A stretch of DNA of 64,000 nucleotides. Origin: Larus michahellis (lineage: Eukaryota; Chordata; Aves; Charadriiformes; Laridae). Every line of letters starts with the position of its first letter. The stretch's first letter is position 1. A model generated the notes under the pieces. The model saw only the letters and a list, made by a program, of their open reading frames with translations, was not told where the DNA came from and made no database searches. The stretch spans positions 30,681,071 through 30,745,070 of the forward strand of contig NC_133930.1 in NCBI RefSeq assembly GCF_964199755.1, given 5' to 3'. Made by a program: the position numbers and the translations under genes. Below are positions 1 to 64,000 of the stretch, piece by piece.

Positions 1-2101
1 AGCATCAATCTCTGCAGCCAGGCGCCTGATCTCCTTCCTCAGGAGTTCCATTGCTGGGGATTGTTCCCTGCAGTCACCAGGAAAGCAGATCTCGTCAGAG
101 CGCTGCCCAGCCCCTCCCAGAGCCTCCAAGCTCAGGGAGAGCAGAGAGAGGGGCGCTCGAGCCCCCTTTTCTTTCCCTGGTTTGTAAGCGCTTCCCTCCC
201 CCTCCGGGTTGAGCCAAAGGCCCAGGCAGGAGCGAAAGGCATGAGCCCTGGGCACAGTGCAAGGGAAGGCAAATAGCACGGGCTCATCTGCCGCTAGCCC
301 GCCAAAGGTGCTGCAGGTGAGGAGAGAGGAGAGGGCTCTTACCGTAGGGACCACAGGTTGGCTGATGCCTGCCCCAGCGGCACCTGAAAGAGAAAGGCTC
401 TCCCTTTGAGTCCCCGAGCTGCCGGGGCTTTCCAGAGCCGGTGGCTCTAGGAAGGCACAGCAGAAGCTGCTGCTGGTTCTCTGGGTCACTGCCTGGAACC
501 GGAGCGCTGGGCCATTTCCCCACCCACCGCCAGCAGGGCTCCTCCGTGGGCCTTTCCTGTCCCACAGCAGCAGTCACTGACCTGTGCCACATCCTCTGCC
601 CCCTGCATCCACATGAGCTGCAGGATCCCGCAGCAGGAACCAACTGTAATTCACATGAGCAAGAGAGAGTTGTTTTAGGAGGGTTTCTGACAATGCTTGG
701 AGTCCCGCGGTCTCCTCCCCCAGCACGGTGGCAAGAGGCTGGCTGAGGACACGGGGCAAGGGTGCAGAGAGAGGTTGCGGCTCCAAGAAGGGAGCCTCTC
801 TCTCCCTGGGCCTCGGGGCTCTGCACAGCCCTGCTTCCCGGGCACGCTGGCCGCCCCACAGCTACGCCCCATTTCCCCTCCCCGCTCTGCGCGTAGGGAG
901 CATCTTGGGAGCTCCCTGAGCTGCAGACATGGGAGGCTGGAAAGGCCCCACTAGCTCCTCTCCCCACTATCTCCCTGTGAACTTAAGCTCACACTCCCTG
1001 CCTCTGTGCCTCCGCTGGCAGCAGACAAAGACTCACCGAGAGCACCTATGATCATCACGAAGATTGCAAAGATCCCCTTCTTGCTCGAGGTGACGATCTC
1101 TTGCCTGAAAAAGAGGGAGTTCTGAGCTTAGCAGTGGCCAAGGGCAGAGCCCTGCACGAGGGGACCTTCTCTTCCAAGCCAAGGAGCAGGAATTTTGGAG
1201 GAGACAGGGTCTGCTGGTGGGGAGCACCGCCAGCCTCCCCCTGCTCGCCCTGACCCACTGTCACCTCTCGTCTCCGTGTCCCCACTGCGCACGTCTTGTA
1301 CTCACAGGGTGGAGATGCCTGTGCTGAGGCATCTCTGGATGGCGTCCACAGCCGCTGGCAGACCGAAGACCAACCCTGGGCAAAGGAACCGCAGAAAAGC
1401 CTGAGGACCCTTCTTGAGGACACTGGTCCAACGCGTGCCAGATCCCTGCAGGGAGGTGGGCGCCGGTCCTCCCTCCCTGGGGGCAGGGGCAGGGCCGTGG
1501 TTCTGCCCTGGAGAAGGGGGCAGCTGGGCGCAGCCTGGGAGTGGGGTACAAGGGCCGGGCAGGATCCCCTTGCAGGCAGGGCACTGCTGGCGTGCCTGGG
1601 CAGGGGGGCTGGCACGAGTCCCGGCCTACCCCGTGGTTAGTGCAGTATCCCACAAAGACACGGGCACGGTAGCCATCTCCGTCATGGTCACCGGGAGGCG
1701 AGGTGGCCCCAGGCCTCCCTCGGGGCAGGATGAGGCTGGGTGTGCAGGCCCGTGGCTCCCGGCCGAGCCAGGCAGGCTTGGTGCAAACATGGGGCGAAAG
1801 GCAGCACTGAACTTACGCTTCTTTTCTGCAGCCCTGCGGCGTGCGGGCCTGGGCCGTCTGGTGCCCTGAGCCTCCTGAGATTTTACCTGGCTCTCCCGCA
1901 AGCTTAGGTGGCCTCCTTCAGCCGCAGGAGTGTTGTGTGTGCGGGCAGATCCCTCCTGGAGATAGCCGTGAGGAGAACGCCTGCCACAGGCACACAGCCA
2001 GCAGCACACCGCGAGACCACATCTTATGGCCCACGGTGCATGACCTCACAAAGCCTGTCCCCGCACGGTCTGAGGTCGTGGCTGTGATGTCAGAGGAGGA
2101 A
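1..2101 (-). CDS. SUN-domain protein, array copy A (3' part lies outside the window)
   Basis: Only the 5' exons are in the window. In transcript order they are: candidate exon 1 2050-2101, basic exon 2 1817-1874, exon 3 1306-1375, transmembrane exon 4 1037-1104, exon 5 582-643, exon 6 343-383, and coiled-coil exon 7, cut by the window edge at 1-67. Splice sites are canonical (for example acceptor tttctctttcag and donor gtaagag around exon 6). Exon 3 has two replacements against the other copies (IQR where they have VQG). The frame is open through all visible exons, including exon 2, which is not frameshifted here. The SUN domain itself would lie to the left of position 1. Confidence 0.75.
1370..1880. 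repeat. Internal duplication, younger half (covers SUN exons 2-3)
   Basis: This stretch aligns with 3110-3615 over its whole length with many substitutions. Shared anchors include the blocks around the ccagatccctgcagggaggt / ccagacccctgcgggaggt pair, gcaggcagggc...tgcctgggcagg, and ccgagccaggcaggcttggt / ctaagccaagcaggcttggt. It includes the functional-looking exon 2 and the acceptor of exon 3. Equivalents are present in every unit. Confidence 0.8.
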
Positions 2102-2919
2102 CTGCAGGAGGGGTGGGGGGGTGGAGAGAGACCCCGCTGCCCGCTTGGCCGCTGTGCTTTGCATTTGTGAGCAGACAGTGTTGAAAACACAGCAATGTTT
2201 CAGGTGGTGCTGGGCAGTGCCTGCAGAGCGCCAAGGCTTCCTCTGGTCCTCTCTGTGTGTCCCCGAGCGAGTGGGCTGAGGCTGGGCGAGAGGCTGGGAG
2301 GGGGCACAGCAGGGAGAGCCAAGCCAAAGGGACCCAAGGGCTGCTCCACGCCATGGATCGTCAAGCTCCGCAATAAATCCTGGGCCTTTGGTCTTTCCAA
2401 CGCAGCCATTTCTTGGGGACTGGCTGGGCATCGGTGTGCTGGGGTCAACTCACCGCAGCCTGGGTCGAGAAAGGAGGGTGTTTGCTGTGTGCTTTATAGG
2501 CTCTCGGTGGACCAGGCAGGTTCCTGGGACGGGGGGGCACAGGCTGCCCCGAGGGCAGTGGGGATCTCGTGTGGTGGCACGGGGACATGGTGTGTAGCGA
2601 GCATGGCCCCCTGCCTTCCCCCTGCCTGGGCAGGGCCTGCCATGCCAGACGGGGATGTCCCATGGAGCAAGGAGGGGACAGTGGCTCAGGGTGACATGGG
2701 CTGGGGCTGCACGGGGCTTTGTCCCACTCAGCCCCTCTGGCTCCACATCGTCATGGGGAGCTTCAGCCACCAAATTGGCCCCAGGGACATGCCAAGGGGC
2801 TGCTGCGCCCCTCCATCCTCAACGGGACACACGAGCACCCAGGACACCCCAATGTCCCCTTCTGGGACAAACCAGCTTGCAGGGCCTTGCCGGGCCATGA
2901 TGAGAGTGAGCACCTCTAA

Positions 2920-3060
2920 GGACAAAGACGGAGCCCTGCTGTGCACTGTCTCCACGCCGTGCGAGCGAAGAGCGGGGGGAGCCGCCAGTGTGGAGGCCCT
3001 GTCCAGAAGACGGGCCTTGGGAAGCCTCTGGGCTTCCGTCCCTGCCACGGCCCCTCCACC
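2920..3060. repeat. Low-identity subrepeat also present at 4107-4200 and 46268-46390
   Basis: Three stretches share an order of short blocks: agagccctg, gcactgtctcc / gcactgcctcc, then gaggccctg-ccag-agac, then ccttggg-agcc. They mark an older round of duplication inside the unit and in the flank of the array. Confidence 0.55.
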
Positions 3061-3109
3061 GAGGGAGACCAGGGCTATGGCCAGACCATAAGCAATGCTG
3101 AAGACCAAC

Positions 3110-3615
3110 CTTGCTCAACGACACTGGAGAAAAGCCTGCGGACTGTTCTCTAGGTGGCCGGCCCTTCAGGGCGTATGCCAGACCCCTGCGGGAGGTGGCA
3201 CTGGTCCTGTGCACTCCCTCCACAAAGCATGGGCAGGGGGCTGGGTTATGCCCTGGAGAGGGGGGCAGCCCTGCCACAGAGGGCCTGGCAGGTTCCCCTC
3301 GCAGGCAGGGCGCTGACGGCGTGCCTGGGCAGGGAGAACAGATGAGGCTTTGGCCTCTTGGCCTCTACCGTACCGGTGTACCCTCTGGTTACTCCAGGAT
3401 CCCACAAAGACGTGGACGTGGTACCCAGCTCCACATGGGCACGTAGGGCAGGTGGCCCCAGGGCTCCCTCGGGGCTTGATGACGCTGGTTCTGCGGGGCC
3501 GTGGGTCCCGGCTAAGCCAAGCAGGCTTGGTACAGTCATGAGGAACATCGCTTCCTTTTCTCAGGCTGAACTCAACAGCACTCGGGCAGAGCTCAGACTC
3601 TCCTGCGCTCAAGGC
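3110..3615. repeat. Internal duplication, decayed half (fossil SUN exons 2-3)
   Basis: Partner of 1370-1880. The position matching exon 3 still reads LVFSIAYGLAIAL (3045-3106 side, against LVFGLPAAVDAI in exon 3). The donor matching exon 2 is destroyed, since gtaagt has become gatgtt. This looks like the remnant of a second, older SUN gene 5' end carried along inside each unit. It lies at 11774-12279, 20433-20938, 29079-29584 and 37765-38270 in units 2-5. Confidence 0.7.
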
Positions 3616-3639
3616 AGGTTTCTAAGCCCTGCGGCTTTT

Positions 3640-3870
3640 ACTATGCCTACAGCTCCTGACAGCTTCCCCCTCCGGAACAACCAGCCCTGCATTAGGCTCT
3701 GTGTGTCCTATCCACCAGCTGATGTCTCCAGGAGAGACTGTCTGCTGTCTGCTGCTCTCCTTCAGAGGGCTGTTAATGCCCCTTGTGCTCTTGGAGGAGC
3801 CCTTCTCCTCTTCATCTTGGGGAGAAACGAAGCTCTCCTCCAAGCCTATGCCCACTTGCTCCACTGCAGG
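3640..3870 (-). other. Candidate 5' coding exon of the SUN gene (unit 1)
   Basis: On the minus strand an acceptor-like site (attcctgcag) is followed by a frame that looks like coding sequence, unlike its surroundings. It is acidic then Ser/Lys-rich (for example EESFVSPQDEEEKGSSKST) and reaches a possible donor (gtaaaa) near 3640, in phase 1. The nucleoplasmic segment of a SUN protein could look like this. Phase does not match candidate exon 1 or exon 2 directly, but it matches exon 3 (phase 1). Equivalent frames recur in units 2-5 (e.g. 12304-12534, 20963-21193, 29609-29839, 38295-38525) and are missing from unit 6. Confidence 0.3.
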
Positions 3871-4469
3871 AATGCTGCCTGCCCAGGGGTGGACACTCAG
3901 GCAACAGCCACCAAAATGTGGCCAAGGGAACACCTGCCATGAGCCAAGAGCCACCAGGACAGCACGAGCTCCTTCCAGGTGGGAGACAGTGGCTCACAGT
4001 GCCGTGGGGCTGGGCTTGGTGGCCACTCGCCTTTTCTCCAGCACTGCAGCTGCAGCGTGCTGGCCCTTTCCAGCTGGTGCCCTGCTCCTCGGGAGAGGGG
4101 CTACCCCTCTGGGAGGAAACAGGCAGAGCCCTGTTTTGCACTGCCTCCATGCCACGAGAGCCGAGGCCCTGGCCAGGAGACAGCCTTTGGGCAGCCCACC
4201 GGGAGACATCCCCGCCGTGCTGAGACAGAAACAGCAGCAGGCGCAGCAGGGCAGCACAACCGCTTCTCACCTCGACTGCCCCCGGCCCCCATAGCACCAA
4301 CCTGCCCCTGGGCAGGCGTCTCAGAGGCCTGGCGGTCTACGGGGAGAGGGGAGCAGCTGCCCTCCTCCACAGCCCCCACCTCTTCCCAGGGCCTCTGCAG
4401 CACAAGGGCCAGAGCCCTCTCTGAAACAGCCCCCACGGCTTCTCTCCCTCACCACAGACCCACCAGGAC

Positions 4470-4470
<1 letters not shown>

Positions 4471-4500
<30 letters not shown>
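4471..4500 (+). repeat. (CAG)10 microsatellite, unit 1
   Basis: Ten perfect CAG triplets followed by CAC. The length varies between units. Confidence 0.98.
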
Positions 4501-4502
<2 letters not shown>

Positions 4503-4672
4503 CGGGGCCGGGGGTCCCAGCGAGGCGAGGGCTGGGCTCTCGCGTGGCTCTGCCAGAGGCGGCTCAGAACCCTGCACCGTGGTTGCAGCAGGGGCCCACA
4601 AACGGCTTGTGCTGGAGAGCAGCAGGAACTTGCGGGTTCCAGTCGGAGCAGTTTCCAAGGGCCGAGCCAGAG

Positions 4673-5260
4673 GAATCATACAATCATACAATCATAGAAT
4701 CATAGGGTTGGAAGGGACCTCTGGAGATCATCAGGTCCCACCCGCCTGCCAGAGCAGGGTCGTCTTAGAGCAGGTTGCCCAGGATCGTGTCCAGGCGGGT
4801 TTTGAATGTCTCCAGAGATGGAGACTCCACCGCCTCCCTGGGCAGCCTGTTCCAGTGCTCTGCCACTCTCAGGGTGAAGAAGTTCCTCCTCATGTTTCGG
4901 TGGAACTTCCTATGGTCAAGTTTGTGCCCGTGACCTCTTGTCCTGCCGCTGGGCACCACTGAAAAGAGCCTGGCCCCATCCTCCTGACACCCACCCTTGA
5001 AGTATTTAGAAGTGTTGATAAGGTCCCTGCTCAGCCGTCTTTTTTGCAGACTGAAGAGACCCAAATCCCTCAGCCTTTCCTCATAAGAGAGGTGCTCCAG
5101 TCCCCTAATCATCTTGGTAGCCCTTTGCTGCACCCTCTCCAGCAGTTCCCTGTCCCTCTTGAACCGGGGAGCCCAGAACTGGACACAGTACTCCAGGTGC
5201 GGCCTCACCAGGGCAGAGTAGCGGGGGAGGATGACCTCCCTCGACCTGCTGGCCACAGGA
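4673..5260 (-). mobile_element. CR1 LINE, 5'-truncated (unit 1)
   Basis: On the minus strand an open frame of 163 codons (4765-5256) encodes the C-terminal part of CR1 ORF2, with the typical [20 protein letters not shown] and [19 protein letters not shown]. It is followed by the CR1 3' end and its terminal short repeats, visible on the plus strand as gaatcatacaatcatacaatcata. The 5' end is cut at about 5260, as is usual for CR1. It sits between the SUN copies at the same place in every unit, so it inserted before the amplification. Confidence 0.95.
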
Positions 5261-6000
5261 AGCAGGGCGGGAGGAGAGAGGGGAAGAAAATGGGTGGCGT
5301 GGAGCAGGCTGTGGGGAGAGGTGTGCCAAGAGATCAGGGCTGTCTCGCCGGAGAGATGTGTTAGTGTTTCTTTTCTTCCTATATGAGAAGCAGGAGTTCA
5401 TAGGTTGCTCACAGGCAAGTCCATTAGATGCGGAGAAATTCCCCGAATCAATAGGTTGGTTTGGGTTTGTGACAGACGCCCGTGGACAGTATGGCCAGAC
5501 ACTAGACGCGACCTGTCCTGGGACTGGAGCAATAACTGCAGGGGCTGTGATACTGCGGCAGGAGCCCTTGTGCTGGAGCTTCAGACCCCTCAAGGGTCCC
5601 AGCCATGGCTGCACCCCATGTGGGCCCCCACTAGACCCAGTCCCCAGATGCACGGTGTCCCCTGAAGGGAATGGGGGCGGAGCTCATGAGCTCTGGGGAT
5701 CCTGACCCCCAACGCTGCCAGGCTCCGACGACTCCTGCCTGGGGTGAGACGCAGGGACGGCCCTCGTGCCAAAGGATTTCACCAAGGACCTTAGGCAAGG
5801 AAAGGCTACGGGAGCGTCGTCTCCTTTTGCTCGGTTAGGAAACATCTCCTTGGTGGAGAGAAAGCGGAAAGCCTGAGGAAGGCCTCAGCCTGCGAAAGGC
5901 AGAAGTTGGCACCTTTGAGGGGGCCTCTGAAACGACATTGCTCTGCACCAGACTAACGGCCGCATCCCTCTGCTCTGTTTCTCAGTTTTCTGCTTTAATT
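5261..6000. other. Spacer between the CR1 and the 3' end of the next SUN copy
   Basis: About 740 bases (also at 13919-14658, 22566-23305, 31233-31972, 39919-40658). I see no gene. Open frames on both strands overlap one another and match no family I recognise. Confidence 0.5.
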
Positions 6001-6006
6001 TTTATT
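6001..6006 (-). promoter_or_regulatory. Polyadenylation signal of the SUN gene (copy B)
   Basis: AATAAA on the minus strand starts 14 bases after the TAG stop of copy B. The same signal occurs at 14659-14664, 23306-23311, 31973-31978 and 40659-40664. It implies a very short 3' UTR and supports the chosen stop codon and strand. Confidence 0.7.
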
Positions 6007-6019
6007 GAGGGAAGAAGGT

Positions 6020-9000
6020 CTACACAGGTGTCTGGCCGACGGCCTTCCTTCCCACGATCTTCCCATGCACTTGCACTCGATAAATGCAGGTGTATCCTGG
6101 TTTTCCCCAGTTGCTCCGTATGCCAAGTTTCAGAAACCGAAAGCCTCTGGGAATCCCATTCTGCAAAGAAACCGTGGCAAAAAGCAGCGTTACTCCAGGG
6201 TGTAAAGAGTGAGAGCAGGCTCTGTGCGTCTTCCTCTGACCGCCCGGCCTCTGCCCCGGGCCCTTCTCCCCTCCCCTCCTCCCACGCAGGCGGCAAAGGA
6301 CCCCTGTGCCCCTGCAGAGCAAACGCCCGGCCTCGGGGAGGTGGCGGGCAGCCGTGGAAACCTGCGGCTCGCTGGTGCCGGGGAAGCAGGGCCCAGGGAA
6401 AGTCCTGCCGCCAGGGCAAGGTGCTGGGCATCCGCCCTGCCACCGCCTGCCCGGCGGCTGCAGCTGGGGAGCTGCAGGGTCCAACACAGACATGGGGCTG
6501 ATCTGCTCTTCCTTCTGCTTTTGCCTCCCTGACGGATGCCACTCTTCCCCCGCATCCCACCAATGGTTCTCTCGGCCACGGTCAGGCCCCTGTCCCAGCA
6601 GGGACCGTCTGCACTTCTTCTGCAAGCGGCTTGCTGGCCAACCGGCGTTGCTGCCCTGGCCTCTTGCCCAGACGCACACACTGTACCTGCAGAGGGAAGG
6701 TCTGATTTGGCCCTTTCTGCAAAGTGTAGGTGAATGTCCCCAGCAGAGTTTCTTGCTCGCCTTCCTCATCCAGTCCCTTGGAGATAAAGCACAGGGGAGG
6801 AAGTCAGTCGTGACCCGAGCACCAGGAAACACTCATGCCAGACCCGCGCCCGTCATCTGCACCCCACTCCTGCGGCTCCAGTGCGGTCTGGCGCAGGATG
6901 CGGTGGGGCTGAGTGTCCTCCTTGTGTGTTGCTCAGGGGCCCGGAGGTGCTGGGCCAAAAGGTGCTGAGGGAGCCTTAGGAGGGGTGATACCACCCGGCA
7001 CGTCCCTTGAAATGTCCCCTCAGGGAACGGCAGAATCTCGGCAGATGCGCAGAGAGCAGCAAGTCCCCGTTAGAGCTTTTGCCCGCGGCCAGGTCCCAAC
7101 CCCCAGTGCCCGGCAGAGACTTACAGAGACAGTGAAATCTCGGGGGGCACTGCTGACAGTCCCCAGCGCAGAGGCCATCTTTGCGGTGTGCTGTATGGTT
7201 ATGGCTATTGGTGTTATTTGTGTGGGCAACCGGATCAGCACCTCGCTCCAAGACCCTTGGAAAGGCCAGCAGTATCCCGGCAAAGCATCCGGCTGAAAGC
7301 AAGAGCACAGAATGTGAGGGTGTGATGGGAACACGACGATGTAGTAGAGCCCGTGTGCTCCCGTGGAGCCAGGAGCACAGGCGGCACTGCCCCTGTGGGC
7401 TGTGCTTGTGCTCGAAACGAATGGCGTGTTGGGAGGCGGACAGGAGCTCTGCAGCCAGCAGCTCTGCAGCCTCCCACCCCCTCCACTGCCCCCGTGGGAG
7501 AGGGACAATCAGAGCTGTGGCAGGGAAATGGCGTCCCGAAGGAGAAGTATCTTCACCCAGCAGGGACCAGGGAGGGTGGGCAGGAAGCTCAGCTCAGCGC
7601 AGCCCCTTTCTGAGGGCAACTGCTGTTTTCTAGGGAGCCAAGCCCTGTGGGAGACCTCAGGTGCCTGGCACCGCCCCGGTGCCGGGGCCTTGGGCAACGC
7701 CATTGGCCTGAGGGGAGATGCCCCAGGACTTGCCCCACACCTTCAAAGAGGCAAGAGAAGCAGCAATGACGGTTTCTGCTCCTGTACCTGCACAAAGGTG
7801 TCCTGGGGGGCTGGAGCACACAGGAACCAAAACACCCTGCAGAGTCCTGCAGAGCTGCTGGACGATCTCTGCAGGTCCATGGCAGCCCCTGAAGGGAGAA
7901 GAGCGCAGGTGACTGCAAAAGGCCCAGGCTCAGAGCACCTGGTGGTTGCAGGCAACTACTAAGGCTGCCTGCCAGCCCCACAGCCAGCAGCGCACGCTTG
8001 GAGGTGCCCCAGGAGAAGGAGGGGATCCCCGTGCCCCACGCCCCTCCCGGCTGCACAAAGAGAAGGTCTGCGGGTGCTGGGAGACAGCAAGCCCCCTGGG
8101 GAAGAGCTGCAGACCCAAGCCGAGGCCGCGCTGCGTGGACAGCCCGTCCGCTCGCTTTTGTTCCCCAGCAAAGCTCAGCGGAGAGGGAGAGGGCAGAAAT
8201 GCTGCCAGGGGCACCAGCGAGGGGTCCGACGGCAGGGCTGGGCCCAGCTCTGCCACAGTCACGCTCTTGGGCGCCGTGGTTTCGTTCAATCTCCCTACGC
8301 TTTGTCGAGCAGAGTCTGCAGCGCAGCCTCCTTTTGGGAGCACTGAGCAGGAGTTCAGTGCGATGAGAGCCCTGCCTGCCTGCGTCCATCCGTACCTGCC
8401 TCTTTCAGAGCCCAGTCAGACATCTGCGTGCTTGCAGACATTGCCTCTCTCATTAGCCGAACTTCCTGGAAAGACACATGGGAGCAGGGGAAATGACCAC
8501 AGGTCCCTTGGCCAGGGCAAGGGGCTTTAGAGCGGAGAAGCTCGACCAGCAGCCCCTGGCAGGGGATGGCTGTGTGGGGTGAGCAGGAAAAGCCCACCAA
8601 GTGGCCCAGGAAGCGCCTTGCCCGTCCCAGCCCTCTTTCCCAAAGTGCAGCATCACCTCCTTGCTAGCATCAATCTCTGCAGCCAGGCGCCTGATCTCCT
8701 TCCTCAGGAGTTCCATTGCTGGGGATTGTTCCCTGCAGTCACCAGGAAAGCAGATCTCGTCAGAGCGCTGCCCAGCCCCTCCCAGAGCCTCCAAGCTCAG
8801 GGAGAGCAGAGAGAGGGGCGCTCGAGCCCCCTTTTCTTTCCCTGGTTTGTAAGCGCTTCCCTCCCCCTCCGGGTTGAGCCAAAGGCCCAGGCAGGAGCGA
8901 AAGGCATGAGCCCTGGGCACAGTGCAAGGGAAGGCAAATAGCACGGGCTCATCTGCCGCTAGCCCGCCAAAGGTGCTGCAGGTGAGGAGAGAGGAGAGGG

Positions 9001-10765
9001 CTCTTACCGTAGGGACCACAGGTTGGCTGATGCCTGCCCCAGCGGCACCTGAAAGAGAAAGGCTCTCCCTTTGAGTCCCCGAGCTGCCGGGGCTTTCCAG
9101 AGCCGGTGGCTCTAGGAAGGCACAGCAGAAGCTGCTGCTGGTTCTCTGGGTCACTGCCTGGAACCGGAGCGCTGGGCCATTTCCCCACCCACCGCCAGCA
9201 GGGCTCCTCCGTGGGCCTTTCCTGTCCCACAGCAGCAGTCACTGACCTGTGCCACATCCTCTGCCCCCTGCATCCACATGAGCTGCAGGATCCCGCAGCA
9301 GGAACCAACTGTAATTCACATGAGCAAGAGAGAGTTGTTTTAGGAGGGTTTCTGACAATGCTTGGAGTCCCGCGGTCTCCTCCCCCAGCACGGTGGCAAG
9401 AGGCTGGCTGAGGACACGGGGCAAGGGTGCAGAGAGAGGTTGCGGCTCCAAGAAGGGAGCCTCTCTCTCCCTGGGCCTCGGGGCTCTGCACAGCCCTGCT
9501 TCCCGGGCACGCTGGCCGCCCCACAGCTACGCCCCATTTCCCCTCCCCGCTCTGCGCGTAGGGAGCATCTTGGGAGCTCCCTGAGCTGCAGACATGGGAG
9601 GCTGGAAAGGCCCCACTAGCTCCTCTCCCCACTATCTCCCTGTGAACTTAAGCTCACACTCCCTGCCTCTGTGCCTCCGCTGGCAGCAGACAAAGACTCA
9701 CCGAGAGCACCTATGATCATCGCGAAGATTGCAAAGATCCCCTTCTTGCTCGAGGTGACGATCTCTTGCCTGAAAAAGAGGGAGTTCTGAGCTTAGCAGT
9801 GGCCAAGGGCAGAGCCCTGCACGAGGGGACCTTCTCTTCCAAGCCAAGGAGCAGGAATTTTGGAGGAGACAGGGCCTGCTGGTGGGGAGCACCGCCAGCC
9901 TCCCCCTGCTCGCCCTGACCCACTGTCACCCCTCGTTTCCGTGTCCCCACTGCGCACGTCTTGTACTCACAGGGTGGAGATGCCTGTGCTGAGGCATCCC
10001 TGGACGGCGTCCACAGCCGCTGGCAGACCGAAGACCAACCCTGGGCAAAGAAACCGCAGAAAAGCCTGAGGACCCTTCTTGAGGACACTGGTCCAACGCG
10101 TGCCAGATCCCTGCAGGGAGGTGGGCGCCGGTCCTCCCTCCCTGGGGGCAGGGGCAGGGCCGTGGTTCTGCCCTGGAGAAGGGGGCAGCTGGGCGCAGCC
10201 TGGGAGTGGGGTACAAGGGCCGGGCAGGATCCCCTCGCAGGCAGGGCACTGCTGGCGTGCCTGGGCAGGGGGGCTGGCACGAGTCCCGGCCTACCCCGTG
10301 GTTAGTGCAGTATCCCACAAAGACACGGGCACGGTAGCCATCTCCGTCATGGTCACCGGGAGGCGAGGTGGCCCCAGGCCTCCCTCGGGGCAGGATGAGG
10401 CTGGGTGTGCAGGCCCGTGGCTCCCGGCCGAGCCAGGCAGGCTTGGTGCAAACACGGGGCGAAAGGCAGCACTGAACTTACGCTTCTTTTCTGCAGCCCT
10501 GCGGCGTGCGGGCCTGGGCCGTCTGGTGCCTGAGCCTCCTGAGATTTTACCTGGCTCTCCCGCAAGCTTAGGTGGCCTCCTTCAGCCGCAGGAGTGTTGT
10601 GTGTGCGGGCAGATCCCTCCTGGAGATAGCCGTGAGGAGAACGCCTGCCACAGGCACACAGCCAGCAGCACACCGCGAGACCACATCTTATGGCCCACGG
10701 TGCATGACCTCACAAAGCCTGTCCCCGCACGGTCTGAGGTCGTGGCTGTGATGTCAGAGGAGGAA
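6020..10765 (-). CDS. SUN-domain protein, array copy B (frameshift in basic exon)
   Basis: Exons in transcript order: 10714-10765 (candidate), 10482-10538, 9971-10040, 9702-9769, 9247-9308, 9008-9048, 8657-8732, 8396-8465, 7788-7888, 7125-7292, 6687-6776, 6020-6160 (stop TAG at 6020-6022). Exon phases agree from exon 3 to the stop. Exon 2 is one base shorter than in copies A, C, E and F (a lost C in the ccc run near 10530). Reading from exon 2 would therefore change frame and hit a stop in the transmembrane exon region. If translation starts upstream of exon 2 this copy is broken. The SUN domain is intact. The transmembrane exon has a Val-to-Ala change (IFAIFAMIIG). Confidence 0.75.
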
Positions 10766-13134
10766 CTGCAGGAGGGGTGGGGGGGTGGAGAGAGACCCCG
10801 CTGCCCGCTTGGCCGCTGTGCTTTGCATTTGTGAGCAGACAGTGTTGAAAACACAGCAATGTTTCAGGTGGTGCTGGGCAGTGCCTGCAGAGCGCCAAGG
10901 CTTCCTCTGGTCCTCTCTGTGTGTCCCCGAGCGAGTGGGCTGAGGCTGGGCGAGAGGCTGGGAGGGGGCACAGCAGGGAGAGCCAAGCCAAAGGGACCCA
11001 AGGGCTGCTCCACGCCATGGATCGTCAAGCTCCGCAATAAATCCTGGGCCTTTGGTCTTTCCAACGCAGCCATTTCTTGGGGACTGGCTGGGCATCGGTG
11101 TGCTGGGGTCAACCCACCGCAGCCTGGGTCGAGAAAGGAGGGTGTTTGCTGTGTGCTTTATAGGCTCTCGGTGGACCAGGCAGGTTCCTGGGACGGGGGG
11201 GCACAGGCTGCCCCGAGGGCAGTGGGGATCTCGTGTGGTGGCACGGGGACATGGTGTGTAGCGAGCATGGCCCCCTGCCTTCCCCCTGCCTGGGCAGGGC
11301 CTGCCGTGCCAGACGGGGATGTCCCATGGAGCAAGGAGGGGACAGTGGCTCAGGGTGACATGGGCTGGGGCTGCACGGGGCTTTGTCCCACTCAGCCCCT
11401 CTGGCTCCACATCGTCATGGGGAGCTTCAGCCACCAAATTGGCCCCAGGGACATGCCAAGGGGCTGCTGCGCCCCTCCATCCTCAACGGGACACACGAGC
11501 ACCCAGGACACCCCAATGTCCCCTTCTGGGACAAACCAGCTTGCAGGGCCTTGCCGGGCCATGATGAGAGTGAGCACCTCTAAGGACAAAGACGGAGCCC
11601 TGCTGTGCACTGTCTCCACGCCGTGCGAGCGAAGAGCGGGGGGAGCCGCCAGTGTGGAGGCCCTGTCCAGAAGACGGGCCTTGGGAAGCCTCTGGGCTTC
11701 CGTCCCTGCCACGGCCCCTCCACCGAGGGAGACCAGGGCTATGGCCAGACCATAAGCAATGCTGAAGACCAACCTTGCTCAACGACACTGGAGAAAAGCC
11801 TGCGGACTGTTCTCTAGGTGGCCGGCCCTTCAGGGCGTATGCCAGACCCCTGCGGGAGGTGGCACTGGTCCTGTGCACTCCCTCCACAAAGCATGGGCAG
11901 GGGGCTGGGTTATGCCCTGGAGAGGGGGGCAGCCCTGCCACAGAGGGCCTGGCAGGTTCCCCTCGCAGGCAGGGCGCTGACGGCGTGCCTGGGCAGGGAG
12001 AACAGATGAGGCTTTGGCCTCTTGGCCTCTACCGTACCGGTGTACCCTCTGGTTACTCCAGGATCCCACAAAGACGTGGACGTGGTACCCAGCTCCACAT
12101 GGGCACGTAGGGCAGGTGGCCCCAGGGCTCCCTCGGGGCTTGATGACGCTGGTTCTGCGGGGCCGTGGGTCCCGGCTAAGCCAAGCAGGCTTGGTACAGT
12201 CATGAGGAACATCGCTTCCTTTTCTCAGGCTGAACTCAACAGCACTCGGGCAGAGCTCAGACTCTCCTGCGCTCAAGGCAGGTTTCTAAGCCTCGTGGCT
12301 TTTACTATGCCTACAGCTCCTGACAGCTTCCCCCTCCGGAACAACCAGCCCTGCATTAGGCTCTGTGTGTCCTATCCACCAGCTGATGTCTCCAGGAGAG
12401 ACTGTCTGCTGTCTGCTGCTCTCCTTCAGAGGGCTGTTAATGCCCCTTGTGCTCTTGGAGGAGCCCTTCTCCTCTTCATCTTGGGGAGAAACGAAGCTCT
12501 CCTCCAAGCCTATGCCCACTTGCTCCACTGCAGGAATGCTGCCTGCCCAGGGGTGGACACTCAGGCAACAGCCACCAAAATGTGGCCAAGGGAACACCTG
12601 CCATGAGCCAAGAGCCACCAGGACAGCACGAGCTCCTTCCAGGTGGGAGACAGTGGCTCACAGTGCCGTGGGGCTGGGCTTGGTGGCCACTCGCCTTTTC
12701 TCCAGCACTGCAGCTGCAGCGTGCTGGCCCTTTCCAGCTGGTGCCCTGCTCCTCGGGAGAGGGGCTACCCCTCTGGGAGGAAACAGGCAGAGCCCTGTTT
12801 TGCACTGCCTCCATGCCACGAGAGCCGAGGCCCTGGCCAGGAGACAGCCTTTGGGCAGCCCACCGGGAGACATCCCCGCCGTGCTGAGACAGAAACAGCA
12901 GCAGGCGCAGCAGGGCAGCACAACCGCTTCTCACCTCGACTGCCCCCGGCCCCCATAGCACCAACCTGCCCCTGGGCAGGCGTCTCAGAGGCCTGGCGGT
13001 CTACGGGGAGAGGGGAGCAGCTGCCCTCCTCCACAGCCCCCACCTCTTCCCAGGGCCTCTGCAGCACAAGGGCCAGAGCCCTCTCTGAAACAGCCCCCAC
13101 GGCTTCTCTCCCTCACCACAGACCCACCAGGACG

Positions 13135-13158
13135 CAGCAGCAGCAGCAGCAGCAGCAG
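13135..13158 (+). repeat. (CAG)8 microsatellite, unit 2
   Basis: Eight perfect CAG triplets at the same unit position. Confidence 0.98.
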
Positions 13159-13330
13159 CACGGGGCCGGGGGTCCCAGCGAGGCGAGGGCTGGGCTCTCG
13201 CGTGGCTCTGCCAGAGGCGGCTCAGAACCCTGCACCGTGGTTGCAGCAGGGGCCCACAAACGGCTTGTGCTGGAGAGCAGCAGGAACTTGCGGGTTCCAG
13301 TCGGAGCAGTTTCCAAGGGCCGAGCCAGAG

Positions 13331-13918
13331 GAATCATACAATCATACAATCATAGAATCATAGGGTTGGAAGGGACCTCTGGAGATCATCAGGTCCCACC
13401 CGCCTGCCAGAGCAGGGTCGTCTTAGAGCAGGTTGCCCAGGATCGTGTCCAGGCGGGTTTTGAATGTCTCCAGAGATGGAGACTCCACCGCCTCCCTGGG
13501 CAGCCTGTTCCAGTGCTCTGCCACTCTCAGGGTGAAGAAGTTCCTCCTCATGTTTCGGTGGAACTTCCTATGGTCAAGTTTGTGCCCGTGACCTCTTGTC
13601 CTGCCGCTGGGCACCACTGAAAAGAGCCTGGCCCCATCCTCCTGACACCCACCCTTGAAGTATTTAGAAGTGTTGATAAGGTCCCTGCTCAGCCGTCTTT
13701 TTTGCAGACTGAAGAGACCCAAATCCCTCATCCTTTCCTCATAAGAGAGGTGCTCCAGTCCCCTAATCATCTTGGTAGCCCTTTGCTGCACCCTCTCCAG
13801 CAGTTCCCTGTCCCTCTTGAACCGGGGAGCCCAGAACTGGACACAGTACTCCAGGTGCGGCCTCACCAGGGCAGAGTAGCGGGGGAGGATGACCTCCCTC
13901 GACCTGCTGGCCACAGGA
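13331..13918 (-). mobile_element. CR1 LINE, 5'-truncated (unit 2)
   Basis: Same insertion as in unit 1, with the ORF2 remnant at 13423-13914 (one replacement, RMRDLG for RLRDLG). Confidence 0.95.
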
Positions 13919-14677
13919 AGCAGGGCGGGAGGAGAGAGGGGAAGAAAATGGGTGGCGTGGAGCAGGCTGTGGGGAGAGGTGTGCCAAGAGATCAGGGCTG
14001 TCTCGCCGGAGAGATGTGTTAGTGTTTCTTTTCTTCCTATATGAGAAGCAGGAGTTCATAGGTTGCTCACAGGCAAGTCCATTAGATGCGGAGAAATTCC
14101 CCGAATCAATAGGTTGGTTTGGGTTTGTGACAGACGCCCGTGGACAGTATGGCCAGACACTAGACGCGACCTGTCCTGGGACTGGAGCAATAACTGCAGG
14201 GGCTGTGATACTGCGGCAGGAGCCCTTGTGCTGGAGCTTCAGACCCCTCAAGGGTCCCAGCCATGGCTGCACCCCATGTGGGCCCCCACTAGACCCAGTC
14301 CCCAGATGCACGGTGTCCCCTGAAGGGAATGGGGGCGGAGCTCATGAGCTCTGGGGATCCTGACCCCCAACGCTGCCAGGCTCCGACGACTCCTGCCTGG
14401 GGTGAGACGCAGGGACGGCCCTCGTGCCAAAGGATTTCACCAAGGACCTTAGGCAAGGAAAGGCTACGGGAGCGTCGTCTCCTTTTGCTCGGTTAGGAAA
14501 CATCTCCTTGGTGGAGAGAAAGCGGAAAGCCTGAGGAAGGCCTCAGCCTGCGAAAGGCAGAAGTTGGCACCTTTGAGGGGGCCTCTGAAACGACATTGCT
14601 CTGCACCAGACTAACGGCCGCATCCCTCTGCTCTGTTTCTCAGTTTTCTGCTTTAATTTTTATTGAGGGAAGAAGGT

Positions 14678-17600
14678 CTACACAGGTGTCTGGCCGACGG
14701 CCTTCCTTCCCACGATCTTCCCATGCACTTGCACTCGATAAATGCAGGTGTATCCTGGTTTTCCCCAGTTGCTCCGTATGCCAAGTTTCAGAAACCGAAA
14801 GCCTCTGGGAATCCCATTCTGCAAAGAAACCGTGGCAAAAAGCAGCGTTACTCCGGGGTGTAAAGAGTGAGAGCAGGCTCTGTGCGTCTTCCTCTGACCG
14901 CCCGGCCTCTGCCCCGGGCCCTTCTCCCCTCCCCTCCTCCCACGCAGGCGGCAAAGGACCCCTGTGCCCCTGCAGAGCAAACGCCCGGCCTCGGGGAGGT
15001 GGCGGGCAGCCGTGGAAACGTGCGGCTCGCTGGTGCCGGGGAAGCAGGGCCCAGGGAAAGTCCTGCTGCCAGGGCAAGGTGCTGGGCATCCGCCCTGCCA
15101 CCGCCTGCCCGGCGGCTGCAGCTGGGGAGCTGCAGGGTCCAACACAGACATGGGGCTGATCTGCTCTTCCTTCTGCTTTTGCCTCCCTGACGGATGCCAC
15201 TCTTCCCCCGCATCCCACCCATGGTTCTCTCGGCCACGGTCAGGCCCCTGTCCCAGCAGGGACCGTCTGCACTTCTTCTGCAAGCGGCTTGCTGGCCAAC
15301 CGGCGTTGCTGCCCTGGCCTCTTGCCCAGACGCACACACTGTACCTGCAGAGGGAAGGTCTGATTTGGCCCTTTCTGCAAAGTGTAAGTGAATGTCCCCA
15401 GCAGAGTTTCTTGCTCGCCTTCCTCATCCAGTCCCTTGGAGATAAAGCACAGGGGAGGAAGTCAGTCGTGACCCGAGCACCAGGAAACACTCATGCCAGA
15501 CCCGTGCCCGTCATCTGCACCCCACTCCTGCGGCTCCAGTGCGGTCTGGCGCAGGATGCGGTGGGGCTGAGTGTCCTCCTTGTGTGTTGCTCAGGGGCCC
15601 GGAGGTGCTGGGCCAAAAGGTGCTGAGGGAGCCTTAGGAGGGGTGATACCACCCGGCACGTCCCTTGAAATGTCCCCTCAGGGAACGGCAGAATCTCGGC
15701 AGATGCGCAGAGAGCAGCAAGTCCCCGTTAGAGCTTTTGCCCGCGGCCAGGTCCCAACCCCCAGTGCCCGGCAGAGACTTACAGAGACAGTGAAATCTCG
15801 GGGGGCACTGCTGACAGTCCCCAGCGCAGAGGCCATCTTTGCGGTGTGCTGTATGGTTATGGCTATTGGTGTTATTTGTGTGGGCAACCGGATCAGCACC
15901 TCGCTCCAAGACCCTTGGAAAGGCCAGCAGTATCCCGGCAAAGCATCCGGCTGAAAGCAAGAGCACAGAATGTGAGGGTGTGATGGGAACACGACGATGT
16001 AGTAGAGCCCGTGTGCTCCCGTGGAGCCAGGAGCACAGGCGGCACTGCCCCTGTGGGCTGTGCTTGTGCTCGAAACGAATGGCGTGTTGGGAGGCGGACA
16101 GGAGCTCTGCAGCCAGCAGCTCTGCAGCCTCCCACCCCCTCCACTGCCCCCGTGGGAGAGGGACAATCAGAGCTGTGGCAGGGAAATGGCGTCCCGAAGG
16201 AGAAGTATCTTCACCCAGCAGGGACCAGGGAGGGTGGGCAGGAAGCTCAGCTCAGCGCAGCCCCTTTCTGAGGGCAACTGCTGTTTTCTAGGGAGCCAAG
16301 CCCTGTGGGAGACCTCAGGTGCCTGGCACCGCCCCGGTGCCGGGGCCTTGGGCAACGCCATTGGCCTGAGGGGAGATGCCCCAGGACTTGCCCCACACCT
16401 TCAAAGAGGCAAGAGAAGCAGCAATGACGGTTTCTGCTCCTGTACCTGCACAAAGGTGTCCTGGGGGGCTGGAGCACACAGGAACCAAAACACCCTGCAG
16501 AGTCCTGCAGAGCTGCTGGACGATCTCTGCAGGTCCATGGCAGCCCCTGAAGGGAGAAGAGCGCAGGTGACTGCAAAAGGCCCAGGCTCAGAGCACCTGG
16601 TGGTTGCAGGCAACTACTAAGGCTGCCTGCCAGCCCCACAGCCAGCAGCGCACGCTTGGAGGTGCCCCAGGAGAAGGAGGGGATCCCCGTGCCCCACGCC
16701 CCTCCCGGCTGCACAAAGAGAAGGTCTGCGGGTGCTGGGAGACAGCAAGCCCCCTGGGGAAGAGCTGCAGACCCAAGCTGAGGCCGCGCTGCGTGGACAG
16801 CCCGTCTGCTCGCTTTTGTTCCCCAGCAAAGCTCAGCGGAGAGGGAGAGGGCAGAAATGCTGCCATGGGCACCAGCGAGGGGTCCGACGGCAGGGCTGGG
16901 CCCAGCTCTGCCACAGTCACGCTCTTGGGCGCCGTGGTTTCGTTCAATCTCCCTACGCTTTGTCGAGCAGAGTCTGCAGCGCAGCCTCCTTTTGGGAGCA
17001 CTGAGCAGGAGTTCAGTGCGATGAGAGCCCTGCCTGCCTGCGTCCATCCGTACCTGCCTCTTTCAGAGCCCAGTCAGACATCCGCGTGCTTGCAGACATT
17101 GCCTCTCTCATTAGCCGAACTTCCTGGAAAGACACATGGGAGCAGGGGAAATGACCACAGGTCCCTTGGCCAGGGCAAGGGGCTTTAGAGCGGAGAAGCT
17201 CGACCAGCAGCCCCTGGCAGGGGATGGCTGTGTGGGGTGAGCAGGAAAAGCCCACCAAGTGGCCCAGGAAGGGCCTTGCCCGTCCCAGCCCTCTTTCCCA
17301 AAGTGCAGCATCACCTCCTTGCTAGCATCAATCTCTGCAGCCAGGCGCCTGATCTCCTTCCTCAGGAGTTCCATTGCTGGGGATTGTTCCCTGCAGTCAC
17401 CAGGAAAGCAGATCTCGTCAGAGCGCTGCCCAGCCCCTCCCAGAGCCTCCAAGCTCAGGGAGAGCAGAGAGAGGGGCGCTCGAGCCCCCTTTTCTTTCCC
17501 TGGTTTGTAAGCGCTTCCCTCCCCCTCCGGGTTGAGCCAAAGGCCCAGGCAGGAGCGAAAGGCATGAGCCCTGGGCACAGTGCAAGGGAAGGCAAATAGC

Positions 17601-19424
17601 ACGGGCTCATCTGCCGCTAGCCCGCCAAAGGTGCTGCAGGTGAGGAGAGAGGAGAGGGCTCTTACCGTAGGGACCACAGGTTGGCTGATGCCTGCCCCAG
17701 CGGCACCTGAAAGAGAAAGGCTCTCCCTTTGAGTCCCCGAGCTGCCGGGGCTTTCCAGAGCCGGTGGCTCTAGGAAGGCACAGCAGAAGCTGCTGCTGGT
17801 TCTCTGGGTCACTGCCTGGAACTGGAGCGCTGGGCCATTTCCCCACCCACCGCCAGCAGGGCTCCTCCGTGGGCCTTTCCTGTCCCACAGCAGCAGTCAC
17901 TGACCTGTGCCACATCCTCTGCCCCCTGCATCCACATGAGCTGCAGGATCCCGCAGCAGGAACCAACTGTAATTCACATGAGCAAGAGAGAGTTGTTTTA
18001 GGAGGGTTTCTGACAATGCTTGGAGTCCCGCGGTCTCCTCCCCCAGCACGGTGGCAAGAGGCTGGCTGAGGACACGGGGCAAGGGTGCAGAGAGAGGTTG
18101 CGGCTCCAAGAAGGGAGCCTCTCTCTCCCTGGGCCTCGGGGCTCTGCACAGCCCTGCTTCCCGGGCACGCTGGCCGCCCCACAGCTACGCCCCATTTCCC
18201 CTCCCCGCTCTGCGCGTAGGGAGCATCTTGGGAGCTCCCTGAGCTGCAGACATGGGAGGCTGGAAAGGCCCCACTAGCTCCTCTCCCCACTATCTCCCTG
18301 TGAACTTAAGCTCACACTCCCTGCCTCTGTGCCTCCGCTGGCAGCAGACAAAGACTCACCGAGAGCACCTATGATCATCACGAAGATTGCAAAGATCCCC
18401 TTCTTGCTCGAGGTGACGATCTCTTGCCTGAAAAAGAGGGAGTTCTGAGCTTAGCAGTGGCCAAGGGCAGAGCCCTGCACGAGGGGACCTTCTCTTCCAA
18501 GCCAAGGAGCAGGAATTTTGGAGGAGACAGGGTCTGCTGGTGGGGAGCACCGCCAGCCTCCCCCTGCTCGCCCTGACCCACTGTCACCTCTCGTCTCCGT
18601 GTCCCCACTGCGCACGTCTTGTACTCACAGGGTGGAGATGCCTGTGCTGAGGCATCCCTGGACGGCGTCCACAGCCGCTGGCAGACCGAAGACCAACCCT
18701 GGGCAAAGAAACCGCAGAAAAGCCTGAGGACCCTTCTTGAGGACACTGGTCCAACGCGTGCCAGATCCCTGCAGGGAGGTGGGCGCCGGTCCTCCCTCCC
18801 TGGGGGCAGGGGCAGGGCCGTGGTTCTGCCCTGGAGAAGGGGGCAGCTGGGCGCAGCCTGGGAGTGGGGTACAAGGGCCGGGCAGGATCCCCTTGCAGGC
18901 AGGGCACTGCTGGCGTGCCTGGGCAGGAGGGCTGGCACGAGTCCCGGCCTACCCCGTGGTTAGTGCAGTATCCCACAAAGACACGGGCACGGTAGCCATC
19001 TCCGTCATGGTCACCGGGAGGCGAGGTGGCCCCAGGCCTCCCTCGGGGCAGGATGAGGCTGGGTGTGCAGGCCCGTGGCTCCCGGCCGAGCCAGGCAGGC
19101 TTGGTGCAAACACGGGGCGAAAGGCAGCACTGAACTTACGCTTCTTTTCTGCAGCCCTGCGGCGTGCGGGCCTGGGCCGTCTGGTGCCCTGAGCCTCCTG
19201 AGATTTTACCTGGCTCTCCCGCAAGCTTAGGTGGCCTCCTTCAGCCGCAGGAGTGTTGTGTGTGCGGGCAGATCCCTCCTGGAGATAGCCGTGAGGAGAA
19301 CGCCTGCCACAGGCACACAGCCAGCAGCACACCGCGAGACCACATCTTATGGCCCACGGTGCATGACCTCACAAAGCCTGTCCCCGCACGGTCTGAGGTC
19401 GTGGCTGTGATGTCAGAGGAGGAA
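14678..19424 (-). CDS. SUN-domain protein, array copy C (intact reference copy)
   Basis: Predicted inner-nuclear-membrane SUN protein, whose C-terminal domain would sit in the perinuclear space and bind KASH peptides (family knowledge). Exons: 19373-19424 (candidate), 19140-19197, 18629-18698, 18360-18427, 17905-17966, 17666-17706, 17315-17390, 17054-17123, 16446-16546, 15783-15950, 15345-15434, 14678-14818. Exons 2-12 total 945 bases, in frame, 314 residues plus stop. Layout: basic stretch (RRPRPARRRAAEKKR), a KK pair, a helix starting GIFAIFVMIIGALVG, a coiled coil (MELLRKEIRRLAAEI), DWALKEAGA at the SUN domain entry, PDALPGYCWPFQGS, SSAPRDF, and SNWGKPGYTCIYRVQVHG. The cysteines of PGYCW and YTCIY match the pair that forms the cation-loop disulfide in SUN2. 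Size and FPLQN...SNWG...CIYRV spacing suggest the SUN5/SPAG4/SUN3 group, but the subfamily is not settled. The start codon was not found. Confidence 0.85.
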
Positions 19425-21793
19425 CTGCAGGAGGGGTGGGGGGGTGGAGAGAGACCCCGCTGCCCGCTTGGCCGCTGTGCTTTGCATTTGTGAGCAGACA
19501 GTGTTGAAAACACAGCAATGTTTCAGGTGGTGCTGGGCAGTGCCTGCAGAGCGCCAAGGCTTCCTCTGGTCCTCTCTGTGTGTCCCCGAGCGAGTGGGCT
19601 GAGGCTGGGCGAGAGGCTGGGAGGGGGCACAGCAGGGAGAGCCAAGCCAAAGGGACCCAAGGGCTGCTCCACGCCATGGATCGTCAAGCTCCGCAATAAA
19701 TCCTGGGCCTTTGGTCTTTCCAACGCAGCCATTTCTTGGGGACTGGCTGGGCATCGGTGTGCTGGGGTCAACCCACCGCAGCCTGGGTCGAGAAAGGAGG
19801 GTGTTTGCTGTGTGCTTTATAGGCTCTCGGTGGACCAGGCAGGTTCCTGGGACGGGGGGGCACAGGCTGCCCCGAGGGCAGTGGGGATCTCGTGTGGTGG
19901 CACGGGGACATGGTGTGTAGCGAGCATGGCCCCCTGCCTTCCCCCTGCCTGGGCAGGGCCTGCCGTGCCAGACGGGGATGTCCCATGGAGCAAGGAGGGG
20001 ACAGTGGCTCAGGGTGACATGGGCTGGGGCTGCACGGGGCTTTGTCCCACTCAGCCCCTCTGGCTCCACATCGTCATGGGGAGCTTCAGCCACCAAATTG
20101 GCCCCAGGGACATGCCAAGGGGCTGCTGCGCCCCTCCATCCTCAACGGGACACACGAGCACCCAGGACACCCCAATGTCCCCTTCTGGGACAAACCAGCT
20201 TGCAGGGCCTTGCCGGGCCATGATGAGAGTGAGCACCTCTAAGGACAAAGACGGAGCCCTGCTGTGCACTGTCTCCACGCCGTGCGAGCGAAGAGCGGGG
20301 GGAGCCGCCAGTGTGGAGGCCCTGTCCAGAAGACGGGCCTTGGGAAGCCTCTGGGCTTCCGTCCCTGCCACGGCCCCTCCACCGAGGGAGACCAGGGCTA
20401 TGGCCAGACCATAAGCAATGCTGAAGACCAACCTTGCTCAACGACACTGGAGAAAAGCCTGCGGACTGTTCTCTAGGTGGCCGGCCCTTCAGGGCGTATG
20501 CCAGACCCCTGCGGGAGGTGGCACTGGTCCTGTGCACTCCCTCCACAAAGCATGGGCAGGGGGCTGGGTTATGCCCTGGAGAGGGGGGCAGCCCTGCCAC
20601 AGAGGGCCTGGCAGGTTCCCCTCGCAGGCAGGGTGCTGACGGCGTGCCTGGGCAGGGAGAACAGATGAGGCTTTGGCCTCTTGGCCTCTACCGTACCGGT
20701 GTACCCTCTGGTTACTCCAGGATCCCACAAAGACGTGGACGTGGTACCCAGCTCCACATGGGCACGTAGGGCAGGTGGCCCCAGGGCTCCCTCGGGGCTT
20801 GATGACGCTGGTTCTGCGGGGCCGTGGGTCCCGGCTAAGCCAAGCAGGCTTGGTACAGTCATGAGGAACATCGCTTCCTTTTCTCAGGCTGAACTCAACA
20901 GCACTCGGGCAGAGCTCAGACTCTCCTGCGCTCAAGGCAGGTTTCTAAGCCCTGCGGCTTTTACTATGCCTACAGCTCCTGACAGCTTCCCCCTCCGGAA
21001 CAACCAGCCCTGCATTAGGCTCTGTGTGTCCTATCCACCAGCTGATGTCTCCAGGAGAGACTGTCTGCTGTCTGCTGCTCTCCTTCAGAGGGCTGTTAAT
21101 GCCCCTTGTGCTCTTGGAGGAGCCCTTCTCCTCTTCATCTTGGGGAGAAACGAAGCTCTCCTCCAAGCCTATGCCCACTTGCTCCACTGCAGGAATGCTG
21201 CCTGCCCAGGGGTGGACACTCAGGCAACAGCCACCAAAATGTGGCCAAGGGAACACCTGCCATGAGCCAAGAGCCACCAGGACAGCACGAGCTCCTTCCA
21301 GGTGGGAGACAGTGGCTCACAGTGCCGTGGGGCTGGGCTTGGTGGCCACTCGCCTTTTCTCCAGCACTGCAGCTGCAGCGTGCTGGCCCTTTCCAGCTGG
21401 TGCCCTGCTCCTCGGGAGAGGGGCTACCCCTCTGGGAGGAAACAGGCAGAGCCCTGTTTTGCACTGCCTCCATGCCACGAGAGCCGAGGCCCTGGCCAGG
21501 AGACAGCCTTTGGGCAGCCCACTGGGAGACATCCCCGCCGTGCTGAGACAGAAACAGCAGCAGGCGCAGCAGGGCAGCACAACCGCTTCTCACCTCGACT
21601 GCCCCCGGCCCCCATAGCACCAACCTGCCCCTGGGCAGGCGTCTCAGAGGCCTGGCGGTCTACGGGGAGAGGGGAGCAGCTGCCCTCCTCCACAGCCCCC
21701 ACCTCTTCCCAGGGCCTCTGCAGCACAAGGGCCAGAGCCCTCTCTGAAACAGCCCCCACGGCTTCTCTCCCTCACCACAGACCCACCAGGACG

Positions 21794-21805
21794 CAGCAGC
21801 AGCAG
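21794..21805 (+). repeat. (CAG)4 microsatellite, unit 3
   Basis: Four CAG triplets, the shortest allele in the array. Confidence 0.98.
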
Positions 21806-21977
21806 CACGGGGCCGGGGGTCCCAGCGAGGCGAGGGCTGGGCTCTCGCGTGGCTCTGCCAGAGGCGGCTCAGAACCCTGCACCGTGGTTGCAGCAGGGGC
21901 CCACAAACGGCTTGTGCTGGAGAGCAGCAGGAACTTGCGGGTTCCAGTCGGAGCAGTTTCCAAGGGCCGAGCCAGAG

Positions 21978-22565
21978 GAATCATACAATCATACAATCAT
22001 AGAATCATAGGGTTGGAAGGGACCTCTGGAGATCATCAGGTCCCACCCGCCTGCCAGAGCAGGGTCGTCTTAGAGCAGGTTGCCCAGGATCGTGTCCAGG
22101 CGGGTTTTGAATGTCTCCAGAGATGGAGACTCCACCGCCTCCCTGGGCAGCCTGTTCCTGTGCTTTGGCACCCTCGGGGTAAAGAAGTTCCTCCTCATGT
22201 TTCGGTGGAACTTCCTATGGTCAAGTTTGTGCCCGTGACCTCTTGTCCTGCCGCTGGGCACCACTGAAAAGAGCCTGGCCCCATCCTCCTGACACCCACC
22301 CTTGAAGTATTTAGAAGTGTTGATAAGGTCCCTGCTCAGCCGTCTTTTTTGCAGACTGAAGAGACCCAAATCCCTCAGCCTTTCCTCATAAGAGAGGTGC
22401 TCCAGTCCCCTAATCATCTTGGTAGCCCTTTGCTGCACCCTCTCCAGCAGTTCCCTGTCCCTCTTGAACCGGGGAGCCCAGAACTGGACACAGTACTCCA
22501 GGTGCGGCCTCACCAGGGCAGAGTAGCGGGGGAGGATGACCTCCCTCGACCTGCTGGCCACAGGA
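21978..22565 (-). mobile_element. CR1 LINE, 5'-truncated (unit 3)
   Basis: Same insertion, with the ORF2 remnant at 22070-22561. A cluster of about six substitutions within about 35 bases (22157-22192) changes the usual [13 protein letters not shown] to [13 protein letters not shown]. Confidence 0.95.
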
Positions 22566-23324
22566 AGCAGGGCGGGAGGAGAGAGGGGAAGAAAATGGGT
22601 GGCGTGGAGCAGGCTGTGGGGAGAGGTGTGCCAAGAGATCAGGGCTGTCTCGCCGGAGAGATGTGTTAGTGTTTCTTTTCTTCCTATATGAGAAGCAGGA
22701 GTTCATAGGTTGCTCACAGGCAAGTCCATTAGATGCGGAGAAATTCCCCGAATCAATAGGTTGGTTTGGGTTTGTGACAGACGCCCGTGGACAGTATGGC
22801 CAGACACTAGACGCGACCTGTCCTGGGACTGGAGCAATAACTGCAGGGGCTGTGATACTGCGGCAGGAGCCCTTGTGCTGGAGCTTCAGACCCCTCAAGG
22901 GTCCCAGCCATGGCTGCACCCCATGTGGGCCCCCACTAGACCCAGTCCCCAGATGCACGGTGTCCCCTGAAGGGAATGGGGGCGGAGCTCATGAGCTCTG
23001 GGGATCCTGACCCCCAACGCTGCCAGGCTCCGACGACTCCTGCCTGGGGTGAGACGCAGGGACGGCCCTCGTGCCAAAGGATTTCACCAAGGACCTTAGG
23101 CAAGGAAAGGCTACGGGAGCGTCGTCTCCTTTTGCTCGGTTAGGAAACATCTCCTTGGTGGAGAGAAAGCGGAAAGCCTGAGGAAGGCCTCAGCCTGCGA
23201 AAGGCAGAAGTTGGCACCTTTGAGGGGGCCTCTGAAACGACATTGCTCTGCACCAGACTAACGGCCGCATCCCTCTGCTCTGTTTCTCAGTTTTCTGCTT
23301 TAATTTTTATTGAGGGAAGAAGGT

Positions 23325-26300
23325 CTACACAGGTGTCTGGCCGACGGCCTTCCTTCCCACGATCTTCCCATGCACTTGCACTCGATAAATGCAGGTGTAT
23401 CCTGGTTTTCCCCAGTTGCTCCGTATGCCAAGTTTCAGAAACGGAAAGCCTCTGGGAATCCCATTCTGCAAAGAAACCGTGGCAAAAAGCAGCGTTACTC
23501 CGGGGTGTAAAGAGTGAGAGCAGGCTCTGTGCGTCTTCCTCTGACCGCCCGGCCTCTGCCCCGGGCCCTTCTCCCCTCCCCTCCTCCCACGCAGGCGGCA
23601 AAGGACCCCTGTGCCCCTGCAGAGCAAACGCCTGGCCTCGGGGAGGTGGCGGGCAGCCGTGGAAACGTGCGGCTCGCTGGTGCCGGGGAAGCAGGGCCCA
23701 GGGAAAGTCCTGCTGCCAGGGCAAGGTGCTGGGCATCCGCCCTGCCACCGCCTGCCCGGCGGCTGCAGCTGGGGAGCTGCAGGGTCCAACACAGACATGG
23801 GGCTGATCTGCTCTTCCTTCTGCTTTTGCCTCCCTGACGGATGCCACTCTTCCCCCGCATCCCACCAATGGTTCTCTCGGCCACGGTCAGGCCCCTGTCC
23901 CAGCAGGGACCGTCTGCACTTCTTCTGCAAGCAGCTTGCTGGCCAACCGGCGTTGCTGCCCTGGCCTCTTGCCCAGATGCACACACTGTACCTGCAGAGG
24001 GAAGGTCTGATTTGGCCCTTTCTGCAAAGTGTAGGTGAATGTCCCCAGCAGAGTTTCTTGCTCGCCTTCCTCATCCAGTCCCTTGGAGATAAAGCACAGG
24101 GGAGGAAGTCAGTCGTGACCCGAGCACCAGGAAACACTCATGCCAGACCCGCGCCCGTCATCTGCACCCCACTCCTGCGGCTCCAGTGCGGTCTGGCGCA
24201 GGATGCGGTGGGGCTGAGTGTCCTCCTTGTGTGTTGCTCAGGGGCCCGGAGGTGCTGGGCCAAAAGGTGCTGAGGGAGCCTTAGGAGGGGTGATACCACC
24301 CGGCACGTCCCTTGAAATGTCCCCTCAGGGAACGGCAGAATCTCGGCAGATGCGCAGAGAGCAGCAAGTCCCCGTTAGAGCTTTTGCCCGCGGCCAGGTC
24401 CCAACCCCCAGTGCCCGGCAGAGACTTACAGAGACAGTGAAATCTCGGGGGGCACTGCTGACAGTCCCCAGCGCAGAGGCCATCTTTGCGGTGTGCTGTA
24501 TGGTTATGGCTATTGGTGTTATTTGTGTGGGCAACCGGATCAGCACCTCGCTCCAAGACCCTTGGAAAGGCCAGCAGTATCCCGGCAAAGCATCCGGCTG
24601 AAAGCAAGAGCACAGAATGTGAGGGTGTGATGGGAACACGACGACGTAGTAGAGCCCGTGTGCTCCCGTGGAGCCAGGAGCACAGGCGGCACTGCCCCTG
24701 TGGGCTGTGCTTGTGCTCGAAACGAATGGCATGTTGGGAGGCGGACAGGAGCTCTGCAGCCAGCAGCTCTGCAGCCTCCCACCCCCTCCACTGCCCCCGT
24801 GGGAGAGGGACAATCAGAGCTGTGGCAGGGAAATGGCGTCCCGAAGGAGAAGTATCTTCACCCAGCAGGGACCAGGGAGGGTGGGCAGGAAGCTCAGCTC
24901 AGCGCAGCCCCTTTCTGAGGGCAACTGCTGTTTTCTAGGGAGCCAAGCCCTGTGGGAGACCTCAGGTGCCTGGCACCGCCCCGGTGCCGGGGCCTTGGGC
25001 AACGCCATTGGCCTGAGGGGAGATGCCCCAGGACTTGCCCCACACCTTCAAAGAGGCAAGAGAAGCAGCAATGACGGTTTCTGCTCCTGTACCTGCACAA
25101 AGGTGTCCTGGGGGGCTGGAGCACACAGGAACCAAAACACCCTGCAGAGTCCTGCAGAGCTGCTGGACGATCTCTGCAGGTCCATGGCAGCCCCTGAAGG
25201 GAGAAGAGCGCAGGTGACTGCAAAAGGCCCAGGCTCAGAGCACCTGGTGGTTGCAGGCAACTACTAAGGCTGCCTGCCAGCCCCACAGCCAGCAGCGCAC
25301 GCTTGGAGGTGCCCCAGGAGAAGGAGGGGATCCCCGTGCCCCACGCCCCTCCCGGCTGCACAAAGAGAAGGTCTGCGGGTGCTGGGAGACAGCAAGCCCC
25401 CTGGGGAAGAGCTGCAGACCCAAGCTGAGGCCGCGCTGCGTGGACAGCCCGTCTGCTCGCTTTTGTTCCCCAGCAAAGCTCAGCGGAGAGGGAGAGGGCA
25501 GAAATGCTGCCATGGGCACCAGCGAGGGGTCCGACGGCAGGGCTGGGCCCAGCTCTGCCACAGTCACGCTCTTGGGCGCCGTGGTTTCGTTCAATCTCCC
25601 TACGCTTTGTCGAGCAGAGTCTGCAGCGCAGCCTCCTTTTGGGAGCACTGAGCAGGAGTTCAGTGCGATGAGAGCCCTGCCTGCCTGCGTCCATCCGTAC
25701 CTGCCTCTTTCAGAGCCCAGTCAGACATCTGCGTGCTTGCAGACATTGCCTCTCTCATTAGCCGAACTTCCTGGAAAGACACATGGGAGCAGGGGAAATG
25801 ACCACAGGTCCCTTGGCCAGGGCAAGGGGCTTTAGAGCGGAGAAGCTCGACCAGCAGCCCCTGGCAGGGGATGGCTGTGTGGGGTGAGCAGGAAAAGCCC
25901 ACCAAGTGGCCCAGGAAGGGCCTTGCCCGTCCCAGCCCTCTTTCCCAAAGTGCAGCATCACCTCCTTGCTAGCATCAATCTCTGCAGCCAGGCGCCTGAT
26001 CTCCTTCCTCAGGAGTTCCATTGCTGGGGATTGTTCCCTGCAGTCACCAGGAAAGCAGATCTCGTCAGAGCGCTGCCCAGCCCCTCCCAGAGCCTCCAAG
26101 CTCAGGGAGAGCAGAGAGAGGGGCGCTCGAGCCCCCTTTTCTTTCCCTGGTTTGTAAGCGCTTCCCTCCCCCTCCGGGTTGAGCCAAAGGCCCAGGCAGG
26201 AGCGAAAGGCATGAGCCCTGGGCACAGTGCAAGGGAAGGCAAATAGCACGGGCTCATCTGCCGCTAGCCCGCCAAAGGTGCTGCAGGTGAGGAGAGAGGA

Positions 26301-28070
26301 GAGGGCTCTTACCGTAGGGACCACAGGTTGGCTGATGCCTGCCCCAGCGGCACCTGAAAGAGAAAGGCTCTCCCTTTGAGTCCCCGAGCTGCCGGGGCTT
26401 TCCAGAGCCGGTGGCTCTAGGAAGGCACAGCAGAAGCTGCTGCTGGTTCTCTGGGTCACTGCCTGGAACCGGAGCGCTGGGCCATTTCCCCACCCACCGC
26501 CAGCAGGGCTCCTCCGTGGGCCTTTCCTGTCCCACAGCAGCAGTCACTGACCTGTGCCACATCCTCTGCCCCCTGCATCCACATGAGCTGCAGGATCCCG
26601 CAGCAGGAACCAACTGTAATTCACATGAGCAAGAGAGAGTTGTTTTAGGAGGGTTTCTGACAATGCTTGGAGTCCCGCGGTCTCCTCCCCCAGCACGGTG
26701 GCAAGAGGCTGGCTGAGGACACGGGGCAAGGGTGCAGAGAGAGGTTGCGGCTCCAAGAAGGGAGCCTCTCTCTCCCTGGGCCTCGGGGCTCTGCACAGCC
26801 CTGCTTCCCGGGCACGCTGGCCGCCCCACAGCTACGCCCCATTTCCCCTCCCCGCTCTGCGCGTAGGGAGCATCTGGGGAGCTCCCTGAGCTGCAGACAT
26901 GGGAGGCTGGAAAGGCCCCACTAGCTCCTCTCCCCACTATCTCCCTGTGAACTTAAGCTCACACTCCCTGCCTCTGTGCCTCCGCTGGCAGCAGACAAAG
27001 ACTCACCGAGAGCACCTATGATCATCACGAAGATTGCAAAGATCCCCTTCTTGCTCGAGGTGACGATCTCTTGCCTGAAAAAGAGGGAGTTCTGAGCTTA
27101 GCAGTGGCCAAGGGCAGAGCCCTGCACGAGGGGACCTTCTCTTCCAAGCCAAGGAGCAGGAATTTTGGAGGAGACAGGGCCTGCTGGTGGGGAGCACCGC
27201 CAGCCTCCCCCTGCTCGCCCTGACCCACTGTCACCCCTCGTCTCCGTGTCCCCACTGCGCACGTCTTGTACTCACAGGGTGGAGATGCCTGTGCTGAGGC
27301 ATCCCTGGACGGCGTCCACAGCCGCTGGCAGACCGAAGACCAACCCTGGGCAAAGAAACCGCAGAAAAGCCTGAGGACCCTTCTTGAGGACACTGGTCCA
27401 ACGCGTGCCAGATCCCTGCAGGGAGGTGGGCGCCGGTCCTCCCTCCCTGGGGGCAGGGGCAGGGCCGTGGTTCTGCCCTGGAGAAGGGGGCAGCTGGGCG
27501 CAGCCTGGGAGTGGGGTACAAGGGCCGGGCAGGATCCCCTCGCAGGCAGGGCACTGCTGGCGTGCCTGGGCAGGGGGGCTGGCACGAGTCCCGGCCTACC
27601 CCGTGGTTAGTGCAGTATCCCACAAAGACACGGGCACGGTAGCCATCTCCGTCATGGTCACCGGGAGGCGAGGTGGCCCCAGGCCTCCCTCGGGGCAGGA
27701 TGAGGCTGGGTGTGCAGGCCCGTGGCTCCCGGCCGAGCCAGGCAGGCTTGGTGCAAACACGGGGCGAAAGGCAGCACTGAACTTACGCTTCTTTTCTGCA
27801 GCCCTGCGGCGTGCGGGCCTGGGCCGTCTGGTGCCTGAGCCTCCTGAGATTTTACCTGGCTCTCCCGCAAGCTTAGGTGGCCTCCTTCAGCCGCAGGAGT
27901 GTTGTGTGTGCGGGCAGATCCCTCCTGGAGATAGCCGTGAGGAGAACGCCTGCCACAGGCACACAGCCAGCAGCACACCGCGAGACCACATCTTATGGCC
28001 CACGGTGCATGACCTCACAAAGCCTGTCCCCGCACGGTCTGAGGTCGTGGCTGTGATGTCAGAGGAGGAA
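23325..28070 (-). CDS. SUN-domain protein, array copy D (frameshift in basic exon)
   Basis: Exons: 28019-28070 (candidate), 27787-27843, 27276-27345, 27007-27074, 26552-26613, 26313-26353, 25962-26037, 25701-25770, 25093-25193, 24430-24597, 23992-24081, 23325-23465. It carries the same one-base deletion in exon 2 as copy B, so the upstream frame does not continue into exon 3. In the last exon Arg is replaced by Pro (GFPFLKLG where others have GFRFLKLG), inside a predicted beta strand of the SUN domain. All other exons and splice sites are intact. Confidence 0.75.
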
Positions 28071-30438
28071 CTGCAGGAGGGGTGGGGGGGTGGAGAGAGA
28101 CCCCGCTGCCCGCTTGGCCGCTGTGCTTTGCATTTGTGAGCAGACAGTGTTGAAAACACAGCAATGTTTCAGGTGGTGCTGGGCAGTGCCTGCAGAGCGC
28201 CAAGGCTTCCTCTGGTCCTCTCTGTGTGTCCCCGAGCGAGTGGGCTGAGGCTGGGCGAGAGGCTGGGAGGGGACACAGCAGGGAGAGCCAAGCCAAAGGG
28301 ACCCAAGGGCTGCTCCACGCCATGGATCGTCAAGCTCCGCAATAAATCCTGGGCCTTTGGTCTTTCCAACGCAGCCATTTCTTGGGGACTGGCTGGGCAT
28401 CGGTGTGCTGGGGTCAACCCACCGCAGCCTGGGTCGAGAAAGGAGGGTGTTTGCTGTGTGCTTTATAGGCTCTCGGTGGACCAGGCAGGTTCCTGGGACG
28501 GAGGGGCACAGGCTGCCCCGAGGGCAGTGGGGATCTCGTGTGGTGGCACGGGGACATGGTGTGTAGCGAGCATGGCCCCCTGCCTTCCCCCTGCCTGGGC
28601 AGGGCCTGCCATGCCAGACGGGGATGTCCCATGGAGCAAGGAGGGGACAGTGGCTCAGGGTGACATGGGCTGGGGCTGCACGGGGCTTTGTTCCACTCAG
28701 CCCCTCTGGCTCCACATCGTCATGGGGAGCTTCAGCCACCAAATTGGCCCCAGGGACATGCCAAGGGGCTGCTGCGCCCCTCCATCCTCAACGGGACACA
28801 CGAGCACCCAGGACACCCCAATGTCCCCTTCTGGGACAAACCAGCTTGCAGGGCCTTGCCGGGCCATGATGAGAGTGAGCACCTCTAAGGACAAAGACGG
28901 AGCCCTGCTGTGCACTGTCTCCACGCCGTGCGAGCGAAGAGCGGGGGGAGCCGCCAGTGTGGAGGCCCTGTCCAGAAGACGGGCCTTGGGAAGCCTCTGG
29001 GCTTCCGTCCCTGCCACGGCCCCTCCACCGAGGGAGACCAGGGCTATGGCCAGACCATAAGCAATGCTGAAGACCAACCTTGCTCAACGACACTGGAGAA
29101 AAGCCTGCGGACTGTTCTCTAGGTGGCCGGCCCTTCAGGGCGTATGCCAGACCCCTGCGGGAGGTGGCACTGGTCCTGTGCACTCCCTCCACAAAGCATG
29201 GGCAGGGGGCTGGGTTATGCCCTGGAGAGGGGGGCAGCCCTGCCACAGAGGGCCTGGCAGGTTCCCCTCGCAGGCAGGGCGCTGACGGCGTGCCTGGGCA
29301 GGGAGAACAGATGAGGCTTTGGCCTCTTGGCCTCTACCGTACCGGTGTACCCTCTGGTTACTCCAGGATCCCACAAAGACGTGGACGTGGTACCCAGCTC
29401 CACATGGGCACGTAGGGCAGGTGGCCCCAGGGCTCCCTCGGGGCTTGATGACGCTGGTTCTGCGGGGCCGTGGGTCCCGGCTAAGCCAAGCAGGCTTGGT
29501 ACAGTCATGAGGAACATCGCTTCCTTTTCTCAGGCTGAACTCAACAGCACTCGGGCAGAGCTCAGACTCTCCTGCGCTCAAGGCAGGTTTCTAAGCCCTG
29601 CGGCTTTTACTATGCCTACAGCTCCTGACAGCTTCCCCCTCCGGAACAACCAGCCCTGCATTAGGCTCTGTGTGTCCTATCCACCAGCTGATGTCTCCAG
29701 GAGAGACTGTCTGCTGTCTGCTGCTCTCCTTCAGAGGGCTGTTAATGCCCCTTGTGCTCTTGGAGGAGCCCTTCTCCTCTTCATCTTGGGGAGAAACGAA
29801 GCTCTCCTCCAAGCCTATGCCCACTTGCTCCACTGCAGGAATGCTGCCTGCCCAGGGGTGGACACTCAGGCAACAGCCACCAAAATGTGGCCAAGGGAAC
29901 ACCTGCCATGAGCCAAGAGCCACCAGGACAGCACGAGCTCCTTCCAGGTGGGAGACAGTGGCTCACAGTGCCGTGGGGCTGGGCTTGGTGGCCACTCGCC
30001 TTTTCTCCAGCACTGCAGCTGCAGCGTGCTGGCCCTTTCCAGCTGGTGCCCTGCTCCTCGGGAGAGGGGCTACCCCTCTGGGAGGAAACAGGCAGAGCCC
30101 TGTTTTGCACTGCCTCCATGCCACGAGAGCCGAGGCCCTGGCCAGGAGACAGCCTTTGGGCAGCCCACCGGGAGACATCCCCGCCGTGCTGAGACAGAAA
30201 CAGCAGCAGGCGCAGCAGGGCAGCACAACCGCTTCTCACCTCGACTGCCCCCGGCCCCCATAGCACCAACCTGCCCCTGGGCAGGCGTCTCAGAGGCCTG
30301 GCGGTCTACGGGGAGAGGGGAGCAGCTGCCCTCCTCCACAGCCCCCACCTCTTCCCAGGGCCTCTGCAGCACAAGGGCCAGAGCCCTCTCTGAAACAGCC
30401 CCCACGGCTTCTCTCCCTCACCACAGACCCACCAGGAC

Positions 30439-30439
<1 letters not shown>

Positions 30440-30472
<33 letters not shown>
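30440..30472 (+). repeat. (CAG)11 microsatellite, unit 4
   Basis: Eleven perfect CAG triplets. Confidence 0.98.
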
Positions 30473-30474
<2 letters not shown>

Positions 30475-30644
30475 CGGGGCCGGGGGTCCCAGCGAGGCGA
30501 GGGCTGGGCTCTCGCGTGGCTCTGCCAGAGGCGGCTCAGAACCCTGCACCGTGGTTGCAGCAGGGGCCCACAAACGGCTTGTGCTGGAGAGCAGCAGGAA
30601 CTTGCGGGTTCCAGTCGGAGCAGTTTCCAAGGGCCGAGCCAGAG

Positions 30645-31232
30645 GAATCATACAATCATACAATCATAGAATCATAGGGTTGGAAGGGACCTCTGGAGAT
30701 CATCAGGTCCCACCCGCCTGCCAGAGCAGGGTCGTCTTAGAGCAGGTTGCCCAGGATCGTGTCCAGGCGGGTTTTGAATGTCTCCAGAGATGGAGACTCC
30801 ACCGCCTCCCTGGGCAGCCTGTTCCAGTGCTCTGCCACTCTCAGGGTGAAGAAGTTCCTCCTCATGTTTCGGTGGAACTTCCTATGGTCAAGTTTGTGCC
30901 CGTGACCTCTTGTCCTGCCGCTGGGCACCACTGAAAAGAGCCTGGCCCCATCCTCCTGACACCCACCCTTGAAGTATTTAGAAGTGTTGATAAGGTCCCT
31001 GCTCAGCCGTCTTTTTTGCAGACTGAAGAGACCCAAATCCCTCATCCTTTCCTCATAAGAGAGGTGCTCCAGTCCCCTAATCATCTTGGTAGCCCTTTGC
31101 TGCACCCTCTCCAGCAGTTCCCTGTCCCTCTTGAACCGGGGAGCCCAGAACTGGACACAGTACTCCAGGTGCGGCCTCACCAGGGCAGAGTAGCGGGGGA
31201 GGATGACCTCCCTCGACCTGCTGGCCACAGGA
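30645..31232 (-). mobile_element. CR1 LINE, 5'-truncated (unit 4)
   Basis: Same insertion, with the ORF2 remnant at 30737-31228. Confidence 0.95.
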
Positions 31233-31991
31233 AGCAGGGCGGGAGGAGAGAGGGGAAGAAAATGGGTGGCGTGGAGCAGGCTGTGGGGAGAGGTGTGCCA
31301 AGAGATCAGGGCTGTCTCGCCGGAGAGATGTGTTAGTGTTTCTTTTCTTCCTATATGAGAAGCAGGAGTTCATAGGTTGCTCACAGGCAAGTCCATTAGA
31401 TGCGGAGAAATTCCCCGAATCAATAGGTTGGTTTGGGTTTGTGACAGACGCCCGTGGACAGTATGGCCAGACACTAGACGCGACCTGTCCTGGGACTGGA
31501 GCAATAACTGCAGGGGCTGTGATACTGCGGCAGGAGCCCTTGTGCTGGAGCTTCAGACCCCTCAAGGGTCCCAGCCATGGCTGCACCCCATGTGGGCCCC
31601 CACTAGACCCAGTCCCCAGATGCACGGTGTCCCCTGAAGGGAATGGGGGCGGAGCTCATGAGCTCTGGGGATCCTGACCCCCAACGCTGCCAGGCTCCGA
31701 CGACTCCTGCCTGGGGTGAGACGCAGGGACGGCCCTCGTGCCAAAGGATTTCACCAAGGACCTTAGGCAAGGAAAGGCTACGGGAGCGTCGTCTCCTTTT
31801 GCTCGGTTAGGAAACATCTCCTTGGTGGAGAGAAAGTGGAAAGCCTGAGGAAGGCCTCAGCCTGCGAAAGGCAGAAGTTGGCACCTTTGAGGGGGCCTCT
31901 GAAACGACATTGCTCTGCACCAGACTAACGGCCGCATCCCTCTGCTCTGTTTCTCAGTTTTCTGCTTTAATTTTTATTGAGGGAAGAAGGT

Positions 31992-34900
31992 CTACACAGG
32001 TGTCTGGCCGACGGCCTTCCTTCCCACGATCTTCCCATGCACTTGCACTCGATAAATGCAGGTGTATCCTGGTTTTCCCCAGTTGCTCCATATGCCAAGT
32101 TTCAGAAACCGAAAGCCTCTGGGAATCCCATTCTGCAAAGAAACCGTGGCAAAAAGCAGCGTTACTCCGGGGTGTAAAGAGTGAGAGCAGGCTCTGTGCG
32201 TCTTCCTCTGACCGCCCGGCCTCTGCCCCGGGCCCTTCTCCCCTCCCCTCCTCCCACGCAGGCGGCAAAGGACCCCTGTGCCCCTGCAGAGCAAACGCCC
32301 GGCCTCGGGGAGGTGGCGGGCAGCCGTGGAAACCTGCGGCTCGCTGGTGCCGGGGAAGCAGGGCCCAGGGAAAGTCCTGCTGCCAGGGCAAGGTGCTGGG
32401 CATCCGCCCTGCCACCGCCTGCCCGGCGGCTGCAGCTGGGGAGCTGCAGGGTCCAACACAGACATGGGGCTGATCTGCTCTTCCTTCTGCTTTTGCCTCC
32501 CTGACGGATGCCACTCTTCCCCCGCATCCCACCAATGGTTCTCTCGGCCACGGTCAGGCCCCTGTCCCAGCAGGGACCGTCTGCACTTCTTCTGCAAGCG
32601 GCTTGCTGGCCAACCGGCGTTGCTGCCCTGGCCTCTTGCCCAGACGCACACACTGTACCTGCAGAGGGAAGGTCTGATTTGGCCCTTTCTGCAAAGTGTA
32701 GGTGAATGTCCCCAGCAGAGTTTCTTGCTCGCCTTCCTCATCCAGTCCCTTGGAGATAAAGCACAGGGGAGGAAGTCAGTCGTGACCCGAGCACCAGGAA
32801 ACACTCATGCCAGACCCGCGCCCGTCATCTGCACCCCACTCCTGCGGCTCCAGTGCGGTCTGGCGCAGGATGCGGTGGGGCTGAGTGTCCTCCTTGTGTG
32901 TTGCTCAGGGGCCCGGAGGTGCTGGGCCAAAAGGTGCTGAGGGAGCCTTAGGAGGGGTGATACCACCCGGCACGTCCCTTGAAATGTCCCCTCAGGGAAC
33001 GGCAGAATCTCGGCAGATGCGCAGAGAGCAGCAAGTCCCCGTTAGAGCTTTTGCCCGCGGCCAGGTCCCAACCCCCAGTGCCCGGCAGAGACTTACAGAG
33101 ACAGTGAAATCTCGGGGGGCACTGCTGACAGTCCCCAGCGCAGAGGCCATCTTTGCGGTGTGCTGTATGGTTATGGCTATTGGTGTTATTTGTGTGGGCA
33201 ACCGGATCAGCACCTCGCTCCAAGACCCTTGGAAAGGCCAGCAGTATCCCGGCAAAGCATCCGGCTGAAAGCAAGAGCACAGAATGTGAGGGTGTGATGG
33301 GAACACGACGACGTAGTAGAGCCCGTGTGCTCCCGTGGAGCCAGGAGCACAGGCGGCACTGCCCCTGTGGGCTGTGCTTGTGCTCGAAACGAATGGCATG
33401 TTGGGAGGCGGACAGGAGCTCTGCAGCCAGCAGCTCTGCAGCCTCCCACCCCCTCCACTGCCCCCGTGGGAGAGGGACAATCAGAGCTGTGGCAGGGAAA
33501 TGGCGTCCCGAAGGAGAAGTATCTTCACCCAGCAGGGACCAGGGAGGGTGGGCAGGAAGCTCAGCTCAGCGCAGCCCCTTTCTGAGGGCAACTGCTGTTT
33601 TCTAGGGAGCCAAGCCCTGTGGGAGACCTCAGGTGCCTGGCACCGCCCCGGTGCCGGGGCCTTGGGCAACGCCATTGGCCTGAGGGGAGATGCCCCAGGA
33701 CTTGCCCCACACCTTCAAAGAGGCAAGAGAAGCAGCAATGACGGTTTCTGCTCCTGTACCTGCACAAAGGTGTCCTGGGGGGCTGGAGCACACAGGAACC
33801 AAAACACCCTGCAGAGTCCTGCAGAGCTGCTGGACGATCTCTGCAGGTCCATGGCAGCCCCTGAAGGGAGAAGAGCGCAGGTGACTGCAAAAGGCCCAGG
33901 CTCAGAGCACCTGGTGGTTGCAGGCAACTACTAAGGCTGCCTGCCAGCCCCACAGCCAGCAGCGCACGCTTGGAGGTGCCCCAGGAGAAGGAGGGGATCC
34001 CCGTGCCCCACGCCCCTCCCGGCTGCACAAAGAGAAGGTCTGCGGGTGCTGGGAGACAGCAAGCCCCCTGGGGAAGAGCTGCAGACCCAAGCCGAGGCCG
34101 CGCTGCGTGGACAGCCCGTCCGCTCGCTTTTGTTCCCCAGCAAAGCTCAGCGGAGAGGGAGAGGGCAGAAATGCTGCCAGGGGCACCAGCGAGGGGTCCG
34201 ACGGCAGGGCTGGGCCCAGCTCTGCCACAGTCACGCTCTTGGGCGCCGTGGTTTCGTTCAATCTCCCTACGCTTTGTCGAGCAGAGTCTGCAGCGCAGCC
34301 TCCTTTTGGGAGCACTGAGCAGGAGTTCAGTGCGATGAGAGCCCTGCCTGCCTGCGTCCATCCGTACCTGCCTCTTTCAGAGCCCAGTCAGACATCTGCG
34401 TGCTTGCAGACATTGCCTCTCTCATTAGCCGAACTTCCTGGAAAGACACATGGGAGCAGGGGAAATGACCACAGGTCCCTTGGCCAGGGCAAGGGGCTTT
34501 AGAGCGGAGAAGCTCGACCAGCAGCCCCTGGCAGGGGATGGCTGTGTGGGGTGAGCAGGAAAAGCCCACCAAGTGGCCCAGGAAGGGCCTTGCCCGTCCC
34601 AGCCCTCTTTCCCAAAGTGCAGCATCACCTCCTTGCTAGCATCAATCTCTGCAGCCAGGCGCCTGATCTCCTTCCTCAGGAGTTCCATTGCTGGGGATTG
34701 TTCCCTGCAGTCACCAGGAAAGCAGATCTCGTCAGAGCGCTGCCCAGCCCCTCCCAGAGCCTCCAAGCTCAGGGAGAGCAGAGAGAGGGGCGCTCGAGCC
34801 CCCTTTTCTTTCCCTGGTTTGTAAGCGCTTCCCTCCCCCTCCGGGTTGAGCCAAAGGCCCAGGCAGGAGCGAAAGGCATGAGCCCTGGGCACAGTGCAAG

Positions 34901-36738
34901 GGAAGGCAAATAGCACGGGCTCATCTGCCGCTAGCCCGCCAAAGGTGCTGCAGGTGAGGAGAGAGGAGAGGGCTCTTACCGTAGGGACCACAGGTTGGCT
35001 GATGCCTGCCCCAGCGGCACCTGAAAGAGAAAGGCTCTCCCTTTGAGTCCCCGAGCTGCCGGGGCTTTCCAGAGCCGGTGGCTCTAGGAAGGCACAGCAG
35101 AAGCTGCTGCTGGTTCTCTGGGTCACTGCCTGGAACCGGAGCGCTGCGCCATTTCCCCACCCACCGCCAGCAGGGCTCCTCCGTGGGCCTTTCCTGTCCC
35201 ACAGCAGCAGTCACTGACCTGTGCCACATCCTCTGCCCCCTGCATCCACATGAGCTGCAGGATCCCGCAGCAGGAACCAACTGTAATTCACATGAGCAAG
35301 AGAGAGTTGTTTTAGGAGGGTTTCTGACAATGCTTGGAGTCCCGCGGTCTCCTCCCCCAGCACGGTGGCAAGAGGCTGGCTGAGGACACGGGGCAAGGGT
35401 GCAGAGAGAGGTTGCGGCTCCAAGAAGGGAGCCTCTCTCTCCCTGGGCCTCGGGGCTCTGCACAGCCCTGCTTCCCGGGCACGCTGGCCGCCCCACAGCT
35501 ACGCCCCATTTCCCCTCCCCGCTCTGCGCGTAGGGAGCATCTGGGGAGCTCCCTGAGCTGCAGACATGGGAGGCTGGAAAGGCCCCACTAGCTCCTCTCC
35601 CCACTATCTCCCTGTGAACTTAAGCTCACACTCCCTGCCTCTGTGCCTCCGCTGGCAGCAGACAAAGACTCACCGAGAGCACCTATGATCATCACGAAGA
35701 TTGCAAAGATCCCCTTCTTGCTCGAGGTGACGATCTCTTGCCTGAAAAAGAGGGAGTTCTGAGCTTAGCAGTGGCCAAGGGCAGAGCCCTGCACGAGGGG
35801 ACCTTCTCTTCCAAGCCAAGGAGCAGGAATTTTGGAGGAGACAGGGCCTGCTGGTGGGGAGCACCGCCAGCCTCCCCCTGCTCGCCCTGACCCACTGTCA
35901 CCCCTCGTCTCCGTGTCCCCACTGCGCACGTCTTGTACTCACAGGGTGGAGATGCCTGTGCTGAGGCATCCCTGGACGGCGTCCACAGCCGCTGGCAGAC
36001 CGAAGACCAACCCTGGGCAAAGAAACCGCAGAAAAGCCTGAGGACCCTTCTTGAGGACACTGGTCCAACGCGTGCCAGATCCCTGCAGGGAGGTGGGCGC
36101 CGGTCCTCCCTCCCTGGGGGCAGGGGCAGGGCCGTGGTTCTGCCCTGGAGAAGGGGGCAGCTGGGCGCAGCCTGGGAGTGGGGTACAAGGGCCGGGCAGG
36201 ATCCCCTCGCAGGCAGGGCACTGCTGGCGTGCCTGGGCAGGGGGGCTGGCACGAGTCCCGGCCTACCCCGTGGTTAGTGCAGTATCCCACAAAGACACGG
36301 GCACGGTAGCCATCTCCGTCATGGTCACCGGGAGGCGAGGTGGCCCCAGGCCTCCCTCGGGGCAGGATGAGGCTGGGTGTGCAGGCCCGTGGCTCCCGGC
36401 CGAGCCAGGCAGGCTTGGTGCAAACACGGGGCGAAAGGCAGCACTGAACTTACGCTTCTTTTCTGCAGCCCTGCGGCGTGCGGGCCTGGGCCGTCTGGTG
36501 CCCTGAGCCTCCTGAGATTTTACCTGGCTCTCCCGCAAGCTTAGGTGGCCTCCTTCAGCCGCAGGAGTGTTGTGTGTGCGGGCAGATCCCTCCTGGAGAT
36601 AGCCGTGAGGACAACGCCTGCCACAGGCACACAGCCAGCAGCACACCGCGAGACCACATCTTATGGCCCACGGTGCATGACCTCACAAAGCCTGTCCCCG
36701 CACGGTCTGAGGTCGTGGCTGTGATGTCAGAGGAGGAA
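31992..36738 (-). CDS. SUN-domain protein, array copy E
   Basis: Exons: 36687-36738 (candidate), 36454-36511, 35943-36012, 35674-35741, 35219-35280, 34980-35020, 34629-34704, 34368-34437, 33760-33860, 33097-33264, 32659-32748, 31992-32132. The frame is open throughout, with no deletion in exon 2. One replacement in the last exon (Arg to Trp, KLGIWSNWG) sits next to the SNWG motif. Otherwise the protein matches copy C. Confidence 0.83.
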
Positions 36739-39124
36739 CTGCAGGAGGGGTGGGGGGGTGGAGAGAGACCCCGCTGCCCGCTTGGCCGCTGTGCTTTGCA
36801 TTTGTGAGCAGACAGTGTTGAAAACACAGCAATGTTTCAGGTGGTGCTGGGCAGTGCCTGCAGAGCGCCAAGGCTTCCTCTGGTCCTCTCTGTGTGTCCC
36901 CGAGCGAGTGGGCTGAGGCTGGGCGAGAGGCTGGGAGGGGACACAGCAGGGAGAGCCAAGCCAAAGGGACCCAAGGGCTGCTCCACGCCATGGATCGTCA
37001 AGCTCCGCAATAAATCCTGGGCCTTTGGTCTTTCCAACGCAGCCATTTCTTGGGGACTGGCTGGGCATCGGTGTGCTGGGGTCAACCCACCGCAGCCTGG
37101 GTCGAGAAAGGAGGGTGTTTGCTGTGTGCTTTATAGGCTCTCGGTGGACCAGGCAGGTTCCTGGGACGGGGGGGCACAGGCTGCCCCGAGGGCAGTGGGG
37201 ATCTCGTGTGGTGGCACGGGGACATGGTGTGTAGCGAGCATGGCCCCCTGCCTTCCCCCTGCCTGGGCAGGGCCTGCCGTGCCAGACGGGGATGTCCCAT
37301 GGAGCAAGGAGGGGACAGTGGCTCAGGGTGACATGGGCTGGGGCTGCACGGGGCTTTGTCCCACTCAGCCCCTCTGGCTCCACATCGTCATGGGGAGCTT
37401 CAGCCACCAAATTGGCCCCAGGGACATGCCAAGGGGCTGCTGCGCCCCTCCATCCTCAACGGGACACACGAGCACCCAGGACACCCCAATGTCCCCTTCT
37501 GGGACAAACCAGCTTGCAGGGCCTTGCCGGGCCATGATGAGAGTGAGCACCTCTAAGGACAAAGACGGAGCCCTGCTGTGCACTGTCTCCACGCCGTGCG
37601 AGCGAAGAGCGGGGGGAGCCGCCAGTGTGGAGGCCCTGTCCAGAAGACGGGCCTTGGGAAGCCTCTGGGCTTCCGTCCCTGCCACGGCCCCTCCACCGGC
37701 CACAGTCCCTCCACCGAGGGAGACCAGGGCTATGGCCAGACCATAAGCAATGCTGAAGACCAACCTTGCTCAACGACACTGGAGAAAAGCCTGCGGACTG
37801 TTCTCTAGGTGGCCGGCCCTTCAGGGCGTATGCCAGACCCCTGCGGGAGGTGGCACTGGTCCTGTGCACTCCCTCCACAAAGCATGGGCAGGGGGCTGGG
37901 TTATGCCCTGGAGAGGGGGGCAGCCCTGCCACAGAGGGCCTGGCAGGTTCCCCTCGCAGGCAGGGCGCTGACGGCGTGCCTGGGCAGGGAGAACAGATGA
38001 GGCTTTGGCCTCTTGGCCTCTACCGTACCGGTGTACCCTCTGGTTACTCCAGGATCCCACAAAGACGTGGACGTGGTACCCAGCTCCACATGGGCACGTA
38101 GGGCAGGTGGCCCCAGGGCTCCCTCGGGGCTTGATGACGCTGGTTCTGCGGGGCCGTGGGTCCCGGCTAAGCCAAGCAGGCTTGGTACAGTCATGAGGAA
38201 CATCGCTTCCTTTTCTCAGGCTGAACTCAACAGCACTCGGGCAGAGCTCAGACTCTCCTGCGCTCAAGGCAGGTTTCTAAGCCCTGCGGCTTTTACTATG
38301 CCTACAGCTCCTGACAGCTTCCCCCTCCGGAACAACCAGCCCTGCATTAGGCTCTGTGTGTCCTATCCACCAGCTGATGTCTCCAGGAGAGACTGTCTGC
38401 TGTCTGCTGCTCTCCTTCAGAGGGCTGTTAATGCCCCTTGTGCTCTTGGAGGAGCCCTTCTCCTCTTCATCTTGGGGAGAAACGAAGCTCTCCTCCAAGC
38501 CTATGCCCACTTGCTCCACTGCAGGAATGCTGCCTGCCCAGGGGTGGACACTCAGGCAACAGCCACCAAAATGTGGCCAAGGGAACACCTGCCATGAGCC
38601 AAGAGCCACCAGGACAGCACGAGCTCCTTCCAGGTGGGAGACAGTGGCTCACAGTGCCGTGGGGCTGGGCTTGGTGGCCACTCGCCTTTTCTCCAGCACT
38701 GCAGCTGCAGCGTGCTGGCCCTTTCCAGCTGGTGCCCTGCTCCTCGGGAGAGGGGCTACCCCTCTGGGAGGAAACAGGCAGAGCCCTGTTTTGCACTGCC
38801 TCCATGCCACGAGAGCCGAGGCCCTGGCCAGGAGACAGCCTTTGGGCAGCCCACCGGGAGACATCCCCGCCGTGCTGAGACAGAAACAGCAGCAGGCGCA
38901 GCAGGGCAGCACAACCGCTTCTCACCTCGACTGCCCCCAGCCCCCATAGCACCAACCTGCCCCTGGGCAGGCGTCTCAGAGGCCTGGCGGTCTACGGGGA
39001 GAGGGGAGCAGCTGCCCTCCTCCACAGCCCCCACCTCTTCCCAGGGCCTCTGCAGCACAAGGGCCAGAGCCCTCTCTGAAACAGCCCCCACGGCTTCTCT
39101 CCCTCACCACAGACCCACCAGGAC

Positions 39125-39125
<1 letters not shown>

Positions 39126-39158
<33 letters not shown>
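39126..39158 (+). repeat. (CAG)11 microsatellite, unit 5
   Basis: Eleven perfect CAG triplets. Confidence 0.98.
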
Positions 39159-39160
<2 letters not shown>

Positions 39161-39330
39161 CGGGGCCGGGGGTCCCAGCGAGGCGAGGGCTGGGCTCTCG
39201 CGTGGCTCTGCCAGAGGCGGCTCAGAACCCTGCACCGTGGTTGCAGCAGGGGCCCACAAACGGCTTGTGCTGGAGAGCAGCAGGAACTTGCGGGTTCCAG
39301 TCGGAGCAGTTTCCAAGGGCCAAGCCAGAG

Positions 39331-39918
39331 GAATCATACAATCATACAATCATAGAATCATAGGGTTGGAAGGGACCTCTGGAGATCATCAGGTCCCACC
39401 CGCCTGCCAGAGCAGGGTCGTCTTAGAGCAGGTTGCCCAGGATCGTGTCCAGGCGGGTTTTGAATGTCTCCAGAGATGGAGACTCCACCGCCTCCCTGGG
39501 CAGCCTGTTCCAGTGCTCTGCCACTCTCAGGGTGAAGAAGTTCCTCCTCATGTTTCGGTGGAACTTCCTATGGTCAAGTTTGTGCCCGTGACCTCTTGTC
39601 CTGCCGCTGGGCACCACTGAAAAGAGCCTGGCCCCATCCTCCTGACACCCACCCTTGAAGTATTTAGAAGTGTTGATAAGGTCCCTGCTCAGCCGTCTTT
39701 TTTGCAGACTGAAGAGACCCAAATCCCTCATCCTTTCCTCATAAGAGAGGTGCTCCAGTCCCCTAATCATCTTGGTAGCCCTTTGCTGCACCCTCTCCAG
39801 CAGTTCCCTGTCCCTCTTGAACCGGGGAGCCCAGAACTGGACACAGTACTCCAGGTGCGGCCTCACCAGGGCAGAGTAGCGGGGGAGGATGACCTCCCTC
39901 GACCTGCTGGCCACAGGA
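39331..39918 (-). mobile_element. CR1 LINE, 5'-truncated (unit 5)
   Basis: Same insertion, with the ORF2 remnant at 39423-39914. Confidence 0.95.
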
Positions 39919-40677
39919 AGCAGGGCGGGAGGAGAGAGGGGAAGAAAATGGGTGGCGTGGAGCAGGCTGTGGGGAGAGGTGTGCCAAGAGATCAGGGCTG
40001 TCTCGCCGGAGAGATGTGTTAGTGTTTCTTTTCTTCCTATATGAGAAGCAGGAGTTCATAGGTTGCTCACAGGCAAGTCCATTAGATGCGGAGAAATTCC
40101 CCGAATCAATAGGTTGGTTTGGGTTTGTGACAGACGCCCGTGGACAGTATGGCCAGACACTAGACGCGACCTGTCCTGGGACTGGAGCAATAACTGCAGG
40201 GGCTGTGATACTGCGGCAGGAGCCCTTGTGCTGGAGCTTCAGACCCCTCAAGGGTCCCAGCCATGGCTGCACCCCATGTGGGCCCCCACTAGACCCAGTC
40301 CCCAGATGCACGGTGTCCCCTGAAGGGAATGGGGGCGGAGCTCATGAGCTCTGGGGATCCTGACCCCCAACGCTGCCAGGCTCCGACGACTCCTGCCTGG
40401 GGTGAGACGCAGGGACGGCCCTCGTGCCAAAGGATTTCACCAAGGACCTTAGGCAAGGAAAGGCTACGGGAGCGTCGTCTCCTTTTGCTCGGTTAGGAAA
40501 CATCTCCTTGGTGGAGAGAAAGCGGAAAGCCTGAGGAAGGCCTCAGCCTGCGAAAGGCAGAAGTTGGCACCTTTGAGGGGGCCTCTGAAACGACATTGCT
40601 CTGCACCAGACTAACGGCCGCATCCCTCTGCTCTGTTTCTCAGTTTTCTGCTTTAATTTTTATTGAGGGAAGAAGGT

Positions 40678-43600
40678 CTACACAGGTGTCTGGCCGACGG
40701 CCTTCCTTCCCACGATCTTCCCATGCACTTGCACTCGATAAATGCAGGTGTATCCTGGTTTTCCCCAGTTGCTCCGTATGCCAAGTTTCAGAAACCGAAA
40801 GCCTCTGGGAATCCCATTCTGCAAAGAAACCGTGGCAAAAAGCAGCGTTACTCCGGGGTGTAAAGAGTGAGAGCAGGCTCTGTGCGTCTTCCTCTGACCG
40901 CCCGGCCTCTGCCCCGGGCCCTTCTCCCCTCCCCTCCTCCCACGCAGGCGGCAAAGGACCCCTGTGCCCCTGCAGAGCAAACGCCCGGCCTCGGGGAGGT
41001 GGCGGGCAGCCGTGGAAACCTGCGGCTCGCTGGTGCCAGGGAAGCAGGGCCCAGGGAAAGTCCTGCTGCCAGGGCAAGGTGCTGGGCATCCGCCCTGCCA
41101 CCGCCTGCCCGGCGGCTGCAGCTGGGGAGCTGCAGGGTCCAACACAGACATGGGGCTGATCTGCTCTTCCTTCTGCTTTTGCCTCCCTGACGGATGCCAC
41201 TCTTCCCCCGCATCCCACCCATGGTTCTCTCGGCCACGGTCAGGCCCCTGTCCCAGCAGGGACCGTCTGCACTTCTTCTGCAAGCGGCTTGCTGGCCAAC
41301 CGGCGTTGCTGCCCTGGCCTCTTGCCCAGACGCACACACTGTACCTGCAGAGGGAAGGTCTGATTTGGCCCTTTCTGCAAAGTGTAAGTGAATGTCCCCA
41401 GCAGAGTTTCTTGCTCGCCTTCCTCATCCAGTCCCTTGGAGATAAAGCACAGGGGAGGAAGTCAGTCGTGACCCGAGCACCAGGAAACACTCATGCCAGA
41501 CCCGTGCCCGTCATCTGCACCCCACTCCTGCGGCTCCAGTGCGGTCTGGCGCAGGATGCGGTGGGGCTGAGTGTCCTCCTTGTGTGTTGCTCAGGGGCCC
41601 GGAGGTGCTGGGCCAAAAGGTGCTGAGGGAGCCTTAGGAGGGGTGATACCACCCGGCACGTCCCTTGAAATGTCCCCTCAGGGAACGGCAGAATCTCGGC
41701 AGATGCGCAGAGAGCAGCAAGTCCCCGTTAGAGCTTTTGCCCGCGGCCAGGTCCCAACCCCCAGTGCCCGGCAGAGACTTACAGAGACAGTGAAATCTCG
41801 GGGGGCACTGCTGACAGTCCCCAGCGCAGAGGCCATCTTTGCGGTGTGCTGTATGGTTATGGCTATTGGTGTTATTTGTGTGGGCAACCGGATCAGCACC
41901 TCGCTCCAAGACCCTTGGAAAGGCCAGCAGTATCCCGGCAAAGCATCCAGCTGAAAGCAAGAGCACAGAATGTGAGGGTGTGATGGGAACACGACGATGT
42001 AGTAGAGCCCGTGTGCTCCCGTGGAGCCAGGAGCACAGGCGGCACTGCCCCTGTGGGCTGTGCTTGTGCTCGAAACGAATGGCATGTTGGGAGGCGGACA
42101 GGAGCTCTGCAGCCAGCAGCTCTGCAGCCTCCCACCCCCTCCACTGCCCCCGTGGGAGAGGGACAATCAGAGCTGTGGCAGGGAAATGGCGTCCCGAAGG
42201 AGAAGTATCTTCACCCAGCAGGGACCAGGGAGGGTGGGCAGGAAGCTCAGCTCAGCGCAGCCCCTTTCTGAGGGCAACTGCTGTTTTCTAGGGAGCCAAG
42301 CCCTGTGGGAGACCTCAGGTGCCTGGCACCGCCCCGGTGCCGGGGCCTTGGGCAACGCCATTGGCCTGAGGGGAGATGCCCCAGGACTTGCCCCACACCT
42401 TCAAAGAGGCAAGAGAAGCAGCAATGACGGTTTCTGCTCCTGTACCTGCACAAAGGTGTCCTGGGGGGCTGGAGCACACAGGAACCAAAACACCCTGCAG
42501 AGTCCTGCAGAGCTGCTGGACGATCTCTGCAGGTCCATGGCAGCCCCTGAAGGGAGAAGAGCGCAGGTGACTGCAAAAGGCCCAGGCTCAGAGCACCTGG
42601 TGGTTGCAGGCAACTACTAAGGCTGCCTGCCAGCCCCACAGCCAGCAGCGCACGCTTGGAGGTGCCCCAGGAGAAGGAGGGGATCCCCGTGCCCCACGCC
42701 CCTCCCGGCTGCACAAAGAGAAGGTCTGCGGGTGCTGGGAGACAGCAAGCCCCCTGGGGAAGAGCTGCAGACCCAAGCCGAGGCCGCGCTGCGTGGACAG
42801 CCCGTCCGCTCGCTTTTGTTCCCCAGCAAAGCTCAGCGGAGAGGGAGAGGGCAGAAATGCTGCCAGGGGCACCAGCGAGGGGTCCGACGGCAGGGCTGGG
42901 CCCAGCTCTGCCACAGTCACGCTCTTGGGCGCCGTGGTTTCGTTCAATCTCCCTACGCTTTGTCGAGCAGAGTCTGCAGCGCAGCCTCCTTTTGGGAGCA
43001 CTGAGCAGGAGTTCAGTGCGATGAGAGCCCTGCCTGCCTGCGTCCATCCGTACCTGCCTCTTTCAGAGCCCAGTCAGACATCTGCGTGCTTGCAGACATT
43101 GCCTCTCTCATTAGCCGAACTTCCTGGAAAGACACATGGGAGCAGGGGAAATGACCACAGGTCCCTTGGCCAGGGCAAGGGGCTTTAGAGCGGAGAAGCT
43201 CGACCAGCAGCCCCTGGCAGGGGATGGCTGTGTGGGGTGAGCAGGAAAAGCCCACCAAGTGGCCCAGGAAGGGCCTTGCCCGTCCCAGCCCTCTTTCCCA
43301 AAGTGCAGCATCACCTCCTTGCTAGCATCAATCTCTGCAGCCAGGCGCCTGATCTCCTTCCTCAGGAGTTCCATTGCTGGGGATTGTTCCCTGCAGTCAC
43401 CAGGAAAGCAGATCTCGTCAGAGCGCTGCCCAGCCCCTCCCAGAGCCTCCAAGCTCAGGGAGAGCAGAGAGAGGGGCGCTCGAGCCCCCTTTTCTTTCCC
43501 TGGTTTGTAAGCGCTTCCCTCCCCCTCCGGGTTGAGCCAAAGGCCCAGGCAGGAGCGAAAGGCATGAGCCCTGGGCACAGTGCAAGGGAAGGCAAATAGC

Positions 43601-45424
43601 ACGGGCTCATCTGCCGCTAGCCCGCCAAAGGTGCTGCAGGTGAGGAGAGAGGAGAGGGCTCTTACCGTAGGGACCACAGGTTGGCTGATGCCTGCCCCAG
43701 CGGCACCTGAAAGAGAAAGGCTCTCCCTTTGAGTCCCCGAGCTGCCGGGGCTTTCCAGAGCCGGTGGCTCTAGGAAGGCACAGCAGAAGCTGCTGCTGGT
43801 TCTCTGGGTCACTGCCTGGAACCGGAGCGCTGGGCCATTTCCCCACCCACCGCCAGCAGGGCTCCTCCGTGGGCCTTTCCTGTCCCACAGCAGCAGTCAC
43901 TGACCTGTGCCACATCCTCTGCCCCCTGCATCCACATGAGCTGCAGGATCCCGCAGCAGGAACCAACTGTAATTCACATGAGCAAGAGAGAGTTGTTTTA
44001 GGAGGGTTTCTGACAATGCTTGGAGTCCCGCGGTCTCCTCCCCGAGCACAGTGGCAAGAGGCTGGCTGAGGACACGGGGCAAGGGTGCAGAGAGAGGTTG
44101 CGGCTCCAAGAAGGGAGCCTCTCTCTCCCTGGGCCTCGGGGCTCTGCACAGCCCTGCTTCCCGGGCACGCTGGCCGCCCCACAGCTACGCCCCATTTCCC
44201 CTCCCCGCTCTGCGCGTAGGGAGCATCTGGGGAGCTCCCTGAGCTGCAGACATGGGAGGCTGGAAAGGCCCCACTAGCTCCTCTCCCCACTATCTCCCTG
44301 TGAACTTAAGCTCACACTCCCTGCCTCTGTGCCTCCGCTGGCAGCAGACAAAGACTCACCGAGAGCACCTATGATCATCACGAAGATTGCAAAGATCCCC
44401 TTCTTGCTCGAGGTGACGATCTCTTGCCTGAAAAAGAGGGAGTTCTGAGCTTAGCAGTGGCCAAGGGCAGAGCCCTGCACGAGGGGACCTTCTCTTCCAA
44501 GCCAAGGAGCAGGAATTTTGGAGGAGACAGGGCCTGCTGGTGGGGAGCACCGCCAGCCTCCCCCTGCTCGCCCTGACCCACTGTCACCCCTCGTCTCCGT
44601 GTCCCCACTGCGCACGTCTTGTACTCACAGGGTGGAGATGCCTGTGCTGAGGCATCCCTGGACGGCGTCCACAGCCGCTGGCAGACCGAAGACCAACCCT
44701 GGGCAAAGAAACCGCAGAAAAGCCTGAGGACCCTTCTTGAGGACACTGGTCCAACGCGTGCCAGATCCCTGCAGGGAGGTGGGCGCCGGTCCTCCCTCCC
44801 TGGGGGCAGGGGCAGGGCCGTGGTTCTGCCCTGGAGAAGGGGGCAGCTGGGCGCAGCCTGGGAGTGGGGTACAAGGGCCGGGCAGGATCCCCTCGCAGGC
44901 AGGGCACTGCTGGCGTGCCTGGGCAGGGGGGCTGGCACGAGTCCCGGCCTACCCCGTGGTTAGTGCAGTATCCCACAAAGACACGGGCACGGTAGCCATC
45001 TCCGTCATGGTCACCGGGAGGCGAGGTGGCCCCAGGCCTCCCTCGGGGCAGGATGAGGCTGGGTGTGCAGGCCCGTGGCTCCCGGCCGAGCCAGGCAGGC
45101 TTGGTGCAAACACGGGGCGAAAGGCAGCACTGAACTTACGCTTCTTTTCTGCAGCCCTGCGGCGTGCGGGCCTGGGCCGTCTGGTGCCCTGAGCCTCCTG
45201 AGATTTTACCTGGCTCTCCCGCAAGCTTAGGTGGCCTCCTTCAGCCGCAGGAGTGTTGTGTGTGCGGGCAGATCCCTCCTGGAGATAGCCGTGAGGACAA
45301 CGCCTGCCACAGGCACACAGCCAGCAGCACACCGCGAGACCACATCTTATGGCCCACGGTGCATGACCTCACAAAGCCTGTCCCCGCACGGTCTGAGGTC
45401 GTGGCTGTGATGTCAGAGGAGGAA
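40678..45424 (-). CDS. SUN-domain protein, array copy F (last copy, at the array edge)
   Basis: Exons: 45373-45424 (candidate), 45140-45197, 44629-44698, 44360-44427, 43905-43966, 43666-43706, 43315-43390, 43054-43123, 42446-42546, 41783-41950, 41345-41434, 40678-40818. The frame is open throughout. The first residue of exon 10 is Leu instead of Pro (LDALPGYCW). This copy lies closest to RCL1 and is divergent from it. Its upstream DNA is replaced from about 46153, so any promoter or first exon lying more than about 730 bases upstream of exon 1 in the other copies is missing here or replaced by a diverged version. Confidence 0.82.
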
Positions 45425-46153
45425 CTGCAGGAGGGGTCGGGGGGTGGAGAGAGACCCCGCTGCCCGCTTGGCCGCTGTGCTTTGCATTTGTGAGCAGACA
45501 GTGTTGAAAACACAGCAATGTTTCAGGTGGTGCTGGGCAGTGCCTGCAGAGCGCCAAGGCTTCCTCTGGTCCTCTCTGTGTGTCCCCGAGCGAGTGGGCT
45601 GAGGCTGGGCGAGAGGCTGGGAGGGGACACAGCAGGGAGAGCCAAGCCAAAGGGACCCAAGGGCTGCTCCACGCCATGGATCGTTAAGCTCCGCAATAAA
45701 TCCTGGGCCTTTGGTCTTTCCAACGCAGCCATTTCTTGGGGACTGGCTGGGCATCGGTGTGCTGGGGTCAACCCACCGCAGCCTGGGTCGAGAAAGGAGG
45801 GTGTTTGCTGTGTGCTTTATAGGCTCTCGGTGGACCAGGCAGGTTCCTGGGACGGGGGGGCACAGGCTGCCCCGAGGGCAGTGGGGATCTCGTGTGGTGG
45901 CACGGGGACATGGTGTGTAGCGAGCATGGCCCCCTGCCTTCCCCCTGCCTGGGCAGGGCCTGCCATGCCAGACGGGGATGTCCCATGGAGCAAGGAGGGG
46001 ACAGTGGCTCAGGGTGACATGGGCTGGGGCTGCACGGGGCTTTGTCCCACTCAGCCCCTCTGGCTCCACATCGTCATGGGGAGCTTCAGCCACCAAATTG
46101 GCCCCAGGGACATGCCAAGGGGCTGCTGCGCCCCTCCATCCTCAACGGGACAC
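43324..46153. repeat. Array unit 6, truncated at the array edge
   Basis: Near-identical match to the other units stops at about 46153, corresponding to unit position ~2830. The internal duplication, CAG tract and CR1 are therefore absent. Beyond this point the sequence is a diverged relative of the unit (46154-46420) and then unrelated. Confidence 0.9.
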
Positions 46154-46420
46154 GTGAGCACCCAGGACACTGCAATGGCTCCTTCTGGGGTGTCCCACGA
46201 ACCCCAGTGGCTCCTCTGGGATGAGCCAGCTTGCAGGCGCTCACTTACTTGTGACGAGAGTGGCCACCTATAGGAGGCAAAAGAGAGTCCTCCTGCGCAC
46301 TCTCTCCCTGCCATGGCAGCCCCCGACATGGAGGCTGTCCAGAAGACAGGCCTTGGTAAGCCTCTCGGCAGATGTCCCCTGCCACAGCTCCTCCATTTGC
46401 CACGGTCCCTCTGCCTAATC
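46154..46420. repeat. Diverged relative of the array unit at the array edge
   Basis: After near identity stops, the sequence still aligns loosely with unit positions about 2840-3070 (gagcacccaggacac, ccagcttgcagg, gtccagaagacaggccttgg). It carries many substitutions and an insertion. It is most simply an old, non-homogenised end copy. Confidence 0.65.
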
Positions 46421-46589
46421 TTGCTTCCTGTCCTTGCCCAGGCACCTGCACTGCTCCAGACACCCTCATGTGGTGTATTGGGTGTCCCTGTCCAGAGGGG
46501 ATGGGGTCCAGGGGCTGCCTTGTGCCTGTCATGGCCAGTCCCAGCCAGCTCCAATGGACCCATTGCAGGATACAGATGAGCACATCCTT

Positions 46590-47203
46590 CGCTTCCTGGG
46601 GAAAAATGTACCCCAGGGGTCAGTAGTGGGTCCACTCCTGTTTAACATATTCACTAATGATCTGGATGATGGGGCAGAGTGTGCCCTCATCAGGTTTCCT
46701 GATGACATGGACTAGGAGGAGTGGCTGATGCCAGAAGTCATGCTCCCCTCCAGAGGGGCCTCAACAGGCAGGTGAAATGGGCTGACAGGAACCACATCAA
46801 GTTCATCAAGGAATAAAGGGCACTCGGCGGGGAAACAATCCCATGCACCAGGACATGCTGGTGTTCATGTTCGTGTTCAACAACAAGTTGAACATAAGCC
46901 AGTAACATGCCCTCACAGCAAAGGCAGCAAATGGTGTCCTGCACTGTGACAGGAGGAGAGCTGCCAGCAGGTTGAGGGAGGTGATCCTTGCTCTCTCTGC
47001 AGTACTGGTGAGGCCACACCTGGAGTTCTGTGTCCAGTTCTGGGCTCCCCCTTACAAGAGACACATGGACATACTGAAGAGAGTCCAGCAAAGCACCAGT
47101 AAGACGTTGAAGGGACTGAAGCATCTCTCATACCAAGAGCTAGGACTGTTCAGCCTGGCAAAGAGAAGGCTCAGGGAGGGCCTCATCAATGTATACAAAT
47201 TTC
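46590..47203 (+). mobile_element. CR1 LINE fragment, degenerate
   Basis: Plus-strand pieces of CR1 ORF2. The reverse transcriptase segment (QGSVVGPLLFNIFTNDLDDG) lies near 46615-46680, and the C-terminal segment ([18 protein letters not shown]) is at 46999-47052. Frames are broken between them. The match stops at about 47203, where LTR-like sequence begins. Confidence 0.85.
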
Positions 47204-47500
47204 TGTCATGTTTTAATCCCAGCTCGCAACTAGGATTACACAGCCGCTTGCTTACTTCTTCTGCTCCCCAGTGGGATGGGTAGAAGAATCGAAAAAATAA
47301 TGAAAACTCATGTATTGAGATAAAGACAGTTAAATAGGTAGAGCAAAAGCTGCGCACACAAGCAAAGAAAAACAAGGAATTCATTCACCACTTCCCATTG
47401 GCAGGCAGGTGTTCAGCCATCTCCAGGAAAGCAGGGCTCCATCATGTGTAATAGTTACTTGGGAAGAAAAATGCCGTAACTCCGAACGTCTATGTTCTTG
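47204..47500. mobile_element. LTR-like segment interrupting the CR1
   Basis: It begins TGTCATGTTTTAATCCCAGC exactly where the CR1 match ends. The text that follows resembles the start of a common avian endogenous-retrovirus LTR as I remember it. The far end is not clear, and no internal viral genes are present. Retroviral LTR identity is from memory and unverified. Confidence 0.45.
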
Positions 47501-47872
47501 TGGAAATTAATGTATTACAGGGGATATGAACAGCTTGTGAACCCCTCATGGGTTAGCACCAATTATCTAATGTGGACTCTTACTGCTAAAAAGCCTGCAC
47601 AAACATAATATTGATCTTATTTCAAAAAAGACCCTTATGAAACAGATAGACGTTCTTGCTGAGTGACTACTATGACATCCTGGTGACTATAGCCTTGAAA
47701 TTCTCCTTACTACACTAACAAATATGTAACTAAGGAGGTGAAATGTGATTTGGTCTGCAGCCAACTAAAAGGACAGACGGAAACATTAACACCACAGAAA
47801 TCTCATTTCAAACTTTTTCTGTCCTTTCATCTACCATAGCAGCTTGCAGAAAGTCAAAACTGGCTTATTATA
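47501..47872. other. Unassigned intergenic DNA
   Basis: AT-rich stretch between the LTR-like segment and the next CR1. I see no gene. It may be the rest of the LTR insertion. Confidence 0.4.
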
Positions 47873-48201
47873 GCAGCCTTCCAGTACTTAAAGGAAAGAT
47901 GGGGAGGGACTCTTTATCAGGGCCTGTAGTGATAGAACAAGGGGTAATGGTTTTAAACTGAAAGAGGGTAGATTTAGATTAGATATTAGGAAAAAATGTT
48001 TTATTGTGAAGGTGGTGAGGCAGTGGTACAGGTTGCCCAGAGAAGTTGTAGATGCCCCTTCCCTGGAAGAGTTCAAGGCCAGGCTGGATGGGGCTTTGAG
48101 CAATGTGGTCTAGTGGTTGGTGTCCCTGCCCATGGCAGGGGGGGTGGAACTAGATGATCTTTAAAGGTCCCTTCCGACCCAAACCATTCTATTATTCTAT
48201 G
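47873..48201 (+). mobile_element. CR1 LINE 3' end
   Basis: Plus-strand CR1 tail. Recognisable segments include gatggggagggactctttat, the ORF2 end (ggttgcccagagaagttgta), and the 3' terminal repeats attctattattctatga at the right edge. It could be the 3' half of the CR1 at 46590, split by the LTR-like insertion. Confidence 0.9.
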
Positions 48202-48439
48202 ACGCATAGCTTGTAGATTGGTTTATCAAAACAACAAATGATCCATATTGCACACTGATCAGAAAAGTTGAGTCAGCAGTCAGCTAACAAAAGGAGGTCT
48301 AGTTCCTCCATAGTTCCTGTGAAGCATCCTTATCATGGTTTAAAGAAAAAAAAAAAAGTTTTAGTCTCTGGAAAACAACTCATTAAGAGAACAAAAAAAA
48401 AAGTATCATTTGTAAGAAAAATGAGCTGACCTTTTCTGT
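48202..48439. other. Unassigned spacer between CR1 copies
   Basis: AT-rich, with two A-runs near 48346 and 48391. I see nothing else in it. Confidence 0.4.
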
Positions 48440-49312
48440 TCATGGCAGATGATACCAAGCTGGGAGGTGCTGTTGACTCTCTTGAGGGATGAAACGCCTT
48501 GTGGAGGGATCTGGATAGCCTGAAGCATTGGGCAATCATCAGTGGCATGAAATTGAAGAAGAACAAATGCCGGATTCTGCAGCTGAGACAGAGAAATGCC
48601 AGGCACAAGTCTGAATTGGGAGAGGAGTGGCTGGAGAGCAGCCCTGCAGAGGGGATCTGGGGGTGCTGGTTGACAGCAGGCTCAGTAGGCGCCAGCAGTG
48701 TGTCCTGGCAGCCAAGAGAGCAAACTGCATCCTGGGGTGCATCAAACATGGTCAAGAGAAGTGATTGTCCCACCGTTTCAGCATTGGTGCGGCCTCACCT
48801 GGAGTACTCTGTGCCGTTCTGGGCCCCCATCACTTCAGAAGGATGTGAAGGTCCTTGAATGCGTCCAGAGGAGGGCAACAAAGCTGGTGAAAGGGCTGAA
48901 AGGCACGTCCTATGTGGAGCAGCTGAGGCTTTGTCTAGTTTGGAGAAAAGGAGGCTGAGGGGCGACCTCATTGCTCTCTGCAGCTTCCTGAGGAGGGGGA
49001 GAGGGGAGGGAGGTGCCGAGCTCTTCTCCCTGGGATCCAGTGATGGGACACGTGGGAATGGTTCAAAGCTGCATCAGTCAGGGGAGGTTCAGACTGGACG
49101 TTAGGAAGCATTTCTTTACCGAGAAGGTCGTCAGACACTGGAACAGGCTTCCTAGAAAGGTGGTCAATGTCCCAAGCCTGTCAGCGTTTAAGAGGCATTT
49201 GGACAATGCCCTTAACAACGTGTTTTAACTTTTGGTCAGCCCTGAACTGGTCAGGCAGCTAGGCTAGCTGATCGTTGTAGGTGCCTTCCAACTGGAACTT
49301 TCTTATTCTAAG
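48440..49312 (+). mobile_element. CR1 LINE, 5'-truncated
   Basis: Plus-strand CR1 with the ADDTKLGG-like segment at its left end, then the ORF2 C-terminus ([17 protein letters not shown] at about 48779, then HWNRLPRKVV at about 49139). It ends in gtaggtgccttccaactgga and ttattctaagg at the right edge. Several frameshifts are present. Confidence 0.9.
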
Positions 49313-49439
49313 GAACTTCTTTCCCCACACACATCAGCAATTGACACTGACACGCCTCTGCTGTAACTCACGCTTCTCTTAAAGCACACCCTGAAAGCTT
49401 CGCTCACGTCGCCTCTTTAAGGGCAGCTGGGCTCCGCCA

Positions 49440-50060
49440 CCGAGGACTGGAAATGACACTCCCTCCTCCCCGCAGCTGCCCTCAGGACAGCCGGGGAGAA
49501 ACTGCCGCCGCGGACGGAGGGACCTGCCGCCCTCTAACGGCCCCCAACGGCCTCCGCCGCCCCGCCCCGCCCCTCCCCTCGCCCTCTGACCCCGCAGCCG
49601 CTGCCCCAGCGCTTCCTGTTCCCCCCACGCGGGCGCGGCGGCATGGCGGGCGGCGCGGCGTCCTGCCTGGACTACGCCGGCTGCAACTTCCTGCGGCAGC
49701 GGCTGGTGCTCGCCACCCTCAGCGGGCGGCCGCTGAAAATCCGCAAGATCCGCGCCAAGGAGGAGGACCCCGGCCTGCGCGGTGAGCGGGGGAGCGCCGG
49801 CACACGGGGAGGTGGGGGGGGATGATGAGGCCCCGGCCGTGCCGGTGTGGGAGGGCGGCGGAAGGGGCTGAAGCGACGTGGGGGTGTCACCCCGCCGGCG
49901 GCCCGGCTTCCTCCGCCGCAGGCGTGGGGCCTTGCGGGGCCGGTGGGGAGGTGCCACGCGTGGGGGTGAGGCCCTCGCCGGGTGCTGCGGGAGCTGCGCC
50001 GGCAGCTGGCTCGTCTGACGGTAAAAAGTGTGGCCCTTCGGACAAAACTTGCCGAATTTG
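49440..50060 (+). promoter_or_regulatory. CpG-rich promoter of RCL1
   Basis: The sequence changes sharply from AT-rich repeat debris to CpG-dense DNA spanning the first exon. No TATA box is seen. A cttcctg motif at 49613 could be an ETS-type site. This is typical of a housekeeping promoter. The transcription start is not defined by sequence alone. Confidence 0.65.
49643..49781 (+). CDS. RCL1: RCL1 coding exon 1
   Basis: Residues 1-46 plus one base, with donor G|GTGAGC. It starts with [10 protein letters not shown], then the conserved [10 protein letters not shown]. It lies inside the CpG island. Confidence 0.95.
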
Positions 50061-53000
50061 AGGGTGCTCCGGCCGCCGTCTCTGTGCGAGGTGCGTGTGG
50101 GGGTCAGGTTCTCAGAGCAGTAACAGGTCGGGCATCACCCGTTGGTTTGTTGTTTTGGTTTGTTTTTTTTTTAATCTGGGTTTCGCCCGGATGGTGGTAA
50201 AGGCGAAGGACGTGAAATCCGTTTAATCCTCGTTTCTGAAAGCTGCCGGCCCCGCCGACTCCTCTTGGGGAAGCCCGGTTCGTTCCTGTGCCCGAAGGGT
50301 ACCCGGTTCGTTCCTGTGCAGGGGCTTGGGCGCCCCCAGGTGAACGTCCCCGCGTGGCTGAAGTAAGGAGGCACGATAGAGGCGGAGGAAAAACGCTGCT
50401 GTGGTGTTCCGTTATTTTTTGGGGCAAGGTGTGAAGTTCACAGTAGGAGTAGGACCAGTGTAGATGCTACTCTGCCTCCAGAGGAGGCTTCGGGTTATAT
50501 GTAGCTAGAAACTCTCCCCTGAAATTGTCAAAACACTTACATGTGCCGGACTTAACACTTGCTGTCACCCAAAGCATTTATTGTTACCGTGGGATGTTTG
50601 GTAGTGGTGAAGGTTGTAGGTTTTGCGAGGAGATGTTTGAATTGCCTTTTTCAAGTACGGGTTAAAATGTAAACTGTGATTGTAACAGAAAAATAGTAAC
50701 AGCAAACCCTGATTTGTGTTGCTGAGTCAACGTGAAGACCTCGCTGCTTTTCATGACTGGAACTTTTGCAATGAAAACTTTTCTACAGGTTTGTTCTTCA
50801 AGAGGGAAACATGTATTCACAAGGACGTGCTCTTGCCCTGGAAGAGGTCCCAGAGCTCTCGCATAGACTTTTAAGTTTAGAAATGATTGTAACAGAGAGC
50901 AGCACCGTGTGACTGGGGCATCCACCTTATTATGCAACATTAACAAATTTAAATTCTGCAGGTAGCTCTTTGGCTTAAGTCTATAAGCATCCTAGAAGCT
51001 TATATAGAAGGAAAAATACGATTACTGTTTAACAAGTAACACAGCATTGTTGCTAAGGAAGTTCCGCAGCCTACCAACCATTACACAGATGCTGTAATGG
51101 CGGCAGGTAGTCCTTAAAACTACCTGAGTTTTGAACTCTGCATATGTTCACATATTTTCCTTGATACCTAGTCTGTACCAGCTTGGGATACCTAAATACT
51201 AGAATACTAGCGTATTCTGCCTTTTTATTTTTTATTGATTATGTGTGCTTGTCCTTTCCTGTGTCTCTGAGTGAGAGTGCGCACAAACAAGAGAAACTGA
51301 GGAATAAGTTCCACATGAACTGCTATAGTGTAGCAGTTCGCAATAAGCACAATAAGTGAGAAAGGGGGTGATGGGGAGACTTGTGCTCCTCTAGCCTTTA
51401 TTGTGTCAATTACAGTTTTGGAAATAGGAAATGTGAAAGTCTGCTGATAGTTAATTGTGTCTGTGGAATAACTGTGCAGCAGCAGCACATCTGAATGTCC
51501 CTTTCTTTTAAACTAAGACTTTTACAGAGAATAAGGTGTTGTTGGCTTGTCATGCTTAAATATATGGGGTCCGTTTGCTAGGATTTGTATGTTTTGCTTC
51601 ATACTGAGCAAAATGTAAATTGTCAAAGGTTTTATCCTGGGCTTGGTTGGTCCCTCAGGCCACTGTGGTCAGAAGTGTCAGCTTGTGTCGCTCACTGTGT
51701 GCCGGTGAGAGAAGTATGGCTAGTCCAACGGTCTCATCTAGGGGCATCTCAATTGATTTGAGATGCGTATAAGCATGGAGGCTCAAATTAACATCTCTGT
51801 TTTCATAGTGAATTGTCTTTTCTCATGTGGTAGAATTATACCACAACAAGGTGAAGAGTGAGGGTGGTCTTAACTGTTGTGAGAGGCCGGAATGGGAAAA
51901 TGTACAAGTATGGTGTTGAAGTTTCTTATTTTCTTCCACGAATGAATTTAAGGAACTTTAAACTTCTGGTTTTATTCTACTCCTCAGATTTTGAAGCAAG
52001 CTTTATTCGCCTGATTGACAAAGTGACCAATGGCTCTCGGATTGAAATAAACCAGACAGGTGAGATCTGTTTTCTCTTCTTCCTCTCTTCTGGTCTTCCA
52101 GGCTGTATCAGTTGCTGCAGTGAAATCAAAGTTTTGGCTTGACAGAAGTAGGTGTTCAGATAGCATTGACTGAGAAGACTAGAAATAACCAACCTGAGAA
52201 GTTTTGTAGTAATTGATCACATGCAAGAAGGTCAGTGCTCCACCATAATACAGAGAGTTAAGCAAACTGTACTACTCAAGAATTAAAATTAGTATTTTGT
52301 TTGGTATGCAGGATTTTGTAGTAGGGGAAGATCGTGCTGAATCAGAATGGATTTTTGTAGAAGGCAAGGTTTCTTCTCAGCAAGACTGCTTGTCTAGTCA
52401 TGCTCAGAAAAGGGGTTGGTTTGAGTGAGAAAATAAAAATCTCATCTCGTTATTGTCCTTTTTTCTTCTCCCTCCTTTTTTCTCCCCGTCCGCCCTCCCC
52501 CCCGCCCCACTGAGAATTTTAAGGATTATGGTTGGTCAGTGAAGGAGATGAACTACCACCAGATATGCCAAGACAACAATGACATGATGGTCTGGTGAAG
52601 ATTTATCTACTGCAGAGGATACTAATTGCTTGTATCAGCATTTTGGGGGTTGCTTAGAGTTCCTTGATTTTTTGGGAGGAGCGGAAAGGAGAAATGATGT
52701 GCAAGACAGACAGACAGACATTTGTGTGTTGGCCCATTTATTAACTGCAGACATAGGAACAGCATGCTGGAAGTGCTACCGTCTTTCATATAATTCTTGT
52801 GTCTCCAATTTGCCTGTATACATTGTTGCAAAGTGTCTTTATGCTATAGTAATGGCCAGTGTGCTGACAGTGCTCTGAATTGGTTTGCTCCGCTCACATC
52901 TTTCCCAGGTACTAGCTTGTATTATCAGCCTGGTCTTCTGTACGGAGGCTCGTTGGAACATGAATGCAGCCCCAGTCGCAGTATTGGCTACTATTTGGAA

Positions 53001-56000
53001 GGTCTGCTCTGCTTGGCACCTTTCATGAAACATCCATTGAAGATTGTCCTGAGGGGAGTAACAAATGATCAAGTAGATCCTTCGGTAAGTAATAAAATTT
53101 AAGTAACAGAGGATGATATTTTTTAAAAAAAGAAAAAAAGATTAGGAAGAAGTCTCTAAAACATGTTCAGTTTCTGTCATCTCTCACATCCCGAAGTATC
53201 CAGTGTTGGTGCATCTGCCAGCAAACTCTCTGAATGAAAAAACCATCTGCTAAACTGCTGTTTTTCTGCATGGCATTCCAAACTGTAATTTGTAATCCAC
53301 CTTTTGACTTTTTTCCGTACTACTTCACTCTTCTCCCCTTGAAATTCCCCGTAAATGCAGTGTGAGGCCCTGACACTGGTTTGCTTCTCCTGTTCTCTTC
53401 GAAATCAGATGTGTTGTTTCCCCTACCCCATATAGGCATTTACTGTAAAAAGAGGAAATTGTCTTTAAAATTGGACTGTGACAAGGAAGGAATCTTTCTC
53501 TTTTGCTAGGTGATGGAGATAGTTGTACGAGTGCTGCTGTGAAGCCACTTTTCTGTTAGAAATAGAAGTTACATGACAATTATGAAATTACATTAGCAAA
53601 AAATATGTAATAGCTCTCTGATTCGTCAAAAAGACACTAGAAGGCATGGGAGATCAAACAACTATGAAATGCTTGCCCTGATTTATACTGCTGCTGATTT
53701 ACAGTCCTCTGTTTTAACAGTGTTGTTACAAAAATGAGCTATGTGTAACATGGGATTAAAACACTGGAGTAATGGTTAGTGGTTATGCACTTTTTTCCCC
53801 CCGTAAAAAAACCCAAACATAATGGCTTTTGGAGAACAACACTGCTGTTTACCTTTCAAAAGGTGATTGAAGATTGTCTGTTTTCCTCTGAGTAGATTAA
53901 GGAAACACTGTAATCTGAAAACTTTAGTTTTTTTGTTTTATGAGTGTTTAAATGAATACAGATACTATTAAGCATAATATTAGATGAGCCTCCAGGTCCT
54001 GCTGGTATTTATGGCTTTTCAACTGTACTTCTCTTGTCATTTAAAAAACTTGTTCCCTCATTTGTGGCTCTGTGATGATTGAAGTGGGTTATACGCAGCA
54101 CTGTCAAAAAAAAAAAAAAACTGGAATGAGAAGCATGTTTCTCTAACCTTTCAGTCAACATGATTAGAAGTACTTAATAGAAATGGTAAGTAGTAAGAAT
54201 CAAAAAAGTCTTTTTTGGTTGACTGCATCTTTTTAATCACGTGGGAGAAATTCTTGAATAATTTGGAGACAAAGAGCAGCCCAGTCTTAGTGTTGCTTTC
54301 AAGTAAGTTTGGACACTCATCTAAGCAATTGATTCTTGATTCTGGAAACTATTGCTTTTCAGGCATCAGTCACATGGGCCAATGGAGATTAAATAATTTT
54401 AGTTGAAATGGGTGTGAGAATTTGAGCCAGTTAATTTGTTCTTGAAGAGGGCTTCCAGTGGCCAAAGCTCAGACACAGAAGGGCGTAGGCATACATCAGC
54501 TGATCACAGTATCTGATACTAAGTTTAAATAAAATGCAGATGTGCATGCTGAGGAGTTATATCTTAAGTTCATTGTGCTGTAGAAGCACAACTGCGGTTA
54601 CTGTGACTCAGCTCTTGTGTAGTAACTTTTTAAGTGGCAATAATGGCAATAGCAGTGATTCCTAAAACTGTTTAAACCTGGTTTATGTCTATGTAACTAG
54701 CCTGAGTAAACATTCAATCTTGTGCACACCAAAAAACTACTTTAAGGAGTTTTACAAGATGTTTTGTATATCGTATGGCTCTGCAGGTTCCTGAGACTAA
54801 AAGCACAAGTTTAAGTACTACCCTAATTGGTTTATTTGTTTAAGTAAATGGAAACTTGGTTTTAAATTGGTTTAGGCTTTTATTTTTCAGTAGGAAGAAG
54901 GTGTTTCGAAACTAAGTGAACATCTATTACCTAAGCTTGCCCAAAAAGGGATGCTTAAATTTGTCTATCCATCTGTACACTTTCTGGGTTTCCAAGGAGA
55001 AAGGGGAAAGGCAAACCAATGTAAATACCCCGTGGGTAGTTTGAAGTGTGCAAGTCTTCCCTGCTGCTTTGCATGTAAGAACCTCTCCATCTCAACTAAG
55101 GAGGTACAATAGGCAAGGCACCCACTCATTGCCCTTGGAGAATTTTTATTGGTTTAATTTGTAAAATTTATTTATTATCATGTCTTGTAAACATGTGTCT
55201 ATTTTGGAGCTAGATGAACTCTGCAGGATGTATCTTTGCATGAGTGTGTTCAACATCTGTCACCTGTAGATAAATGTAGAAATTCATATGTGTGTGTGTG
55301 GAAAAAATATATGTACATATACACACATGTGATCCTTTGGCACTCTCTTTGTGCTTCAAAGGAGAATATAGACCTGCCTATCCTCCTACGTATCTCCTGC
55401 TTTCAGCAACACAGTCCCACGTGCTCTGGTACCCCAGACACTTTTTAGAGCCTTCCTTGAGCCAGGCATCTTCCTGATATCCAAACTAAATCTACCCTCT
55501 TTCAGTTTGAGGCCATTACTCCGTGTCCTATCACTACACTCGCTGAGAAAGAGTCCCTCCCAGTCCTTCCTGTAGTCCCCCTTTAGGTACTGGAAGGCTG
55601 CTGCAAGGTCTTCCCGGAGCCTTCTCTTCTCCAGGCTGAACAACCCCAACTCTCTCAACCTGTCCTCATAGCAGAGGTGCTCCAGCCCTCTGACCATCTT
55701 TGTGGCCCTCTGCTGGACCCATTCCAACAGGTCCATTCCTTCTTGCGTTGGGGACTTGCAGAGCTGGATGCAGTACTCCAGGTGGGGTCTCACCAGAGCA
55801 GAGTAGAGGGGCAAAATCACCTCCCTCGACCTGCTGGTCACACTTCGTTTGATGCAGCAGAGGATGTGGTTGGTTTATCTGGGCTGCAGGTGCACATCGC
55901 CAGCTCATGTTGAGCCTCTCATCCACCGGCACCCCTGAGTCCTTCTCCTCAGAGCTGCTCTCAAGCCATTCTCCACTCAGCCTGTATTTGTGCCTGGGAC

Positions 56001-59000
56001 TGCCATGACCCAGGTGCGGGACCTTGCACTTACCCTTGTTGAACTTCATGAGGTTTGCACAGGCCCACCTCTCAAGCCTGTCCAGGTCCTCTGGATGGCA
56101 TCCCTGCCCTCCAGCATGTTGACCATGCCACACAGCTTGGTGGTATCGGCGAACTTGCTCAATCCCACTGTCCATGTCGCTGACAAAGGTGTGAAACAGC
56201 ACTGGTCCCACTGACCCCCGAGGAACACCACTCTTCAACAGTTCCACTTGGACATCGAGCTGTTCAGCACAACCCTTTCAGTGCGGCCATCTAGCCAGTT
56301 CCTTATCCACCGAGTGGTCCATCCATCAAATCCATGTCTCTCCAATTTAGAGACCATGATATCATCCGGGACAGTGTCAAACGCTTTACATAAAGCATCC
56401 AGGTAAATGATGTCTCTTGCTCTCTCCTTATGTACCAATGCTGTAGCACCATCGTAGAAGGCCACCAGATTTGTTAGGCATGACTTACCTTTGGTGAAGC
56501 CATGTTGGCTGTCACCAGTCACCTCCTTATTTTCCATGTGCCCTGGCAGATATTCCAGGAGGATCTGCTCCATGATCTTGCCAGACACAGAGGTGAGACT
56601 GACCGGCCTGTAGTTCCCCGGGCCTTCCTTTTTTCCCTTTTTGAAAATGGAGGTTATGTTTCCCCTTTTCCAGTCAGTGGTAACTTCACCAGACTGACAC
56701 AGCTTTTCAAATATAATGGAAAGGGGCTTATCAGCTTCCATCTGCCAGCTTTGCACTAGCTAATGGAGTCTGCAAACCACTAAAAGTTACTTTTCTTTTT
56801 TTTTTTTTAATCATTTTAGGTTTCTTTAAAAGAAAGAGTGGTATTTACACTAGTTTATGAATAAGCAATGTCTGTGGGACATAGCAAGTTGTTGGCATTT
56901 GTGGTGAGGTACGCCCTCGGTTGTGTGATGCCTTTGCCTTGGTACACCTTCGTGTTGTGTTGTCTGCTCTGGAGATGGAAAAACTGCCCTTCAAGGGGGA
57001 GCTGAAGGATGGCTTTATGGCTGAGTATAGGCAAGAGACTAGAAATACGGTTTTAGGTCTCAGTTCTGCTACCATCTTGTGATTTCCAGTGAAGCACTTA
57101 ACCTCTCCTGCCTGAACTCCCACTCGTCTGCTAAGCAGAACAGCCTTTTCCACTTCTTCAAATACTGATGATTACCTTCTCTATTTAGGCTGCAAATTTG
57201 GAACAGAGACAGTCTCTTATTATGTGTCTGTCTGGTACCTGGTAAGTATCATGCCTGGAATTTATCTGAGGACTAGAAACTGTGACAAGTCTTGAAATTT
57301 TTGGAAACAGACAAACCAGACTCAAAATGGATCCAGCTTCCTAATGCTGGCATAACATGCTTTCTCCAGAGATACAGATTTCAGTCCAGAATTGCAAAAG
57401 TGGAAATGGAGGAGGGAAAGGGAGTTCCTAACCTACACAGTGAAGTTCTCTTTTTTTTACTGGTATATTTGGTTTCCTAAGAAGGGAAATATTGTCTAGC
57501 TTTAATGTGAACCAGATCAGCTTGTTAGAACTTCTACCAGTGCTATTCACATGTGTCTCTGTGTGTGCACATGCATGTTAGTAAAGGTTTTTGCTCTAAA
57601 AGTCAAATTTGTGTGATTAGTGAATATTACTGAGGGGCCAAATTAAGGTAGCCTGGTTGTAAAAAATATGGAATATATAAATACAAAAAATTAATCATTG
57701 ACTTGCAGGTTTTTTTAATGAAAACATTCAAATATCAATACTACTATTAAAAACAACACCAAATGTCCCTCTGTAAGAAGGAAAGTATGTTTGCTAGCAG
57801 GATTACAGCAGCATAATACAGCTGCATATTACTGCAGCATACACTTGTAGCTGCTCAGGTAGCTCTAACAGGTTATTCAGAGCTTTGTAGGTGAGGTATG
57901 TGCTGCTCCTTCGTCAGTTTCGTTCTCTCTGTGAGCAGAGACAATGAAACTCAAGAATTGTGGATTCTGGCTGAAGGCATGGGAAGGAGGGTGCTTTTCT
58001 TCTGCCTCTTCAACTGTCTACCGCATGCTTGTTTTCTTCACCTGAACTTAGTTTGTCTTTGGTCATGCTGGTCCTGTGTCACAGGTTGCTTGTCTTGGGT
58101 AACTCCCTGTGCTATTGCTCCGCTAAATCATTTTTATCACCTTCAGCAATGCTACTGAAGTTTCAGCAGAGGGAAGAAGATCACAGTCACTGTTGTCTTA
58201 AGTAAGCAATTAGGAGGAGCAATGGCAAGGAAAATCCTGCTCAGACCTGGATCTGGCGAGCATCTGGCTCAGAGGGAGTACATGGTTGATGTGTCACCCA
58301 CTTCAGATTCTTCTAAGTATTTCAGCACAAGTTACCTAGAACTTCTGTTTCTCAGAAAACAGATGAAAAGAAGTTCTTGTCAAAAGGATGAGGTTCTTCC
58401 TGCCAAATCAAGGGCCTGCTCCAAAATGCAAAGGTTCTTGTAGTCATCATTTACTTAGCTGTAGCAATTTTTTAGCAATGACAGAAGAATATAATTTTTT
58501 CAATGTCTGTGTTCAGAGAAACAAGTGAGCTGTTTTAGCTGAACCATAATGGAAATAAAAATCAGGCTGAGGAAGATGTCCAGAATAGGAAATTACACCT
58601 CCCAGTATTTTTTTTTCTAGTAAATTGTTTGAGTAATGAGATACTGTGGTAGTCTGAGAGCAGCCAAAGCTGTCTATGCTGCGTTCCCATGTCTTCCCAT
58701 AGAATACCTAGCATGGAGAAGCCCTGTCTTTGTTAGACACTTCATAATGCAGTGAGTTGTAAATTACTGACTTCTGTAACTGCCAGTAAAGAATCTTTCT
58801 TAATTCTGTGTTCTATAGGTTGATGTCCTCAAGGCTACAGCTCTACCCCTACTGAAGAAATTTGGAATTGATGGTGAAAGTCTGGAAATCAAGGTAAGAC
58901 AATTTGTTCCTTTCTAAAGGAACATATTTCTAAAATTGCCTCTTGTTCCTGGCATGTTTTAAATGGCATATCTGCCACACGGTGATTGAAGATGTGGGGG

Positions 59001-62000
59001 AAGAGAGAGGCAAAGGCTATGAGTAGAGAGGGTAAGGAGAAAGTACTGACTTTTCTTAGTCTGCAAGAACTTTACAAGATAAGCATTTCACTTTCTTGTT
59101 CCTCTTCATTTAATTTCTTTTTCCTTCCACTTGATCTTCCTGCACCGTGCTTAGGGGTGGGGAGTAATAGTAGAATCTTCTGCCTCCTTCACCAGTAGAG
59201 AAGCTGGATCTGTGTTTGAGTGATTGAATTTTGCTTCCAGTTTGGAAAATACAGGAAAGAAACATTTCTTTAAAGAGTACACTCTTCACAGGCGCAATAA
59301 ATCTGGGTGTAGAATAGAGATTTTTATTTTTTTTAGGCTAGAGAAAGAAACTATAGCCTTTCTCATTTAAAACGTTCAAAGTCCCTAGCTGCATTACCAG
59401 CCTTTGCTTGCTCTACCAAGCCCCCCTGGGTGCTTCCCCCTGCCCATGGCCCAGGACCCCATGTCATCTCCCTGGGACTGTCAGCCCCTGCTCCAGCAAC
59501 CCCACAGCAGAACCAGTCCCCAGCTCCCCAAAGCCCTGTCCTGCCTGGCCATGGGCCACCCCAGCCAGACCCACGGGCCCATGTCCCATCCTATCCTTGT
59601 GGACATTGGCTGGGGCGGTGGGACAGGCTTGGGCTGGCCAGGCCTGTTTGTGGGAATGAGTTCATTCTGGTCCCCCATATACATACGAAGCATGAAACAC
59701 TTCTAGGCTTTCTTCAGCAGCGAGGTACAGATTTGCTATTAGAGACCAGTCTTAAGCCAAGGTTGCCTTCTTGATAAAGGTGTTGGGGTTTTGTTTGTTT
59801 GGTTTGGTTTTGTTTTCCATTGAGAAGCCATGCCCTGCTGTACTTGAGAGAGGCGAGGAAAAAATAAATCAGTTTTTGCATATAGGTTTGGTGCAAAATC
59901 CATTTCTGCCTTTAGGATGTCTTTTTCTCACCTGTGTTCACATAATACCCCTACTGATAACATTTTATTATATGTGAAACAAAAGCTGTCGGTTTTGATT
60001 GTCTAAGTACATTCTTTGTGCTCTCTTTACTAACCTACTTTTTTTCCTCCATTACTGTTTCTAGATTAACCGGAGAGGAATGCCTCCTAACGGGGGAGGA
60101 GAGATAGTGTTTTCTTGCCCAGTGAGAAAGGTCTTGCAGCCTATTCAGTTCACAGACCCTGGCAAAATCAAGCGCATCAGAGGAACTGCGTATCCTTTTC
60201 TTTTACTTATTTTTTTCCTTCTTTTAAAGGAGTTTACCTTAAAAAAAAAAAAAAATAAAATTAGCCTCCAAACTTGAACTCAGAGAAGTGCACCCATGTT
60301 CCTGAACGTGTATCCAGATAACACAGGGTGACATTACACAGAGGTCTGATGCAACTAGATTTCAGGACCATGTCTGAAAACTGCTGTGTTCAGAATATTG
60401 CTCTTCAAAAACCATCATTAGACAAGTAAATAAATTTAAAACTGAACAGCACTATTTAAAATCTTTTCAATAGCAAGAAAAAGTTAAAATACCTTCCATT
60501 ACGTAATTTAGCAGCACTAAAAGGAATCTTACCTTGTGTGTAAATCCAGTAGTAACAAATGTAGCTTTGTTATGCATTGAATATGTGGCATCTTGGTTGT
60601 TAATGAGCCTAGCAGAATGTTGGATGGGAGCTTAAATTTTAGTTCAGTTTGCACCTCACTACACACATGTGAACTGAGATTTTTTTCTTTTGTTATGAAG
60701 TTTGTTAGCTCTTCACTTTCAGTAGCACCATTGGAAATCAAAGTGGAGGAGGTTTTACTTCTGCACAAAGATAAGGGCACAAACTATTGTTGTAGACAAT
60801 TGACTTTTACAAACAGAACTGCACATGTAGTTAATGTTTTGTTTGAAGGGGTTTTTTTCTTTATTTTTCTCTTGTGGTTTTTATACAGTATTTGTCATGA
60901 ATCTGCTGTCACCATGGGAAGAAGGCAGAAATCCCTTACAGGCAAGGTATACTAAAGGTTGTATTTCATGAGCTCCTCCTCTCTCTTGGGCATTTGCCAA
61001 CTTGTAGTTTAATTTCTAATTATAAGAATCCTAAACATGATCTGGCTTTGATTACTCAAAAAGAAAGCAGGAATGGGGGCAGGTTTCCTGTCAGAGGTGC
61101 AGACTTGCAGCCTGTTCCTCCTTTTACTTTGTGGCATACCATCGTAATTGAGTGTGAGAACAGCACGCCTTGACCTCTGTTTTCAGCCGTGGCATTTGGA
61201 TCAGTGCAGCATTGCTAAGTGAGAGCAATTTTACTGGGTCCATATGCTATACAGTAACAAATGATTCAGCTCAGTGGTGCTTTTGGTGGCATTTGCCATG
61301 GTCTTTTCATGAAGAAAGTAATTTCCTTATGTCCCTGTCCACCTCTGTCGTAAGTAGTTAGGTCCTCCCTTCCTGTGTGAAGGAGGAAGTAATGATCATG
61401 ACTTTAGTGACATCTTTGTAAATTGACATTAATACACAGTGCCATTCTGGGCCACTTTGACTGGATTTGGCTGATGTATGTGAACTACAGGTTTTTGAAC
61501 TTCCTCTTTCCTTTAGGTTTTCCTGGGCTTTTTCTCAGGGATAAAGGTTTGCCTTTAGTAAGCCCAGTGAGAGGCATTTTAGTTTGGCCACTAAGTGGTC
61601 CTTCAAGCCAGTAGAAAACAAAACATCTGGAATGATAAGGTCTTTTATGTGTGCATTTTGTCCCTTCAAGATTCAACTGAGCATTTCTGCTTCCTCACAG
61701 CTGGGGAGCTTGTGTTGCAGCAACCTTTTATAGTCATCCAAAATACTGAGTACACCAGCTGTGCAGAATGGTCAGTTTTCTGATTATTATTTACTGATTT
61801 TGCCCTTAAGATCTTAAAGCGTTTGGTTTATCTACTCCGCAAGAGCATACGATAGAAATTTGTAAAAAAGGAAATTCCATCCTGCCAGCTGGGATTTTTG
61901 AGAGTGTGTTCCTCTGCATTGCTGTGTATGTAGTTGCAGATGGTGGTTAAATGTGCAGAGCATGAGTCTGCATCATAGTTGGGATGGAATTTGGAGCACA

Positions 62001-62853
62001 AGGTGCTTTGTACATTTGCAGATCTGTTGCGAATATCGCTGAAGCAGGATCTGAGTAAAAGAGCACAAAGGCCGTTCATCTCTTGTGTAATGTGAGGAGG
62101 CCTGTTGGTGTGAGCAGGAAGGTGTCTTCTCTGGAACTCTTATCCTCACATGCTGAGTGACTAGAGAACCCGATAGCCTTACAGCACTGCAAAATAGTTG
62201 GAGAGCGCAAAGATTTTGGGTTTTATAGCCCTTTAAAATTACTTTTTTCTTTTGGTAAAACATTTGTTTTTTATTTCATCTATGCAATTGCTCCCTGATA
62301 GCAATAGAAAAATAGGATTTCTTTTTCCTAATTCACAGAAACTTTACCTGTCAACATCTTTTAATCGTATATGAGGAGCAGAGCACACAGGCCTTCCTCC
62401 ATCATAAGAAAACATACGGTGACAGAACAGCAGCTTAAAATTATTGAAGGTCATTTTTAAGATAGATGTTTACCTAATCATAACAAGCTGTTCTTCTGCA
62501 CATGTTCTGTGTACCTCACTTCAAGGTATATCAGTGAAGACTGTAGAAAGCATTTAGGGACATATGCTTCCCTAAGTACAGGAAAATGGACCAGTGCTCA
62601 TGAGAGGGTGTATTGGACAAAACCACTTTTTCTGAAATAATGCTTTGGGACCTCTTGGCCACTTTTGTCAGTCTCTGGTTTAAATTTCTTTTGTGACCAC
62701 AATGAATTCCTTAGCTCGGAAATGTAGATACTCTGTCAGAGTGTCACCACAGATGGCAAACAGAATGGTGGAATCTGCAAGGAGCATCCTGAATAAATTC
62801 CTCCCAGACATTTATATCTACACGGATCACATGAAGGGAGCCAGCTCTGGAAA
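49643..62853 (+). CDS. RCL1: RNA 3'-terminal phosphate cyclase-like protein (partial, exons 1-6)
   Basis: RCL1 is a nucleolar component of the small-subunit processome. It partners with the GTPase BMS1 and is needed for early pre-rRNA cleavage. It resembles RNA cyclase but is not thought to cyclise RNA (family knowledge). Coding exons: 49643-49781, 51988-52059, 52909-53084, 58819-58893, 60065-60189, 62728-62853. They total 713 bases, about 238 of the usual ~373 residues. The frame is continuous, with intron phases 1,1,0,0,2,2. Diagnostic segments are [78 protein letters not shown] and [15 protein letters not shown]. The start is the ATG at 49643, in context gcggcATGG. The remaining exons lie right of the window. 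Confidence 0.96.
49782..51987 (+). other. RCL1: RCL1 intron 1
   Basis: 2.2 kb, GT-AG. Its first 300 bases are CpG-rich and the rest is AT-rich. I see no gene or repeat of note. Confidence 0.85.
51988..52059 (+). CDS. RCL1: RCL1 coding exon 2
   Basis: Encodes [18 protein letters not shown] and IEINQTG, with the first Asp and last Gly codons split by introns. Acceptor ctcctcag, donor gtgaga. Confidence 0.95.
52060..52908 (+). other. RCL1: RCL1 intron 2
   Basis: 849 bases, GT-AG. It holds a polypyrimidine run at about 52457-52508 and a short (GACA)n near 52704-52719. Confidence 0.85.
52909..53084 (+). CDS. RCL1: RCL1 coding exon 3
   Basis: Encodes 58 full codons, from [13 protein letters not shown] to VTNDQVDPS. 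Acceptor tttcccag, donor gtaagt. It ends in phase 0. Confidence 0.95.
53085..58818 (+). other. RCL1: RCL1 intron 3
   Basis: 5.7 kb, GT-AG. Apart from the antisense CR1 at 55462-56760 it holds only AT-rich DNA, with A/T runs (e.g. 54106-54120) and a short TG run near 55288. Confidence 0.85.
55462..56760 (-). mobile_element. CR1 LINE in RCL1 intron 3, antisense, 3' end missing
   Basis: Minus-strand CR1 ORF2 in broken frames. The reverse transcriptase segment lies at 56235-56756 ([39 protein letters not shown]). It is followed by [20 protein letters not shown] (about 56220) and the C-terminal part [20 protein letters not shown] (about 55830). The match ends at about 55462 without the usual CR1 terminal repeats, so both ends are truncated. 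The FADD-like catalytic motif region is disrupted, so the element is dead. Confidence 0.93.
58819..58893 (+). CDS. RCL1: RCL1 coding exon 4
   Basis: 25 codons in phase 0 ([19 protein letters not shown]...). Acceptor ttctatag, donor gtaaga. Confidence 0.95.
58894..60064 (+). other. RCL1: RCL1 intron 4, with a GC-rich block
   Basis: 1.2 kb, GT-AG. Position 59405 to about 59670 is strikingly C-rich and different from the AT-rich DNA around it. I do not recognise its origin. Confidence 0.8.
60065..60189 (+). CDS. RCL1: RCL1 coding exon 5
   Basis: Encodes [18 protein letters not shown] and [16 protein letters not shown] through RIRGT, plus two bases of an Ala codon. The donor is GTATCCTTT, a minor-spliceosome type. 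Confidence 0.95.
60190..62727 (+). other. RCL1: RCL1 intron 5, U12-type (minor spliceosome) intron
   Basis: The 5' splice site GTATCCTTT matches the U12 GT-AG donor consensus exactly. The branch-site-like TTCCTTAGC at 62707-62715 differs at one base from TTCCTTAAC. Its A is 14 bases before the AG at 62726-62727, within the narrow spacing U12 introns require, and no polypyrimidine tract follows it. The exon join restores [11 protein letters not shown] exactly. Confidence 0.88.
62728..62853 (+). CDS. RCL1: RCL1 coding exon 6
   Basis: Encodes [19 protein letters not shown] through [14 protein letters not shown] plus two bases of a Lys codon. Donor AA|GTGAGT, phase 2. Confidence 0.95.
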
Positions 62854-64000
62854 GTGAGTATCCAGTATTCACAGGGAACAGAAATGTAATTCTGCATTTA
62901 TTCATCTGCTAGGATATAGTGATCTGTAATTTTATTGAATTTTAGACCATGATCTTCTATTTTGCTAGAAATAAATATTTCAATTCCAGGGAAAAAATGG
63001 AATAATTCACTACATACATTTGTATTACTTGTCATACAGGCATAGAAGTTGTGTGTTTTCTTAAACAAGGAATGTAGCGGCATCGTTACTGACACTACAG
63101 GCAACTTGAGCTCACTTCAGTTTTAAGCCTGTTGCTTTGAAGTGAGATTAAGATCAGAGGTGCCATGGTATGTTGTGAAAAACAACATTGAAACTTGACT
63201 TTACACCTTCTGATGGAAATGGTGGTATTAAGGATGGGACCAGACTGTTTTAGAAAGTGTCTGAGCTGTGTGGTTGTCTTCTGCTTTACCATTACATAAA
63301 TAGCTGAAAGAGTGTCCTTTCACAAGTCAGGACTGGAAAATTGAGACATTAATTTACTGTACTTCCACAGATTTTGTTTGCCAGCAGAACACAGAATTGG
63401 TGGATGGGATTCAGGCTATTTTACTGATATCTGTCAGCTTTGTTGTCGTCTTGTCACTTTTCATCGAGGTTGAAGGAGTTCTGGATAACTATTTTGCTTG
63501 TCTTCTGTCTGTATGCTCAAATGCAAGCATGCACATTTTCTTTCACCATTTCTGCTTTTTAAATATTACCTCAAAGAAAACTTCTTAGGTTTGCAAGTTT
63601 ACAAATCTAAAAATTGTTGACTCGCTTTTAAGTATTTTTCCACTTTTCCAATCCTTCATCATATTTAATATCCCAGGTTAATAAATATTGTGGCTCCAGA
63701 CTGTTAACAGTGATCATAATTGTGAAAACTTTTCTGGGAGGTGTGGGGTTTTAGGGTCTTACTTTGTTTTTTATCTGTCTATAAAGTGGAAAAGTCAAAT
63801 GAATTGGTGCAGCACGTTACATTTACTACTTGCATGGGTAGCTCGTGCAGAGGGATAAATAATAGCATGGGAAGAGGAACTGAATCCCTCTCCACCTTGC
63901 TGGTGCATGTAGCTTTCTGATGCTGCTGTGCTGTCACGTTCAGCATAAGTATGGCACCAGTAGGATTGCAGTATACCTGATACTAACATTGCGCCACTCT
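62854..64000 (+). other. RCL1: RCL1 intron 6 (continues beyond the window)
   Basis: AT-rich. No further exon is seen before the window ends: none of the expected next segment (SPGFGLSLVAE in related proteins, from memory) is found. Confidence 0.7.

Follow-up and report, generated by a model that had tools for sequence, protein, structure and literature searches.

The locus analysed here, a 64,000-nt window of the Larus michahellis genome, raises the question of why a SUN-domain gene should stand in several near-identical copies beside RCL1 and what these copies may do. SUN proteins link the cytoskeleton with the nucleus; the small mammalian ones contribute to sperm head shape and head-tail joining. 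Among them, SPAG4 (SUN4) and SUN5 are germ-cell proteins encoded by single-copy genes in mammals.

We found that window positions 1-46189 form a head-to-tail array with a unit length of 8.65-8.69 kb. The units are 99.3-99.6% identical in the self-alignment of the window and follow one another at spacings of 8686, 8667, 8647, 8658 and 8665 bp, so that the tandem array of about 8.66-kb SUN units described in the initial annotation is indeed present in the assembly. Self-alignment and spacing place the units as follows:

37504..46189, minus strand: unit R1, 8686 bp, rightmost, adjoining RCL1
28837..37503, minus strand: unit R2, 8667 bp
20190..28836, minus strand: unit R3, 8647 bp, putative E1 with a 1-bp deletion
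11532..20189, minus strand: unit R4, 8658 bp
2867..11531, minus strand: unit R5, 8665 bp, putative E1 with a 1-bp deletion
1..2866, minus strand: unit R6, 5' part; the 3' part extends beyond the left window edge, up to G000:C41:30678000

The count of six copies given in the initial annotation therefore holds, with five units complete in the window and R6 partial, while the leftward continuation that it expected amounts to merely 3.1 kb more; since the edge was found there, a far leftward extension was rejected. In genome coordinates, the six units of this right array span G000:C41:30678000-30727259, with the right edge at window position 46189.

Next to the array lies its divergent neighbour:

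49643..52061, plus strand: RCL1 exons 1 and 2 and their intron, from open reading frame reading and PF01137, ends approximate

Its identification as RCL1 was confirmed, the two-exon reading matching PF01137 with 64.8 bits. Of the four DM-domain matches in the genome, two lie on the same 87.7-Mb contig, at 29.25 and 29.36 Mb. In birds, both RCL1 and the DMRT genes are Z-linked markers, and with them the Z linkage suggested earlier gains support: the contig is most likely a bird Z chromosome.

The gene structure was read from the copies together, and its exons in R1 are:

45140..45197, minus strand: putative exon E1, doubtful (splice and frame comparison of copies)
44629..44698, minus strand: exon E2 (frame, splice sites)
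44360..44427, minus strand: exon E3, bulk of the transmembrane helix; divergence island versus the inverted array
43905..43966, minus strand: exon E4 (frame, splice sites)
43666..43706, minus strand: exon E5 (frame, splice sites)
43315..43390, minus strand: exon E6, plausible short coiled coil (heptad scoring)
43054..43123, minus strand: exon E7, coiled coil/start of the SUN region (heptad scoring)
42446..42546, minus strand: exon E8, KASH-lid region, shorter than that of SUN2 (SUN2 alignment)
41783..41950, minus strand: exon E9, SUN core with the counterparts of SUN2 C601, H628 and S641; divergence island
41345..41434, minus strand: exon E10, SUN core; divergent versus the inverted array
40678..40818, minus strand: exon E11, SUN core with the counterparts of SUN2 Y703, C705 and Y707; stop codon

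In all six right units, E2-E11 are flanked by GT/AG sites and form a single frame with one terminal stop, and a poly(A) signal, AATAAA, lies 13 nt 3' of the stop codon. Of the 11 phase-consistent exons originally assigned to each unit, these ten stand; E1 does not, being frameshifted in two of six. A 1-bp deletion interrupts it in R3, R5 and the inverted copy LA2, and its acceptor is GG in both full inverted copies, so we rejected E1 as a secure coding exon. Comparison with the paralogue yielded no secure start codon upstream of E1, nor did a conserved upstream stretch yield a secure open reading frame. Since E1 is doubtful and the start codon was not found, the proposed 314 residues represent an unproven protein.

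The spliced minus-strand product matches the Pfam Sad1_UNC profile (PF07738) with 118.6 bits (E 2.5e-34, profile positions 8-131 of 132), the query carrying the commonest residue at each variable position, from which every one of the six units deviates somewhere. Together with matches to solved SUN2 and SUN1 chains (E 9.3e-34 to 8.4e-30), this upholds the SUN-domain identity. A full SUN domain, as the initial annotation had it, is found in the six right units; in the inverted copy LA1 the Pfam match falls to 78.9 bits. The predicted transmembrane helix is likewise retained, the best 19-residue hydropathy in E3-E4 being 2.57. For a short coiled coil preceding the SUN domain the case is no more than plausible: the best heptad register of E6-E7, which is short and was scored simply, has hydrophobic residues, alanine included, at 10 of 13 a/d positions.

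Counterparts of SUN2 C601, C705, H628, S641, Y703 and Y707, residues with roles in the KASH pocket according to PMC6527376, all align in the right array; which motif each residue number belongs to is our own assignment and not that of the source. The KASH lid in E8 is shorter than its counterparts in SUN2 and in the related SUN gene on contig C28, is unlike that of SUN2 and lacks a SETY stretch. In the SUN2 alignment, the position of C563, the cysteine that forms the disulfide with KASH, is occupied by a serine in E8, and this cysteine is also absent from SUN3-5 according to PMC5371868.

We placed the family in a tree of 11 rows, in which the bird rows, SPAG4 and SUN5 grouped against SUN1, SUN2 and SUN3 with support of 99/97, and the bird rows formed a single group with support of 90/89. 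The grouping with SPAG4 and SUN5 is provisional because it depends on three human rows of unreferenced sequence. Given this grouping and the missing KASH-bonding cysteine, as in SUN3-5, the Z-array family probably belongs to the sperm-type SPAG4/SUN5 branch. It resembles SPAG4 and SUN5 in its C-terminal SUN domain, one transmembrane stretch, predicted short coiled coil and lack of the SUN2 KASH-bonding cysteine; it differs in its eight full copies, six and two, on a single contig and in its short, divergent KASH lid.

The SUN amplification is wider than first stated, as it includes an inverted partner array and ten copies on contig C28. The latter contig, which at 4.5 Mb has the size of a small chromosome, carries a related SUN gene in both orientations over ~470 kb. 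Nine of the ten copies were compared and are 99.4-99.8% alike over 6-10 kb; the SUN domain, which reaches 134.9 bits in Pfam, was examined in nine copies and is open in all nine. The C28 gene has counterparts of E6-E11 in the same order and shares with the Z family its tree position and the near-identity of copies, but it lies on another contig in mixed orientation, its KASH lid has the SETY motif and its Pfam score is higher. If C28 is autosomal, sex linkage would be no precondition for amplifying these SUN genes. A further SUN paralogue was detected at 40.42 Mb on the window contig, 9.7 Mb away. The reading of a SUN match on contig C4 as a retrocopy was rejected on its translation, which resembles the SUN-type domain of HECTD1.

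The inverted partner, or left array, lies ~180 kb from the right array on the same contig and consists of one truncated and two full copies (LA1 and LA2); in the ~60 kb read of the 178-kb spacer, we saw neither SUN exons nor further units. Across all eight full copies, six right and two left, the frame and splice sites of E2-E11 are intact. Most introns are 99-100% alike between the arrays, and seven polymorphisms are common to both, four of them within one R6/LA1 stretch. As read from these shared polymorphisms and near-identical introns, there is gene conversion between the arrays. Amid the near-identical sequence, divergence islands lie on E3 (22% at the nucleotide level), E7, E9 (13-14%) and E10 (9%), and both full left copies have lost the counterparts of C601 and H628.

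Sex-linked ampliconic testis gene families are known from the chicken Z amplicon and from the mammalian X and Y. The locus is like them in its near-identical copies, inverted arms, apparent gene conversion and sex linkage, and differs in that the array is smaller and a larger related cluster lies on another contig. We know of no SUN gene on the lists of such families. Our literature search found no description of this SUN array, in agreement with the initial annotation; what has been published is an expansion of the SPAG4 family in the Asian king vulture, listed alongside ADCY10 in a bulk gene-family analysis (PMC11043450). That case also concerns the bird SPAG4 family and, in the portions accessible to us, comes without locus, array, chromosome or gene structure. 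More generally, bulk bird surveys, as far as their accessible text goes, report expansion of SPAG4 or divergent selection on it and give no locus (PMC11043450; PMC11371425), while locus, gene structure and testable residues are now provided. With one branch amplified twice, in inverted arrays on the putative Z and again on a second contig, the genome amounts to a natural experiment on how dosage, gene conversion and rapid change act on the nuclear bridge.

We consider it somewhat probable that amplification of a Z-linked gene of the SPAG4/SUN5 branch produced the two inverted arrays, ~180 kb from each other, that gene conversion makes them evolve in concert, and that the right copies encode KASH binders of sperm. 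The right copies would be transcribed and yield small inner-nuclear-membrane proteins, which would trimerise via the short coiled coil and bind an outer-membrane KASH partner; spermatids, at nuclear shaping and tail attachment, would be the likeliest setting. Amplification would raise the dosage, with conversion keeping the copies alike, and the left copies, to judge from their pocket residues, are probably losing KASH binding or have it changed. Several observations pull the other way. The short, SUN2-unlike lid, the E1 shift in two of six right copies, the start codon that was not found and the right-copy variants described below all count against this explanation, as do the provisional tree and the lower support of 90/89 for the bird rows as one group. 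Published RNA-seq of liver and muscle cells includes genes from chicken and turkey, possibly orthologous to the array, that are named SPAG4-like or SUN3-like, which would count against a testis-only role.

The strongest rival, unlikely in our judgement yet deserving serious weight, is that constraint has relaxed: recent, redundant copies would drift while conversion homogenises them, and the arrays would not have been selected for dosage but would have arisen incidentally in a GC-rich stretch prone to recombination. Of the eight coding variants in the six right copies, seven are nonsynonymous and one is synonymous, and variable sites occur at a similar rate in exons and elsewhere (8 in 887 exonic positions versus 29 in 3632 outside, where putative E1 was counted); thus, no recent purifying selection is visible in the right array. 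The divergence islands between the arrays, with a dN/dS of 1.03, the 1-bp deletions in E1, the lost C601 and H628 counterparts and the weakened LA1 domain fit this as well. However, each of the eight full copies still has E2-E11 open and with their splice sites, the SUN domain of the C28 relative remains strong, and R2 compared with the 40.42-Mb paralogue gives a dN/dS of 0.57 over 155 codons, an estimate that shows past constraint on the family.

Alternatively, diversifying selection could hold the transmembrane and SUN exons different while conversion homogenises most of the sequence, making the left array a distinct SUN protein, for example one without KASH binding that interferes with trimers. 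We regard this as improbable. It accords with the concentration of differences in exons: R1 and LA2 differ by 5.6% in exons and 1.45% in the remainder, and 54 of the 99 differences between R2 and LA1 are exonic although exons make up 21% of the sequence, a value reached in 76 of 4507 circular shifts. The reading frame is also kept in the islands, E3 including an in-frame 3-bp insertion. Yet the island dN/dS is not clearly above 1, two islands extend into adjacent introns, and eight of the ten polarisable amino-acid differences in SUN exons are left-array changes, a decay-like pattern that touches several conserved sites (a further ten are unpolarisable). The E9 island, the one island covered by this probe, was not copied from another SUN gene of the genome: the left-copy E9 found nine places genome-wide, all on this contig, namely the six right copies (85% identity), the two left ones and the 40.42-Mb paralogue (73%).

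The chance seems slighter still that intragenomic conflict over sperm head shaping separately amplified the Z arrays and the C28 genes, with left SUN proteins devoid of the KASH pocket poisoning the LINC bridge and with transmembrane and SUN exons resisting conversion. The left-array proteins are pictured there as still membrane-spanning and trimerising.

Misassembly expanding one or two true copies is very improbable, given that unit lengths and (GCA)n lengths vary between the right-array units, R1-R5 differ pairwise by 14-31 substitutions per ~8.2 kb and some variants are shared with the inverted array elsewhere; the right array looks real rather than artefactual.

The tandem SUN array that the initial annotation placed beside RCL1 is borne out in the 1.405-Gb assembly, where the window is G000:C41:30681071-30745070. 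Positions 1-46189 of the window form a head-to-tail array with regular spacings of 8686, 8667, 8647, 8658 and 8665 bp and a unit identity of 99.3-99.6% in self-alignment, and the adjoining RCL1 was matched. G+C content is 59-65% within this array (the right array) and 39-44% past about 50 kb of the window. As had been stated, the array crosses the left edge of the window, but it ends at C41:30678000, as read from the adjoining stretch, giving six units (R1, next to RCL1, to R6) and a smaller leftward continuation than implied. The SUN amplification is wider than could be seen from the window, and the RCL1-side array is one part of it.

The minus-strand exons E2-E11 have GT/AG splice sites and an open frame of 294 codons with a single terminal stop in all six right units, and the poly(A) signal AATAAA lies 13 nt past the stop codon. 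The claim of at least 11 phase-consistent exons per unit thus holds for E2-E11, but putative exon E1 is shifted by a 1-bp deletion in R3 and R5. A 1-bp deletion is also present in LA2, one of two full copies (LA1, LA2) of an inverted left array, and the E1 acceptor reads GG in both left copies. Since, in addition, no start codon was found, E1 and the N-terminus are treated as putative. SUN-domain identity was confirmed by profile: the spliced product including E1, a consensus that takes the most frequent residue wherever the units vary and is identical to no single unit, matches PF07738 with 118.6 bits (residues 177-302) and also SUN2 and SUN1 structures. The proposed transmembrane helix and coiled coil are likewise supported, as a predicted helix in E3-E4 (hydropathy) and a predicted short coil in E6-E7 (simple heptad count).

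The PF07738 search of the genome gave 45 exon matches. SUN2-like and SUN1-like genes, named putatively by similarity, occupy a single locus each, on C1 and C12. The other places are as follows.

Loci with SUN-profile or SUN-exon matches outside the right array
G000:C41:30478064-30499702 (L009-L011), inverted partner array: one copy cut to E10-E11, and the full copies LA1 and LA2
G000:C41:40.42 Mb (L015 and L033), paralogue with a similar exon plan; SUN domain 118.8 bits
G000:C28:337699-807060, both orientations, ten copies of a related SUN gene of the SPAG4/SUN5 branch; C28 is 4.5 Mb
G000:C17, about 349-351 kb (L025), single C28-like copy; start of E9 including the splice acceptor missing
G000:C554:10114-10244, E11-like match, 86% identity
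G000:C12:26019083-26019202, weak SUN-profile match besides the C12 SUN locus, 33.8 bits
G000:C4:61160790-61161071 (L028), SUN-profile match

The C4 match was rejected as a family member, its translation resembling the SUN-type domain of HECTD1. A probe from the E9 region of a left copy matched C41 alone, in nine places: the paralogue at 40.42 Mb, six right copies and two left ones. An E11 probe from C28 found 22: ten on C28, one each on C17 (91%) and C554 (86%), and ten on C41. E11 is identical in all ten C28 copies; among the nine examined further, pairs are 99.4-99.8% alike and E8-E11 are open in each. LA1 and LA2 retain an open E2-E11 frame with an eroded SUN domain (PF07738 78.9 bits for LA1).

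Any two of the units R1-R5 are separated by 14-31 substitutions over about 8.2 kb; R6 was left out because the compared stretch passes the array edge. Between the arrays, differences are concentrated in exons: R1 and LA2 differ at 53 of 944 exon sites versus 53 of 3648 elsewhere (including about 100 bp upstream of E1), and 54 of the 99 differences between R2 and LA1 are exonic, E1 counted, with exons covering 21% of the sequence. When the exon mask is shifted circularly, 76 of 4507 placements reach that exonic count. Divergence forms islands at E3 (22%), E9 (13-14%), E10 (9%) and E7 (6-7%), two of which extend into adjoining introns, and long stretches between them show zero or near-zero difference. 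Seven polymorphic sites are common to both arrays; at four (45773, 44709, 44663 and 44657) R6 is the only right copy with the LA1 state. The simplest reading is inter-array conversion across most of the unit, the islands being parts that escaped it.

Over the SUN exons, R2 and the 40.42-Mb paralogue give dS 0.469 and dN 0.268, a ratio of 0.57 (155 codons). The R2-LA1 islands give 1.03; in the remaining exons without E1 all five differences are nonsynonymous and none is synonymous, one of the five being private to R2. Ten SUN-exon amino-acid differences could be polarised by the paralogue, which assigns eight of the changes to the left array and two to the right; a further ten allowed no polarisation. 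Nonsynonymous changes account for seven of the eight coding variants within the right array. Sites that vary number 8 of 887 in E2-E11 versus 29 of 3632 elsewhere in the E1-to-stop span. From the paralogue ratio and the right-array variants, past constraint is visible but recent constraint is not, which argues against every copy being functional.

The KASH-tail pocket of SUN2 comprises S641, Y703, Y707, H628 and the C601-C705 bond, and C563 is the cysteine bonded to KASH (PMC6527376). By structure-match alignment, with the pairing of numbers to motifs our own, all six pocket residues are kept in the right array and the C563 counterpart is absent; in LA1 and LA2 the C601 and H628 counterparts are tyrosine and glutamine. 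SUN3-5 are described as having a shorter coiled coil, lacking the KASH-bonding cysteine and being mostly germ-cell restricted (PMC5371868). A tree of 11 rows places the bird sequences (right array, left array, 40.42 Mb, C28 and C17) with SPAG4 and SUN5 (support 99/97), separate from SUN3 and SUN1/2; support for the bird sequences as a single group is 90/89. This placement is provisional because the sequences of three human rows are themselves provisional. Given the kept pocket, the missing C563 counterpart and this branch, the right-array product may be a spermatid LINC component, and the testis role suggested initially would be a reasonable inference from the branch.

Of the genome's four DM-domain matches, two lie on C41 (87.7 Mb), one at 29.25 Mb and one at 29.36 Mb; this contig also bears RCL1, on the plus strand in the window (PF01137 64.8 bits). 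DM-domain genes and RCL1 are Z-linked in birds. Because of these markers, C41 is most likely the Z and the RCL1-side array, as proposed, most likely Z-linked. It would then belong with sex-linked amplified genes, a kind already known. No description of a SUN array in a bird was among the literature matches listed, which is weak evidence, subscription papers being largely outside their scope. The Asian king vulture has SPAG4 among its expanded gene families (PMC11043450). In a comparison between two penguin species, SPAG4, SUN3 and SUN2 are among the outlier-SNP loci on autosomal scaffolds, and a passage of that study mentions repeated gene blocks on the Z without naming SUN genes there (PMC11371425). 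Individual loci are mentioned as SPAG4-like in chicken liver (LOC107055086 and LOC107057467; PMC5930858) and turkey muscle satellite cells (LOC104915044; PMC5714890), as SUN3-like in embryo liver (LOC121109782; PMC12111442), and as SUN3 on chicken chromosome 2 (LOC428505; PMC9690689).

Within the right array, (GCA)n runs of 9-12 repeats are a marker that the copies are separate; none is listed in R3.

(GCA)n runs, window positions
4470, in R5
13134, in R4
30439, in R2
39125, in R1

In R1, the sequence up to the start of E2 occurs again upstream with 71% identity (window 38189-37755 and 45108-44688), an older duplication internal to the unit. The same unit holds, at 39340-39916, a retroelement remnant with an ORF resembling reverse transcriptase, presumably CR1-like.
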